Positions 1-47,961 of a DNA stretch of 47,961 nucleotides are shown in pieces. This DNA is from Lachnospiraceae bacterium. Its GTDB lineage: Bacteria > Bacillota > Clostridia > Lachnospirales > Lachnospiraceae. The notes under the pieces were generated by a model. It ran no database searches. It saw nothing but the letters and a program-made list of their open reading frames with translations, and was not told where the DNA came from. The stretch covers positions 1-47,961 of the forward strand of contig JAFZVZ010000015.1 in NCBI GenBank assembly GCA_017617545.1. Reading direction: 5' to 3'. The first letter of the stretch is position 1, and each line of letters starts with the position of its first letter. The translations under genes were made by a program, and so were the position numbers.

Positions 1-27
1 CCTTCGTTTCCCCGAAAATAAAACTGT

Positions 28-43
28 CATTTTTCGAAAAATG
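28..43. promoter_or_regulatory. 16-bp perfect palindrome upstream of the sigma factor gene
   Basis: The sequence CATTTTTCGAAAAATG is a perfect inverted repeat about 65 bases before the sigma factor start. It could be an operator. It also looks like two head-to-head copies of a five-A variant of the short motif that recurs across this window. No -35/-10 pair could be assigned with confidence between here and the gene, which may use an ECF-type (self-activated) promoter. Confidence 0.35.
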
Positions 44-109
44 TGAGTGATTTCCGCGACCGCGCAGGTGTAGTGTTGTGAAGGACCACTGAAGAAGGGA
101 GGGACGCCG

Positions 110-691
110 ATGGACGATCAGACTTTGCTCAACCTGTTACAGACCGATGCCGAGCAGGGCATGCGGCAAATGATCCACATCTACGGTCCTGCCGTGCACA
201 AGATCTGCGCCTCATTTCTCGCAGGGCGCCCTCGCGAGGAACTGGAGGAAGCGGAGGCCGATGTCTTTGTGAGAATATGGAAGTACCGGGGGAGAATTCA
301 GCTGAGCGAGACATACCCGCTTCGCAGCTATCTCTTCGCAATCGCACGCAACGTCTCAAAAGACCGGCTTCACCGCACGCGACCGGACACGCTCTCCCTG
401 GATGCGGCGCTCGAGGACGGCATCGAGCCGGAAGCATCGGACAACACGGAGGATGCAGCGGCTGAGGGCTGGCTGAAAGATGCCGTCGCGGCATCCGTCG
501 CCGAGCTCGACGAACCTGCGCGAAGCATTTTCCGCGAACGCTACTACGAAAGACGCAGTGTGAAGGAAATTGCGGCACACCTGGGGCTCCCCGAGAAAAA
601 AGTGGAAAACATTCTTCACCGCGACCGCGCGAAGTTGCGCGCGCTCCTCGCGGAGAAAGGAGTTACCTCATATGAAGAATTCGGAAAATGA
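110..691 (+). CDS. ECF-type RNA polymerase sigma factor (sigma-70 family)
   Basis: A 193-residue protein with the two-domain plan of extracytoplasmic-function sigma factors. Region 2 lies at about residues 20-90, with the typical stretch SYLFAIARNVSKDRLHR. An acidic linker follows, then region 4 at about 130-185 with a helix-turn-helix around VKEIAAHLGLPEKKVENIL. These proteins direct RNA polymerase to a small stress or envelope regulon and are usually held inactive by a membrane anti-sigma protein. The start has a good ribosome-binding site (GGGAGGG, 7 bases upstream). The last 20 bases overlap the next gene, a single-pass membrane protein, which fits a sigma/anti-sigma pair made by coupled translation. 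The target regulon cannot be read from this window. Confidence 0.9.
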   Translation: MDDQTLLNLLQTDAEQGMRQMIHIYGPAVHKICASFLAGRPREELEEAEADVFVRIWKYRGRIQLSETYPLRSYLFAIARNVSKDRLHRTRPDTLSLDAALEDGIEPEASDNTEDAAAEGWLKDAVAASVAELDEPARSIFRERYYERRSVKEIAAHLGLPEKKVENILHRDRAKLRALLAEKGVTSYEEFGK

Positions 692-2003
692 CAACCTCAC
701 ATTCATAGACAATACCGAAGCCGTATTGGACAATCCTCCGACAGCGGAGGAGGCCGACCGGATCCTGGCCGAGGCAGAAGCAGAGATCGCGGCTGCGGAG
801 ACCGATGCCCCGGAGTACAGTGAATTCGATGAGACGGCCGTGACGGAGCTGGCGCTTAAGATGATGCGAGCAGCCGAAACGGACACAACTGCTGATACAG
901 ATGCAGCTGTCGCCGGATCCGCAACGGAAAACACCGGCAAAACTGTCGCGATCCTCAGGCCCACCGTCCGCAGACGCCGGAAGGTTCTGCGCGTAGCGCT
1001 TGTCGCAGCCTGCATCGCCGTGCTTTTGTTCGGCACATTTGTCGCCGCAGCAAATGTCATCTACGATGTCCGTTTCACGCAGCTGATCGGCGTTGAGGGA
1101 ACCATGACCGAGCTGGAGAACGGATATTTTCAGATCGGGCTTTCCAAGACGATCGACGACCTGACTGTGACCGTGGTGGACGCCATCGGCGACGCCCGGG
1201 TTCAGTGGGTTGAAATCCGTACGAACCGCAAGCTCGCGGACGGCACACCGGACGGCTGGCTGGAGCAGGCCTTCACGGATGACGGACTCTACATCAATAC
1301 TCCGGCACTGCCTGACGAGTATGCCGCCACCGGCTACCTCGTCAAATACTATGACGGTTCCCTGCTCTCGACGGTATTTTCCGACATCGACTGTACGGAG
1401 CGCTATCAAAAGCATCTGGTGAACACGCCTACGCTCGACATGAGAGGAAGCCTTATTCCCTTCTGCCGCGACGGTTATCTCTGGTACATGATGGAGACCA
1501 GTTGCGAGGAGGATATCAACCGCAGTTTTACGCATCTGGAGATCAACTTTAACACCTCCGCTCAGGATGATGTAATGTTTGAATTCAACTGGTGCAACAA
1601 TTATAAATCCGACAAGGAGACGTTCCGCGTGAATAAATCCGTCGGACAGTCGAAGGTTAAAAAGGTTGTTCTGACCGGCGCAAGCATGTTCCTGTACACC
1701 AATGGCGGCTACAACGATATCCGCCTGGATTCCGTCAAGCTTGAGGACGGCACGGTTCTGCACACAAATCAGTCGGAAAATGAGGTCGCACCGGGCAAGT
1801 CCGGCGCCTACTCCTTCATGGATGACGGACGGCTGGGCTGCAGCGGCAGCGCCGATGATGACGGCATCTTCACCTCCTCCAATGTGGAATACTCTCTCCT
1901 GCCGGGCGTCACCTTCCAAACGCCGCAGTCCATGACCTCGCTCATCCCCATGGACAAAGTCGTCGCGATCACGGTCAACGGCGTGGAGATCAGTCTGAGA
2001 TAA
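672..2003 (+). CDS. Single-pass membrane protein, probable anti-sigma factor (DUF4179-like)
   Basis: A 443-residue protein if translation begins at the ATG at 672, which has AAAGGAG 8 bases upstream and lies inside the end of the sigma gene. A longer frame open from 570 lacks a comparable site. The first ~95 residues are acidic and Ala/Glu-rich, and would be the cytoplasmic, sigma-binding part. A basic patch (RPTVRRRRK) precedes one membrane helix at about residues 104-130. The remaining ~310 residues would lie outside the cell and are rich in beta-type sequence. This plan and the partner gene match clostridial anti-sigma proteins with a DUF4179-like domain. The family assignment is from memory of similar pairs. 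The signal sensed outside is unknown. Confidence 0.7.
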   Translation: MKNSENDNLTFIDNTEAVLDNPPTAEEADRILAEAEAEIAAAETDAPEYSEFDETAVTELALKMMRAAETDTTADTDAAVAGSATENTGKTVAILRPTVRRRRKVLRVALVAACIAVLLFGTFVAAANVIYDVRFTQLIGVEGTMTELENGYFQIGLSKTIDDLTVTVVDAIGDARVQWVEIRTNRKLADGTPDGWLEQAFTDDGLYINTPALPDEYAATGYLVKYYDGSLLSTVFSDIDCTERYQKHLVNTPTLDMRGSLIPFCRDGYLWYMMETSCEEDINRSFTHLEINFNTSAQDDVMFEFNWCNNYKSDKETFRVNKSVGQSKVKKVVLTGASMFLYTNGGYNDIRLDSVKLEDGTVLHTNQSENEVAPGKSGAYSFMDDGRLGCSGSADDDGIFTSSNVEYSLLPGVTFQTPQSMTSLIPMDKVVAITVNGVEISLR

Positions 2004-2080
2004 CAGCTTGCTGTGGGGGCTGCCGGGGTCCTGATCATCAGGCTTCGTCCCCGGCACAAAAGAAAACAGGCATGCAAAAA

Positions 2081-2108
2081 GCGCCGCGGCGGTTTCCCGT
2101 CACGGCGC
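2081..2108. terminator. Bidirectional intrinsic terminator between convergent genes
   Basis: A 12-bp stem (arms 2081-2092 and 2097-2108, one mismatch and one wobble) with a TTTC loop. On the minus strand it is followed by five T residues (complement of 2076-2080), suiting the amidohydrolase transcript. On the plus strand ATTATCTT follows, suiting the sigma/anti-sigma transcript. Confidence 0.75.
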
Positions 2109-2186
2109 ATTATCTTGTCTCAGATCTTCTCTACGGTTGACCGAGTGTTATTCAATTCTGCCCAATCTTCCATGTTTTTCAATATA

Positions 2187-2972
2187 CTACAGCTGTAGAA
2201 CGTTCTCCGGATTCTTCGAAAGGATCATCTCCTTCTCCTCCTCCGTGATGTCCAGCGCGCGGAATCTCTCGAGCTCGTCCTTCGGGCTCCACATCGGGTA
2301 GTCCGAACCGAACAGAAATCTCTCCGCGCCGTACTCGCGGATCAGCTGCGCAGAGCGCTTCGGTCCGAGGTACATCATCGAGCTGCTGCAGTCGAAGTAG
2401 CAGTGCGCGTCCTTGAGGTACTCAAGCGCGAGGTCCGCAAGGCTCCAGCCGCCGAAGTGCGCCGCGATAAATGTAAGTTTGGGGAACATATCCAAAACCT
2501 TGCGCACGCGCTCGGGGTTGTCGAAATCGTAACGGTAGTCGCCGCAGTGTACAAGGATCGGGTAACGTCCCTGCAGCGCGTCATAAAGCTCGAACATGCG
2601 CGGGTCGTCCACCGCGTAGAGCTGCGAGTCCGGATGGATCTTGATGCCGCGCAGACCCATTCCGACGATGCGCTCGAGCTCGTCGGCCTTGTGCTCGTAG
2701 TCCGCGTGCATCGTACCGAAGCCGATGAAGCGCGGCTCCTTCGCCACCGTCTCCGCCAGAAAATTGTTGATGCTCTCCACCTGGCGCGCCTGCGTCGCAA
2801 CGGAATGTACGAGGAAGCGGTCGATCCCGGCCTCGTCGCCGATCGCAAGAAGCGTCTCCGCCGTGCCCGACGGGCAGTCCATCTGAATTCCGTAGAAATG
2901 TCCTACGCCCTCCACGGCCTTGGCCGCGATCTTCTCGGGGTAAATATGTGCATGACAATCATATATCGCCAT
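2187..2972 (-). CDS. Metal-dependent hydrolase, amidohydrolase-2 family (TIM barrel)
   Basis: A 261-residue protein with the marks of the amidohydrolase-2 family (PF04909): an N-terminal CHAH metal motif (His7, His9), VHCGDYR in the middle, AAHFGGW next, and GSDYP near the C-terminus. These supply the metal ligands and the catalytic Asp at the barrel mouth. Relatives include decarboxylases such as the ACMS decarboxylase type, and hydrolases acting on C-N or C-O bonds. The substrate here cannot be told from sequence. The start is supported by AAGGAA 9 bases upstream. It stands alone, divergent from the DNA polymerase IV gene, with a strong terminator after it, so it is probably monocistronic. 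Confidence 0.85.
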   Translation of the reverse strand: MAIYDCHAHIYPEKIAAKAVEGVGHFYGIQMDCPSGTAETLLAIGDEAGIDRFLVHSVATQARQVESINNFLAETVAKEPRFIGFGTMHADYEHKADELERIVGMGLRGIKIHPDSQLYAVDDPRMFELYDALQGRYPILVHCGDYRYDFDNPERVRKVLDMFPKLTFIAAHFGGWSLADLALEYLKDAHCYFDCSSSMMYLGPKRSAQLIREYGAERFLFGSDYPMWSPKDELERFRALDITEEEKEMILSKNPENVLQL

Positions 2973-3118
2973 TGTTGTCGTTCCTTTCCTTACTCTTCGC
3001 GCATCGCCCGCGGGCGTCTGCGGCGAAAGTCGTCAACAGTGTATCACAAGGCGTTTTCAATGTATAGCGGATTTTTTACGGAAAATGTTTTTTTCGCTCC
3101 GGATTTTCCCATTTTCTC

Positions 3119-3147
3119 TTGAAATCGAACGTATGTTCGTGTATAAT
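3119..3147 (+). promoter_or_regulatory. SOS promoter of DNA polymerase IV: sigma-A promoter with LexA box in the spacer
   Basis: The -35 is TTGAAA (3119-3124) and the -10 is TATAAT (3142-3147), with a 17-bp spacer. The spacer contains CGAACGTATGTTCG (3126-3139), a perfect match to the Firmicutes LexA (DinR) operator CGAAC-N4-GTTCG. A repressor bound there would block RNA polymerase. This is direct sequence evidence for DNA-damage induction of the two genes downstream. It also rules out any start codon before about 3154. Confidence 0.93.
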
Positions 3148-3256
3148 GCAGACAATCGGACGGATCAAGTCTGTCGCATCACGTCATCCACGGGCCGGTG
3201 ATCGCTTTGCATCGGCCCGGCTCGGCATCTGCGGACACGCGCATAAGGGGGCGGAA

Positions 3257-4573
3257 ATGGGTAGAGACCACGCGGACAATCGAAGCAGCATCGGAAACAA
3301 CGGGAATCTTTCATCCGCCGTCGCGCCGTCCCGCGACACGTGGCGCGGCCCGGGCCCGAAGCGGCTGATCTTCCACTGTGACGTGAACAGCGCCTTCCTC
3401 AGCTGGGAGGCGACATACCGGGTGCACCATCTCGGGGAGACCGTCGACCTGCGCGAGATCCCCGCGATCGTCGGCGGCAACCAGGCGGCTCGGCACGGGA
3501 TCGTTCTCGCCTCCTCGATCCCCGCGAAGCGACGCGGGGTCAAGACCGCCATGCCCGTCGTTGAGGCGCGGCGTCTCTGCCCCGAGCTCACAGTCGTTCC
3601 GCCGCACTACGACCTCTATGTCGAGTGCTCAAACGCGCTTCTCGCGATCCTGCACGAGGTCTGCCCTCTCGTGGAGCAATACTCGATCGACGAGGCATTT
3701 TGCGACATGACCGGCGTGACGGCCGCGACCGAGGACCCGGTGGGGTTCGCGAACGCACTGCGGGAGAGAATTTTCCGCGAGCTCGGATTCACCGTCAACA
3801 TCGGCGTTTCTGTCAACAAGCTTCTCGCGAAGATGGCGTCGGATTTCAAGAAGCCGAACCTCGTCCACACATTGTGGCCCGAGGAGATTGAGCGAAAGAT
3901 GTGGCCGCTGCCGGTGCGCGACCTCTTCTTCATCGGGCGCGCGACGGAGCGGCACCTGAAGAACATGGGGATCCACACGATCGGTGAGGTCGCGAAGACG
4001 CCGGAGGCGATCCTGCGCGGCGCGCTCAAGCAGCACGGAACGACTGTGTGGAACTTTGCCAACGGCATCGACCCGTCCCCCGTGATCGACACCCCGCCGC
4101 CGAACAAGGGCTACGGCAACTCCACGACGATCAACCACGATGTCACTGACGCCGCGGAGGCGAAGCAGGTACTCCTCAAGCTCTGCGACATGATCACCAC
4201 AAGGCTTCGCGCCGACCGCGTGCAGGCCGGCGTCGTCGCGGTCGGCATCCGCACCTTCGACCTTCGGTACTACAGCCACCAGATGGTCCTCGACACTTCC
4301 ACGAACATTACCACGGAGCTGCACGAGCACGCCTGCAAGCTCTTCGACGCGGCGTGGGACGGCACACCCATCCGAAGCCTCGGCGTGCACACGTCGCGCG
4401 TCTCCGACGATGATCCCTCGCGGCAGATGTCACTGTTCGACACGACGGACTATGAGAAGCTCGGAAAGATGGACCGCACCATCGACGCGATCCGCAAGCG
4501 GTTCGGCGACGAATCCGTGACGCGCGCGTCCCTGATCCAAAAGCCGAAGGACAACACACCGTTTGACGACTGA
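3257..4573 (+). CDS. dinB: DNA polymerase IV (Y-family, DinB type)
   Basis: A translesion polymerase of 438 residues from the ATG at 3257, which has AAGGGGGCGG just upstream. The frame is open from 3119, but that segment is promoter. The fold begins at RLIFHCDVNSAFLSWEA, which holds the first catalytic Asp. The second acidic cluster is in QYSIDEAFCDMT (Y-family palm: SIDE). Next comes the helix-hairpin-helix region with the stretch FFIGRATERHLKNMGIHTIGE, and then the little-finger domain. The C-terminal part contains QMSLFD, a likely beta-clamp binding peptide (QxxLF type). It copies past damaged bases at the cost of errors. It is LexA-controlled and co-transcribed with a 113-residue partner gene 19 bases downstream. 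Confidence 0.95.
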   Translation: MGRDHADNRSSIGNNGNLSSAVAPSRDTWRGPGPKRLIFHCDVNSAFLSWEATYRVHHLGETVDLREIPAIVGGNQAARHGIVLASSIPAKRRGVKTAMPVVEARRLCPELTVVPPHYDLYVECSNALLAILHEVCPLVEQYSIDEAFCDMTGVTAATEDPVGFANALRERIFRELGFTVNIGVSVNKLLAKMASDFKKPNLVHTLWPEEIERKMWPLPVRDLFFIGRATERHLKNMGIHTIGEVAKTPEAILRGALKQHGTTVWNFANGIDPSPVIDTPPPNKGYGNSTTINHDVTDAAEAKQVLLKLCDMITTRLRADRVQAGVVAVGIRTFDLRYYSHQMVLDTSTNITTELHEHACKLFDAAWDGTPIRSLGVHTSRVSDDDPSRQMSLFDTTDYEKLGKMDRTIDAIRKRFGDESVTRASLIQKPKDNTPFDD

Positions 4574-4592
4574 CGGTAGAAAGGAGAACCCT

Positions 4593-4934
4593 ATGCCCAT
4601 GATGGGAATTCACGGTCGCCCCAAGACCGATGCCGGCGAACTGCGAAGCCGCCGCGTACCGATCGCCTGCGGTGTATGGTTCACCAGCACCGGCAGGCTC
4701 ATCCCCCTCTCAGTCAAATGGAAGGACGATGAGGGTTTTCTTCGCATGCTTACGGGGATCCGCGTTATCACCGTAGAGGATAAGAACTACTGCGGCGTTC
4801 CGTCCACCGAGTACGAGTGTGAGGCGGAATACTGCGGGGCGCGGGTTCATTTTCATCTGCTCTACTACGCTGTCCGGCGGGAATGGAAGCTGCTGTGGAA
4901 CGATGCCGGTTCCGGTACGAAACCGGCCAATTGA
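4593..4934 (+). CDS. Small protein co-transcribed with DNA polymerase IV
   Basis: A 113-residue basic protein starting at the ATG at 4593, with AAGGAG 6 bases upstream and only 19 bases after the polymerase stop. It opens with MPMMGIHGRPKTDAGE and has a compact core ending in HFHLLYYAVRREWKLLW. I see no membrane helix or known catalytic motif, and I do not recognise the family. Its place in the LexA-controlled unit suggests a role in translesion synthesis or the SOS response, comparable in position and size to YolD next to UvrX in bacilli. That comparison rests on context, not on sequence identity. Confidence 0.8.
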   Translation: MPMMGIHGRPKTDAGELRSRRVPIACGVWFTSTGRLIPLSVKWKDDEGFLRMLTGIRVITVEDKNYCGVPSTEYECEAEYCGARVHFHLLYYAVRREWKLLWNDAGSGTKPAN

Positions 4935-4972
4935 ACGTTTCAGTTTCCGACACGAAACAAGCCAATTGAACG
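4917..4972. repeat. Imperfect direct repeat at the end of the small SOS gene
   Basis: Two 21-base copies, 4917-4937 and 4952-4972, differ at two positions and share the core GCCAATTGAACG. They are 35 bases apart. The first copy spans the stop codon. It may be a small tandem duplication. Confidence 0.6.
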
Positions 4973-5020
4973 ATTGACGTTTCCATAGAAGCTTCCGCAT
5001 TTCCATGAACGTATCCACGA

Positions 5021-5046
5021 AAAAAGCCCCGCGCTGCCGCGAGGCT
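5021..5046 (-). terminator. Intrinsic terminator after the zinc-ribbon gene
   Basis: An 8-bp GC-rich stem (5027-5034 with 5039-5046, one wobble pair, 4-base loop) is followed on the minus strand by six T residues (complement of 5021-5026). It lies about 30 bases past the stop of the minus-strand gene. Confidence 0.8.
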
Positions 5047-5078
5047 TCTCTGCCATAGACCTGTGATGTTTCTCATAC

Positions 5079-5624
5079 TCAGCCGGAGTTCGTCATCTGC
5101 TGCTGCAGCATTTCTTTGTACTCCGCCATAACCTCCGGATGAGCATTCATATATGCGCTGGCCAGGAGGTACAGCACGATCGCTGCCGCAATGAACATCA
5201 GAATGCCGTGTGCGATCTCCTTCTGTCCGTCCGACGCTCGGCTGCTCACCACGTTGACGATGGCCCATCCGAGCAGGAACAGCCATCCGTAGATGGGAAG
5301 CAGCAGAAGCATCATCAATCCGAGGATCTTCCACCGGGAGATTGAAGGCGCTCCGCCATTTCCCGCGGCTTCGCGCTCACTCCTGCGAATTTCGCTTTTC
5401 ACGTACTCATCGTAGTCATCATCCGGCTCCCCGTCATCGGCGGTGATCCATGCCTTGATCTTCGAATAGCCGGATTGTCTGTCCTGCTCCGCGTCCGCGG
5501 CCCGTCTGTTCTCCGAAATCTCACGCTCATCCCTGTCTGTTTCCCTCAGGGACGCTCCGCAATAGTAGCAGAAATTCGCTCCCTCTACCGGATTCTTCCG
5601 TCCGCAAACTTTACACTCGCTCAT
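5079..5624 (-). CDS. Zinc-ribbon membrane protein
   Basis: A 181-residue protein. The N-terminus carries a zinc ribbon: MSECKVCGRKNP with CxxC at residues 4-7, then FCYYCG with CxxC at about 18-21. A long charged, probably disordered stretch follows to about residue 95, then two membrane helices (about 98-123 and 134-155) and a short charged tail. It sits 26 bases after the TetR gene on the same strand, ahead of a terminator, so the two form a small operon and the regulator probably controls it. Function unknown. Similar short zinc-ribbon membrane proteins in Clostridia are mostly uncharacterised. Confidence 0.75.
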   Translation of the reverse strand: MSECKVCGRKNPVEGANFCYYCGASLRETDRDEREISENRRAADAEQDRQSGYSKIKAWITADDGEPDDDYDEYVKSEIRRSEREAAGNGGAPSISRWKILGLMMLLLLPIYGWLFLLGWAIVNVVSSRASDGQKEIAHGILMFIAAAIVLYLLASAYMNAHPEVMAEYKEMLQQQMTNSG

Positions 5625-5650
5625 TCATTCCCTCTCCCATACTTCCAATA

Positions 5651-6337
5651 TCATTCGATCCCGTTCTGAAGGATGCGGATGATCAGATTGTACGTCGCGT
5701 CACGGAATTCCGGCATCTGCTTCTCAATCTGCTTGCGGATCTTCTCCGCGTTCTTGCCGTCAATACCGGTGGATGCCATGATGGTGTCGGCCAGCGTCAT
5801 GATCTGCTGCTGCTCGTCACCGAATCCGTAACCGATCCTCTCGCCGACGATGATGCTGCGCAGGATGTTGAAGTTCATGGCAGACTTCGCCATAAGGACA
5901 CCGTCCTCTTCCTTCTTGCCGTAGGATGCCTCGAGCAATCGGCCGAGTTCCGGCTTCATCAGCTCAGCAACCTCGCGGATCCCGTCGGAATCCTCGTACG
6001 CATAATAGAATAACTCACAAAGCTTCTCATTAACATGGCAAATCTCATACTCCAGCAGGAAGAAATAGATCATCTGGAGCATCGGAGCATCGTCCGGTGT
6101 CATCAGCTTCGCAGCTTCATTATAGTTCATGCGGACAAGCTTGCCGATCAAAATGCGAAGGATCTCCGGCTTACCCGTAAAATTACTGTAAAACTTACCT
6201 GTCGTACATCCCGCCTCTTCCGAGAGCGATTTCATTGTAACATTGGAATATCCATCGCGGAGAAACACCTCCGCACAAATTGAGATTAACGAATCCTTTA
6301 CGGCCTGTTCCTCTTCCGGGGTTCTGGCTATTGCCAT
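5651..6337 (-). CDS. TetR/AcrR-family transcriptional regulator
   Basis: A 228-residue protein. Residues about 10-60 form the TetR DNA-binding domain: AEVFLRDGYSNVTMKSLSEEAG followed by the recognition helix in TTGKFYSNFTGKPEIL. The rest is the all-helical ligand-binding and dimer domain. An excellent ribosome-binding site (AAGGAGGT) fixes the start. It has its own strong promoter and is followed by a zinc-ribbon membrane protein. The ligand is unknown. Autoregulation is likely, as is usual in the family, but I could not identify a convincing inverted-repeat operator. Confidence 0.88.
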   Translation of the reverse strand: MAIARTPEEEQAVKDSLISICAEVFLRDGYSNVTMKSLSEEAGCTTGKFYSNFTGKPEILRILIGKLVRMNYNEAAKLMTPDDAPMLQMIYFFLLEYEICHVNEKLCELFYYAYEDSDGIREVAELMKPELGRLLEASYGKKEEDGVLMAKSAMNFNILRSIIVGERIGYGFGDEQQQIMTLADTIMASTGIDGKNAEKIRKQIEKQMPEFRDATYNLIIRILQNGIE

Positions 6338-6429
6338 ACAATTACCTCCTTACATATCAATTCGCGCAATCTATGAGCGATACCGCGCTGCGGCATCCCC
6401 ATAACATATTGGATTATATCTGTGCTTCC

Positions 6430-6458
6430 ATAGTAGCTTTCCCATTATCGAATGTCAA
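6430..6458 (-). promoter_or_regulatory. Sigma-A promoter of the TetR operon
   Basis: Read on the minus strand: -35 TTGACA (6453-6458), 17-bp spacer, -10 TACTAT (6430-6435). The predicted transcript starts near 6423, about 85 bases before the TetR start codon. The rest of the 379-base gap 6338-6716 holds the purF-like gene's terminator and otherwise nothing that I recognise. Confidence 0.8.
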
Positions 6459-6595
6459 TCAGTTTACAGACTTTTAACAGTTTCACCTCGATTAATTCGC
6501 AAACATCTCGTAATTCGTTCCGGAAAATGACGGATTATTTTACTAAACAACAGTTTTCGCTTTTCCGTAGCAGCGCGGTACAGTGCCCTCTGCGT

Positions 6596-6627
6596 AAAAA
6601 ACGGCACCCCGCGATGAGGCGCCGTTT
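6596..6627 (-). terminator. Intrinsic terminator after the PurF-like gene
   Basis: The stem pairs 6599-6605 (AAACGGC) with 6621-6627 (GCCGTTT). On the minus strand it is followed by six T residues (complement of 6596-6601). It is about 90 bases past the stop. Confidence 0.75.
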
Positions 6628-6716
6628 CCGGTAATTCAATATGTGATTTAATTACTTTAGAGCGTTCCGCCTCTTCGGCTCGCACCGATTCTTCGGATTA
6701 CTCGCTATGCACAGGA

Positions 6717-8141
6717 TCACTCCCGGCCGTCCGCCGAGTCGTCACCGTTCCAGCAGTAGGTGCAGAGATTTTCCGCGGGAATACCTATGGAAGCGAGCAT
6801 ATCGTCGAGACGATGGTAACGAAGCGACGTGAACTTCAGCTTCCTGCAGATCGCGTCCAGCATCTTCTCGTAGCGCTCCGAATCGGGATCCGCGTACTCC
6901 GCGAGGATCTCCGGAGCGACATCCTCCGTGCCCTCGAGCTCCGCGATGCAGCGGCGGGTGATCAGTTCCATCTCGCTCTTCGAACGCGAGAAGTTCAGAT
7001 ACTTGCAGCCGTACAGAAGCGGCGGGCAGGCGGGACGAACGTGAACCTCCTTCGCTCCGCTCTCGAACAGGAACTCTGCCGTCTCCCGAAGCTGCGTGCC
7101 GCGCACGATCGAGTCATCGATGATCAGAAGGCTCTTGTCCTTCACAAGCTCCGGAACCGCGATCAGCTTCATCTTCGCGATCAGGTCACGCTTCTCCTGC
7201 ATCGTCGGCATGAACGAGCGGGGCCATGTAGGTGTGTATTTGATCAGAGGACGCGTGAACGGGATGCCTGCCGCGTTCGCGTAACCGATGGCGTGCGCCG
7301 TACCCGAATCCGGGACACCCGCAACGACATCCGGCTTGACATTGTCGCGCTTCGCGAGCAGCTCACCGCAGTGGTATCTCGCAGCCTCCACGCTGACGCC
7401 CTCGTAGGACGAGGACGGATAGCCATAGTAAATCCAGAGGAACGTACAGATCTTCATCTTCTTGCCGGGCGCGACAAGCGTGTGGCAGCTGTCGGCGTCG
7501 AACACGACGATCTCGCCGGGTCCGAGCTCATGCTCCGGCTGGTAGCCGAGGTTGGCGAAGGAGAAGCTCTCCAGTGCCGCGCAGTACGCGCCGGCCTTGC
7601 GGCCGATCACGATCGGCGTGCGGCCCATGCGGTCGCGTGCGGCGTAGATGCCCTTGTCCGTCAGCACGAGCATCGAGAGCGAACCTTCGATGATGTCCTG
7701 CGCGTAGCGGATACCCTCGATCAGGTTGGGCTTCTGGTTGATCAGCGCCGCAACAAGCTCCGTGGAGTTGATCTCGCCGTTGCTCATGATGAAGAAGTGG
7801 GAGTTATTCTTGAGGATCGCGTCAACGATCTCATCCTTGTTGTTGATCTTGCCGACCGTCGTGACGGCGAACTTGCCGTGATGCGAACGAACCAGGATCG
7901 GCTGTGCCTCGAAATCGGAGATGCATCCGATGCCCATATGGCCGTGCATCTCATGGGCTTCCTTCTCAAACTTGGTTCTGAACGGCGAGTTCTCGATCTT
8001 GTGGATCGACTTCTCAAAACCGTCCTCCCCGTACACCGCAAGGCCCGCTCTCCGCGTGCCGAGGTGCGAATGGTAATCCACTCCGAAGAACAGATCGAAT
8101 ATACAGTCTTCCTTTGTGGCAACACCGAAAAATCCACCCAT
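6717..8141 (-). CDS. PurF-like amidophosphoribosyltransferase paralogue lacking the N-terminal catalytic cysteine
   Basis: A 474-residue protein from the ATG at 8141 (GGGAGG 7 bases upstream). The longer open frame has no domain before this point. It follows the PurF plan: an N-terminal glutamine amidotransferase-like domain, then a phosphoribosyltransferase domain with the PRPP loop LLIIDDSIVRGTQL at about 336-349. Four cysteines match the iron-sulfur ligands of the B. subtilis enzyme: CTFLW (~231), YGCKY (~378) and LCTYC (~459 and 462). However, true PurF exposes Cys as residue 1 (CGIFGV). Here the sequence is MGGFFGV, with Gly in that place and no nearby Cys. The glutaminase reaction should be lost, so it may use ammonia, regulate, or do something else. 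Similar MGGFFG proteins occur in gut Clostridia beside a normal PurF, from memory. It is probably monocistronic. Confidence 0.85.
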   Translation of the reverse strand: MGGFFGVATKEDCIFDLFFGVDYHSHLGTRRAGLAVYGEDGFEKSIHKIENSPFRTKFEKEAHEMHGHMGIGCISDFEAQPILVRSHHGKFAVTTVGKINNKDEIVDAILKNNSHFFIMSNGEINSTELVAALINQKPNLIEGIRYAQDIIEGSLSMLVLTDKGIYAARDRMGRTPIVIGRKAGAYCAALESFSFANLGYQPEHELGPGEIVVFDADSCHTLVAPGKKMKICTFLWIYYGYPSSSYEGVSVEAARYHCGELLAKRDNVKPDVVAGVPDSGTAHAIGYANAAGIPFTRPLIKYTPTWPRSFMPTMQEKRDLIAKMKLIAVPELVKDKSLLIIDDSIVRGTQLRETAEFLFESGAKEVHVRPACPPLLYGCKYLNFSRSKSEMELITRRCIAELEGTEDVAPEILAEYADPDSERYEKMLDAICRKLKFTSLRYHRLDDMLASIGIPAENLCTYCWNGDDSADGRE

Positions 8142-8218
8142 GGTATATCCTCCCGTAATCCGCCGCGGCATCTGTGATCCTTTCCGCGGCGAAATAATGC
8201 ACATTTTTTGACGTTCAC

Positions 8219-8247
8219 ATTGTACTCTTTCAATATATCCCTTGCAA
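8219..8247 (-). promoter_or_regulatory. Promoter of the PurF-like gene
   Basis: On the minus strand: -35 TTGCAA (8242-8247), 17-bp spacer, -10 TACAAT (8219-8224). The transcript would start near 8212 and carry a leader of about 70 bases. I see no purine-riboswitch core in it. Confidence 0.65.
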
Positions 8248-8299
8248 GGGAAAATGACTGTTTTATACTTATTCGAACTATTAGCTGTACTTATGATTT

Positions 8300-8508
8300 G
8301 TATAATATGCACGAAACCGGCGGAAAAGTGCCGCTGACTTTCTCAATCGCTGTTCTCTTCTTTTTGCCCGATACACTTGTAATTATCGTTTAACTATGAT
8401 AGTTTGTAGAAAATTTGCCCTTACGGCAGGCAGTTCAGGGAAACACCGATCACATCGGCTTGCCCCGGAAAACCGAAGAACACTTCGGCGTTTGTAAAGG
8501 AGGTCACC
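8300..8508 (+). other. Leader region of the EIIC-like gene with three small hairpins
   Basis: TATAAT occurs at 8301-8306, but no good -35 lies at the right distance, so the start of transcription is uncertain. Downstream are three short stem-loops: 8416-8428 (TGCC/GGCA), 8446-8458 (CCGAT/ATCGG) and 8473-8488 (CCGAAG/CTTCGG). The last ends just before the ribosome-binding site AAAGGAGGT (8496-8504). The arrangement could be a cis-regulatory RNA, but it matches no riboswitch class that I know. Confidence 0.3.
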
Positions 8509-9573
8509 ATGAAAGCTTTCTTAAAACGCAAGAACATTTCCATTTCGTGGAAGAGCTACGGTATCGACGCCATGAGCGCCATGGCACAAGGTCTGTTCGC
8601 GTCCCTGCTGATCGGAACGATCGTCAAGACGCTCGGTGAGCAGGCAGGCAATGCGGCCGCCAACATCGGCTGGCTGAAGCAGATCTGCGACTGGCTCGTT
8701 GAGATCGGCGCATTTGCCTCGAGTGTCGCTGGGCCGGCGATGGCAATCTCCATCGCGGTCGCCTTGAAGGCACCGGCGTTGGTTGTATTTTCCGCTGCAG
8801 CGGTCGGACAGGCCGCCAACAGTAAGGGCGGAGCAGGCGGCCCGCTCGCGGTACTCCTCATCGCCATCATCGCCGTGGAATTCGGCAAGGCGGTTTCCAA
8901 GGAGACCAAGATCGATATTCTTGTCACACCGTTCGTCACTGTCGTGATCGGCGGACTCCTGTCCATCTGGACAGCGCCGTACATCGGCAAGGCGGCTTCC
9001 AAGGTCGGCGACCTCACCATGTGGGCAACCGAGCAGCAGCCGCTCATCATGGGCATCATTGTTTCTGTGGTCATCGGAATGGCACTCACGCTCCCGATCT
9101 CCAGCGCCGCGATCTGCGCCGCGCTCGGCCTTGTGGGACTCGCGGGTGGCGCTGCCGTGGCAGGCTGCTGCGCGCAGATGGTCGGATTCGCCGTTCTCAG
9201 TTATAAGGAAAATAAGATCGGCGGACTCGTATCCCAGGGCATCGGCACCAGCATGCTGCAGATGGGCAACATCGCGAAGAAACCGATCATATGGCTGCCT
9301 CCGATCATCGCATCGGCATTCACCGGCCCCGTCGCTACCTGCATCTTCAAGCTGCGGATGGACGGCCCCGCAATCTCGTCCGGCATGGGCACCTGCGGTT
9401 TCGTCGGCCAGATCGGCGTGATCACCGGCTGGGGCGGCAGCGCCGGCTGGTTTGACTGGCTCGGACTGATCCTGATCAGCTTTGTATTGCCCGCAATTCT
9501 GTGCTTCGTTCTTGGAAAGATTTTCCGCAAGGCAGGGATCATCAAGGACGGCGACCTGAAACTCGAGAGCTGA
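8509..9573 (+). CDS. PTS EIIC-like membrane permease (PF13303 type)
   Basis: A 354-residue, very hydrophobic protein with about ten membrane helices and Gly/Ala-rich loops. The N-terminal FLKRKNISISWKSYGIDAMSAMAQGLFASLLIG and the C-terminal FILGKIF-like end are typical of the stand-alone EIIC_2 family annotated as a PTS sugar transporter subunit IIC. No EIIA or EIIB domain is fused or adjacent, so phosphate-coupled transport is not shown. Members of this family may be transporters for a metabolite other than sugar. The ribosome-binding site AAAGGAGGT is ideal. The gene stands alone between divergent and downstream units. Substrate unknown. Confidence 0.75.
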   Translation: MKAFLKRKNISISWKSYGIDAMSAMAQGLFASLLIGTIVKTLGEQAGNAAANIGWLKQICDWLVEIGAFASSVAGPAMAISIAVALKAPALVVFSAAAVGQAANSKGGAGGPLAVLLIAIIAVEFGKAVSKETKIDILVTPFVTVVIGGLLSIWTAPYIGKAASKVGDLTMWATEQQPLIMGIIVSVVIGMALTLPISSAAICAALGLVGLAGGAAVAGCCAQMVGFAVLSYKENKIGGLVSQGIGTSMLQMGNIAKKPIIWLPPIIASAFTGPVATCIFKLRMDGPAISSGMGTCGFVGQIGVITGWGGSAGWFDWLGLILISFVLPAILCFVLGKIFRKAGIIKDGDLKLES

Positions 9574-9609
9574 TTCCGAAGCCGAACAAACAACGAACGG
9601 ATTCCCATC

Positions 9610-9638
9610 TTGTATCTGACGGAAAGATTTTGTATAAT
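9610..9638 (+). promoter_or_regulatory. Promoter immediately ahead of a terminator-like hairpin, upstream of the rhomboid gene
   Basis: The -35 is TTGTAT (9610-9615), then a 17-bp spacer, then the -10 TATAAT (9633-9638). Transcription would begin near 9645, only about 7 bases before the strong hairpin at 9652-9683. Confidence 0.7.
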
Positions 9639-9651
9639 AGACAGTGCGGAC

Positions 9652-9689
9652 CGAGGTGTGACCGGATTTCCGGCCACACCTCGATTTTT
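9652..9689 (+). terminator. Strong intrinsic terminator or attenuator in the rhomboid leader
   Basis: The stem pairs 9652-9665 with 9670-9683 around an ATTT loop, with one mismatch, and is followed by ATTTTT. It can end transcripts from the EIIC-like gene. Because a good promoter lies just upstream and the next start codon is 32 bases downstream, it may also act as an attenuator of the rhomboid gene, or end a very short RNA. Confidence 0.8.
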
Positions 9690-9720
9690 CCGGATTATAG
9701 AGAGGGGGAGGAATTGTCCC

Positions 9721-10332
9721 ATGAAATTTCTCAGACGTTTTCACTACAATGCGCCTGTCACGCTGACATTCGCGCTGATCTGCCTCGCGTCGCTCGGCCT
9801 CGGCAAGCTCACGGGCGGCCGCAGCACGTACTACCTGTTCGAGACCTATCGCGCGCCGCTCACGGATCCGTTAATGTATATCCGTCTCTTCGGCCACGCC
9901 ATCGGTCACGCGAACTGGGAGCACTACCTCGGCAACATGCTCTACATCCTCATGCTCGGACCGATCCTTGAGGAGAAATACGGCAGCAAGCTCATCCTTG
10001 AGATGATGGTGCTGACCGCCGTGGTCACCGGCATCATCTTCAACATCGCGTTCCCGAACAGCGCTCTGCTCGGCGCGAGCGGCATCGTGTTCATGTTCAT
10101 CATTCTCGCGTCGATCACGAACTCGGAGAAAGGACGCATTCCGATCACCTTCATTCTGATCTGCATCCTCTACCTCGGCAACGAGTTTATGAACGCGTTC
10201 CGCAACGACAACATCTCGCAGCTCGCCCACATCGTAGGCGGCGCATGCGGCGGCTTCTTCGGACTGTTCATCTCCCACACGGGTGGTGTCAAGGCGGAGG
10301 ATAGAACGTTCGGTTCGTCGTCGGATGACTGA
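9721..10332 (+). CDS. Rhomboid-family intramembrane serine protease
   Basis: A 203-residue membrane protein, with its start set by GGGGGAGG 8 bases before the ATG at 9721. It has the six-helix rhomboid layout with HAIGHANWEHYLGNM (His/Asn oxyanion-side motif, residues 59-73), the catalytic Ser120 in LLGASGIVF (GxSG) and the catalytic His170 in LAHIVGG. The enzyme cuts membrane-spanning substrates inside the bilayer. Its substrates are unknown here. The gene is flanked by terminator-like hairpins on both sides, so its expression may depend on read-through of the leader hairpin. Confidence 0.9.
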   Translation: MKFLRRFHYNAPVTLTFALICLASLGLGKLTGGRSTYYLFETYRAPLTDPLMYIRLFGHAIGHANWEHYLGNMLYILMLGPILEEKYGSKLILEMMVLTAVVTGIIFNIAFPNSALLGASGIVFMFIILASITNSEKGRIPITFILICILYLGNEFMNAFRNDNISQLAHIVGGACGGFFGLFISHTGGVKAEDRTFGSSSDD

Positions 10333-10372
10333 CGCGGCATCGGATCGCTAATTCAAAATCGCACATGAAAAT

Positions 10373-10407
10373 AACGGTGCAGATCGCGATTGATCTGCAC
10401 CGTTTTG
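10373..10407. terminator. Bidirectional terminator between rhomboid and pgi
   Basis: A perfect 13-bp stem (10373-10385 with 10392-10404) with a 6-base loop. T-rich sequence follows on the plus strand, and TTATTTT on the minus strand. It lies between convergent genes. Confidence 0.85.
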
Positions 10408-10454
10408 CTTTGTCATAATCAACTGGAACCCGTCTCTTCCGACCGGATGTCCGA

Positions 10455-11807
10455 TCACTCGCCGAGTCTTGTCATAAGCTCCGCGCGAAGTGCCTCGTAG
10501 CCGGGCTTTCCGAGAAGCGCGAACATGTTCTTCTTGTAGCTCTCAACGCCGGGCTGGTTGAACGGATTGACCGCAAGCATGTAACCGCTCACGCCGCACG
10601 CGAACTCGAAGAAGTAGAACAGCTGACCGAGGAAGAACTCGTTCTGCTCGGGGATGTTCACCACAAGGTTCGGCACACCGCCGTCCACATGCGCAAGCTG
10701 CGTTCCCTTCATCGCGCTCTTGTTCACGAAATCCACCGTCTTGCCGGCAAGGTAGTTCATGCCGTCAAGGTCGACAGGCTCCGCCTCGAGAACGATCTCC
10801 TCACGGCTCTTGTCAACCGCGAGCACGGTCTCGTACATGATGCGCGCGCCGTCCTGGATGAACTGGCCCATCGAGTGCAGGTCGGTCGTGAGATCGACGC
10901 TTGCCGGGAAAATACCCTTCTGGTCCTTGCCCTCGCTCTCGCCGTAGAGCTGCTTCCACCACTCGCTCACATAGTGAAGCGACGGTTCGTAGTTCGCAAG
11001 CACCTCAACGCTCTTGCCCTTGCGGTAGAGGATGTTGCGCACTGCCGCGTAACGAAGGGCATCATTTTCCGAAAAATCCTTGTTGATGCAGATCTCGCGC
11101 ATGCTTGCCGCACCCGCCATCAACGCGTCAATATCAGCGCCGCTCACAGCGATCGGCAGAAGACCTACCGCCGTCAGAACGGAGAAACGACCGCCGACAT
11201 CATCCGGCACCACGAAGCTCTCGTAGCCTTCCTCGGTCGCAACCTGCTTGAGGGCTCCTCTCGCCTTGTCGGTCGTCGCGTAGATACGCTTGTTGGCCTC
11301 CTCGCGGCCGTACTTCTTCACGAGCAGCTGCTTGAACACGCGGAACGCGATCGCCGGCTCCGTGGTCGTGCCCGACTTGCTGATGATGTTGACCGAGAAA
11401 TCACGGTCGCCGATCACATCGATCAGGTGCTTAAGATACGTCGAGCTGATGCTGTTGCCCGCGTAGTAGATCTCGGGCGTCTTGCGCACCGACTTCGGCG
11501 CGTTGTTGTAGAAGTTGTGGCGAAGGAATTCGATCGCCGCACGCGCGCCGAGATAGGAACCGCCGATGCCGATCACAACCAGCACTTCGGAGTCCGACTG
11601 GATCTTCGCAGCCGCCTTCTTGATGCGTGCAAACTCATCCTTGTCATACGCTGCCGGGAGATCGATCCAGCCGAGGAAATCGTTCCCCGCGCCCTGTCTG
11701 CCCAGAAGCTCCTCGCGAGCGGCAAGCGCCTGACCTTCGATCAGCGCAAGCTCCTGCTCACTCATAAACCGCGACGCCAACGCCGCGTCAAATGTAACAT
11801 TTTCCAT
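10455..11807 (-). CDS. pgi: Glucose-6-phosphate isomerase
   Basis: A 450-residue protein, the usual length for the Firmicutes enzyme, from the ATG at 11807. The longer open frame adds an unrelated, Arg/Ala-rich leader. It interconverts glucose 6-phosphate and fructose 6-phosphate in glycolysis and gluconeogenesis. Visible family signatures are [29 protein letters not shown] (phosphate-binding loop), [20 protein letters not shown] with the catalytic Glu, and a C-terminal [12 protein letters not shown] containing the catalytic Lys. The ribosome-binding site is weak. The gene is alone on its strand here, with a shared terminator downstream. Confidence 0.96.
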
Positions 11808-11986
11808 GGTGTACTTACCAGCCTTTCCCGGACACGCCCGCATCGCCCGGGCCGCCTCAGCCGCCCATTTCATGCCGTGTCCGCTATACCGTGAGCATTA
11901 TAGCAAACCGCCCACATCAATGCAAGCACAAACTCGTGCGAAAAATGCCCCTTTTCTTTTGGAAAATGATGCGTCAAAATAATTAC

Positions 11987-12015
11987 TTTTCATATGCCGT
12001 CTCGTGTGCTACAAT
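11987..12015 (+). promoter_or_regulatory. Extended -10 promoter of the VanY-type gene
   Basis: The -10 is TACAAT (12010-12015), preceded by TGC (extended -10), with a weak -35 TTTTCA (11987-11992) at 17 bp. The leader would be about 125 bases. Nothing else was recognised in the 342-base gap 11808-12149. Confidence 0.55.
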
Positions 12016-12149
12016 GGCTGTGTTTGAGCGGGTTGCGCAACAAGGCGTCCTCCCGCGGCACAGAAAGGAATATCGGAACCTGACTTCGTACGACGGAAGC
12101 CGTGCAGACAGGGACGATGTCCTGACAAGAGAAGGGGGAATACAGACCC

Positions 12150-13274
12150 ATGGCAACTGACAACAGGGACCCGCGCACCCGGCGTCCTTCCTCCCAGGGA
12201 GGAAACCGACCGACCGGCACAACGCGCAGCACGGGAGCACCGCGCTCCGGCGGATCTGCGGGAACGCCGCGCAGCAGCTCATCCGGCTCGCCCGCGCGGC
12301 GCAAGAAGAAAAAGAAATCAGCATTCAAACGGTTTATCGACAGGAATTTTACGCTTTGCATGGTCGTCCTGCTGGCGATCCTCGCGCTTCTCATTTTCCT
12401 GATCATACACGGAATGAAGGGCGACAGCGGTGAAACGCCGGGCAAGACCGTGACACCCACATCGGCACCGACCGAAGGTGTCAAGGAGGCAACCGCAACG
12501 CCGACCGTCGCAGCTCCTACCGCTACGCCGGAGCCGGCGGATTCCCCGACACCGACACCGGAACCGACGCCGTATGTGTACGGCCTGTGCTCCAGCGTCA
12601 CCCTCAATCAGGATTCCGAGCCGGTGGACGGCGATGACTGGGAGATTGACTACCTGATGCTCGTCAACTGGTCGCACCGCCTCAAATACAAGGGCAATCC
12701 GGAAAATCTCGTCCGCATCGACGAGGTGCTGACCGCGGATTTCTACACGATCCAGAACCCGAACACCGTCAACAAAAGCGATCTGAACTTCATCATCGAG
12801 AAGGAGGAGGACAACTACGGGCGCGGCAACCGCGTGGCGCTCGAGCACCTCGACGAGATGTGCCATGATTACCATGAGGCGACCTCCTTCGGCGTTAAGA
12901 TCTCCCAGACCGGCGCATACCGCAACTACGCAACGCAGGATCGCTTCTGGCAGAACCGCGACAAGAGCATCAACCCGCCGCGGACCGTTCCGGGCAACGC
13001 CAGCGAGCACCGCACGGGCCTCGGATTCGACATCTGGACCCTCGACGGCGGCGGAAACGACACCACCTGGTTCCGCGAGAACTGCTACAAGTACGGCTTC
13101 ATTTTACGCTATCCGTCGGACAAGAAGAAGATCACCGGCGTCACCTACGAACAGTGGCATTTCCGCTACGTCGGGCTGGAGGCTGCCAAGGAGATCTTCG
13201 ACCTCGGCTACTGCCTCGAGGAGTACATCGCCTACAAGAACGGTGAGGACCTCTCGACGCTGCCGAAATATTAA
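12150..13274 (+). CDS. Membrane-anchored D-alanyl-D-alanine carboxypeptidase, VanY family
   Basis: A 374-residue protein. Residues 1-60 are a basic, disordered cytoplasmic segment. A membrane helix at about 67-88 (LCMVVLLAILALLIFLIIHG) anchors it. A Thr/Pro linker (about 95-145) leads to a VanY (PF02557) domain. The zinc-site motifs are GNASEHRTGLGFDIW (His and Asp ligands, about 285-295) and YEQWHFRYVG (final His, about 333-340). It should trim the terminal D-Ala from peptidoglycan stem peptides outside the membrane. No vancomycin-resistance genes surround it, so it is probably a housekeeping wall enzyme. AGAAGGGGG lies about 10 bases upstream of the start. Confidence 0.88.
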   Translation: MATDNRDPRTRRPSSQGGNRPTGTTRSTGAPRSGGSAGTPRSSSSGSPARRKKKKKSAFKRFIDRNFTLCMVVLLAILALLIFLIIHGMKGDSGETPGKTVTPTSAPTEGVKEATATPTVAAPTATPEPADSPTPTPEPTPYVYGLCSSVTLNQDSEPVDGDDWEIDYLMLVNWSHRLKYKGNPENLVRIDEVLTADFYTIQNPNTVNKSDLNFIIEKEEDNYGRGNRVALEHLDEMCHDYHEATSFGVKISQTGAYRNYATQDRFWQNRDKSINPPRTVPGNASEHRTGLGFDIWTLDGGGNDTTWFRENCYKYGFILRYPSDKKKITGVTYEQWHFRYVGLEAAKEIFDLGYCLEEYIAYKNGEDLSTLPKY

Positions 13275-13321
13275 GGAAACGCTGATCCGATCGGCATTTT
13301 CCGATCTGAGCACACAAACAC

Positions 13322-13358
13322 AACGCCCCTGCACCACCACACGGTGCCGGGGCGTTTT
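13322..13358 (+). terminator. Intrinsic terminator after the VanY-type gene
   Basis: AACGCCCC (13322-13329) pairs with GGGGCGTT (13349-13356), with an inner GCACC/GGTG stem, and TTTT follows. Confidence 0.8.
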
Positions 13359-13475
13359 CAACGTCTCACGATCATTTTGCTGTCACATCATCCTGCGTCT
13401 GTTCTTCCTGCAGGCATGGTTCCCGACAATCTCTTCTTAGCTGTATTATCTCCCGGTCGCATTCCGGCAAGCCCG

Positions 13476-14261
13476 TCACCGGCCCATCCGCAGATGATAC
13501 ATCAGGATGGCCGCTGCCACGGCCGCGTTGAGAGACTCCGCCTGCCCGTCCATCGGGATGCGGATGCGCACGTCTGAGAGCACCGTAACGCCGTCAGAGA
13601 GGCCGTTGGCCTCGTTGCCGATCAATATGCCTGCCTTGTCCCCGTAGGACGCCTCCGTGTACGGAACCGAGCCCTGCAGGTGCGCCGCATACAACTTCAC
13701 GCCGCGCTTCGTAAGCTCCCTGAGCGTCTTCGGAAAATCCTCTGCGTAGCAGAACGGAACCCGCAGTATCGCGCCCATCGTCGAGCGCACGACCTTCGGG
13801 TTAAACGTGTCGACCGAGTCCGCCGAGAGAATGATGCCGTTCATGCCGGCCGCCTCCGCGGTTCGCATGATCGTTCCGAGGTTGCCCGGGTCACGCAGGC
13901 TCTCCAGCAGAAGAAGCCTCGTCGTATCGCCGGCGATCATGTCCTCGACCTTGTACTCCGGCATGCGCACGATCGCGAGCACTCCCTGGGGCGTCACCGT
14001 CTCTGCAACGGCGCAAAATGCCGCGTCCGAGACGATCTCCCAGTCACACGAGAGCATCATTTTCCGTTCCGCGTCCGCAAGCTCCGCCGCTCCGCTCTCC
14101 GACCAGTACGCTTTAACCAGATATTCCGGTCTCTGCGTCAGGATCTCGAAGAACATTTTCCGACCCTCGCAGACGAACACGCGGTCCGCCTCGCGGGCGC
14201 TGCGCTTCTTAAGTAGCGTCTGCAGATATTTCAGTTGTGGGTTTGTCTTGGATGAGATCAT
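13476..14261 (-). CDS. TrmH/SpoU-family RNA 2'-O-ribose methyltransferase (rRNA, RlmB-like)
   Basis: A 261-residue protein. The N-terminal domain (about 1-95) is an RNA-binding substrate domain beginning ISSKTNPQLKYLQTLLKKRS. The C-terminal SPOUT knot domain carries the three SpoU motifs: LRDPGNLGTIMRTAEAAG, IGNEANGLS, and IRIPMDGQAESLNAAVAAAI. It transfers a methyl group from S-adenosylmethionine to a ribose 2'-OH, most likely in 23S rRNA. The exact target site is not readable. It starts 16 bases after prfA with its own ribosome-binding site (GGGAGAGG), as the last gene of the termination cluster. Confidence 0.9.
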   Translation of the reverse strand: MISSKTNPQLKYLQTLLKKRSAREADRVFVCEGRKMFFEILTQRPEYLVKAYWSESGAAELADAERKMMLSCDWEIVSDAAFCAVAETVTPQGVLAIVRMPEYKVEDMIAGDTTRLLLLESLRDPGNLGTIMRTAEAAGMNGIILSADSVDTFNPKVVRSTMGAILRVPFCYAEDFPKTLRELTKRGVKLYAAHLQGSVPYTEASYGDKAGILIGNEANGLSDGVTVLSDVRIRIPMDGQAESLNAAVAAAILMYHLRMGR

Positions 14262-14277
14262 AAGCCTCTCCCTGTCT

Positions 14278-15351
14278 TCACATCTCTTCCTGGCTCGCCA
14301 GCTTTGCCGCCTGATCAGCCGCCGTCAGCGCGTCGATGATCTCCTGCAGATCTCCGTTCATGACCTTGTCGAGCTTGTACAGCGTCAGTCCGATGCGGTG
14401 ATCGGTCACACGGCTCTGCGGAAAATTATACGTCCTGATCTTCTCGGAGCGGTCGCCCGTTCCGATCTGGCTGCGGCGCTCCGAGGCAACCGCGTCATGG
14501 GCTTTCTGCAGCTCCAGATCGTACAGCTTCGCGCGCAGCAGGGCAAATGCCTTGGCGCGGTTCTGCAGCTGCGATTTTTCGGTCTGGGAGTAGATCACGA
14601 TGCCCGTCGGATAATGCGTCAGGCGCACCGCCGAGTCCGTCGTGTTGACGCACTGGCCGCCGTTGCCGGACGCGCGCATGACATCGATGCGGATATCCTT
14701 CTCGTCGATCACGACATCCACTTCCTCCGCCTCGGGCATCACCGCCACGGACGCCGTCGAGGTGTGGATGCGGCCGCCGGATTCCGTCTCCGGCACGCGC
14801 TGCACGCGGTGCACACCGCTCTCGTATTTGAGCACGGAGTAGGCACCCTGCCCCTTGACCATAAACTCAACTTCCTTCATCCCGCCGATGCCGGTCTCGT
14901 CAAAGTTGACCAGCTCGATCTTCCAGCGGCGCGACTCGATGTAATGCACATACATGCGGTACAGCTCCGCGGCAAAAAGAGCCGCCTCCTCGCCGCCTGC
15001 GCCCGCGCGGATTTCCACGACGACGTTCTTGTCATCGTTGGGATCCTTGGGGATCAGCAGAATTTTCAGCTTCTTCTCATTGTCCTCGATCTGCGCCTTC
15101 GCGTCGGAGATCTCCTCCTTCAGCAGCTCGCGCATCTCCTCGTCGGTCTCCTTCTCGAGCATCTCAAGGCTCTCCTCGACCGTCTGTTTTGCTTTCTTAT
15201 ACGCCAGATATGTCGTCACAAGCGGCTCGCAGTCACTCTGTTCCTTCATCAGCTTGCGGAACCGGTTCGTGTCCGAGGTAACGTCGGGGCTGGCAAGCTC
15301 CAGCTGCAGCTCCTCGTACCGCTTGCAGACATCCTCCAATTTGTCAAACAT
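14278..15351 (-). CDS. prfA: Peptide chain release factor 1
   Basis: A 357-residue class I release factor that reads UAA and UAG. The RF1-specific recognition motif appears as [13 protein letters not shown] (PxT type), and the peptidyl-tRNA hydrolysis motif GGQ in [11 protein letters not shown] at about residues 228-236. The length is normal. It lies 152 bases after prmC, the gene for the enzyme that methylates the GGQ glutamine, which is the usual arrangement. The intervening 152 bases hold no gene that I can support. Confidence 0.97.
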
Positions 15352-15503
15352 AGTATCCCTAACCTTTCTGCGGGCGTTTCCGCGCCCGTCTTACCGATTG
15401 TCTTCGTTGCAGTGTCGTATTCCGGGCATCGCCGGGAACTTCTATCCTCCACTTTACCCTCACATCAGCCGCAGGAACTCCTGTCCGCAGCGTCTGCTGC
15501 GCA

Positions 15504-16388
15504 CTACAAATGTCCGATGACAACCCGGTCAAGGCCGGCATAATCCTTTCTCACGCGCACCCCGGCAAATCCCGCTTCGCAGAACAGGGCAGGCACGCTG
15601 ACGCCCTGGTCAAATCCGATTTCCACGATCAGTATACCTCCTTCTTCCCCGTCGCGTGCAGGACGCAGGTGCATCGCACCCTCCGTCACAAGCGCACGGT
15701 AATAGTCAAGCCCGTCCTCGCCGCCGTACAGCGCGAGACGCGGCTCATGATCCTTCACTTCGGGCTCCAGCCCTTCGATCTGTTCCGGCGGAATATACGG
15801 GGGATTGGAGACGATCACGTCGAACTCCCCGTCGATCCCCGAGAACATATCACTCTCCACCCAGGCGACCTCAGCACTGAGCCTTGCGGCATTGTCCTTT
15901 GCAACCGCAAGCGCCTTCTCCGAGATGTCCGCGCCCGTCACGGACGCAGGCTTCCCGAGCCGTGCGATGCTGATGGCAATACAGCCCGAGCCGGTGCACA
16001 TATCAAGCACTCTGCGGCCCTCACAGCACGCCAGAGCCTCCTCCACGAGGTGCTCCGTGTCCTGCCGCGGGATCAGCACATCGGACGTAACGCGAAACGT
16101 CAGTCCCATGAACTCCTGCTCGCCCGTCAAATGCTGCAGCGGTACGCGTGCAAGCCTTTTCTCCGCAAGCTCACAGTAACGCTTCCACTCCTCCTCGGGC
16201 ATTGTCTCCTCGCGGCGCATCAGCCAATCCGCCGGCGTCATACCGCAGACAAACCATAAAAGCTGCTGTGCCTGAAGCACAGCCTCGGGAACGCCCGCTG
16301 CCTGCAGGGTTTCGCCCCACCGGCGCGCAGCCTCGCGATACGTGAGATTGTCCGAGTTCATGCCTTCCATATGCTTCCCAACATTCAT
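15504..16388 (-). CDS. prmC: Release factor glutamine N5-methyltransferase
   Basis: A 294-residue protein if it starts at the ATG at 16388 (GGGAG 5 bases upstream). Internal ATGs at 16370 and 16361 are closer to the conserved N-terminus but have poorer spacing. The N-terminal helical domain binds the release factor. The C-terminal Rossmann methyltransferase has LDMCTGSGCIAISIA (SAM binding) and the NPPY motif in IVSNPPYIPPEQ (about 191-202), which holds the target glutamine. It methylates the GGQ glutamine of RF1 and RF2. It sits between the DUF1385 gene and prfA. Confidence 0.95.
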   Translation of the reverse strand: MNVGKHMEGMNSDNLTYREAARRWGETLQAAGVPEAVLQAQQLLWFVCGMTPADWLMRREETMPEEEWKRYCELAEKRLARVPLQHLTGEQEFMGLTFRVTSDVLIPRQDTEHLVEEALACCEGRRVLDMCTGSGCIAISIARLGKPASVTGADISEKALAVAKDNAARLSAEVAWVESDMFSGIDGEFDVIVSNPPYIPPEQIEGLEPEVKDHEPRLALYGGEDGLDYYRALVTEGAMHLRPARDGEEGGILIVEIGFDQGVSVPALFCEAGFAGVRVRKDYAGLDRVVIGHL

Positions 16389-16472
16389 TGCATCTCCCGA
16401 TGCACAATCATCGTTCGATGCGCTATGACAAGATCCGTCACTGAACAATGCGTCGTACGTCCCGGTTTCGTT

Positions 16473-17705
16473 TCACTCTTCCGTCGTATCGCCCGCAGTT
16501 TTCTCTTCCGCCTTCTTCGCAAACTCCGGCGCAAAACCGGTCACGGTCGGCGTGTAGTTGCCGTCCTCCCCGATCAGGTACTCGCCCGGCGTCGTGGGTG
16601 TCGCGCACTCCTCCGCCGCCGTCCCCGAGAGGAACATTTTCCAATCAAATACTGCCTCAACCGAAGCGATCGCCACGGAGAGCATCGTATCGTCCGGCTC
16701 CTTCGTCGTGAGCGCCTGCATCCACATACCGGGACGGCTCAGCGCGTTGACGACGCAGTTGTTCGAGCGTCCCGCAAGCTTCAGGAACTCATAACTGATG
16801 CCCGCCACAAGCGGCAACAGCAGAATTCGCACGACGAACCGCACGACAAACTTGAGGATCCGCGACGTTCCCGTGTACAGAGGGAACATGTTGACGATGG
16901 AAAATACAAGAATACTGATGACCATGACAAAGATCATGAAGCTCGTTCCGCAGCGCTTATGCTCCTTCGAGGACGCACGCGCGTTATCCACCGTGAGCTC
17001 CAGACCATGCTCGATACAGTTGATCGTCTTGTGCTCCGCACCGTGATAACGGAACACGCGCTTGATCTCCTCCATCTGCGAGATCAACGCAATGTACCCT
17101 ACGAAAATGGCAATACGGAGAACACCCTCCATCACGCTGGAGAACAGCGCCGAATCGATGCCCGTCACACGCTCCAGCAGGGACGTGATCGCAAACGGAA
17201 GCATGATGAACAACGCGACCGTCAGCACCAGCGACAGCGCTACCGTCGCGCCGATCATCGCACCCGACATCGGTTTTGACTCAGCCGCAGGCTTCGCGTC
17301 AGCGTCGATTTTAGCATCTGCGTCCGCCTTCGCCGCCTCGTCGGTTGTCTCCTCCGTGGTCGCAGCGGCCTCGCTTGCAGCATCGGTTGTCACTTCATTG
17401 TCCGAAACATCCTTCGCATCCTTCTTCGAGGACTGCTTCGGATCTACCTCATCCATGAAGTTCGCCGAATACATCAGCGTTCCCATGCCGACGATCATGG
17501 ATTCCACCAGATTGACGGCGCCGCGGATAAACGGCCATCCGAGCCACGGATGCTTCTCGGTGATACTGTGATACTCTTTAACAAGAATAACCTTCTGACC
17601 GTCGGACTTGCGCACGGCGACCGCGTATTTGCTGCGGTTGCGCATCATCACGCCTTCCATGACGGCCTGCCCGCCGATACCCGACGGCTTCAATTCACCT
17701 GCCAT
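16473..17705 (-). CDS. DUF1385 membrane protein (YqhQ-like)
   Basis: A 410-residue protein. The start MAGELKPSGIGGQAVMEGVMMRN and the segment RYHGAEHKTINCIEHG with several membrane helices identify the DUF1385 family (YqhQ in B. subtilis), once described as a predicted metal-dependent enzyme. Its function is not established. An Ala/Asp/Glu-rich insertion between the N-terminal part and the helices (about residues 85-140) is probably disordered, and the C-terminal ~80 residues are also extra. The gene is part of the rpmE - DUF1385 - prmC - prfA order common in Clostridia. AGGATAAGGG precedes the start. Confidence 0.85.
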   Translation of the reverse strand: MAGELKPSGIGGQAVMEGVMMRNRSKYAVAVRKSDGQKVILVKEYHSITEKHPWLGWPFIRGAVNLVESMIVGMGTLMYSANFMDEVDPKQSSKKDAKDVSDNEVTTDAASEAAATTEETTDEAAKADADAKIDADAKPAAESKPMSGAMIGATVALSLVLTVALFIMLPFAITSLLERVTGIDSALFSSVMEGVLRIAIFVGYIALISQMEEIKRVFRYHGAEHKTINCIEHGLELTVDNARASSKEHKRCGTSFMIFVMVISILVFSIVNMFPLYTGTSRILKFVVRFVVRILLLPLVAGISYEFLKLAGRSNNCVVNALSRPGMWMQALTTKEPDDTMLSVAIASVEAVFDWKMFLSGTAAEECATPTTPGEYLIGEDGNYTPTVTGFAPEFAKKAEEKTAGDTTEE

Positions 17706-17733
17706 ACCCTTATCCTCACATCACTACATTCTC

Positions 17734-17965
17734 ATCGGTGAGCGCTTGCGCTCACCGCCGCGGATCGCGCGGCTTGCGAAGCAAGCCTTCCTCTGCGCGA
17801 TCCTGTGATCCGCCGGAGGCGCTATAAAGAAACACGAAAGTGTTTCTGATGATCGGTGAGCGCTTGCGCTCACCGCCGCGGATCGCGCGGCTTGCGAAGC
17901 AAGCCTTCCTCTGCGCGATCCTGCGATCCGCCGGAGGCGCTATAAAGAAACACGAAAGTGTTTCT
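17734..17965. repeat. Two tandem copies of a 114-base hairpin-rich element (118-base period)
   Basis: Copies lie at 17734-17847 and 17852-17965, with one substitution between them (17806 versus 17924). Each contains GGTGAGCG-CTTG-CGCTCACC (17737-17756), GGCTTGC-GAA-GCAAGCC (17771-17787) enclosed by GATCGCGC/GCGCGATC, and AGAAACAC-GAAA-GTGTTTCT (17828-17847). In the second copy the last hairpin extends to 14 bp (17940-17971). The element lies between the rpmE terminator and the DUF1385 gene, so it would be transcribed only by read-through. It looks like a REP- or MITE-type element. It is not a CRISPR, since there are no spacers. Confidence 0.85.
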
Positions 17966-17974
17966 TTATAGTAG

Positions 17975-18004
17975 AAAAGCCTTGACAACTAAGATTGTCA
18001 AGGC
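17975..18004 (-). terminator. Intrinsic terminator of rpmE
   Basis: A perfect 10-bp stem GCCTTGACAA/TTGTCAAGGC (17979-17988 with 17995-18004), followed on the minus strand by TTTTC. It is about 32 bases past the rpmE stop. Confidence 0.85.
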
Positions 18005-18035
18005 ATAGTCATGTCGCTCTCAGAGCTACAGTTTC

Positions 18036-18233
18036 TTAGAAACCGTACTTCTTGTTGAACTTCTCAATAGCGCCGCGCGCCTGAGCAGCCTTCTTCTGGC
18101 CGGTATAGAAGGTGTGGCACTTGGAGCAGATTTCTACGTGGATCTCCGATTTCGTGGAACCGGTCACAAACTCATTGCCACAGTTGCATGTTACCTTTGC
18201 CTGATAGTATTTCGGCTGAATTCCTTCCTTCAT
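18036..18233 (-). CDS. rpmE: 50S ribosomal protein L31, zinc-binding type
   Basis: A 65-residue protein beginning [22 protein letters not shown]. The cysteine pairs in CNCG and CSKC mark the zinc-binding (C+) form of L31, and the ending FNKKYGF is typical. The ATG at 18233 has GAGGTG 6 bases upstream. The in-frame GTG at 18242 is too close to that site. It has its own promoter and terminator, so it can be expressed apart from rho. Confidence 0.96.
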
Positions 18234-18288
18234 GTCATTCACCTCGCAATTCTATTCGTTCTTCCCGGGCAGATCCCGGATATCTTAT

Positions 18289-18313
18289 GAAGCGCTGAAT
18301 CAATCAGCGTTTC
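18289..18313 (-). repeat. Hairpin in the rpmE leader, one of a recurring AAACGCTGA/TCAGCGTTT family
   Basis: GAAGCGCTGA (18289-18298) pairs with TCAGCGTTTC (18304-18313), one wobble pair, 5-base loop. It lies in the rpmE 5' leader. A near-identical stem occurs between rpoB and rpoC. Confidence 0.6.
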
Positions 18314-18339
18314 GTAACACTCATTTGAACAGCTTTTGT

Positions 18340-18368
18340 ATTATATCACAGCCATTTTCAAAATGCAA
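18340..18368 (-). promoter_or_regulatory. Promoter of rpmE
   Basis: On the minus strand: -35 TTGCAT (18363-18368), 17-bp spacer, -10 TATAAT (18340-18345). The predicted leader is about 100 bases and includes the hairpin at 18289-18313 and a CCGGGATCTGCCCGG stem near 18265-18280. Confidence 0.75.
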
Positions 18369-18453
18369 CATCATTTTTCGGCAAATTCCTGCGCATTTCG
18401 CACACTTTTTCCCCGAAAAAACGACCTGCTGCCGAACTGCCGTGATCTCCGTT

Positions 18454-19245
18454 TCACTCGATGGAGCCGATCAGCGCCTTCCATGCATATGTCCCGTTTT
18501 CATACACATAAACATACGTGCGCTCAAGGCTTGTCGCATCTTCGCTTTTCTTGTAGCAGCACACACGGATCTGCTTGCCCGCGTTAAGCGGAAGTGCCGT
18601 GATCAGCGGTTGCGGGTCGATCCCCGTCACCTCCTGAGCGATCCCCTCCGACCACTCGCAATCGATCGTTATGACAAACTTTGTGAGTGCCCACATGCTG
18701 GATTCGCCTTCTTTCCGCACAAAATAGTCATCGACCATCTCGCGGTTAAAATACATCGGCTGCAGATCCTTGTTTTTCGGCCCCTGTCTCGTCACCATGT
18801 TGTCGTACATGTCCCAGTCCAGCTGAACCGACGAGACGGTGTATTTTCCGGCCGGGAACACCTCTGTCTCCGTGTTTATGCCCGCCACGATCTCCTTCAT
18901 GTCCGCGGCATAATCATATCTTCGGTAGTTTGTGAAGAAGGTTTCCTTTCCGAGGGCTCCATACGTCTCACCGCCCACGGAAAATGTAAATTCACCGACA
19001 TAATTGTCATAGTACTTTCTTTCGGTGATCTTGTAATCACCTTCCTTCAAGCCGTAATACTTTTCCATGGCTTCCCGGAAATTCTGTTCCGTTTTCTTCT
19101 GCTGATTTTTTTCGTTGGTCTCCCGCTCCGACTTGAGCAACGTGAGCATCAGCAGCGTGCCGCCGAGGATCGCAACCGCCATGATGACGAATGTGATCAG
19201 CGTCCTCACAGCCAGTTTCTTTGCAATTTGTGCCTTACTTTCCAT
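18454..19245 (-). CDS. Membrane-anchored protein of unknown function
   Basis: A 263-residue protein from the ATG at 19245 (GGGGGTG 7 bases upstream). A basic N-terminus precedes one membrane helix at about residues 17-39 (LITFVIMAVAILGGTLLMLTLL). After a charged stretch (about 40-60) comes a folded outer domain with many aromatic residues. I do not recognise a family. It starts about 80 bases after rho on the same strand and ends before the rpmE promoter, so it may be expressed with rho. Confidence 0.75.
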   Translation of the reverse strand: MESKAQIAKKLAVRTLITFVIMAVAILGGTLLMLTLLKSERETNEKNQQKKTEQNFREAMEKYYGLKEGDYKITERKYYDNYVGEFTFSVGGETYGALGKETFFTNYRRYDYAADMKEIVAGINTETEVFPAGKYTVSSVQLDWDMYDNMVTRQGPKNKDLQPMYFNREMVDDYFVRKEGESSMWALTKFVITIDCEWSEGIAQEVTGIDPQPLITALPLNAGKQIRVCCYKKSEDATSLERTYVYVYENGTYAWKALIGSIE

Positions 19246-19323
19246 CTTTTTCACCCCCGAAATGTCCTTCGCTCCGGCCGAAATGATTTTTCTCCTTCCC
19301 TGCCTGTCTTTCATTTCCGCGGA

Positions 19324-21006
19324 TTACCGCATGATAAACTGCATGAACTCCTGGTTGTTCTTCGTGCGGACGAAGAGGTTGATGATCTTCTCGATCGACT
19401 CCTCGGCTGATTTGCCGTTGAAGGCCTTGCGCATCATGTTGTTGGCGCGCTGCTCCTGATCGGTCAGCAGCAGATCCTCACGCCGCGTGCTCGACTTCGG
19501 AAGGTCGATGGCGGGGAAGATGCGGCGCTCCGAAAGGTCACGGTTCAGCACCAGTTCCATGTTGCCTGTACCCTTGAACTCCTCGTAGATGACGTCGTCC
19601 ATGCGGCTGCCGGTTTCAACCAGCGCGGTCGAAAGGATCGTCAGGCTGCCGCCCTCCTTCATGCAGCGGGCAGCGCCGAAGAACTTCTTGGGCATGTACA
19701 GAGCGTTCGGGTCGAGACCGCCGGAGAGCGTACGCCCGCTGGAAACGCAGGTGAGGTTGTACGCCCGCGCAAGACGAGTGATACTGTCGAGCAGGATGAC
19801 CACGTCCTCGCCGTACTCGACCAGTCTCTTGGCACGCTCCATCGTCATCTCCGACACGCGGCGATGCTGGTTCGGCTCCTCGTCGAAGGTCGAGTAGATG
19901 ACCTCCGCATTGTAATCCTTCACAAAATCCTTGAAGTCCGTGACTTCCTCAGGGCGCTCATCGATGAGCAAAATAATGAGATGCACCGATTTGTGGTTCA
20001 CAAGGATCGATTTTGCGATCTGTTTTAAAAGCGTCGTCTTGCCCGCTTTCGGCTGCGAAACGATCATGCCTCGCTGCCCCTTGCCGATCGGGGAAAATAA
20101 GTCCACAATCCTCGTGGAAACCCCGCACCCCGGGTACTCCAGTCTCAGACGCTCGTGCGGAAACACAGGTGTCAGGCGGTCAAAACGACGTCGATGCATC
20201 GCGCGCTCCGGCGCCTGGTCATTGATCTTCGTGATATGGTGAAGCGGTATAAACTTCTCTTTCGAATCCGGTGAAACCTTCTTCAGCGTTCCCTCGACAA
20301 CATCGCCCGTGGTCAGGTTGTACCGGCGGATCATCGAAGGGTTGATATAGACATCGTGCTCGCTCGGAAGATAGTTATCGTTGCGCAGGAACCCGTAGTT
20401 GTCCGAGCAGATCTCGAAAATACCGCGGCGGATGATGCCGGAATCCGTAGGATCCGCCTGCCGCGCGGAACGGTCCTCACCGTCCTCACGCTCGCTTCTC
20501 TCGCCGGTCGGCCGGTTCTCCGGTCTGCCGACCGTGCGGGTCGTCCGCCGTACCACAACACCGGTCCTGCCGGGCTGCGCCTGAGTCTGAACCTGGGACT
20601 GTGCCTGCTGAGTTCCGCTGCCCTGCGTCGTCTCCTGCTGCGGCTGGGACTGAGGCTGCATCGGCTGCTCTTCCGTCACCTGCGCCGTCTGACGCGGCAG
20701 TCTGCGTTCTTCCCGAGCATCGGCATTTTCCGCTGCGACCGTTGCTTCCGCAGGCTTCACAGCCTCTGCTTTGTTCGCGGAAGACTTCCTGCGGGCGCTC
20801 TCTGCCGGCTTCTTCGGAGCATTTTCCGCTTCCGCGTTATCCGCAGGCTTCGCAGGGGCTTTCTCTGCCTCCGCACCGTCCGTAATGTTCATGCTCTCCA
20901 AAAGAGCGATCATGTCCGCCTTGCGCATCGAGCTGTAGCCGGCGACATTGTTCGCACGCAAAATTGTCCGCAATTCTGCAAGCGACAGTTCTGTGTAATT
21001 CGTCAT
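19324..21006 (-). CDS. rho: Transcription termination factor Rho with a long disordered insertion
   Basis: A 560-residue Rho, against about 420 for E. coli. The start at 21006 has AGGAGA 7 bases upstream. Residues 1-40 form the N-terminal SAP-like helix bundle. Residues about 42-190 are a low-complexity insertion, first Ala/Glu/Lys/Pro-rich, then Gln-rich, then Arg-rich. The RNA-binding cold-shock-like domain follows (GIFEICSDNYGFLRND, about 195-260). The ATPase domain has Walker A in SQPKAGKTTLLKQIA and Walker B in LIILLIDERPEEVTD. Rho is a hexameric helicase that ends transcription of untranslated RNA. Such insertions are known in some other bacterial Rho proteins, where they add RNA binding or drive condensation. 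Confidence 0.96.
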   Translation of the reverse strand: MTNYTELSLAELRTILRANNVAGYSSMRKADMIALLESMNITDGAEAEKAPAKPADNAEAENAPKKPAESARRKSSANKAEAVKPAEATVAAENADAREERRLPRQTAQVTEEQPMQPQSQPQQETTQGSGTQQAQSQVQTQAQPGRTGVVVRRTTRTVGRPENRPTGERSEREDGEDRSARQADPTDSGIIRRGIFEICSDNYGFLRNDNYLPSEHDVYINPSMIRRYNLTTGDVVEGTLKKVSPDSKEKFIPLHHITKINDQAPERAMHRRRFDRLTPVFPHERLRLEYPGCGVSTRIVDLFSPIGKGQRGMIVSQPKAGKTTLLKQIAKSILVNHKSVHLIILLIDERPEEVTDFKDFVKDYNAEVIYSTFDEEPNQHRRVSEMTMERAKRLVEYGEDVVILLDSITRLARAYNLTCVSSGRTLSGGLDPNALYMPKKFFGAARCMKEGGSLTILSTALVETGSRMDDVIYEEFKGTGNMELVLNRDLSERRIFPAIDLPKSSTRREDLLLTDQEQRANNMMRKAFNGKSAEESIEKIINLFVRTKNNQEFMQFIMR

Positions 21007-21124
21007 GGGTATTCTCCTGATCAATGATCCAACCGTATTCAAAGCCCCGATATTTGCGCGGGCACCTTATACGGAAAATGCGGGAATTGCAATGATATCT
21101 CGAAAGAAAAATGAAAGAACTGAT

Positions 21125-21168
21125 AAAAACAGATATCCGCAGGACGGAGAAATCTCCCCGTCCCGCGG
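21125..21168 (-). terminator. Intrinsic terminator of rpoBC
   Basis: An 11-bp stem (21137-21147 with 21158-21168, one wobble pair) is followed on the minus strand by ATATCTGTTTTTATC. It ends just past the rpoC stop and separates rpoBC from rho. Confidence 0.75.
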
Positions 21169-21185
21169 AAGAAAAGACTGATTAC

Positions 21186-25049
<3,864 letters not shown>

Positions 25050-25119
25050 AGCCTGTAAGCTACTCCTTCCCTTAATTCAATTCGAAAGATTCAAGTATCA
25101 GCGTTTCAATACTCATCGG

Positions 25120-25143
25120 GAAACGCTGTTAATTCAGCGTTTC
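25120..25143 (-). other. Hairpin in the rpoB-rpoC junction
   Basis: GAAACGCTG (25120-25128) pairs perfectly with CAGCGTTTC (25135-25143). It abuts the rpoB stop codon. It lacks a following T-run, so it is more likely an RNA-processing or stability element than a terminator. Another half-site, TCAGCGTTTC, lies at 25099-25108. Confidence 0.55.
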
Positions 25144-28100
25144 TCAGTTCTCGTCGTCCTCGTTGAACGGCTCGAGCTCACCGTAACCGTCATCCTCGAA
25201 ATCGGAGTCGTCGAAACCGTCGTCATCCAACTCGACTGCGTCGCCGTAGAGGTCACCGGTCGTCTCGTCAGGAGTGATCTCCTGGAAGCCGGCCATCGAC
25301 ATCTCGTTCGCACCCGGATAGTAGTTATCCGTATCGTTGTACAGATCCGAGAAATCCTCATCGTCGCCGCTGGTGAACTTCTCCGTCATCTGGATCTCGT
25401 TGCCGTTCTCATCGAGGACGGTGACATCCAGTGCCAGAGCCTGGAGTTCCTTAAGCAATACCTTGAAGGACTCCGGAATACCGGGCTCGGAAATGTTCTC
25501 ACCCTTCGTGATGGCCTTGTAGGTACGGTCACGACCCTCAACGTCATCGGACTTCACCGTCAGGATCTCCTGAAGAATGTGTGCAGCGCCGTATGCCTCG
25601 AGAGCCCAAACCTCCATCTCACCGAAACGCTGGCCACCGAACTGTGCTTTACCACCGAGCGGCTGCTGCGTAACGAGCGAGTAAGGACCGGTCGAACGTG
25701 CGTGGATCTTATCGTCAACCAGGTGGTGCAGCTTCAGGTAGTGCATGAAGCCTACCGTGACTTCGCTGTCGAACGGCTCACCGGTACGACCGTCGCGAAG
25801 CTGTACCTTTCCGTCGGGCTTGATCGGAACGCCCGCCCATTCCTTGCGGTGATCCTGGTTCTTGATCAGGAAATCCATCACCTCAGGATTGAGAATGTCT
25901 TTATATTTCTTCTTGAAGTCATCCAGATCGGTGTTGACATAATCATTGGCGAGCTGGAACATATCCGTGATATCGCTCTCGTTCGCACCGTCGAACACAG
26001 GCGTCGAAACCTTGAATCCGAGCACCTGGGATGCAAGCGAAAGGTGCGTCTCCATGATCTGACCGATATTCATACGGCTCGGAACGCCGAGCGGGTTAAG
26101 CACGATATCGAGCGGACGTCCGTTCGGAAGGAACGGCATATCCTCCACGGGAAGCACGCGGGAAACGACACCCTTGTTACCGTGGCGGCCGGCCATCTTG
26201 TCACCGACCTGAATTTTACGCTTCTGAGCGATGTAAACGCGAACCTTCTGGTTGACGCCCGGGTTCAGCTCGTCGCCGTTCTCACGGGTGAAGACCTTAA
26301 CGTTCACGATGACACCGAACTCACCGTGCGGTACCTTGAGGGACGTGTCACGGACTTCCTTCGCCTTCTCACCGAAGATCGCGCGGAGCAGACGCTCCTC
26401 TGCGGTCAGCTCGGTCTCGCCCTTCGGCGTTACCTTACCGACGAGGATATCACCGTCACGGACCTCAGCACCGATGCGGATGATACCGCGCTCATCAAGG
26501 TTCTTGAGTGCATCGTCGCCGACGCCGGGGATATCACGGGTGATCTCCTCCGGTCCGAGCTTCGTGTCACGTGCCTCGGACTCGTACTCCTCGATATGAA
26601 CGGACGTATATACATCATCGCGTACGAGACGCTCGCTCAACAGAACGGCATCCTCGTAGTTGTAACCTTCCCAGGTCATGAAACCAATCAGCGGGTTCTT
26701 ACCCAGAGCAAGCTCACCGCCGGAAGTGGACGGACCATCCGCGATAACCTGGCCTGCGACAACCGACTCACCCTTCTTCACGATCGGGCGCTGGTTGATG
26801 CTGGTACCCTGGTTGCTTCTCGCGAACTTCTGAAGCTTGTACTCCTCGCGCTCACCGTCCGTCGTGCGGATGATGATGCGGCTTGCCTCCGAACGCTCTA
26901 CGACACCGTCGCTCTTCGCGACAACGCAGACACCGGAGTCAACGGCAGCCTTGAGAGCCATGCTCGTATCAACAACGGGCTCCTCAGTGAAGAGAAGCGG
27001 CACGGCCTGACGCTGCATGTTCGAACCCATCAGGGCACGGTTCGCATCGTCATGCTGCAGGAACGGGATCATAGCGGTTGCTACGGAAAATACCATCTTC
27101 GGGGAAACGTCCATCAGGTCGATGGCACGGCGGTCGAACTGCGCGATCTCCGTACGGAAACGTCCGGATACCTTGCTGTTCACGAAGTGGTTATTATCAT
27201 CGAGCGGCTCGTTAGCCTGTGCTACGTGGTACTTATCCTCCTCGTCCGCGGTCAGGTAAACGACCTCATCAAGGACGATCGGGTTGTTCGGGTCGGACTT
27301 GTCGACCTTGCGGTAAGGCGCCTCGACAAAACCGTACTCGTTGATTCTCGCATAGGATGCGAGGGAGTTGATCAGACCGATGTTCGGACCTTCGGGGGTC
27401 TCGATCGGGCACATACGACCGTAGTGCGTATAGTGGACGTCTCGAACCTGGAAACCTGCACGGTCACGCGACAGACCGCCGGGACCGAGTGCGGAGAGAC
27501 GACGCTTGTGCGTCAGCTCGCCGAGCGGGTTGTGCTGATCCATGAACTGGGACAGCTGGGAGCTTCCGAAGAACTCCTTGATCGCTGCCGTCACAGGCTT
27601 GATGTTGATCAGCGACTGCGGCGAGATCGCCGTCTGCTCGAGAGTGTTCATACGCTCGCGAACAACACGCTCCATACGGGACATACCGATGCGGTACTGG
27701 TTCTGCAGCAGCTCGCCGACCGCACGGATACGACGGTTGCCGAGGTGGTCGATATCGTCCGTGTTGCCCACATGCCATGCGATGTGCATGTTATAGTTAA
27801 CGGAAGCAAAGATGTCTTCCTTCGTGATATGCTTCGGGATCAGGTCATTGATGCCTCTGCGGATCGCAGCCTCAATGTCCTCCTGTGTCTCGTTGTTGTC
27901 AAGGATCTCCTTGAGTGCCGGATAGTACACAAGCTCGGTGATGCCGAGTGCTTCCTTATCGCAGTCAACATAGCTTGCAAGGTCAACCATGAGGTTCGTG
28001 AGAACCTTGCACTTGTGAAGCTTGGTCTCCTTCTTGACCTCTTTCGAGGAAACAACATAGATGTACGGGATCGCTGCGTTCTGGATCGTATCCGCGAGCT

Positions 28101-29049
28101 CCTCCGTGATGATCGTGCCCTCGGTCGCGAGAACCTCGCCCGTCGTCATGTCGACAACATCCTCGGCGAGCTCGTTGCCCACGACACGGTTGCGAAGCAT
28201 CAGCTTCTTGTTGAACTTGTAACGGCCGACCTTGGCAAGGTCATATCTCTTCGGATCGAAGAACATGCCGTGCAGCAGCGACTCAGCGCTCTCCACCGAG
28301 AGCGGCTCGCCCGGACGAAGCTTCTTATACAATTCAAGAAGACCGTCCTCGTAATTGTCGGTCGGATCCTTCTTGAGGGATGCCTCCAGAACTTCCTCCT
28401 CGCCGAACATCTCATGGATCTCGTTGTTCGTGCCTACGCCGAGCGCACGGAGGAAGACCGTGATCGGAACCTTGCGGTTGCGGTCAACACGCACATAGAA
28501 TACATCGTTGGCATCGGTCTCGTACTCGAGCCAGGCGCCGCGGTTCGGGATCACCTGCGCGGAGTACAGCTCCTTACCGAGTTTATCATGTGCCATTGCA
28601 TAGTAAATGCCCGGAGAGCGAACCAGCTGGCTGACGATTACACGCTCCGCGCCGTTAATTACAAATGTGCCGTTGTCGGTCATCAAAGGGAAATCGCCCA
28701 TGAACATGATATGTTCTTTGATCTCGCCGGTCTCCGCGTCATGGAGACGGACCTTAACCTTCAAAGGCGCCGCATAGGTAGCGTCACGCTCCTTGCACTG
28801 GTCGATCGTATACTTGGCATCGTCCTTGCAGAGTTGATAATCCACAAACTCCAGGCTGAATCGCCCGTCGTGGTCGGCTATCGGCGAGATGTCGGTAAAC
28901 ACCTCATAGATTCCTTTCTCAAGGAACCACCGGTAAGAGTCCTTCTGCACTTCGATCAGGTTCGGCATCTCAAGGATATCCTGTTTCTTCGCGAAGCTCA
29001 TACGAACGTTCTTGCCGACTTGCACCGGATGAATTCTGTTCTTATTCAT
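25144..29049 (-). CDS. rpoB: DNA-directed RNA polymerase beta subunit
   Basis: A 1301-residue protein from the ATG at 29049. A GTG four codons earlier abuts the ribosome-binding site AAGGGG and is unlikely to be used. The rifampicin-binding region is wild type as far as it can be read: [14 protein letters not shown] and [14 protein letters not shown] keep the Asp, His and Ser residues usually changed in resistance. Other hallmarks are [11 protein letters not shown] and GRHGNKGV with the acidic partner motifs. The C-terminus ends in a long Asp/Glu-rich tail. It begins its own transcription unit behind a strong promoter. No rplL or other ribosomal protein gene lies upstream. Confidence 0.98.
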
Positions 29050-29159
29050 TGACGTTGTCACCCCTTGATTGATTAGTCCCTTTCATTCGACAGTCGTAGT
29101 CCTTAGCACCGAAAAGCATTCGAAAAATGGTCCTGAAAAACGGCTCACAATCCTTATGC

Positions 29160-29175
29160 AAAATGCTTGCATTTT
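29160..29175 (-). other. Small hairpin in the rpoB leader
   Basis: AAAATGC (29160-29166) pairs with GCATTTT (29169-29175) across two bases. It lies in the predicted 180-base untranslated leader of rpoB. No known ribosomal-protein binding structure was recognised. Confidence 0.4.
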
Positions 29176-29236
29176 CATCAAAAATGTGCTACGATTACAA
29201 AGAACGGGCATATAACACCATTATAGTGCACCATAC

Positions 29237-29265
29237 ATAATAACGCTACGTTTGACAAATGTCAA
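29237..29265 (-). promoter_or_regulatory. Strong promoter of rpoBC with a palindrome over the -35 box
   Basis: On the minus strand: -35 TTGACA (29260-29265), 17-bp spacer, -10 TATTAT (29237-29242). The -35 lies inside the inverted repeat TTGACA-TT-TGTCAA (29252-29265), a possible operator. The transcript would start near 29230 and have a leader of about 180 bases. Confidence 0.8.
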
Positions 29266-29353
29266 GCGAAAGTTTCAGAAGATTTTACGCGCATTTGTGC
29301 GCAGCGGTGACGCAACACGGATCCGCCGGACGGAAAACCGGATAAGAACACAA

Positions 29354-29383
29354 ACGGGACAGCAGCTGCTGTCCCGTATTTTT
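29354..29383. terminator. Terminator between the 29.4-kb membrane protein gene and the rpoB promoter
   Basis: A perfect 24-base palindrome (29354-29377) is followed on the plus strand by ATTTTTATG and on the minus strand by TTTGTGTTCTT. It should insulate rpoBC from the upstream gene. Confidence 0.7.
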
Positions 29384-29436
29384 ATGCTGTTTAATTTCCG
29401 TATCACGGTACGCGGCGGTCATTCCTTCGCAGGGGC

Positions 29437-29868
29437 TTACTCCTCCGCACTGCTCCCCTCCACCGTATCGTTGTATCCCTTCGCGAGCGCGAACATCGTT
29501 ACAAGGAACCCTATACCGAGAAGCGGCCAGCCGACGATCCAGTAAAATTTGAGAAGACGGTTCGTCGTTCCGAAGATCTCAACGACACCCGTGGCCAGCG
29601 AGCCCATCGTGAGCGTTGCCACGCCGGACACGTACATGTTCACGCCGACGCGCACGGCAGACGCATACTCCACCCTCTTAAACGCCTTGATCAGCGAGAG
29701 CAGGAACGCAGGCAGAACTCCCATCACGAGCGGGTACTGAAACGCGAAGATCATCGGCTTCGAGTGAACGCCGCGCCCGTAGTGGTCGTAGATCGCCGAG
29801 AAGAGCCCGACGAACGCCGTCACACCGAGGAAGATTTTCCAATGTCTGCGAAAGACATCACTTGACAT
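29437..29868 (-). CDS. Small integral membrane protein
   Basis: A 143-residue protein with four predicted membrane helices (about residues 10-28, 40-60, 75-97 and 107-127), from the ATG at 29868. A TTG two codons earlier is possible. Its start overlaps the end of the phosphodiester glycosidase gene by about 11 bases, with GGGGGGTG upstream inside that gene, so the two are translationally coupled. I do not recognise a family. The context suggests a partner of the surface enzyme. Confidence 0.7.
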   Translation of the reverse strand: MSSDVFRRHWKIFLGVTAFVGLFSAIYDHYGRGVHSKPMIFAFQYPLVMGVLPAFLLSLIKAFKRVEYASAVRVGVNMYVSGVATLTMGSLATGVVEIFGTTNRLLKFYWIVGWPLLGIGFLVTMFALAKGYNDTVEGSSAEE

Positions 29869-30988
29869 AGACAATGTCGGTCACCCCCCTCTCGTAGTAG
29901 TCTCCCTCCGAGGTCGGGAAATTGATCACCTTCCCCTGGAAGACCATCGTGGACGAACCGCCGCCGTCAAGGTTAAATGCCTTCGTGCAGCCGAGGCGGA
30001 GCATGAAATCCGCCAGCTCGTAAACCGAGAGCCCGTGGCTCTTCTTCGTGCGGCCGTCCGCGACAACGACAAAATAGTGAAGCGGCTCCACCATACCGAT
30101 CGCGGTACGGGGATTGGTCGCGTAGCAGTAATCGACCTCCGTGTCCACATCAACCTTGAGCTTGCTTCCGTCGATCAGCACCGGGCCGAACGTGAGCGCC
30201 TGCCAGGTCCCGTTGTCCATCAGCTTCTGCGCGGTCGCCTTATTGTAATGGCTGAACTGGAAATCACCGTTCGGCATGATGCACAGCACGTCCTTGCGCG
30301 TGTTGCCGACCGTGCGGTACAGCACGCCGTTGCGGATGACGTATCCGCCCTCACGCGCGCCGTAGTTGTCGCCGTTGATCGCGAACACGGCGCCCTTCGC
30401 CTTGGCCATCTCCGAGGTTGTCTGGAAAATGTTGCGCCCGTACGTGTCATCGGCGAACGCCGTCAACAGATACTGCGCGGAGGTCATCCAGATTTCCGCC
30501 ACATGGATCTGCGTGCTGTGTTCCCTGTATTCCGATATTTTAATATAGAGATGATCGTTCGAGTACATGTCATCCGTCGCGACGACCTGGTCGGTATAGT
30601 GCGGTCCGTCCTCCGTCGAGATGATCGTGGTCCCGGGCGTCGGCGTCGGTTTCGGCGTCTTCGTGGGCTTCGGCGTCTTGGTCGGCTTCGGCGTCACGGT
30701 CTCTCCCGCCTCCGGCGTAGGCTCCGGTGTTTCGGTCGGTTCCGGCGGCTCAGTCGGATCCGGCTCCTCGGTCGGCTCCGGTGTCGGCGTCGGCAGCGGC
30801 GTAGGCGTCCCGTCGTTCGACGCGAGCGTGCCGCCCGGCGACGGCGTCGCGAACAGCGAAAGGTTGATCTCTGTCGCATTCGTCTGCATCGGCCGCTTGA
30901 TCACGAACACGTCCAGCATCACGTAGGTCGTGTACGCGGCAAGCACAACGCCGAAGACGATCGCCCAGATCGGTTTTTTCTTCTTCAT
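29858..30988 (-). CDS. Membrane-anchored phosphodiester glycosidase-family protein (NAGPA domain)
   Basis: A 376-residue protein from the ATG at 30988 (GGGAG 7 bases upstream). A signal-anchor helix lies at about residues 6-27. A Thr/Pro/Glu linker (about 50-125), built of short TPTPEPT- and PKPTKTPKPT-like repeats, follows. The C-terminal domain has the marks of the PF09992 family: AVFAINGDNYGAREGGYV, TNPRTAIGMV, YFVVVADGR and FNLDGGGSSTM. Relatives act on phosphodiester-linked sugars, for example N-acetylglucosamine-1-phosphodiester glycosidase, or on exopolysaccharide. It should act at the cell surface. The exact substrate is unknown. Confidence 0.85.
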   Translation of the reverse strand: MKKKKPIWAIVFGVVLAAYTTYVMLDVFVIKRPMQTNATEINLSLFATPSPGGTLASNDGTPTPLPTPTPEPTEEPDPTEPPEPTETPEPTPEAGETVTPKPTKTPKPTKTPKPTPTPGTTIISTEDGPHYTDQVVATDDMYSNDHLYIKISEYREHSTQIHVAEIWMTSAQYLLTAFADDTYGRNIFQTTSEMAKAKGAVFAINGDNYGAREGGYVIRNGVLYRTVGNTRKDVLCIMPNGDFQFSHYNKATAQKLMDNGTWQALTFGPVLIDGSKLKVDVDTEVDYCYATNPRTAIGMVEPLHYFVVVADGRTKKSHGLSVYELADFMLRLGCTKAFNLDGGGSSTMVFQGKVINFPTSEGDYYERGVTDIVYVK

Positions 30989-31131
30989 GGCTTTCTCCCT
31001 CAATAAAGCAAACTCTCTTCTCTTTATAGAATCGAAACGCCGGAATCATCCGGCGGTTTCGTCCGTCTTCGCTATCATAACACACGAACACGGAAAATGA
31101 AATATTTTCTTATCGCAATTCCCTCACACCG

Positions 31132-31545
31132 TCACCGCAGGAAGCAGCAGACAATGTTCGCGAGGATCAGCAGGTGCAGCACGATGTGGTACATGTCCGG
31201 CACAAGGCGCGTATCGCTTTTTCGGAAAATGCGCACTGTCCCTTTGAAGCAGTCATTGTACCCCTGCAGCTTCCTCTCGCTCGCGCCGAAGATCGTGTAG
31301 TACCAGTGGCACTTATACTGCACCGCCGCCCAGAGGAGCAATATCCCGAGCAGGACCCAGCGTCCCACGGGAAGGTACGCGTGGTACGCGATCAGCCCCG
31401 CGCTGTAGAGACACAGCGCGAAGAACTCCGCGCTCTTGATGCCCATGCCCTCGACGAGAAGGATTTTCCCGAACCTGTACGTTGTTATGCATCCGAAGAA
31501 CCAGATCCACAACAACACCTGGATGATAATGACAGTGATCAGCAT
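31132..31545 (-). CDS. Small integral membrane protein
   Basis: A 137-residue protein from the ATG at 31545 (GGGGGTAG 7 bases upstream). It has about four membrane helices, beginning MLITVIIIQVLLWIWFFGC and ending YHIVLHLLILANIVCCF. A soluble loop contains RKLQGYNDCFKGTVRIF. I do not recognise its family. It lies 31 bases after the LRR/SLH surface protein gene and is probably in the same transcript. Confidence 0.7.
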   Translation of the reverse strand: MLITVIIIQVLLWIWFFGCITTYRFGKILLVEGMGIKSAEFFALCLYSAGLIAYHAYLPVGRWVLLGILLLWAAVQYKCHWYYTIFGASERKLQGYNDCFKGTVRIFRKSDTRLVPDMYHIVLHLLILANIVCCFLR

Positions 31546-31576
31546 TGTTCTACCCCCCATACACGCAGTCGTGGGA

Positions 31577-33907
31577 TCATTTTCCGGACTGCTTCTTTCT
31601 CCACAGGATAATACCTGCCGTTGCAGCAACAATGACCGCAAGGATGATCAGGAGAAGTGTTGTGTCAAAGCGGCCCTTGCCCGCTCCCTCGTTCTTCTCC
31701 GCGCTGCCGTCCGGGCTTACGGTCGAATTGCCCTCGCTCTTCGACGCATCGGAGGCCGGTGTACCGTCCGCTCCCGGTGTCAGTGTAAGATCCGTGCCGG
31801 GTGTCGCATCCGCGCCGGGCGTCACATTCGCGCCGGGTGTCACATCCGCTCCGGGCGTCAGCGTGAGCGTCCCCGCGTCCGGGGTCAGCTCCGTTGCTCC
31901 CGTCGGGTCCGCGGCGGGCGTCGGGGTGCCCGAAGGCGTACCGGAAAGCTCTGTCGTCGGGATCGGCGCATCCGAAGGTGAACCCGAAGGCGTGTCCGAA
32001 ATCTCACCCGGCAGTGTCGGCGTTCCCGCTGCCGGCGTCACTGTCTTCTCCGGCGCCGGGGTCGGCGTGTTCGACGGCTTCGGTGTCTCCGCGGCCGTCG
32101 GATCCGGCGCCGTGGTCGGAGTGCTGGTCGGTGCTTTCGTCGGCTCCTTCGTAGGTTCCTTCGTCGGTTCCGGCGTTGCCGTCGGGGCTTTCGTCGGTGT
32201 TGGCGTCTGCGGGGTGACATCCTTGTTCACTTCCTTGAGGCGCTTCAGCATATGCTCGAAATCCTCGCGCGTCGCGTTGCCGTGAGGATCGATCCGCTGC
32301 TCCTCCCGCGTGGAACCCGGCTCGCCTATACCCTCCATGATATCCCAGGTGATCGCCCACGTGATGGCCTCCCACGCGTACTGGTCGATATCATAGTAAT
32401 CGATAAAATCATCGCTTCTTCCGAAGTCGATCGCTCTCTTGTAACCTTTGTACTCCGAGTATCTCATCAGCATGAGCGCAAGATCCTGCCGTGAGATCCA
32501 CTGCCCCACGCCGAACGTGTCGGAGGAGATGTCCGGAGTGCCGAAGCAGATGGCGTACTGCTCACCCCAGATCACGGCATCGGTGTACGAAGCGCCCGAC
32601 TTGACATCCGTAAACCGCGTCTTCAGGCCGCTGACATCCGGCTTGCCCTCCATCTCGTACAGCGTCTGCACAACCTTCTCGCGCTTGACGAAATCGCCCG
32701 TCTCCGACGAGTTGTCGTTGCCGGACTGGCCGTTGCCGCCCTGCCCCGAGTTGTTCGAGGAGGATTCGGTGACAAGCGTCACCGTGTCGTCAAAGCAGAG
32801 GAAATACAGATTGTCCCCGCCGGTGGACGTATCGCCGCCGTAATCGATCGTCCAGGAGTGGCCCTTGCACACATCGTACTCCGCCTTCTTCGTGCCTTCC
32901 TTGTACGTCTTCACAAGGAGCGGATTATCGCTGATGTTCAGCGTCGTGAACGGGTTGGTGAAGGCCTGCAGAAAATGCATCTGCGGATTGTTCGACAGAT
33001 CAAGCGAAGTGATCCCGTTGCAGGCACAGTCCAGATAGAACAGCTTCGGATTGGCGGATACGTCGAGCTTCATGATCTGGTTGTAACTGCAGATCAGTTT
33101 CTGCAGTTCCTTATTCTTGCTGACATCCACGGAGGTTGCCTGGTTGTAGGCGCAGTTGTAGTACTGAAGCCCCGGGTTGTGACTGACGTCGATGCTTCCA
33201 AGCCCCGGGTTGAACCAGACATCCAGGCGCTTCAGCTTCGGACAGCCGGACACGTCGAGCTTTGTGAGATGATTCTGGAACGCGTCCAGGTGCGACAGCT
33301 TCGGGTTGTTGCTCAGATCGAGCGACGTGAGCTCGCACGTGCCGCAGGTCAGGTGCTCCAATTTCGGATTGTGCGTCACGTCCAGCGTCTTCAGCGGGTT
33401 GGTATTGCACTCGATGAACGCCATGTCCGGGTTGGAGGACACGTTCAGCGAGGTCAGTTGGCAGTCGTAGCAGTACACCCACTCCAGCTTCGGATTGGCC
33501 GAAAAATCAAGCGTGGTAAACAGGTTGCCGGAGCACCACACGCCGTGGAGCTCCTTGTTGTTCGAAAGGTCCATGGACGCGATCGCGTTGTCCTTGCACC
33601 ACAGCCCCTCCAGGTTGACGAAGTACTCGACACCTTTCACCGAGGTGACGCCCATGCCTTCGCAGTAAATGTTGATCACGGAGCCGAGCTCGCCGGCGTC
33701 CAGAACGCCGTTTCCGTCCTTGTCGTAGTCCGGCCCGGAGATCACGGCCCGGAAGACCGGATCCGGAAAATTCGTCTCGTTGATCTCGACCGGTTCACCG
33801 TCGGCACGCGCCGTCCCGACGCCGCTGCCCGGGATCGCGCCCCCGAGCGCAAGGAGCATTGCCACGCACACGGCAACGATCCGCACCAAAGCATTCCTCT
33901 TTTTCAT
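31577..33907 (-). CDS. Secreted leucine-rich-repeat protein with SLH-like repeats, Thr/Pro stalk and C-terminal membrane anchor
   Basis: A 776-residue surface protein. A signal peptide (about 1-35) precedes a calcium-loop-like DYDKDGNGVLDAGE segment. About eleven 21-residue leucine-rich repeats of the LDLSNNPKL type then run to roughly residue 335. Residues about 410-545 resemble S-layer-homology repeats (FTDVKSGASYTDAVIWGEQY). A long Thr/Pro/Ala/Gly stalk (about 550-735) leads to one membrane helix (LLLIILAVIVAATAGIILW) and a short basic tail. It therefore seems held by a membrane helix, not by sortase. It may bind proteins, sugars or host surfaces. The start is the ATG at 33907, or a GTG three codons earlier. 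Confidence 0.85.
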   Translation of the reverse strand: MKKRNALVRIVAVCVAMLLALGGAIPGSGVGTARADGEPVEINETNFPDPVFRAVISGPDYDKDGNGVLDAGELGSVINIYCEGMGVTSVKGVEYFVNLEGLWCKDNAIASMDLSNNKELHGVWCSGNLFTTLDFSANPKLEWVYCYDCQLTSLNVSSNPDMAFIECNTNPLKTLDVTHNPKLEHLTCGTCELTSLDLSNNPKLSHLDAFQNHLTKLDVSGCPKLKRLDVWFNPGLGSIDVSHNPGLQYYNCAYNQATSVDVSKNKELQKLICSYNQIMKLDVSANPKLFYLDCACNGITSLDLSNNPQMHFLQAFTNPFTTLNISDNPLLVKTYKEGTKKAEYDVCKGHSWTIDYGGDTSTGGDNLYFLCFDDTVTLVTESSSNNSGQGGNGQSGNDNSSETGDFVKREKVVQTLYEMEGKPDVSGLKTRFTDVKSGASYTDAVIWGEQYAICFGTPDISSDTFGVGQWISRQDLALMLMRYSEYKGYKRAIDFGRSDDFIDYYDIDQYAWEAITWAITWDIMEGIGEPGSTREEQRIDPHGNATREDFEHMLKRLKEVNKDVTPQTPTPTKAPTATPEPTKEPTKEPTKAPTSTPTTAPDPTAAETPKPSNTPTPAPEKTVTPAAGTPTLPGEISDTPSGSPSDAPIPTTELSGTPSGTPTPAADPTGATELTPDAGTLTLTPGADVTPGANVTPGADATPGTDLTLTPGADGTPASDASKSEGNSTVSPDGSAEKNEGAGKGRFDTTLLLIILAVIVAATAGIILWRKKQSGK

Positions 33908-33984
33908 CTGTAACACGTTTCCTTTCGCTTACTGCATATGCACTTATTCGTCGTCATGCGGATGCATTTTCCGACGTAAAATTC

Positions 33985-34806
33985 TCACTTTCTCCGGTAC
34001 AGCTTAGCCGGGCGATGCCCCGCCCCCTGTGTGTACTCGTCGGTCTCGACCACGTAATCGCTGACCTTGCGGCGGAAATTCGCCGGAAGAACCTGAATGT
34101 TCATGATCGTCTCCTGCACCTTCTGAAGCTCCGTGAGTGTAAACCGCTCCGGCAGGAAATCAAACAGCGTCTCATAGTTTCGCGCGCCTTCTCTCAGCGC
34201 CGTGAGCGCCGTGGCGATGATCCGCGCGTGATCAAACGCAAGCCCGCCGCTCTCGAGCACGCGGAACGACGTCTGCGAAAAATGTGTCTCCTCCTCCCGG
34301 AGGACCGCCCTAAGCTTCGTGTCGCCGTACTCGAGGGACAGGCAGCTGTTCCCGTCCTCGCCGCGCTCGAACCGGATGTCGAACCACTCCGCGTCGGAGG
34401 CATCGTCGCCGCCGACCTGGCGCACGGACTCCTCGCTGATGATCGAGGCGAACGCGTGCGAGATGACCCAGCCGCGCGGGTCGCGCCCGGGCTCGCTGAA
34501 CACGCCGACCGGCATGAGCGAAACCGGCGTGATCCCGGCCTCCTCCGTCACCTCGCGGAGCGCGCAGTTTTCCACGGTCTCGTCGGGTCGCAGAAAACCG
34601 CCGGGAAGCGCCCAGCAATCCCGGAAGGGATGTACCGCGCGCTTCACAAGCAGGATGGACAGCTTGCTCACCGAGTCCATCTTGTAGTTTTCATTTTCCA
34701 CCGAACGGATCACAAAGGCAACGATATCCGCCGTCACGGACGGACGGGGATACTTGCCGATATCATACTGTGAGAGGTATTCACTCTCGCTCTGCTGCTT
34801 CTTCAT
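33985..34806 (-). CDS. nrtR: NrtR-type regulator: Nudix domain plus winged helix (NAD metabolism)
   Basis: A 273-residue protein starting at the ATG at 34806, which shares a base with the nadR stop (TGATG). The Nudix box is intact at residues 70-92: G70, E76, R84, E85, E88, E89, G91. The C-terminal part (about 205-273) has the winged-helix signature of NrtR: FTLTELQKVQETI, NFRRKV and GHRPAKLYRRK. NrtR represses NAD biosynthesis genes and senses ADP-ribose. The full Nudix box leaves open that this one also hydrolyses ADP-ribose. It is the last gene of the NAD-salvage operon and probably regulates it. Confidence 0.85.
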   Translation of the reverse strand: MKKQQSESEYLSQYDIGKYPRPSVTADIVAFVIRSVENENYKMDSVSKLSILLVKRAVHPFRDCWALPGGFLRPDETVENCALREVTEEAGITPVSLMPVGVFSEPGRDPRGWVISHAFASIISEESVRQVGGDDASDAEWFDIRFERGEDGNSCLSLEYGDTKLRAVLREEETHFSQTSFRVLESGGLAFDHARIIATALTALREGARNYETLFDFLPERFTLTELQKVQETIMNIQVLPANFRRKVSDYVVETDEYTQGAGHRPAKLYRRK

Positions 34807-35819
34807 CACTCTTCTCCGATCAGTTTTTTCACTTCGCTGGCTGCCTTCTCCAGCCGCTCCGAGTACTCGCCGCTGATGCACGTAAACTCGCGCCCGTGCG
34901 TTCGGAGCAGCTCCTTGATGCGCTCGCTGTATTTGATCCGGTTGTCGCGGATCTCCTCGCTGCGCCCGCCCTCCAGAAAGAACTCGACGTCAGGCTCTAA
35001 GAACAGGATCAGATCATACCGGTTCAGCGCGTCGATCGCGTCGGCGAGCACCCGGTTCGCCTCGATCCGCGGGTCATCCCCGTCCAGGAAATCCATGAAG
35101 AACCGTGTGATCAGCGCGTCCGTATCGATGAACAGAACCTTGCTCCCGCGCTCGAGCGCCTCCGTCTCATTCAGCTTGTGGCGAAGCAAAATCTCCGTGT
35201 AATCCTCCGGGATCATCATCGTGTCCGTGCCGCTTTTCTCCGACAGCTCGCGACCGGCCTCATCGATGTATTCCGCGTTGAACAGCTGCGCGAGATGTAT
35301 CGTCAGCGTGCTTTTGCCCGTGCTCTCGCCGCCCATCAGGAGCACCTTCTTCGTGTAGTAGGGACGCACGACCTTCGGGAGCTGATCCCAGTGCGCGTAC
35401 GGATTTTTCCGGATCTCCGTGGAGCTGATCCCGTTTCTTCGGAAAATGAACATCTCGCTTTCCGGGTAGCATACGTTCCAGAAGCTGTCCGTTCCGTAGT
35501 CGCTTCCGCAAAATACGACGTCGATCTTCTTCCCGATCCGTCTCTTGATGTCATCCGCGTCCTTCTGCCAGTACTCCCTCGTGTACTCCTCCTTGGTCGC
35601 GGCGTCGTCGCCGATCGTAAGGATCGTAACATTGCCGACATGCTTCGTGAGCCGGTACAGCCAGCGGTAGCGGATCCGCCCGTCGATCTCCCCGCGGTTT
35701 CCGCCGATGCTTAAGACGATATACAGCTCCCTGCACATCGACGCAGCCTTCAGGATGCATTCCACATGTCCCATATGAAGCGGATTGAACGATCCGCCGT
35801 ACATTCCGACCTGATACAT
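34806..35819 (-). CDS. nadR: NadR-type bifunctional NMN adenylyltransferase / nicotinamide riboside kinase
   Basis: A 337-residue protein. The N-terminal nucleotidyltransferase has GGSFNPLHMGH (8-18) and ISSTEIR (131-137). The C-terminal kinase has Walker A GGESTGKST (163-171). It phosphorylates nicotinamide riboside to NMN and joins NMN to AMP to make NAD. There is no N-terminal DNA-binding domain of the enterobacterial NadR kind, and regulation is left to the coupled nrtR. It follows pnuC by 25 bases, with GAGGTGA before the start. Confidence 0.93.
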   Translation of the reverse strand: MYQVGMYGGSFNPLHMGHVECILKAASMCRELYIVLSIGGNRGEIDGRIRYRWLYRLTKHVGNVTILTIGDDAATKEEYTREYWQKDADDIKRRIGKKIDVVFCGSDYGTDSFWNVCYPESEMFIFRRNGISSTEIRKNPYAHWDQLPKVVRPYYTKKVLLMGGESTGKSTLTIHLAQLFNAEYIDEAGRELSEKSGTDTMMIPEDYTEILLRHKLNETEALERGSKVLFIDTDALITRFFMDFLDGDDPRIEANRVLADAIDALNRYDLILFLEPDVEFFLEGGRSEEIRDNRIKYSERIKELLRTHGREFTCISGEYSERLEKAASEVKKLIGEE

Positions 35820-35844
35820 AGTCCGTCACCTCATACTATTCTTC

Positions 35845-36579
35845 TCAGCCTTCCGCGGCCTCTCCGACCTGCTCCGCGGCCTTCGCGCTGTTCCGGCTCG
35901 CCTCGCGGTACCACCGCACGAACATGATGATCGCATTGACCAGGTAGATGCTCCACATCGCGAGCGTCGCGATCGACTCACCGCCGTTTGCGAAATCCAC
36001 GCCCCACATGATGACCGTAACCACATCGACGATGATCCAGAGCACCCACTGCTCCGTCAGCCGCCAGATGGACAGAACCTGCGCCACAACCGAGACGACC
36101 GTGCTCATGCTGTCCACGTACGGCAGCTTACCGCCGAGCTTCGCAAGCAGCAGCCCGTACAGGAAGATCGCCACGCCCGTGATTGCGTATACGACGATGC
36201 CTTTCTTCAGAGGAAGGCACTTCTTCACCACCTCACCGGTGTCATCGTTCATGTGCTTCTTCCACGCAAACCAGCCGACAACACCCATCGGCAGGTAATA
36301 GAGCACGTTCAGCATGACCTCGCCGTAGTATTTTGCGGAAAATGCGATCACGGCGTACAGCGCCGCGTTGACGAGCCCGAACAGAAACGACGACCGCTTC
36401 CCCTTGCCGGTCAGGATCACGCACCACACACCCGTCAGCGCCGCGACCAACCCGATGATGCCCTCACCCCAGTACAGGGAGAGCCCCAGGATCACCGCCG
36501 TCGCGAACATAAGCCACGCAACCTCCCAGCGTTTCCAGCCGGTGATCTCACTCTTCAGATACTGTTTCAGTCCTCTCAT
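35845..36579 (-). CDS. pnuC: Nicotinamide riboside transporter PnuC
   Basis: A 244-residue protein from the ATG at 36579 (AAAGGCGG upstream). The longer open frame has a Cys/Thr-rich, non-homologous leader. It has seven or so membrane helices with the PnuC signatures LGLSLYWGEGIIGLVAALTGVWCVILTGKGKRSSFLFGLVNAALYA (shown by its parts GLVAALTGVWCV and FGLVNAALYA) and a Trp-rich C-terminal half (WRLTEQWVLWIIVDVVT). It takes up nicotinamide riboside by facilitated diffusion, trapped by the NadR kinase encoded next. Confidence 0.92.
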   Translation of the reverse strand: MRGLKQYLKSEITGWKRWEVAWLMFATAVILGLSLYWGEGIIGLVAALTGVWCVILTGKGKRSSFLFGLVNAALYAVIAFSAKYYGEVMLNVLYYLPMGVVGWFAWKKHMNDDTGEVVKKCLPLKKGIVVYAITGVAIFLYGLLLAKLGGKLPYVDSMSTVVSVVAQVLSIWRLTEQWVLWIIVDVVTVIMWGVDFANGGESIATLAMWSIYLVNAIIMFVRWYREASRNSAKAAEQVGEAAEG

Positions 36580-36622
36580 ATTGCCGCCTTTCCTTGCTGT
36601 CCCCCAAGAACAAGCCGCCTTC

Positions 36623-37570
36623 TCACACGATAATTTCCCCTCCGAACCCGTCGCGGAGATGATTGTCCGCGTCGTACACCAAACCCCTGGAATACCCGTA
36701 GTCGCACATTTTCGTACTACGGCCGTAGAATTGTATGATCTCGCCCTTTTGCGACACATAAACTCCGTCGCTGCAGTGGCAGAATTCGTAATCGTAAAAT
36801 CCTCTCGTAAAGAGCAGTTCCGGGTCATCCTCCCGGATCACCGCCTCGTACGGGATCGTCTGTTCCTCCGCAAACTCGCTGACCGGCGAACACACCATAA
36901 ACCCGACCTTCGGAACACCGATGCCGATGGCGTACTCTAAGAAGCGGTGCGCCTCCTCCGGCGAATTCAGGTAATCCCGAAGAAGCATCGTGTTGAACAC
37001 CCACAGATCCCGGTACGACACGCTCGAGACGATCTCCCGCAACTCGTCGCTCCCGGGGATGTCGTCGTTCCCGAACAGTCTCCGGTTCACCGTGTCATTG
37101 TAGTGATGGCGGCTTACGTGGATCGTCTCGAGATGAACAAGGTCCCTGATCTCGTGCATCCGCCGCAGTCCGATCCCGTTTGTGGATATCCCGATCTCGA
37201 GCTCATACCCGAAGATCTCATACAGAATGCTGATGACCTCGTTCAGAAGAACCACGTCCGTGAACGGCTCCCCGCCGGTGATCTTCACGCCGCGGACACG
37301 GTCCTCCGCCTTCAGCCTGCGCATCACCGCGGCGAAGACTTCCGGATCGATCCGGTTCTCCGTCTTTGTCCCCTTCGCCGCGCAGAACCGGCAGTGCCCC
37401 GGGCAGTATGACACGGGACACACGGAAAGCTGCAGCTGCACGTTATCCGGCTTCGGGCGGTAATGAACGCCGTCCGGCGAGCAGATGTAGTTCTTCACGC
37501 GAACCGGCTTTCCGAGAATGTCGATGATCTTTGTTCTGTTTTCGCAAGTCCTGCAAGTGTCGATGGTCAT
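36623..37570 (-). CDS. Radical SAM protein within the NAD-salvage operon
   Basis: A 315-residue protein from the ATG at 37570 (GAGGCGG upstream). The radical SAM cluster motif is CPGHCRFC (Cys56, Cys60, Cys63), followed by the SAM-binding GGEP (99-102). Extra cysteines precede it (CRTC at 6-9, Cys30, Cys51) and follow it (CHC and MCDYG near the C-terminus), which could hold a zinc site or a second iron-sulfur cluster. The protein is short, with no recognisable accessory SPASM domain. It lies 43 bases before pnuC and 25 after the LRR_5 gene, so it is very probably co-transcribed with NAD salvage genes. Its reaction is unknown. No peptide substrate gene is obvious. Confidence 0.85.
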   Translation of the reverse strand: MTIDTCRTCENRTKIIDILGKPVRVKNYICSPDGVHYRPKPDNVQLQLSVCPVSYCPGHCRFCAAKGTKTENRIDPEVFAAVMRRLKAEDRVRGVKITGGEPFTDVVLLNEVISILYEIFGYELEIGISTNGIGLRRMHEIRDLVHLETIHVSRHHYNDTVNRRLFGNDDIPGSDELREIVSSVSYRDLWVFNTMLLRDYLNSPEEAHRFLEYAIGIGVPKVGFMVCSPVSEFAEEQTIPYEAVIREDDPELLFTRGFYDYEFCHCSDGVYVSQKGEIIQFYGRSTKMCDYGYSRGLVYDADNHLRDGFGGEIIV

Positions 37571-37595
37571 TTTCCGCCTCTTCCACAATACCGTC

Positions 37596-38603
37596 TTACT
37601 TTGGGTAATAGCCCGTGGGAAAGCTGATATAGTCAAGCTTATCGTAGTACGGGTTCGCGCTGGCACCGAGAACGCAGCGCTTATACACGGTCTTCTTACC
37701 TCCCGTGGTTCCCTCGAGAGCGGACCACAGGTCTTTGAGATACCCCTCGAATTTTGACCCGCCGGCGTCCTTCCCCTCGGGCTGCAGCGACTGCCAGAAG
37801 TGGTAGCCGATGTCGTACTCGCCGATGACGCAGTATCGGTCGCCGACCATGCGGGTATTTAGGTCATCGAAAAGGAACACCATGCTCTTGTTTGTCTCGA
37901 TCATGCCGATGTGGCTCGGCCGCCCTCCGACCAGCGTGCTGCTCCACCGCTCCATCTCCGGATCCGGCGCCGGAAAGCCTTCCTTCTCCAGGCACTTCAG
38001 CGCTTCCTTCTCGTCCATCTCCCGCGAATCCGCGGGCCAGAAGATGTTCTGAAGCTCCGGAACCATCCCGAACGAGCAGTCGAAGATGGCCGGACCCTTG
38101 CGGATATCCCTGTGCGTCACAAACAGCCGCTTCAGACCGCGAGGCAGCCTGTGCGTCTTCCCGAGACCGAAGAACGCCTTCTCGGTGAGATAAAAAATCC
38201 TTCCCGACTTGGGAAGCTCATACGACAGGTACCTGCTCCCTCCGTCGCAGATGCTGTTGTCCTTCAGCCGCTGATACTCCGCTGCGTCACAGACAATGAT
38301 CTGCTTGACTTTCTCAAGCAAGCTGGTGGTCTCAAACGCGTTCTCGCCGACAAACTCCACCGAAGGTCCGAGCCCGACGTACCGAAGATTCCGGCATTCC
38401 GCGAACGCGCGATAGTTGATCCGCTTGATCCCGTCCGAGATCACCACGCCCTCGAGGGTGTGAAAGGCGAAAGCCCCCTTTCCGATCGTGTGGATCGGCA
38501 CCCCGTTGACGCTGCTCGGAACGACGACCAGCTTCTCTTTGCTCTTATAGTTCAAAAGCACCCCGTCCAGCACGAGATACTTATCATCAATGTACTCCGA
38601 CAT
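37596..38603 (-). CDS. LRR_5 (BspA-type) leucine-rich-repeat protein, cytoplasmic
   Basis: A 335-residue protein from the ATG at 38603. It has no signal peptide or membrane helix. The first ~115 residues carry BspA-type repeats (VPSSVNGVPIHTIGKGAFAFHTLEGVVISDGIKRI pattern: GAFAFHT, VVISDGIKRINYRAFAEC). The C-terminal half is an unrecognised domain, rich in aromatics, ending GYYPK. It lies 25 bases before the radical SAM gene and 82 after a small helical protein gene. A role in NAD salvage is suggested only by the operon. Confidence 0.75.
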   Translation of the reverse strand: MSEYIDDKYLVLDGVLLNYKSKEKLVVVPSSVNGVPIHTIGKGAFAFHTLEGVVISDGIKRINYRAFAECRNLRYVGLGPSVEFVGENAFETTSLLEKVKQIIVCDAAEYQRLKDNSICDGGSRYLSYELPKSGRIFYLTEKAFFGLGKTHRLPRGLKRLFVTHRDIRKGPAIFDCSFGMVPELQNIFWPADSREMDEKEALKCLEKEGFPAPDPEMERWSSTLVGGRPSHIGMIETNKSMVFLFDDLNTRMVGDRYCVIGEYDIGYHFWQSLQPEGKDAGGSKFEGYLKDLWSALEGTTGGKKTVYKRCVLGASANPYYDKLDYISFPTGYYPK

Positions 38604-38685
38604 CGTCCTGTCCTTCCTCTTTCCGTATTCGGAAAATGCTGCCTGCTCCGCCAATCCCCGTCCTCCCGGGACATCGGTTCCCCCG

Positions 38686-38949
38686 TCAGCATCTGCCGAT
38701 GTTCTGTTCCTGTCTCCTGCGGTACTCCGCCTCCGCGTCGCGGATATCCTTCTCCGTCAGCTCAGAGTTTCTTTCGATCGCTCTCCTTACATCGAGGAAA
38801 CCGTCACAGCTGAACTTCACCAGATCAATGAGTTCCTGCGGCGCGTTCTGCTCTTTCAGAATGTCCGAAAGCTGGTCGAGCGCAAGCGTGTGCGAAACGC
38901 TTCTCTCTACGATCAGAGAGATAAACCTAAGCAATTGATCCTTATCCAT
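38686..38949 (-). CDS. Small all-helical protein, first gene of the NAD-salvage operon
   Basis: An 87-residue protein beginning MDKDQLLRFISLIVERSV and ending in a charged helix (RDAEAEYRRRQEQN). No cysteines except at the very end, and no membrane helix. The ribosome-binding site GGAGGACACC is strong. It directly follows the promoter at 39005-39033. I do not recognise a family. Confidence 0.7.
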   Translation of the reverse strand: MDKDQLLRFISLIVERSVSHTLALDQLSDILKEQNAPQELIDLVKFSCDGFLDVRRAIERNSELTEKDIRDAEAEYRRRQEQNIGRC

Positions 38950-39002
38950 GGTGTCCTCCTTATCCTGCGCGGCGTCTCCGCGGTCATATCTTATTTATGA
39001 TT

Positions 39003-39033
39003 TGATATTATCACTTTGATATTATGATGTCAA
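39003..39033 (-). promoter_or_regulatory. Promoter of the NAD-salvage operon with duplicated operator-like site
   Basis: On the minus strand: -35 TTGACA (39028-39033), 17-bp spacer, -10 TAATAT (39005-39010). Two 11-base near-palindromes, TGATATTATCA (39003-39013, perfect) and TGATATTATGA (39017-39027), cover the -10 and the spacer. They are 14 bp apart. They are good candidates for the binding site of the operon's NrtR, or another repressor. The assignment to NrtR is inference. Confidence 0.8.
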
Positions 39034-39058
39034 GTGGAAAATGAAGTCCCGCCGAAAC

Positions 39059-39088
39059 AAAAAAACCGGAGACCGCTCGGGCCTCCGG
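39059..39088 (-). terminator. Intrinsic terminator of the ExbBD-like operon
   Basis: CCGGAG (39066-39071) pairs with CTCCGG (39083-39088), followed on the minus strand by seven T residues (complement of 39059-39065). Confidence 0.85.
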
Positions 39089-39121
39089 CACACGCCTTAC
39101 AGCGATTGACTTTGCATTTCC

Positions 39122-39628
39122 TTACTTCATCGTCGGATTGATGTTCAGGGCACTCAGAGCGCTCGTGATCTCCTCCTTGACGGTCTGGTCGGCATACCCG
39201 ACATCAACGATGACTTCCGTCTTCGCCAGATCCTTCTTGGCAAAATACTCCGCGATGTATTTCTGCCAGTTCTGTCCTTCGGCGAGCTGCATCTTCTGTC
39301 CGTTGATCTGAACATCGGTACCGTTCACGGTGATCTCAACCTTCTCCTTGTTCACCACGGCCTCCTGAGTAACCTCCGGCGTCTTGTTTTTTTCGCTGTT
39401 GTAATACTCCATTCCGCCGTACGCGCCGAGGCCGAGCAACGCAGCCGCAAGGATCGCGATCAACGGCTTCTTGCTGTGGCGCTTCTTCGCCTCCTGCTCC
39501 TTCTCCTGGCCCTGTCCGGCAGCGGTTGCCTGGCCAGCTACGGTTGCCTGTGCCGCCACGGGTGTCTGGCCCGCAGGGTTCTGTCCGGGTACCGGGTTCA
39601 CATTCGTGTTTCCTTCCATCGTGCTCAT
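39122..39628 (-). CDS. Membrane-anchored protein with an ExbD-like outer domain (fourth gene of motor operon)
   Basis: A 168-residue protein. Residues 1-50 are an Ala/Gln/Gly/Pro-rich cytoplasmic segment. A membrane helix at about 56-74 (LIAILAAALLGLGAYGG) follows. Residues 96-163 (KVEITVNGTDVQINGQKM, then TEVIVDVGYADQTVKEEI) have the alternating strand-helix pattern of the periplasmic ExbD/TolR domain: short strands, an ING turn and a VIVDV strand before a helix. The membrane helix lacks the acidic residue that ExbD needs. It begins 3 bases after the previous gene. The domain assignment is by pattern and is not certain. Confidence 0.7.
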   Translation of the reverse strand: MSTMEGNTNVNPVPGQNPAGQTPVAAQATVAGQATAAGQGQEKEQEAKKRHSKKPLIAILAAALLGLGAYGGMEYYNSEKNKTPEVTQEAVVNKEKVEITVNGTDVQINGQKMQLAEGQNWQKYIAEYFAKKDLAKTEVIVDVGYADQTVKEEITSALSALNINPTMK

Positions 39629-39631
39629 TTC

Positions 39632-40201
39632 TCAGTTCTCCTTTCGCCTTTCGTATTTTCCTTCTGTCAATAATTCCGTAAGGATCGCCTCAACGCGAGT
39701 GTAGATCCCGTAATCCGAATAAGCATCGATCAGCACCACGGTAAGAGTGTCCTCATTTTTCTTTTTGATCTGATCCCGAACCTGCTCGATCGCGAACGGC
39801 TCGTCATCAATATACACCGTCTTGCCGATCACGGCAATATCAAGCTCGCCTTCGTTCGCGTATTTAGGCTTCTTGTTCGTGTCGCCCTTACCGGTTCCGA
39901 TACCCTCGCTGCTGCCGCGGCCGCCGAGCCCGAACCCGAAGCCGATCCCCGACAGGAGGCTGAACAGAAGAAGCAACAACCCGAGAGCCAGCACTGCCAG
40001 CGTCGTCCTCGCGTATTTCATCTTCTTCGTGATCCTCTTCGGAAGAAACCGGGGTAGGATCCAGAACAGCGCCACGAACGCGACGATGCAGATCAGGCCG
40101 ACGTTAAACCACCCTACCAGGCGCTTCTTCCACGCCTCGATGATGGTAGCCTTCATCGACAGGCCCGTCACAAGGATCCCCAGTCTAGTAAACATCGTCA
40201 T
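39632..40201 (-). CDS. Two-helix membrane protein with an ExbD-like outer domain (third gene of motor operon)
   Basis: A 189-residue protein from the ATG at 40201 (GGAG 7 bases upstream), overlapping the ExbD-like gene by 17 bases. It has two strong membrane helices (about 32-50 and 66-90), then a Gly/Ser-rich hinge. The final domain (about 119-178, with LDIAVIGKTVYIDDEPF and LTVVLIDAYSDYGIYTRVEAILTEL) again follows the ExbD outer-domain pattern. No Asp in a membrane helix. Its role may be to scaffold or gate the motor, or to couple it to the wall. Confidence 0.7.
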   Translation of the reverse strand: MTMFTRLGILVTGLSMKATIIEAWKKRLVGWFNVGLICIVAFVALFWILPRFLPKRITKKMKYARTTLAVLALGLLLLLFSLLSGIGFGFGLGGRGSSEGIGTGKGDTNKKPKYANEGELDIAVIGKTVYIDDEPFAIEQVRDQIKKKNEDTLTVVLIDAYSDYGIYTRVEAILTELLTEGKYERRKEN

Positions 40202-40844
40202 AGGCATTCTCCAATTCCCGGATGACGGACGAAATCTCATCGTAGTCTCTCGTCAGGATACCTCCGTCCTCCCTGCTGATGGAGAAAACGATCACGGTTC
40301 TCTCCTGCTTGGCGGTGTCATAGCGGCTTCCCAGCGCGCTGCGGTCGGCCTTTTTCACTTCCTCGATATATTTTTCGAGAGCATCCCGGAGGATGTCGTA
40401 CGTGCTCCCAGCGGTTTTCTCCGTAAAATCCCTCTTCGCCAGAACGGTCTGATCGCTTCCCAGGACACGCAGGTGACGCGCCCACTCTTCGCGATCCTCC
40501 GGATCCCCGGCCTCATAGGTACAGATGATGGTCACGATCTGAACGCGACTGCCGACGACGGCTCCCTGCAGATCCTGAAGCTGCTGCTCGTACACTGCTA
40601 TGTCGGCATACTTCTCGTCCGCCTCCGCCAGCATCCGTTCCGCCTCCTCGACCTTCTTCTCGGCCTCCGCAAGCGTCTCCTCCGCCTCGGTCATCTTGTT
40701 GTTCGCGTTATCCTTCTCCTCCGCACATTTGAATGCATAGCCGATCATGACAACAAACAGGAAAATAAAGATGACATCCATGAACGAGGTCAGCTCAAAC
40801 TGCGGATTCGGCGACGACGCGGTCGCAGGATTTCTTCTCTTCAT
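40185..40844 (-). CDS. ExbD/MotB-like stator protein (second gene of motor operon)
   Basis: A 219-residue protein. A short basic N-terminus leads into one membrane helix (about 18-38) with Asp23 in ELTSFMDVIFIFLFVVMIGYA, the position of the proton-carrying Asp of ExbD, TolR and MotB. A long coiled coil (about 42-98, EEKDNANNKMTEAEETLAEA type) follows, then a C-terminal outer domain. The coiled coil between helix and domain is longer than in ExbD. The start is 18 bases after the ExbB-like gene. Confidence 0.8.
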   Translation of the reverse strand: MKRRNPATASSPNPQFELTSFMDVIFIFLFVVMIGYAFKCAEEKDNANNKMTEAEETLAEAEKKVEEAERMLAEADEKYADIAVYEQQLQDLQGAVVGSRVQIVTIICTYEAGDPEDREEWARHLRVLGSDQTVLAKRDFTEKTAGSTYDILRDALEKYIEEVKKADRSALGSRYDTAKQERTVIVFSISREDGGILTRDYDEISSVIRELENAYDDVY

Positions 40845-40862
40845 ACGACACTCCTCGCTCGA

Positions 40863-41411
40863 TCAATCCTTGTTGCTTCCTGCCTTCTTGTACAGTTCCT
40901 TGCTCATCTTCTCATCCAGCCGCGCGAACGCGGAATCGATGTCATTGATGACCCTGCCGGGTCCGATGGAATCCACAAACTTGAGCACGATCGTGCAGAT
41001 CAGGCCGACAAAGGTCGTCCACATAGCCAGTCCCAGGCTGGACATCAGCGATGTGATCTCGATATCTCCCCGGCTGCTCAGGATCAGACCGAGCACGGTT
41101 CCCAGAAGTCCGAGCGACGAGAACAGCGGCACCATCTGCGACCAAAAGACGTATACGGAGTACTTGTTGTCGTACTCGTTTCTGGCTCTCTCAAGCTTGA
41201 TGTTGTCAAATGTCGTCAGCACGGTCATTCTTTCCTCAATGGAACCCTCTGCGTCCATCTTCTGTCCGACCCGCGAGATTTCCTTGCGCGCATCCCTCAC
41301 TTCCTGAAGGATGTCCGTGAAGAACTTCTTGTAATACCACAGGGCAAAAAAGCAGAACACACCGAAGCACAAGATCAACGCACAAAACGCAAATGTAATT
41401 CCCTCTGCCAT
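40863..41411 (-). CDS. MotA/TolQ/ExbB-family proton channel protein (first gene of motor operon)
   Basis: A 182-residue protein with three membrane helices: about 4-27, 88-112 and 122-147. The last two carry the family signature: LFSSLGLLGTVLGLILSSRG and SLMSSLGLAMWTTFVGLICTIVL (TolQ/ExbB: GLLGTV.GI and GLA.AL..T..GL). A large cytoplasmic helical loop (about 28-85) joins helices 1 and 2. Together with the ExbD-like partner it should form an ion-driven rotary or force-generating complex. GGAGG 7 bases upstream sets the start. A dedicated promoter precedes it. Confidence 0.85.
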   Translation of the reverse strand: MAEGITFAFCALILCFGVFCFFALWYYKKFFTDILQEVRDARKEISRVGQKMDAEGSIEERMTVLTTFDNIKLERARNEYDNKYSVYVFWSQMVPLFSSLGLLGTVLGLILSSRGDIEITSLMSSLGLAMWTTFVGLICTIVLKFVDSIGPGRVINDIDSAFARLDEKMSKELYKKAGSNKD

Positions 41412-41475
41412 CTCCGAGCCTCCAAATAGTTAATACGTCCTTTCGGACAACCGACCGTGTCTGTGTTGATATTTT

Positions 41476-41504
41476 ATTTTACCGCAGTCCGAACGGTAAT
41501 TCAA
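41476..41504 (-). promoter_or_regulatory. Promoter of the ExbBD-like operon
   Basis: On the minus strand: -35 TTGAAT (41499-41504), 17-bp spacer, -10 TAAAAT (41476-41481). It lies immediately downstream of the CDF gene stop. No terminator is visible between the two, so read-through from the CDF gene is also possible. Confidence 0.7.
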
Positions 41505-41517
41505 GAAAATGTCTGTA

Positions 41518-42657
41518 TTACTCCGTGACTGCGTCCTCCGAAGCGCTGAAATCCGTATCCATCGCCACCTGGAGCGTATATTCCGGGAACTCCTCCTGCA
41601 CCTTCTCGCACACTTCCCGGTATACCTCGCCCCTGTCCGGCGCGTCGAAGCTGACGACAAAGTCAAACCGGATCGATTGTTCCGCCTTATCCAGGTAGAA
41701 GCCGTGCATCTGGAGCACGTACTGCACTCCGTTCACGATCGTCGACACCTTGTTTCTTGCCTTGACTGCCTCGGGATCCTTCGTATTGTACGAATACACA
41801 CCGATGGCCGTAAGGATCACGGCATGATCCTGATATACCTTCACCTGGATTTTCCGCAGGAGTCTGTCCAGATCGTCCGCCGACAGCGTGTCCGGAACCT
41901 CAATGTGAACCGATCCGTTGAATGCGTCCGGTCCGTAATTGTGCATGACGAGGTCGTAGACACCGCTCACATCGGAAAATTCAAGGATCGTCGCCTTGAT
42001 ATTCCGCGCAAGCTCCGCATCCACGTTCTCACCGAGGATCTTCGAGATCGTCTCCCGCAGCATTTCTATGCCGGCCTTGATGATCACCAGAGCGATGATC
42101 GCGCCGAGCCATGCCTCGAGCGAGATATGGAAAATGAGGTACACCGCCGCCGCGGCAAGCGTTGACGCGGAGATGACCGAGTCGAGCACGGCATCGTCAC
42201 CGGAATTCACGAGCGAGTCCGAATTCACCTTCTTGCCGACACTCTTTACATATCGTCCGAGGATGATCTTCACGAGCACGGCAACACCGACGATGATCAG
42301 CGAAGCAGTACTGTAATCCGGCGTCTCCGGATGGATGATCTTCTTCACGGATTCGATGAACGCGGTCACACCGGCATACAGCACGATCACCGAAATGATC
42401 ATCGCGCTCAGGTACTCAACCCTGCCGTAGCCGAACGGATGCTTCTTGTCGGCCTTTCTTCCGGCGAGCTTGGTTCCGATGATCGTGATCACGGAACTTG
42501 CCGCGTCCGAGATGTTGTTCACGGCATCCATGACGATGGCGATCGAGTTTGCTGTCAGACCGACTACCGCCTTAAATCCCGCAAGCAGAACATTGGCCAC
42601 AATGCCGATGATGCTTGTCCTGATGATGATCTTATCCCGACTGGTGTTCTCTTCCAT
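41518..42657 (-). CDS. Cation diffusion facilitator family transporter
   Basis: A 379-residue protein with six membrane helices in the first ~210 residues and a cytoplasmic ferredoxin-like domain after. Family marks are DAVNNISDAASSVITIIG and KKHPFGYGRVEYLSAMII. The second metal motif is NSGDDAVLDSVIS, where zinc transporters usually have HxxxD, so the ion may not be zinc (iron and manganese types differ here). It exports a divalent metal in exchange for protons. It follows a 76-residue gene by 26 bases. Confidence 0.9.
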   Translation of the reverse strand: MEENTSRDKIIIRTSIIGIVANVLLAGFKAVVGLTANSIAIVMDAVNNISDAASSVITIIGTKLAGRKADKKHPFGYGRVEYLSAMIISVIVLYAGVTAFIESVKKIIHPETPDYSTASLIIVGVAVLVKIILGRYVKSVGKKVNSDSLVNSGDDAVLDSVISASTLAAAAVYLIFHISLEAWLGAIIALVIIKAGIEMLRETISKILGENVDAELARNIKATILEFSDVSGVYDLVMHNYGPDAFNGSVHIEVPDTLSADDLDRLLRKIQVKVYQDHAVILTAIGVYSYNTKDPEAVKARNKVSTIVNGVQYVLQMHGFYLDKAEQSIRFDFVVSFDAPDRGEVYREVCEKVQEEFPEYTLQVAMDTDFSASEDAVTE

Positions 42658-42683
42658 ACGTTACGTTTCCTCTCAAGTTTCTG

Positions 42684-42914
42684 TTATTCGCCCTGCACCA
42701 ATTTGGCTTTCGACGGCTTCTCCGAACAGTACGCGACGGAAACCGTGCTGCCCACCTCCGGCACCGGACGCCCTGCTCTGATCCACGCCCGCTTGGTATA
42801 TTCGACACCGTCCATAGGACCGCGCCGAACCATTTTCGTGTTGACTTTTAACCACCACTGCTTCCTGACGGAAACAACCGTTCCCTTCGTTTGATTGTCC
42901 AACTGCTTACTCAT
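42684..42914 (-). CDS. Small OB-fold-like protein of unknown function
   Basis: A 76-residue basic protein: MSKQLDNQTKGTVVSVRKQ at the start and VPEVGSTVSVAYCSEKPSKAK at the end. The sequence suggests a small all-beta fold. Similar short proteins in Clostridia that I recall are about 15-20 residues longer in the middle, between RRGPMDG and VEYTKRAW, so this copy may be shortened. No function is known. AAAGGGGGGG lies 5 bases before the start. Confidence 0.65.
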   Translation of the reverse strand: MSKQLDNQTKGTVVSVRKQWWLKVNTKMVRRGPMDGVEYTKRAWIRAGRPVPEVGSTVSVAYCSEKPSKAKLVQGE

Positions 42915-42942
42915 AATTCCCCCCCTTTGGAATTCTTCCCAA

Positions 42943-43434
42943 TTACTTTTTCACATAAAACCAAAGCTCACTTCTGTAGATGAAGTCTTCATCAACTACC
43001 ACTTCGGAATACCCTGCCTCGGACAGTTCCGTCGCGATTCCTCTCCGGGTCACCAGGGAACCGCGATCCATCGGTGTCCAGGTTTGATAGGAATCGTTGC
43101 GATCCCAGAATGTATCGTAGTATTTTTCGTCAAAGAAAACTATGATCTGCGATCCGGACAGATCGGGATACGAAATCAATCCAACCACCTTGCAGAAGCC
43201 CTCACCCCCCTCCATCTGCCGGGTGAATTCCTCCGTCTTGGCAATCCATCTGCGGCAAAACGCGGTCTTCATCCTGCCGGAGGTCTTGCGCATTCCGATC
43301 CAGTCGTCACCCGGGACATGATAATGCCTCATGTCCTCGTTTCCTTTGATCGGAACCGGCAGCGCATCGATCTGACGCAACAGTTTGCTGAGTTTTCTCT
43401 GCTGCCCTCGCACTTTTTTCTTCTTGCTTTTCAA
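42943..43434 (-). CDS. DUF3916-family protein (TTG start)
   Basis: A 163-residue protein. The best start is TTG at 43434, with AGGAG 7 bases upstream. The frame is open for 20 codons more but has no good site. It begins LKSKKKKVRGQQRKLSKLL and contains HYHVPGDDWI, SQIIVFFDEKYY, DSYQTW and SELWFY, the conserved parts of DUF3916. The family is of unknown function and often sits among small accessory genes. Confidence 0.75.
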   Translation of the reverse strand: MKSKKKKVRGQQRKLSKLLRQIDALPVPIKGNEDMRHYHVPGDDWIGMRKTSGRMKTAFCRRWIAKTEEFTRQMEGGEGFCKVVGLISYPDLSGSQIIVFFDEKYYDTFWDRNDSYQTWTPMDRGSLVTRRGIATELSEAGYSEVVVDEDFIYRSELWFYVKK

Positions 43435-43495
43435 CTGGATACTCCTGTCGTGATTACTCGCAATGTCACCGCGCAGCCCTGTATTACTGTGCACC

Positions 43496-44101
43496 TCAGT
43501 CTGTTGCCGCTGCCAGGATGACGACGTATCGGTTCAAGCGCTTATCGTACACGCTCCAGCACGCGGTACCCCACCATTCACGGCCGTCGTCGAAATAATC
43601 CGACCAGTCTGTTGTCCACTCGTATACTTCAAGCTCCCCTGTTCCCGCCGGAAATAGCACGGAGTTGACCTTGTGAAACTCATCCGGCCCATATCCCGAC
43701 GTGTGCGGAGGTTCCCAGAAAGCATACCAGTACGGTATCTGCTCACCCTTCAGCGGGTCCGGCAACCCGCAGTCGTAAAATCTCTGACCGACGCGGTCTG
43801 TTCGCAGTATCACCGGCACGCGCAACAGTTCCGCCGGATCGATCTGACGGCCTTTTGCATTTTCGATATCCGAATTCCACGGGAGCGGTTCATCCTGAGT
43901 TTCCCCGCAATTACCGATCTCATCGTTCAGCCGCGTATCGGTATCCCGCTCTGCCACTTTGCGCATCGCAAACGCGATCACATCCTTGTGCGAACGATAT
44001 CCCTGATACGGATTATCATCTTCGATGAGGCAATAGTCAATAATGCATCTGTCGTATTGCTCTATCAGCTCATAAAAAGGATCATTGACCAACTCACGCA
44101 T
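43496..44101 (-). CDS. Hypothetical protein in the accessory cluster
   Basis: A 201-residue, acidic, Trp/Tyr-rich soluble protein from the ATG at 44101 (AGGGGAG 5 bases upstream). Visible segments are WYAFWEPPHTSGYGPDEFHKVN and WTTDWSDYFDDGREWWGTACW. No membrane helix or known catalytic motif. The composition resembles immunity-type proteins, but I do not recognise the family. Confidence 0.65.
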   Translation of the reverse strand: MRELVNDPFYELIEQYDRCIIDYCLIEDDNPYQGYRSHKDVIAFAMRKVAERDTDTRLNDEIGNCGETQDEPLPWNSDIENAKGRQIDPAELLRVPVILRTDRVGQRFYDCGLPDPLKGEQIPYWYAFWEPPHTSGYGPDEFHKVNSVLFPAGTGELEVYEWTTDWSDYFDDGREWWGTACWSVYDKRLNRYVVILAAATD

Positions 44102-44177
44102 ATGACTCCCCTGAAACGCCATGTATTCTTATTCCTGAACCTTCTTCACCGACCGACGCAATGCCGACTGTTATGCC

Positions 44178-44915
44178 TCAAGTCCTCCCTACAGCACCGG
44201 TCGACAGATACTCTTCCTTCCAGTAGTCAAGATCTCCGTCGTATGCACCCACATGGATTATTTCTTCGGAAAATGCAACGATCTCCATACCGTGTTCCGG
44301 TTCCCACTCACAGTCACATTCGACGATAAACTCGACCGGACCTTCTCTGCCCTCGTCATTTCCGATCCACATCACCTTCGGATACACCCAATCAAGAATC
44401 TCCCGACCGTTCAAAGTTTCCGGCATTTTGGATACCGTATCTCCCGAGCACTCTCTGATTTCCAGGTAGTATGCCATCGCATTGTCGGCCAGACGGTCAA
44501 TTTGCTCATCACTCATACTCTGGAAGAAATCAATACATTTTTTCACGTAATCCCCGGACACGTTCAATGCACTTACGGAAACCGGCCGATCAAAAATCCT
44601 CGAGACAAATCCATAATCCTTGTCATGCTTGTACTCCGTCTTCTTCGCCCTCGGCTTCAGTTGCGCTTTCTGTTCTGATTTCAGATTTCGGAACATCCAT
44701 TTGAACTTCAGCGGATTGCAGACCGCCAGGATGCTTACGATCAGAAAAGCCGTAAACAGACCTGCCGTGACAAGCAGCGCAATCCTAGCGGATTGATTAT
44801 CCCACAGGGCAGCCAGCATAATGACCAGCAAAACATCCACCAAGGCAAAGGTGACCAACAACGCTGTTGCCTTGCCCTTGATCTCTTTTTTGATTGCCGC
44901 TGTATTGTCTTTCAT
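44178..44915 (-). CDS. Membrane protein with a C-terminal DUF6985-like domain
   Basis: A 245-residue protein from the ATG at 44915 (GGGGGTG 5 bases upstream). Two membrane helices (about 19-40 and 44-66) precede a basic linker. The C-terminal domain has VEFIVECDCEWEPEHGMEIVAF, which resembles DUF6985-type domains seen in immunity-like and phage-associated proteins. That assignment is tentative. It lies 28 bases after the cupin gene. Confidence 0.65.
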   Translation of the reverse strand: MKDNTAAIKKEIKGKATALLVTFALVDVLLVIMLAALWDNQSARIALLVTAGLFTAFLIVSILAVCNPLKFKWMFRNLKSEQKAQLKPRAKKTEYKHDKDYGFVSRIFDRPVSVSALNVSGDYVKKCIDFFQSMSDEQIDRLADNAMAYYLEIRECSGDTVSKMPETLNGREILDWVYPKVMWIGNDEGREGPVEFIVECDCEWEPEHGMEIVAFSEEIIHVGAYDGDLDYWKEEYLSTGAVGRT

Positions 44916-44943
44916 CTTATCACCCCCCATAAGGTCTCAACAG

Positions 44944-45444
44944 TTATTCTCCGTCGAGGTAGTTCACTTCCGAATCAAGCTTGAAAGACTTCTGCATAGA
45001 CGGTGCCAGGACACGGACATTGCCCGAATCCGGATACAAAACCACATCGGAAGGTGTATACGTATCGATGTCAAGATACGACACCGGTTCATCCGAGGTG
45101 TTCATCAGCATGTGCGCGCCGTTTTCGTTCGGTGGGAAAAACACGACATCGCCCTCCGCCACTTCTCTGTCGCCCTGCGGAGTTTTCAATGTTGCCTTAC
45201 CGGAAATGATGTAGAACATCTCCTCTCTTCCGAGATGTTGATGATACGGGTAGTTGCTCTGTCCCGGCAGCAATGTGTAAAACGCGACCGACAGTTTTCC
45301 TTCTCCGTCTTTATACGGGGAAACCACCGTGCTTTTCAAAAAGCCGAACCGACGCAGATGCTCCCCCTCAGGGTCATAGTGCTTGTTTAGGTCGACCTCC
45401 TTGTATTCGGCGGTCTTCACGTTTCTGATCAACAAATCCTGCAT
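44944..45444 (-). CDS. Cupin-domain protein
   Basis: A 166-residue protein from the ATG at 45444 (GGAGG 8 bases upstream). The cupin motifs are YHQHLGREEMFYIISG (metal ligands His, His, Glu) and EGDVVFFPPNENGAHMLMN (final His). A single cupin barrel. Members range from isomerases to small-molecule sensors, and the ligand here cannot be told. Confidence 0.8.
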   Translation of the reverse strand: MQDLLIRNVKTAEYKEVDLNKHYDPEGEHLRRFGFLKSTVVSPYKDGEGKLSVAFYTLLPGQSNYPYHQHLGREEMFYIISGKATLKTPQGDREVAEGDVVFFPPNENGAHMLMNTSDEPVSYLDIDTYTPSDVVLYPDSGNVRVLAPSMQKSFKLDSEVNYLDGE

Positions 45445-45527
45445 CTTTCTTTCCTCCAATAGCTCTTTGCCCAAACAAAGTGACTCCGGCATATCGACAT
45501 ACGCGCCGTTTATCCGGTAGCGGCCTC

Positions 45528-46235
45528 CTATTCTCCGTGAACCAGATCGTACGGATAATACTTCTGATCACGCAACGAAGCATCATCAAGCCCGAGAAGT
45601 TTGGCGATCGCACCTGCCTCAAAGCTCCAGTAGCCATAGTAAAGCTCCGTCTTATGGCTTCCGTACCACGCGCATTCTTTGTGTATACCGTACCATTGAT
45701 CATCCAGATACTGCTTCAACAGATCAACCGCGTTGGCTGCAGCATTTTCCGCTATCTCTTTCAACGGCTGGTATGTCTTCTTCCAGCGAAATTCAGGACA
45801 GCGCGGCTCATAAGATGTATCCAGCGCGCCGGCCAGCTGATCCACGAGGTAATCCTGATAGTCTGCTTTGCGAATCTTTCCGATCAGCTCATTGACCAAT
45901 TCGTCGTCCGCCTTAACATCCAGCAACACCGCCAGCGACAGCACATTGATCAGATCAAAATAGCTGTACCTCGGCTCCCATGTTTTCACATAATGCTTCA
46001 GCAGGTTCTCAAAGCACGGCTTTATCTCGCTGTCCTTGTTTCCTGCGCTGTACAGAAGATTGATCCTGTTTCGGTAAGATGTAAACAGGACGGCATATCC
46101 CATCTGCGCGCCGCGATCACTCTCACCTCTCTCGGCAACAACCTTCTCCACAAGCGCTTCATAATGTTCGATGTCCGCGCCGTTCTTCTGCAGTTTCTCC
46201 GCAAAATAAGTATCGTCTTTTATGGTTCCCCTCAT
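45528..46235 (-). CDS. PoNi-type immunity protein (DUF1910/DUF1911), apparently orphan
   Basis: A 235-residue, all-helical protein from the ATG at 46235 (AAGGAAAC before it). The start MRGTIKDDTYFAEKLQKN and the C-terminal YYGYWSFEAGAIAKLLGLDD followed by KYYPYDL match the two-domain PoNi family, which neutralises PoNe DNase toxins. No toxin gene or secretion-linked domain is seen nearby. It may protect against a neighbour's toxin. Confidence 0.8.
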   Translation of the reverse strand: MRGTIKDDTYFAEKLQKNGADIEHYEALVEKVVAERGESDRGAQMGYAVLFTSYRNRINLLYSAGNKDSEIKPCFENLLKHYVKTWEPRYSYFDLINVLSLAVLLDVKADDELVNELIGKIRKADYQDYLVDQLAGALDTSYEPRCPEFRWKKTYQPLKEIAENAAANAVDLLKQYLDDQWYGIHKECAWYGSHKTELYYGYWSFEAGAIAKLLGLDDASLRDQKYYPYDLVHGE

Positions 46236-46324
46236 GTTTCCTTCTCCCTGTCCGCGCTCCCGATTGCCAAAGCGCAACACCTTACGCACCGTCTTGCCGG
46301 TAAACTGCAGATGTAACTCTCCGT

Positions 46325-47680
46325 TCAATCGACGTCTCTTGTAAGATTTTTCACCCAGATGTACTTGTTGTAGTGCCATTTCAGGAACGGAACCTTAACG
46401 ACTTCATCCAGGCACATGATCACGTAAACGACAAGCACCGGCCACTTCAGCACAAAGCAGGCGATGAGCGATGCCGGGATCGCGAAGCACCATGTTGCGA
46501 AAAATACGCTTACCGCGTCATACTTCGCATCTCCTCCGGCAGGAAATACGCCGCAGGTAAAGATCGTGTTAAAGGAAAATGAGAACATGTACAGGCAGCT
46601 GAACGCCAGCATCCCGATAAGATATCCCTTGGCCGTGGCGGTCAGTTCATAGAAGAAATAGATCGGCGGTCCGACCAGCGCGATCAGCAGCATGTTCACA
46701 AGACCGTTCACAAACGCCACCTTAAAGAACCTGTCACCATACCGTTTCGCCACGTCCAGTTTCCCCGCTCCGAGCAGTTCCCCGATCATGATACCCGAGC
46801 CGCCTGCGATGCCCCAGGTCACAAAGGCGATCAACTGCTGTGCGACACTCGTGACGGAAGCTGCTGCCGTAGCGTCCGAGCCCAGACGTCCCATTATCAT
46901 GTTGTGAACCGTGATGCTTATGCCCCAGGAAAGACCGCTGGCTACGATCGGAGCGAACACCTTCCAGAAGTCCTTCTCAAAATCTTTCGAATAATAGACA
47001 AAGTTCTTAACCGACAGGTCGATTGTCTCTTTTCTCTTCGCCCATATAAGGACGATCACCAGCGACATCGCCTCTACTACTACTGTAGAATAGGCAGAAC
47101 CGTTGGCTCCGAGCGCGGGGATGCCGCATTTTCCGTATATCAGGAAATAGTCCGCCGTCATATCCACGACAACCACGATAGCCGATATCATGACACTGAG
47201 TTTCGCGTCTCCCGCGATCTTCATGTTCATCAAAAAGCACTGCGCAACCGCCGAGAAGAGATACGAGAAGCCGACAATTCGCAGATATCCCGCGCCGATG
47301 GAGATCAGGTTGCTGTCCGTTGTGTAGATCCGCATCACCTGCTCCGGGAACACAAACGCAGCGACGAAGAATAAAAGACTGATCAGGATTGAAGATCTGA
47401 TCGCCATCGCCAGAAAGCGTCCGGCATTTTTATAATCCTTCTTCCCCCAATACTGCGCGACCAGAATTCCCGCAGCACTTTTGATCGATCCGGTAAACAA
47501 TGTCATCACGAAAACCAGCTGGTTCGCGAGCGCAACTGCCGAAATCGAATCCTGGTTCAGTCTTCCGAGCATGAGCGCGTCGGACGCACCGACCAGCGAA
47601 TTCAGAAGGCTCTGTAGCGCGAGCGGTATTGCAAGAACTTTCAGTTTATCGAATAAGGCTTTTCTTTCATCCTGCTCCAT
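46325..47680 (-). CDS. MATE-family efflux transporter
   Basis: A 451-residue protein with twelve membrane helices, from the ATG at 47680 (GGGGGAC 8 bases upstream). Family marks are IPLALQSLLNSLVGASDALMLGRL in helix 1 (given here as parts IPLALQSLL and DALMLG), VAQYWGKKD after helix 2, and the repeated IASG-like element IVASGLSWGIS in the second half. It exports drugs or metabolites by sodium or proton antiport. It is first in a run of closely spaced minus-strand accessory genes. Confidence 0.9.
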   Translation of the reverse strand: MEQDERKALFDKLKVLAIPLALQSLLNSLVGASDALMLGRLNQDSISAVALANQLVFVMTLFTGSIKSAAGILVAQYWGKKDYKNAGRFLAMAIRSSILISLLFFVAAFVFPEQVMRIYTTDSNLISIGAGYLRIVGFSYLFSAVAQCFLMNMKIAGDAKLSVMISAIVVVVDMTADYFLIYGKCGIPALGANGSAYSTVVVEAMSLVIVLIWAKRKETIDLSVKNFVYYSKDFEKDFWKVFAPIVASGLSWGISITVHNMIMGRLGSDATAAASVTSVAQQLIAFVTWGIAGGSGIMIGELLGAGKLDVAKRYGDRFFKVAFVNGLVNMLLIALVGPPIYFFYELTATAKGYLIGMLAFSCLYMFSFSFNTIFTCGVFPAGGDAKYDAVSVFFATWCFAIPASLIACFVLKWPVLVVYVIMCLDEVVKVPFLKWHYNKYIWVKNLTRDVD

Positions 47681-47758
47681 GTAACAGTCCCCCGTGCCCG
47701 TTATTAACAACTACAAAAATCATTGTCTCTGACTCGTAATACCGTATTATTCTTCCCA

Positions 47759-47787
47759 ATTGTACCATGTTTGGGCGATTGCGTCCA
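47759..47787 (-). promoter_or_regulatory. Probable promoter of the MATE gene
   Basis: On the minus strand: -35 TGGACG (47782-47787, weak), 17-bp spacer, -10 TACAAT (47759-47764). It lies directly after the terminator of the preceding gene. Confidence 0.5.
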
Positions 47788-47790
47788 TAA

Positions 47791-47816
47791 AAAGAAGGAG
47801 AGCCGAAGCTCTCCTT
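47791..47816 (-). terminator. Intrinsic terminator after the partial regulator gene
   Basis: AAGGAGAGC (47795-47803) pairs perfectly with GCTCTCCTT (47808-47816) around CGAA, followed on the minus strand by CTTTTTATG. Confidence 0.85.
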
Positions 47817-47830
47817 ACTGAAAAACCGGT

Positions 47831-47961
47831 TCATTCGCAGGCGATATACACGTCCATGCTCTCGCCGTCCGTCTCAAAGCAGGGAATAACGCCTTCCCAC
47901 GCCTGCCTCAGACCGTTGGTCCTCATGAAGTCGCCCAGGGTGTGATATGCTCCCGGGATCG
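47831..47961 (-). CDS. C-terminal end of a regulator with a GyrI-like effector-binding domain (partial)
   Basis: Only the last 43 codons are in the window. They read IPGAYHTLGDFMRTNGLRQA and end in MDVYIACE. The pattern of a strand, LGDF, a helix and a final acidic-VYI strand matches the end of GyrI-like small-molecule-binding domains found in AraC- and MerR-type regulators. It may control the adjacent MATE exporter, but the DNA-binding part is outside the window. Confidence 0.55.
   Translation of the reverse strand, partial: IPGAYHTLGDFMRTNGLRQAWEGVIPCFETDGESMDVYIACE

Follow-up and report, generated by a model that had tools for sequence, protein, structure and literature searches.

The window, meaning the whole stretch of DNA analysed here, comprises 47,961 bases of a Lachnospiraceae bacterium (GCA_017617545.1, contig JAFZVZ010000015.1, positions 1 to 47,961 of the forward strand). 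Its GC content was measured as 56.1%, slightly below the 57% or so given in an earlier note made on this DNA, and it contains rpoC (21,186-25,049) and rpoB (25,144-29,049), both identified by Pfam. Scattered between positions 526 and 47,134 are 35 exact GGAAAATG/CATTTTCC sites, 18 on the plus strand and 17 on the minus strand (Table 1). The earlier note had counted the same number by eye and had called it a strong excess; the exact recount agrees, and 100 dinucleotide shuffles of the window gave a mean of 1.79 GGAAAATG sites and a maximum of 6. The extension to CGGAAAATG, previously put at about two thirds, is present at 24 of the 35 sites. By crude gene calls, 24 sites lie fully within genes and 11 do not, while noncoding DNA makes up only 5,675 of the 47,961 bases. 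This bears out the claim that about ten sites fall in gaps between genes, above their share. In the source genome, sites are three times denser in intergenic DNA (1.57 per kb) than in coding DNA (0.55 per kb). The site-free stretch over nearly all of rpoC and the whole of rpoB was confirmed as well. It is unremarkable by itself, since a mean spacing of 1.4 kb predicts about 0.5 such gaps among 271.

Table 1. Exact matches of the word in the window, with coding status by crude gene calls
Feature	Positions	Strand
GGAAAATG, extends to CGGAAAATG	526..533	-
GGAAAATG, extends to CGGAAAATG	683..690	+
GGAAAATG, extends to CGGAAAATG	1775..1782	+
GGAAAATG, extends to CGGAAAATG, noncoding	3080..3087	+
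GGAAAATG, extends to CGGAAAATG, noncoding	6522..6529	+
GGAAAATG, noncoding	8249..8256	+
GGAAAATG, extends to CGGAAAATG	11063..11070	-
GGAAAATG	11798..11805	-
GGAAAATG, noncoding	11961..11968	+
GGAAAATG	12392..12399	-
GGAAAATG, extends to CGGAAAATG, noncoding	13295..13302	-
GGAAAATG, extends to CGGAAAATG	14058..14065	-
GGAAAATG, extends to CGGAAAATG	14154..14161	-
GGAAAATG	16635..16642	-
GGAAAATG, extends to CGGAAAATG	18979..18986	+
GGAAAATG, extends to CGGAAAATG	20724..20731	-
GGAAAATG, extends to CGGAAAATG	20820..20827	-
GGAAAATG, extends to CGGAAAATG, noncoding	21073..21080	+
GGAAAATG, within 3' part of rpoC	21485..21492	-
Stretch without sites, most of rpoC, the whole of rpoB	21493..30423	
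GGAAAATG	30424..30431	+
GGAAAATG, extends to CGGAAAATG, noncoding	31092..31099	+
GGAAAATG, extends to CGGAAAATG	31224..31231	+
GGAAAATG, extends to CGGAAAATG	31578..31585	-
GGAAAATG, extends to CGGAAAATG, noncoding	33965..33972	-
GGAAAATG	34692..34699	-
GGAAAATG, extends to CGGAAAATG	35441..35448	+
GGAAAATG, extends to CGGAAAATG	36337..36344	+
GGAAAATG, extends to CGGAAAATG, gene edge, not fully genic	37568..37575	-
GGAAAATG, extends to CGGAAAATG, noncoding	38631..38638	+
GGAAAATG, noncoding	39036..39043	+
GGAAAATG	42129..42136	+
GGAAAATG, extends to CGGAAAATG	44268..44275	+
GGAAAATG, extends to CGGAAAATG	45743..45750	-
GGAAAATG	46574..46581	+
GGAAAATG, extends to CGGAAAATG	47127..47134	-

The excess extends to the whole source genome (G000, 2.73 Mb), where GGAAAATG occurs 1,672 times against 29 copies of the reversed word used as control, a 58-fold excess and a density of about 610 per Mb. 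Against an order-3 Markov model in 421 kb sampled from this genome, GGAAAATG is the most over-represented 8-mer (292 against 28.7) and CGGAAAATG the most over-represented 9-mer (193 against 11.7). Two of the near-misses named earlier are enriched, GGAAAATA with 88 copies against 21.4 expected and CGAAAAATG with 49 against 8.7; the third, CGAAAATG, counted with a preceding C, stands at chance level (8 against 7.2). Positions 0, 2 and 8 of CGGAAAATG tolerate change and the positions between them do not, the core being AAATG, and weaker base preferences appear 2 to 7 positions upstream of the word in the same sample. Coding copies are spread over all six frames and number 202, against 16.8 in synonymous-codon shuffles (n=30), a 12-fold excess. 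No single peptide or frame explains the sites, as had been claimed, and codon or dipeptide bias was rejected on these grounds. A count near the Markov expectation and enrichment through codon usage in one frame were the two outcomes that the earlier note had set against its own reading; neither appeared.

The two orientations are used alike. Orientation showed no heterogeneity when stretches 7 to 48 kb long were compared (chi2 14.5, df 22, P 0.88), so that the equality of strands noted earlier, unlike Chi or KOPS, holds at this scale, and both were rejected. Whole-genome strand balance says little on Chi because contig orientation is arbitrary. The spacing of sites is near exponential, with no even spread. 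Among the 21 pairs of sites less than 60 bp apart, 19 are inverted (one pair being seen at two contig ends). Uptake sequences often come in such close inverted pairs, some of which serve as terminators; inspection of the pairs here showed no obvious T-runs.

Within a single genus of Lachnospiraceae, most genomes contain a short word in hundreds to about 1,700 copies, and its form depends on the clade. Among 22 genus genomes, 11 use the TTCGGAAAATG dialect, which is the fullest form in the window's species. Three use GGnAAATG(T/C)(G/C)A, two or three use GG(A/C)AAATGC (the third, G018, only when pooled), and one, G012, uses nAAATGCGG, as seen in 96 kb from an assembly that may be mixed; G004 and G015 are assigned to no dialect. 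All dialects retain AAATG, and the changes fall on both sides of it. In 11 genomes, TCGGAAAAT numbers 221 to 749 copies each, with 1 to 10 of the reversed word; the remaining 11 have 61 to 148, with 9 to 27 reversed. AAAATGTGA reaches 282, 171 and 167 copies against 7, 12 and 7 in G001, G013 and G021, while the 19 remaining genomes have 16 to 108. GGCAAATG occurs alongside GGAAAATG in G008 and G016, and AAATGCGG is found 51 times against 5.8 in G012. In clade C, samples of about 200 to 240 kb from each of G006 and G017 gave no word of comparable strength, either as contiguous 7- to 9-mers or as spaced 4+4-mers. A separate search with a spaced-pair pattern in two genomes also found nothing. The dialect split matches the pilus-protein tree, in which 17 of the 22 genomes are placed.

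Conservation of sites in relatives, a check that the earlier note had proposed, was measured around comEC, which served as anchor because the window protein for syntenic stretches is patchy in the genus. At aligned places, motif 8-mers were identical in 32.5% of partners, against 17.8% for controls. Of 52 aligned motif sites, 16 were common to no partner, and the sites therefore turn over.

Beyond the genus, the word is also found in three of 248 other genera of the family surveyed, including G164 with 1,616 sites and G283 with 714. G253, with 727 copies against 129 of the reversed word, may be a further bearer. Outside the genus the reversed-word control underestimates background. Oribacterium sinus has 1,057 copies against 104 by that control, yet in 104 kb sampled from it the Markov model gave 25 against 13.3 and no dialect was seen; its enrichment was therefore counted as composition and it was rejected as a motif bearer. 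No such word was found in the family genomes G023, G024 and G033 (samples of 100 to 129 kb, contiguous k-mers and spaced pairs) or in G026 (35 kb, k-mers only).

The window's genome encodes ComEC, a ComEA with SLBB and HHH domains, and a type IV pilus operon with PilB, PilT, PilC, PilD, PilM and several prepilins. Within this operon the word is scarce, with 6 sites against 42. G006 and G017 retain ComEC and the pilus operon though they are motif-free, and in G016 the word is present while the ComEC frame is interrupted, which may be an assembly error. PilM was considered as a predictor of the motif and rejected, as it showed no association in 40 genomes of the family and is present in many wordless ones; at E 0.001 no PilM match was obtained in G164, and the sole match in G283 is below the cut-off. 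A GspH/FimT-like pilin, so named by eye, was considered as reader candidate in 15 genomes, the 15 sequences being chosen with a pI floor of 6. Only one of the 15, when aligned, has the FimT-type C-terminal G-[R/K]-x-[R/K], and Pfam on two of them placed only N_methyl above the cut-off.

Taken together, the word is probably the core of a candidate DNA uptake sequence, a self-tag with TTCGGAAAATG as its fullest form. This reading is favoured because the genus has clade dialects on a constant AAATG, the sites show no strand skew and an excess of close inverted pairs, and genes for ComEA, ComEC and the type IV pilus are present. From this we infer uptake itself, a receptor and a drive. A surface DNA receptor, most likely located in the minor-pilin tip of the type IV pilus, would prefer tagged DNA. 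The DNA would be pulled inward as the pilus retracts, one strand would reach the cytoplasm through ComEA and ComEC, and recombination would swap this strand with the chromosome. If tagged fragments are taken up more frequently, tag-bearing alleles would spread, and tags would build up on either strand at any place where the sequence can bear them. A shift in receptor specificity, with the genome following, would create clade dialects around AAATG.

The earlier note had placed an uptake sequence beside a nucleoid, replication or repair site, and the former is now favoured by dialects, symmetry and competence genes. The latter, a cytoplasmic chromosome protein whose site is selected at many places and whose specificity drifted between clades, is unlikely. 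It would fit the abundance, the symmetry and the above-control conservation, and it would accommodate both the competence genes of the motif-free G006 and G017 and the two motif-rich genera without a PilM match over the cut-off. Against it stand the near exponential spacing, the fact that known sites of chromosome proteins are far fewer or strand-biased, and the description of core-keeping dialects with shifting flanks for uptake sequences in PMC3630211.

The remaining alternatives fare worse. Maintenance of a genome-wide word like HIP1, whose role is unsettled, through methylation, repair or recombination is quite improbable: the abundance and the presence in coding and noncoding DNA are comparable, and HIP1 flanks vary between lineages, but HIP1 is a palindrome, whereas the logo of the word here is not palindromic and its dialects shift on both sides of AAATG. 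A signal that regulates an end-processing recombinase, as Chi does, is very improbable. Chi words are indeed over-represented and species-dependent, but the orientation here is unbiased between stretches and the excess over the reversed word is well beyond that usual for Chi. Hardly credible is an origin in codon, dipeptide or compositional bias, or in a regulator operator such as that of CodY. E-N and F-S are the commonest frames among coding sites, the reversed-word control underestimates background outside the genus, as in Oribacterium sinus, and the right half of the word resembles the CodY box; yet the synonymous shuffles, the six frames and the intergenic density contradict bias for the source genome. 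The CodY operator consensus is a palindrome with an ATTTTC left half, and it was rejected since the logo shows no preference for that half and no palindrome.

A bolder claim has a slightly better than even chance: self-specific DNA uptake would have arisen independently for a third time, in a genus of Bacillota that has four or more dialects built on AAATG, lost the tag in one clade and keeps it out of its own pilus operon, and the tag would occur in three or more other genera of the family too. According to PMC12616744, DUS- and USS-type uptake sequences are known only in Neisseriaceae and Pasteurellaceae, and none in Bacillota is reported among the literature matches listed (titles and abstract openings, open-licence PubMed Central). 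The trait would then evolve repeatedly, with its third case in Lachnospiraceae, a family of Clostridia. Bacteria that are not noted for transformation would undergo it often, now or formerly, and the recombination barriers of the family would be written in tags. Several dialects in one genus also offer a natural series for finding the reader protein by covariation. Were the uptake reading to fail, more than 1,000 places in each of many genomes would still be shaped by an unknown protein.

Among known systems, Chi resembles the word in being an over-represented, species-dependent word of octamer scale, but the word here is unbiased in orientation between stretches. HIP1 of cyanobacteria is likewise a short word in excess throughout the genome, within genes and outside them, and differs in being palindromic. 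The USS of Pasteurellaceae is closer, with a core word and weaker outer bases, dialects and a high copy number, according to PMC12616744. It is a different word, its weak flank lies two helical turns downstream, whereas the weakly preferred bases here stand 2 to 7 positions 5' of the core, and its receptor is unproven too. The DUS of Neisseriaceae differs in its CTG core and ComP receptor, the word here having AAATG in place of CTG and being a candidate tag in a Bacillota lineage. Like the DUS, however, it is a short, non-palindromic word with hundreds to thousands of copies on both strands, its dialects track phylogeny around a constant core, as PMC3630211 describes for DUS, and its source genome has type IV pilus genes and ComEC.

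A recount of the window returned the same 35 sites of the 8-mer GGAAAATG that the earlier note had read by eye (18 on the forward strand, 17 on the reverse), whereas 100 shuffles of the window average 1.79 and never exceed 6. About two thirds were said to extend further, and 24 of the 35 do so as the 9-mer CGGAAAATG. The whole genome of the window, G000 (2,732,263 bases, 45 contigs), contains 821 forward and 851 reverse copies, compared with 17 and 12 for the reversed control, which is the word read backwards. Additionally, a k-mer ranking by an order-3 Markov model on a 421,064-base sample of G000 bore out the excess, placing GGAAAATG as the top 8-mer (292 versus 28.7 expected) and CGGAAAATG as the top 9-mer (193 versus 11.7). 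Through the shuffles, the reversed control and the Markov ranking together, the excess is therefore real and genome-wide. The window also holds a palindromic 10-mer, TCAAGCTTGA, counted six times over both strands (three places) versus 0.17 expected.

The word is non-palindromic, and its anatomy was drawn from 290 aligned sites in the G000 sample. Upstream, C is present at -1 in 66% of sites, T at -2 and at -3 in 41% each, T at -6 in 43% and A at -7 in 35%, with G scarce at -4 (10%); the base directly after GGAAAATG is A or C in 68%. Single changes of CGGAAAATG at positions 0, 2 and 8 are still found 4 to 8 times over expectation, those at positions 1 and 3 at 1.1 to 3.2 times, and those at positions 4 to 7 at 0.1 to 1.5 times.

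With gene calls from our own simple gene finder (362 genes, 87% coding in the G000 sample), 201 of 292 sites are coding (113 sense, 88 antisense), 88 are intergenic and 3 straddle a gene edge, giving 1.57 per kb between genes versus 0.55 inside. All six frames are used; the earlier note had described sites in coding and non-coding DNA and in several frames. Codon usage as a cause is contradicted by 30 synonymous-codon shuffles, which yield a mean of 16.8 copies (9 to 24) versus the 202 carried by genes. In the window, 11 of the 35 sites are not fully contained in a gene, close to the ten or so previously placed in gaps. Orientations, described as equal, do not differ between stretches (P 0.88). 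The spacing is near exponential, with a mean of 1,396 and a coefficient of variation of 0.97 over 271 spacings, and the site-free gap described over rpoB and rpoC is present, its length being expected about 0.5 times by chance given this spacing. Simple arithmetic predicts about 11 pairs less than 60 bp apart; 21 are present, of which 19 are inverted (binomial P 1e-4), one of these pairs occurring twice, at two contig ends.

Sites are retained more than other sequence, yet they are turning over. In the comEC region of ten TTCGGAAAATG-group genomes, 52 sites could be aligned to three or more partners. On average 32.5% of these partners carry the identical 8-mer at the corresponding position, versus 17.8% for 3,185 control 8-mers matched in AT content (P 1e-4, a rough value because a position present in several genomes is counted more than once). 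For 16 of the 52, no partner shares the site. A simpler count gives 144/427, compared with 70/443 for related words; the figure over all 8-mers is 18.4%.

Across the 21 other genomes of the genus, GGAAAATG ranges from 221 to 1,763 copies, and clade-specific variants, or dialects, surround a constant AAATG. A pilus-protein tree of 17 genomes (root uncertain; without G003, G010, G013, G020 and G021) splits into the TTCGGAAAATG group, a second group of G001, G004, G008, G016 and G018, and a third of G006, G015 and G017. TCGGAAAAT reaches 221 to 749 per genome (reversed controls 1 to 10) in 11 of the 22 genomes, namely G000, G002, G003, G005, G007, G009, G010, G011, G014, G019 and G020, and 61 to 148 (reversed 9 to 27) in the remaining 11. 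AAAATGTGA is found 282 times in G001, 171 in G013 and 167 in G021 (reversed 7, 12 and 7), versus 16 to 108 in the remaining 19 genomes, among which G008 and G016 rank highest. The G001 logo is GGnAAATG(T/C)(G/C)A, and G013 is consistent with it from fewer sites. G008 and G016 are enriched for GGAAAATG (41 versus 9.8; 37 versus 7.2) and GGCAAATG (30 versus 6.0; 26 versus 3.9), with G018 contributing solely to a pool with these two (20 kb); some first-group genomes likewise contain GGCAAATG, at 0 to 5 per comEC stretch. In a 96 kb sample, G012 favours AAATGCGG (51 versus 5.8); its 180-contig assembly holds two PilB operons (L190, L191) and may be a mixed genome or carry a second pilus system. 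Sampled DNA of the two genomes lowest in GGAAAATG, G006 and G017, lies near the Markov expectation (19 versus 18.6; 25 versus 16.8), and no replacement word was found in those samples. The dialect assignment leaves out G004 and G015. An 80 kb sample of G004 (L184, L110-L112) is enriched for AGTACCAC/GTGGTACT (16 versus 1.2) and CGGAAAGC (26 versus 7.0), perhaps a dispersed repeat.

In two groups of the genus, the pilus operons are depleted of sites. Across eight such stretches from the TTCGGAAAATG group (95.8 kb, two partial), 6 sites are present where coding density predicts 42 (P 5e-12), and five of the second group (70.6 kb) contain 8 GG(A/C)AAATG, whereas the 197 counted in 360 kb elsewhere predict about 39. 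Part of the deficit may come from lower GC. More speculatively, dialect-setting genes would be excluded from the very exchange they govern.

Coordinates of individual features
Feature	Coordinates	Strand	Observation
768-residue protein	window 31577-33886	-	leucine-rich repeats (Pfam LRR_4)
G000 pilus operon and downstream genes	L173:1-20000		0 GGAAAATG versus about 12 at genome mean

In G000, this operon encodes PilB, PilT, PilC, prepilins, PilD and PilM; the ComEC frame is open over 748 residues and carries Competence and metallo-beta-lactamase domains, with ComEA (SLBB and HHH domains) encoded close by. ComEC matches are present in 20 of the 22 genus genomes, the two without being 82% and 79% complete. 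The match is split over frames in G015 (L139/L142) and in G016 (L140/L141, with internal stops), which may reflect a pseudogene or assembly error. A GspH/FimT-like prepilin was recognised by eye in the 15 genomes examined (pI 6.1 to 9.7, selected with a floor of 6), and the G-[R/K]-x-[R/K] tail sought in these is present in just 1 of 15. In Streptococcus pneumoniae, the PilW-like pilin is reported to be more important for DNA uptake (PMC12040237); therefore, other pilins remain candidates for a reader protein. PilM fails as a motif predictor across 40 family genomes, 24 of which have a match over the cut-off, and G164 and G253, of other genera, have none at E 0.001, while G283 has one below the cut-off. 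The link to a PilM-type pilus is thus weakened.

Beyond the genus, 250 family genomes (248 other genera, one genome each) were scored with TCGGAAAATG, a survey blind to genera carrying another dialect. This family is most likely Lachnospiraceae, the name borne by most of the rpoB matches, and L001, a genome reached from one of these loci, shows counts equal to those of genus member G017. The word stands out in G148 (125 versus 4 reversed), G164 (89 versus 5) and G283 (59 versus 1), against 454 and 174 in the genus of the window (1 reversed each), and these three hold GGAAAATG at 783 versus 41, 1,616 versus 82 and 714 versus 15. All other surveyed genomes have at most 49, many still several times their control. 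G253 (genus g203, two contigs), with TCGGAAAATG at 47 versus 10 and GGAAAATG at 727 versus 129 controls in balanced strands, may be another motif-bearing genus or a composition effect. Outside the genus of the window, the reversed control is unreliable: Oribacterium sinus gives 1,057 GGAAAATG versus 104 reversed, yet 25 versus 13.3 by the Markov model.

The abundance, symmetry and placement of GGAAAATG, its dialects, its inverted pairs and its turnover resemble those of an uptake sequence and make it a putative one. Titles and abstract openings retrieved by a literature search report none in Bacillota, and a 2025 paper describes the trait as known in Neisseriaceae and Pasteurellaceae only (PMC12616744). 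By sequence, GGAAAATG is a member of neither the DUS of Neisseriaceae nor the USS of Pasteurellaceae.
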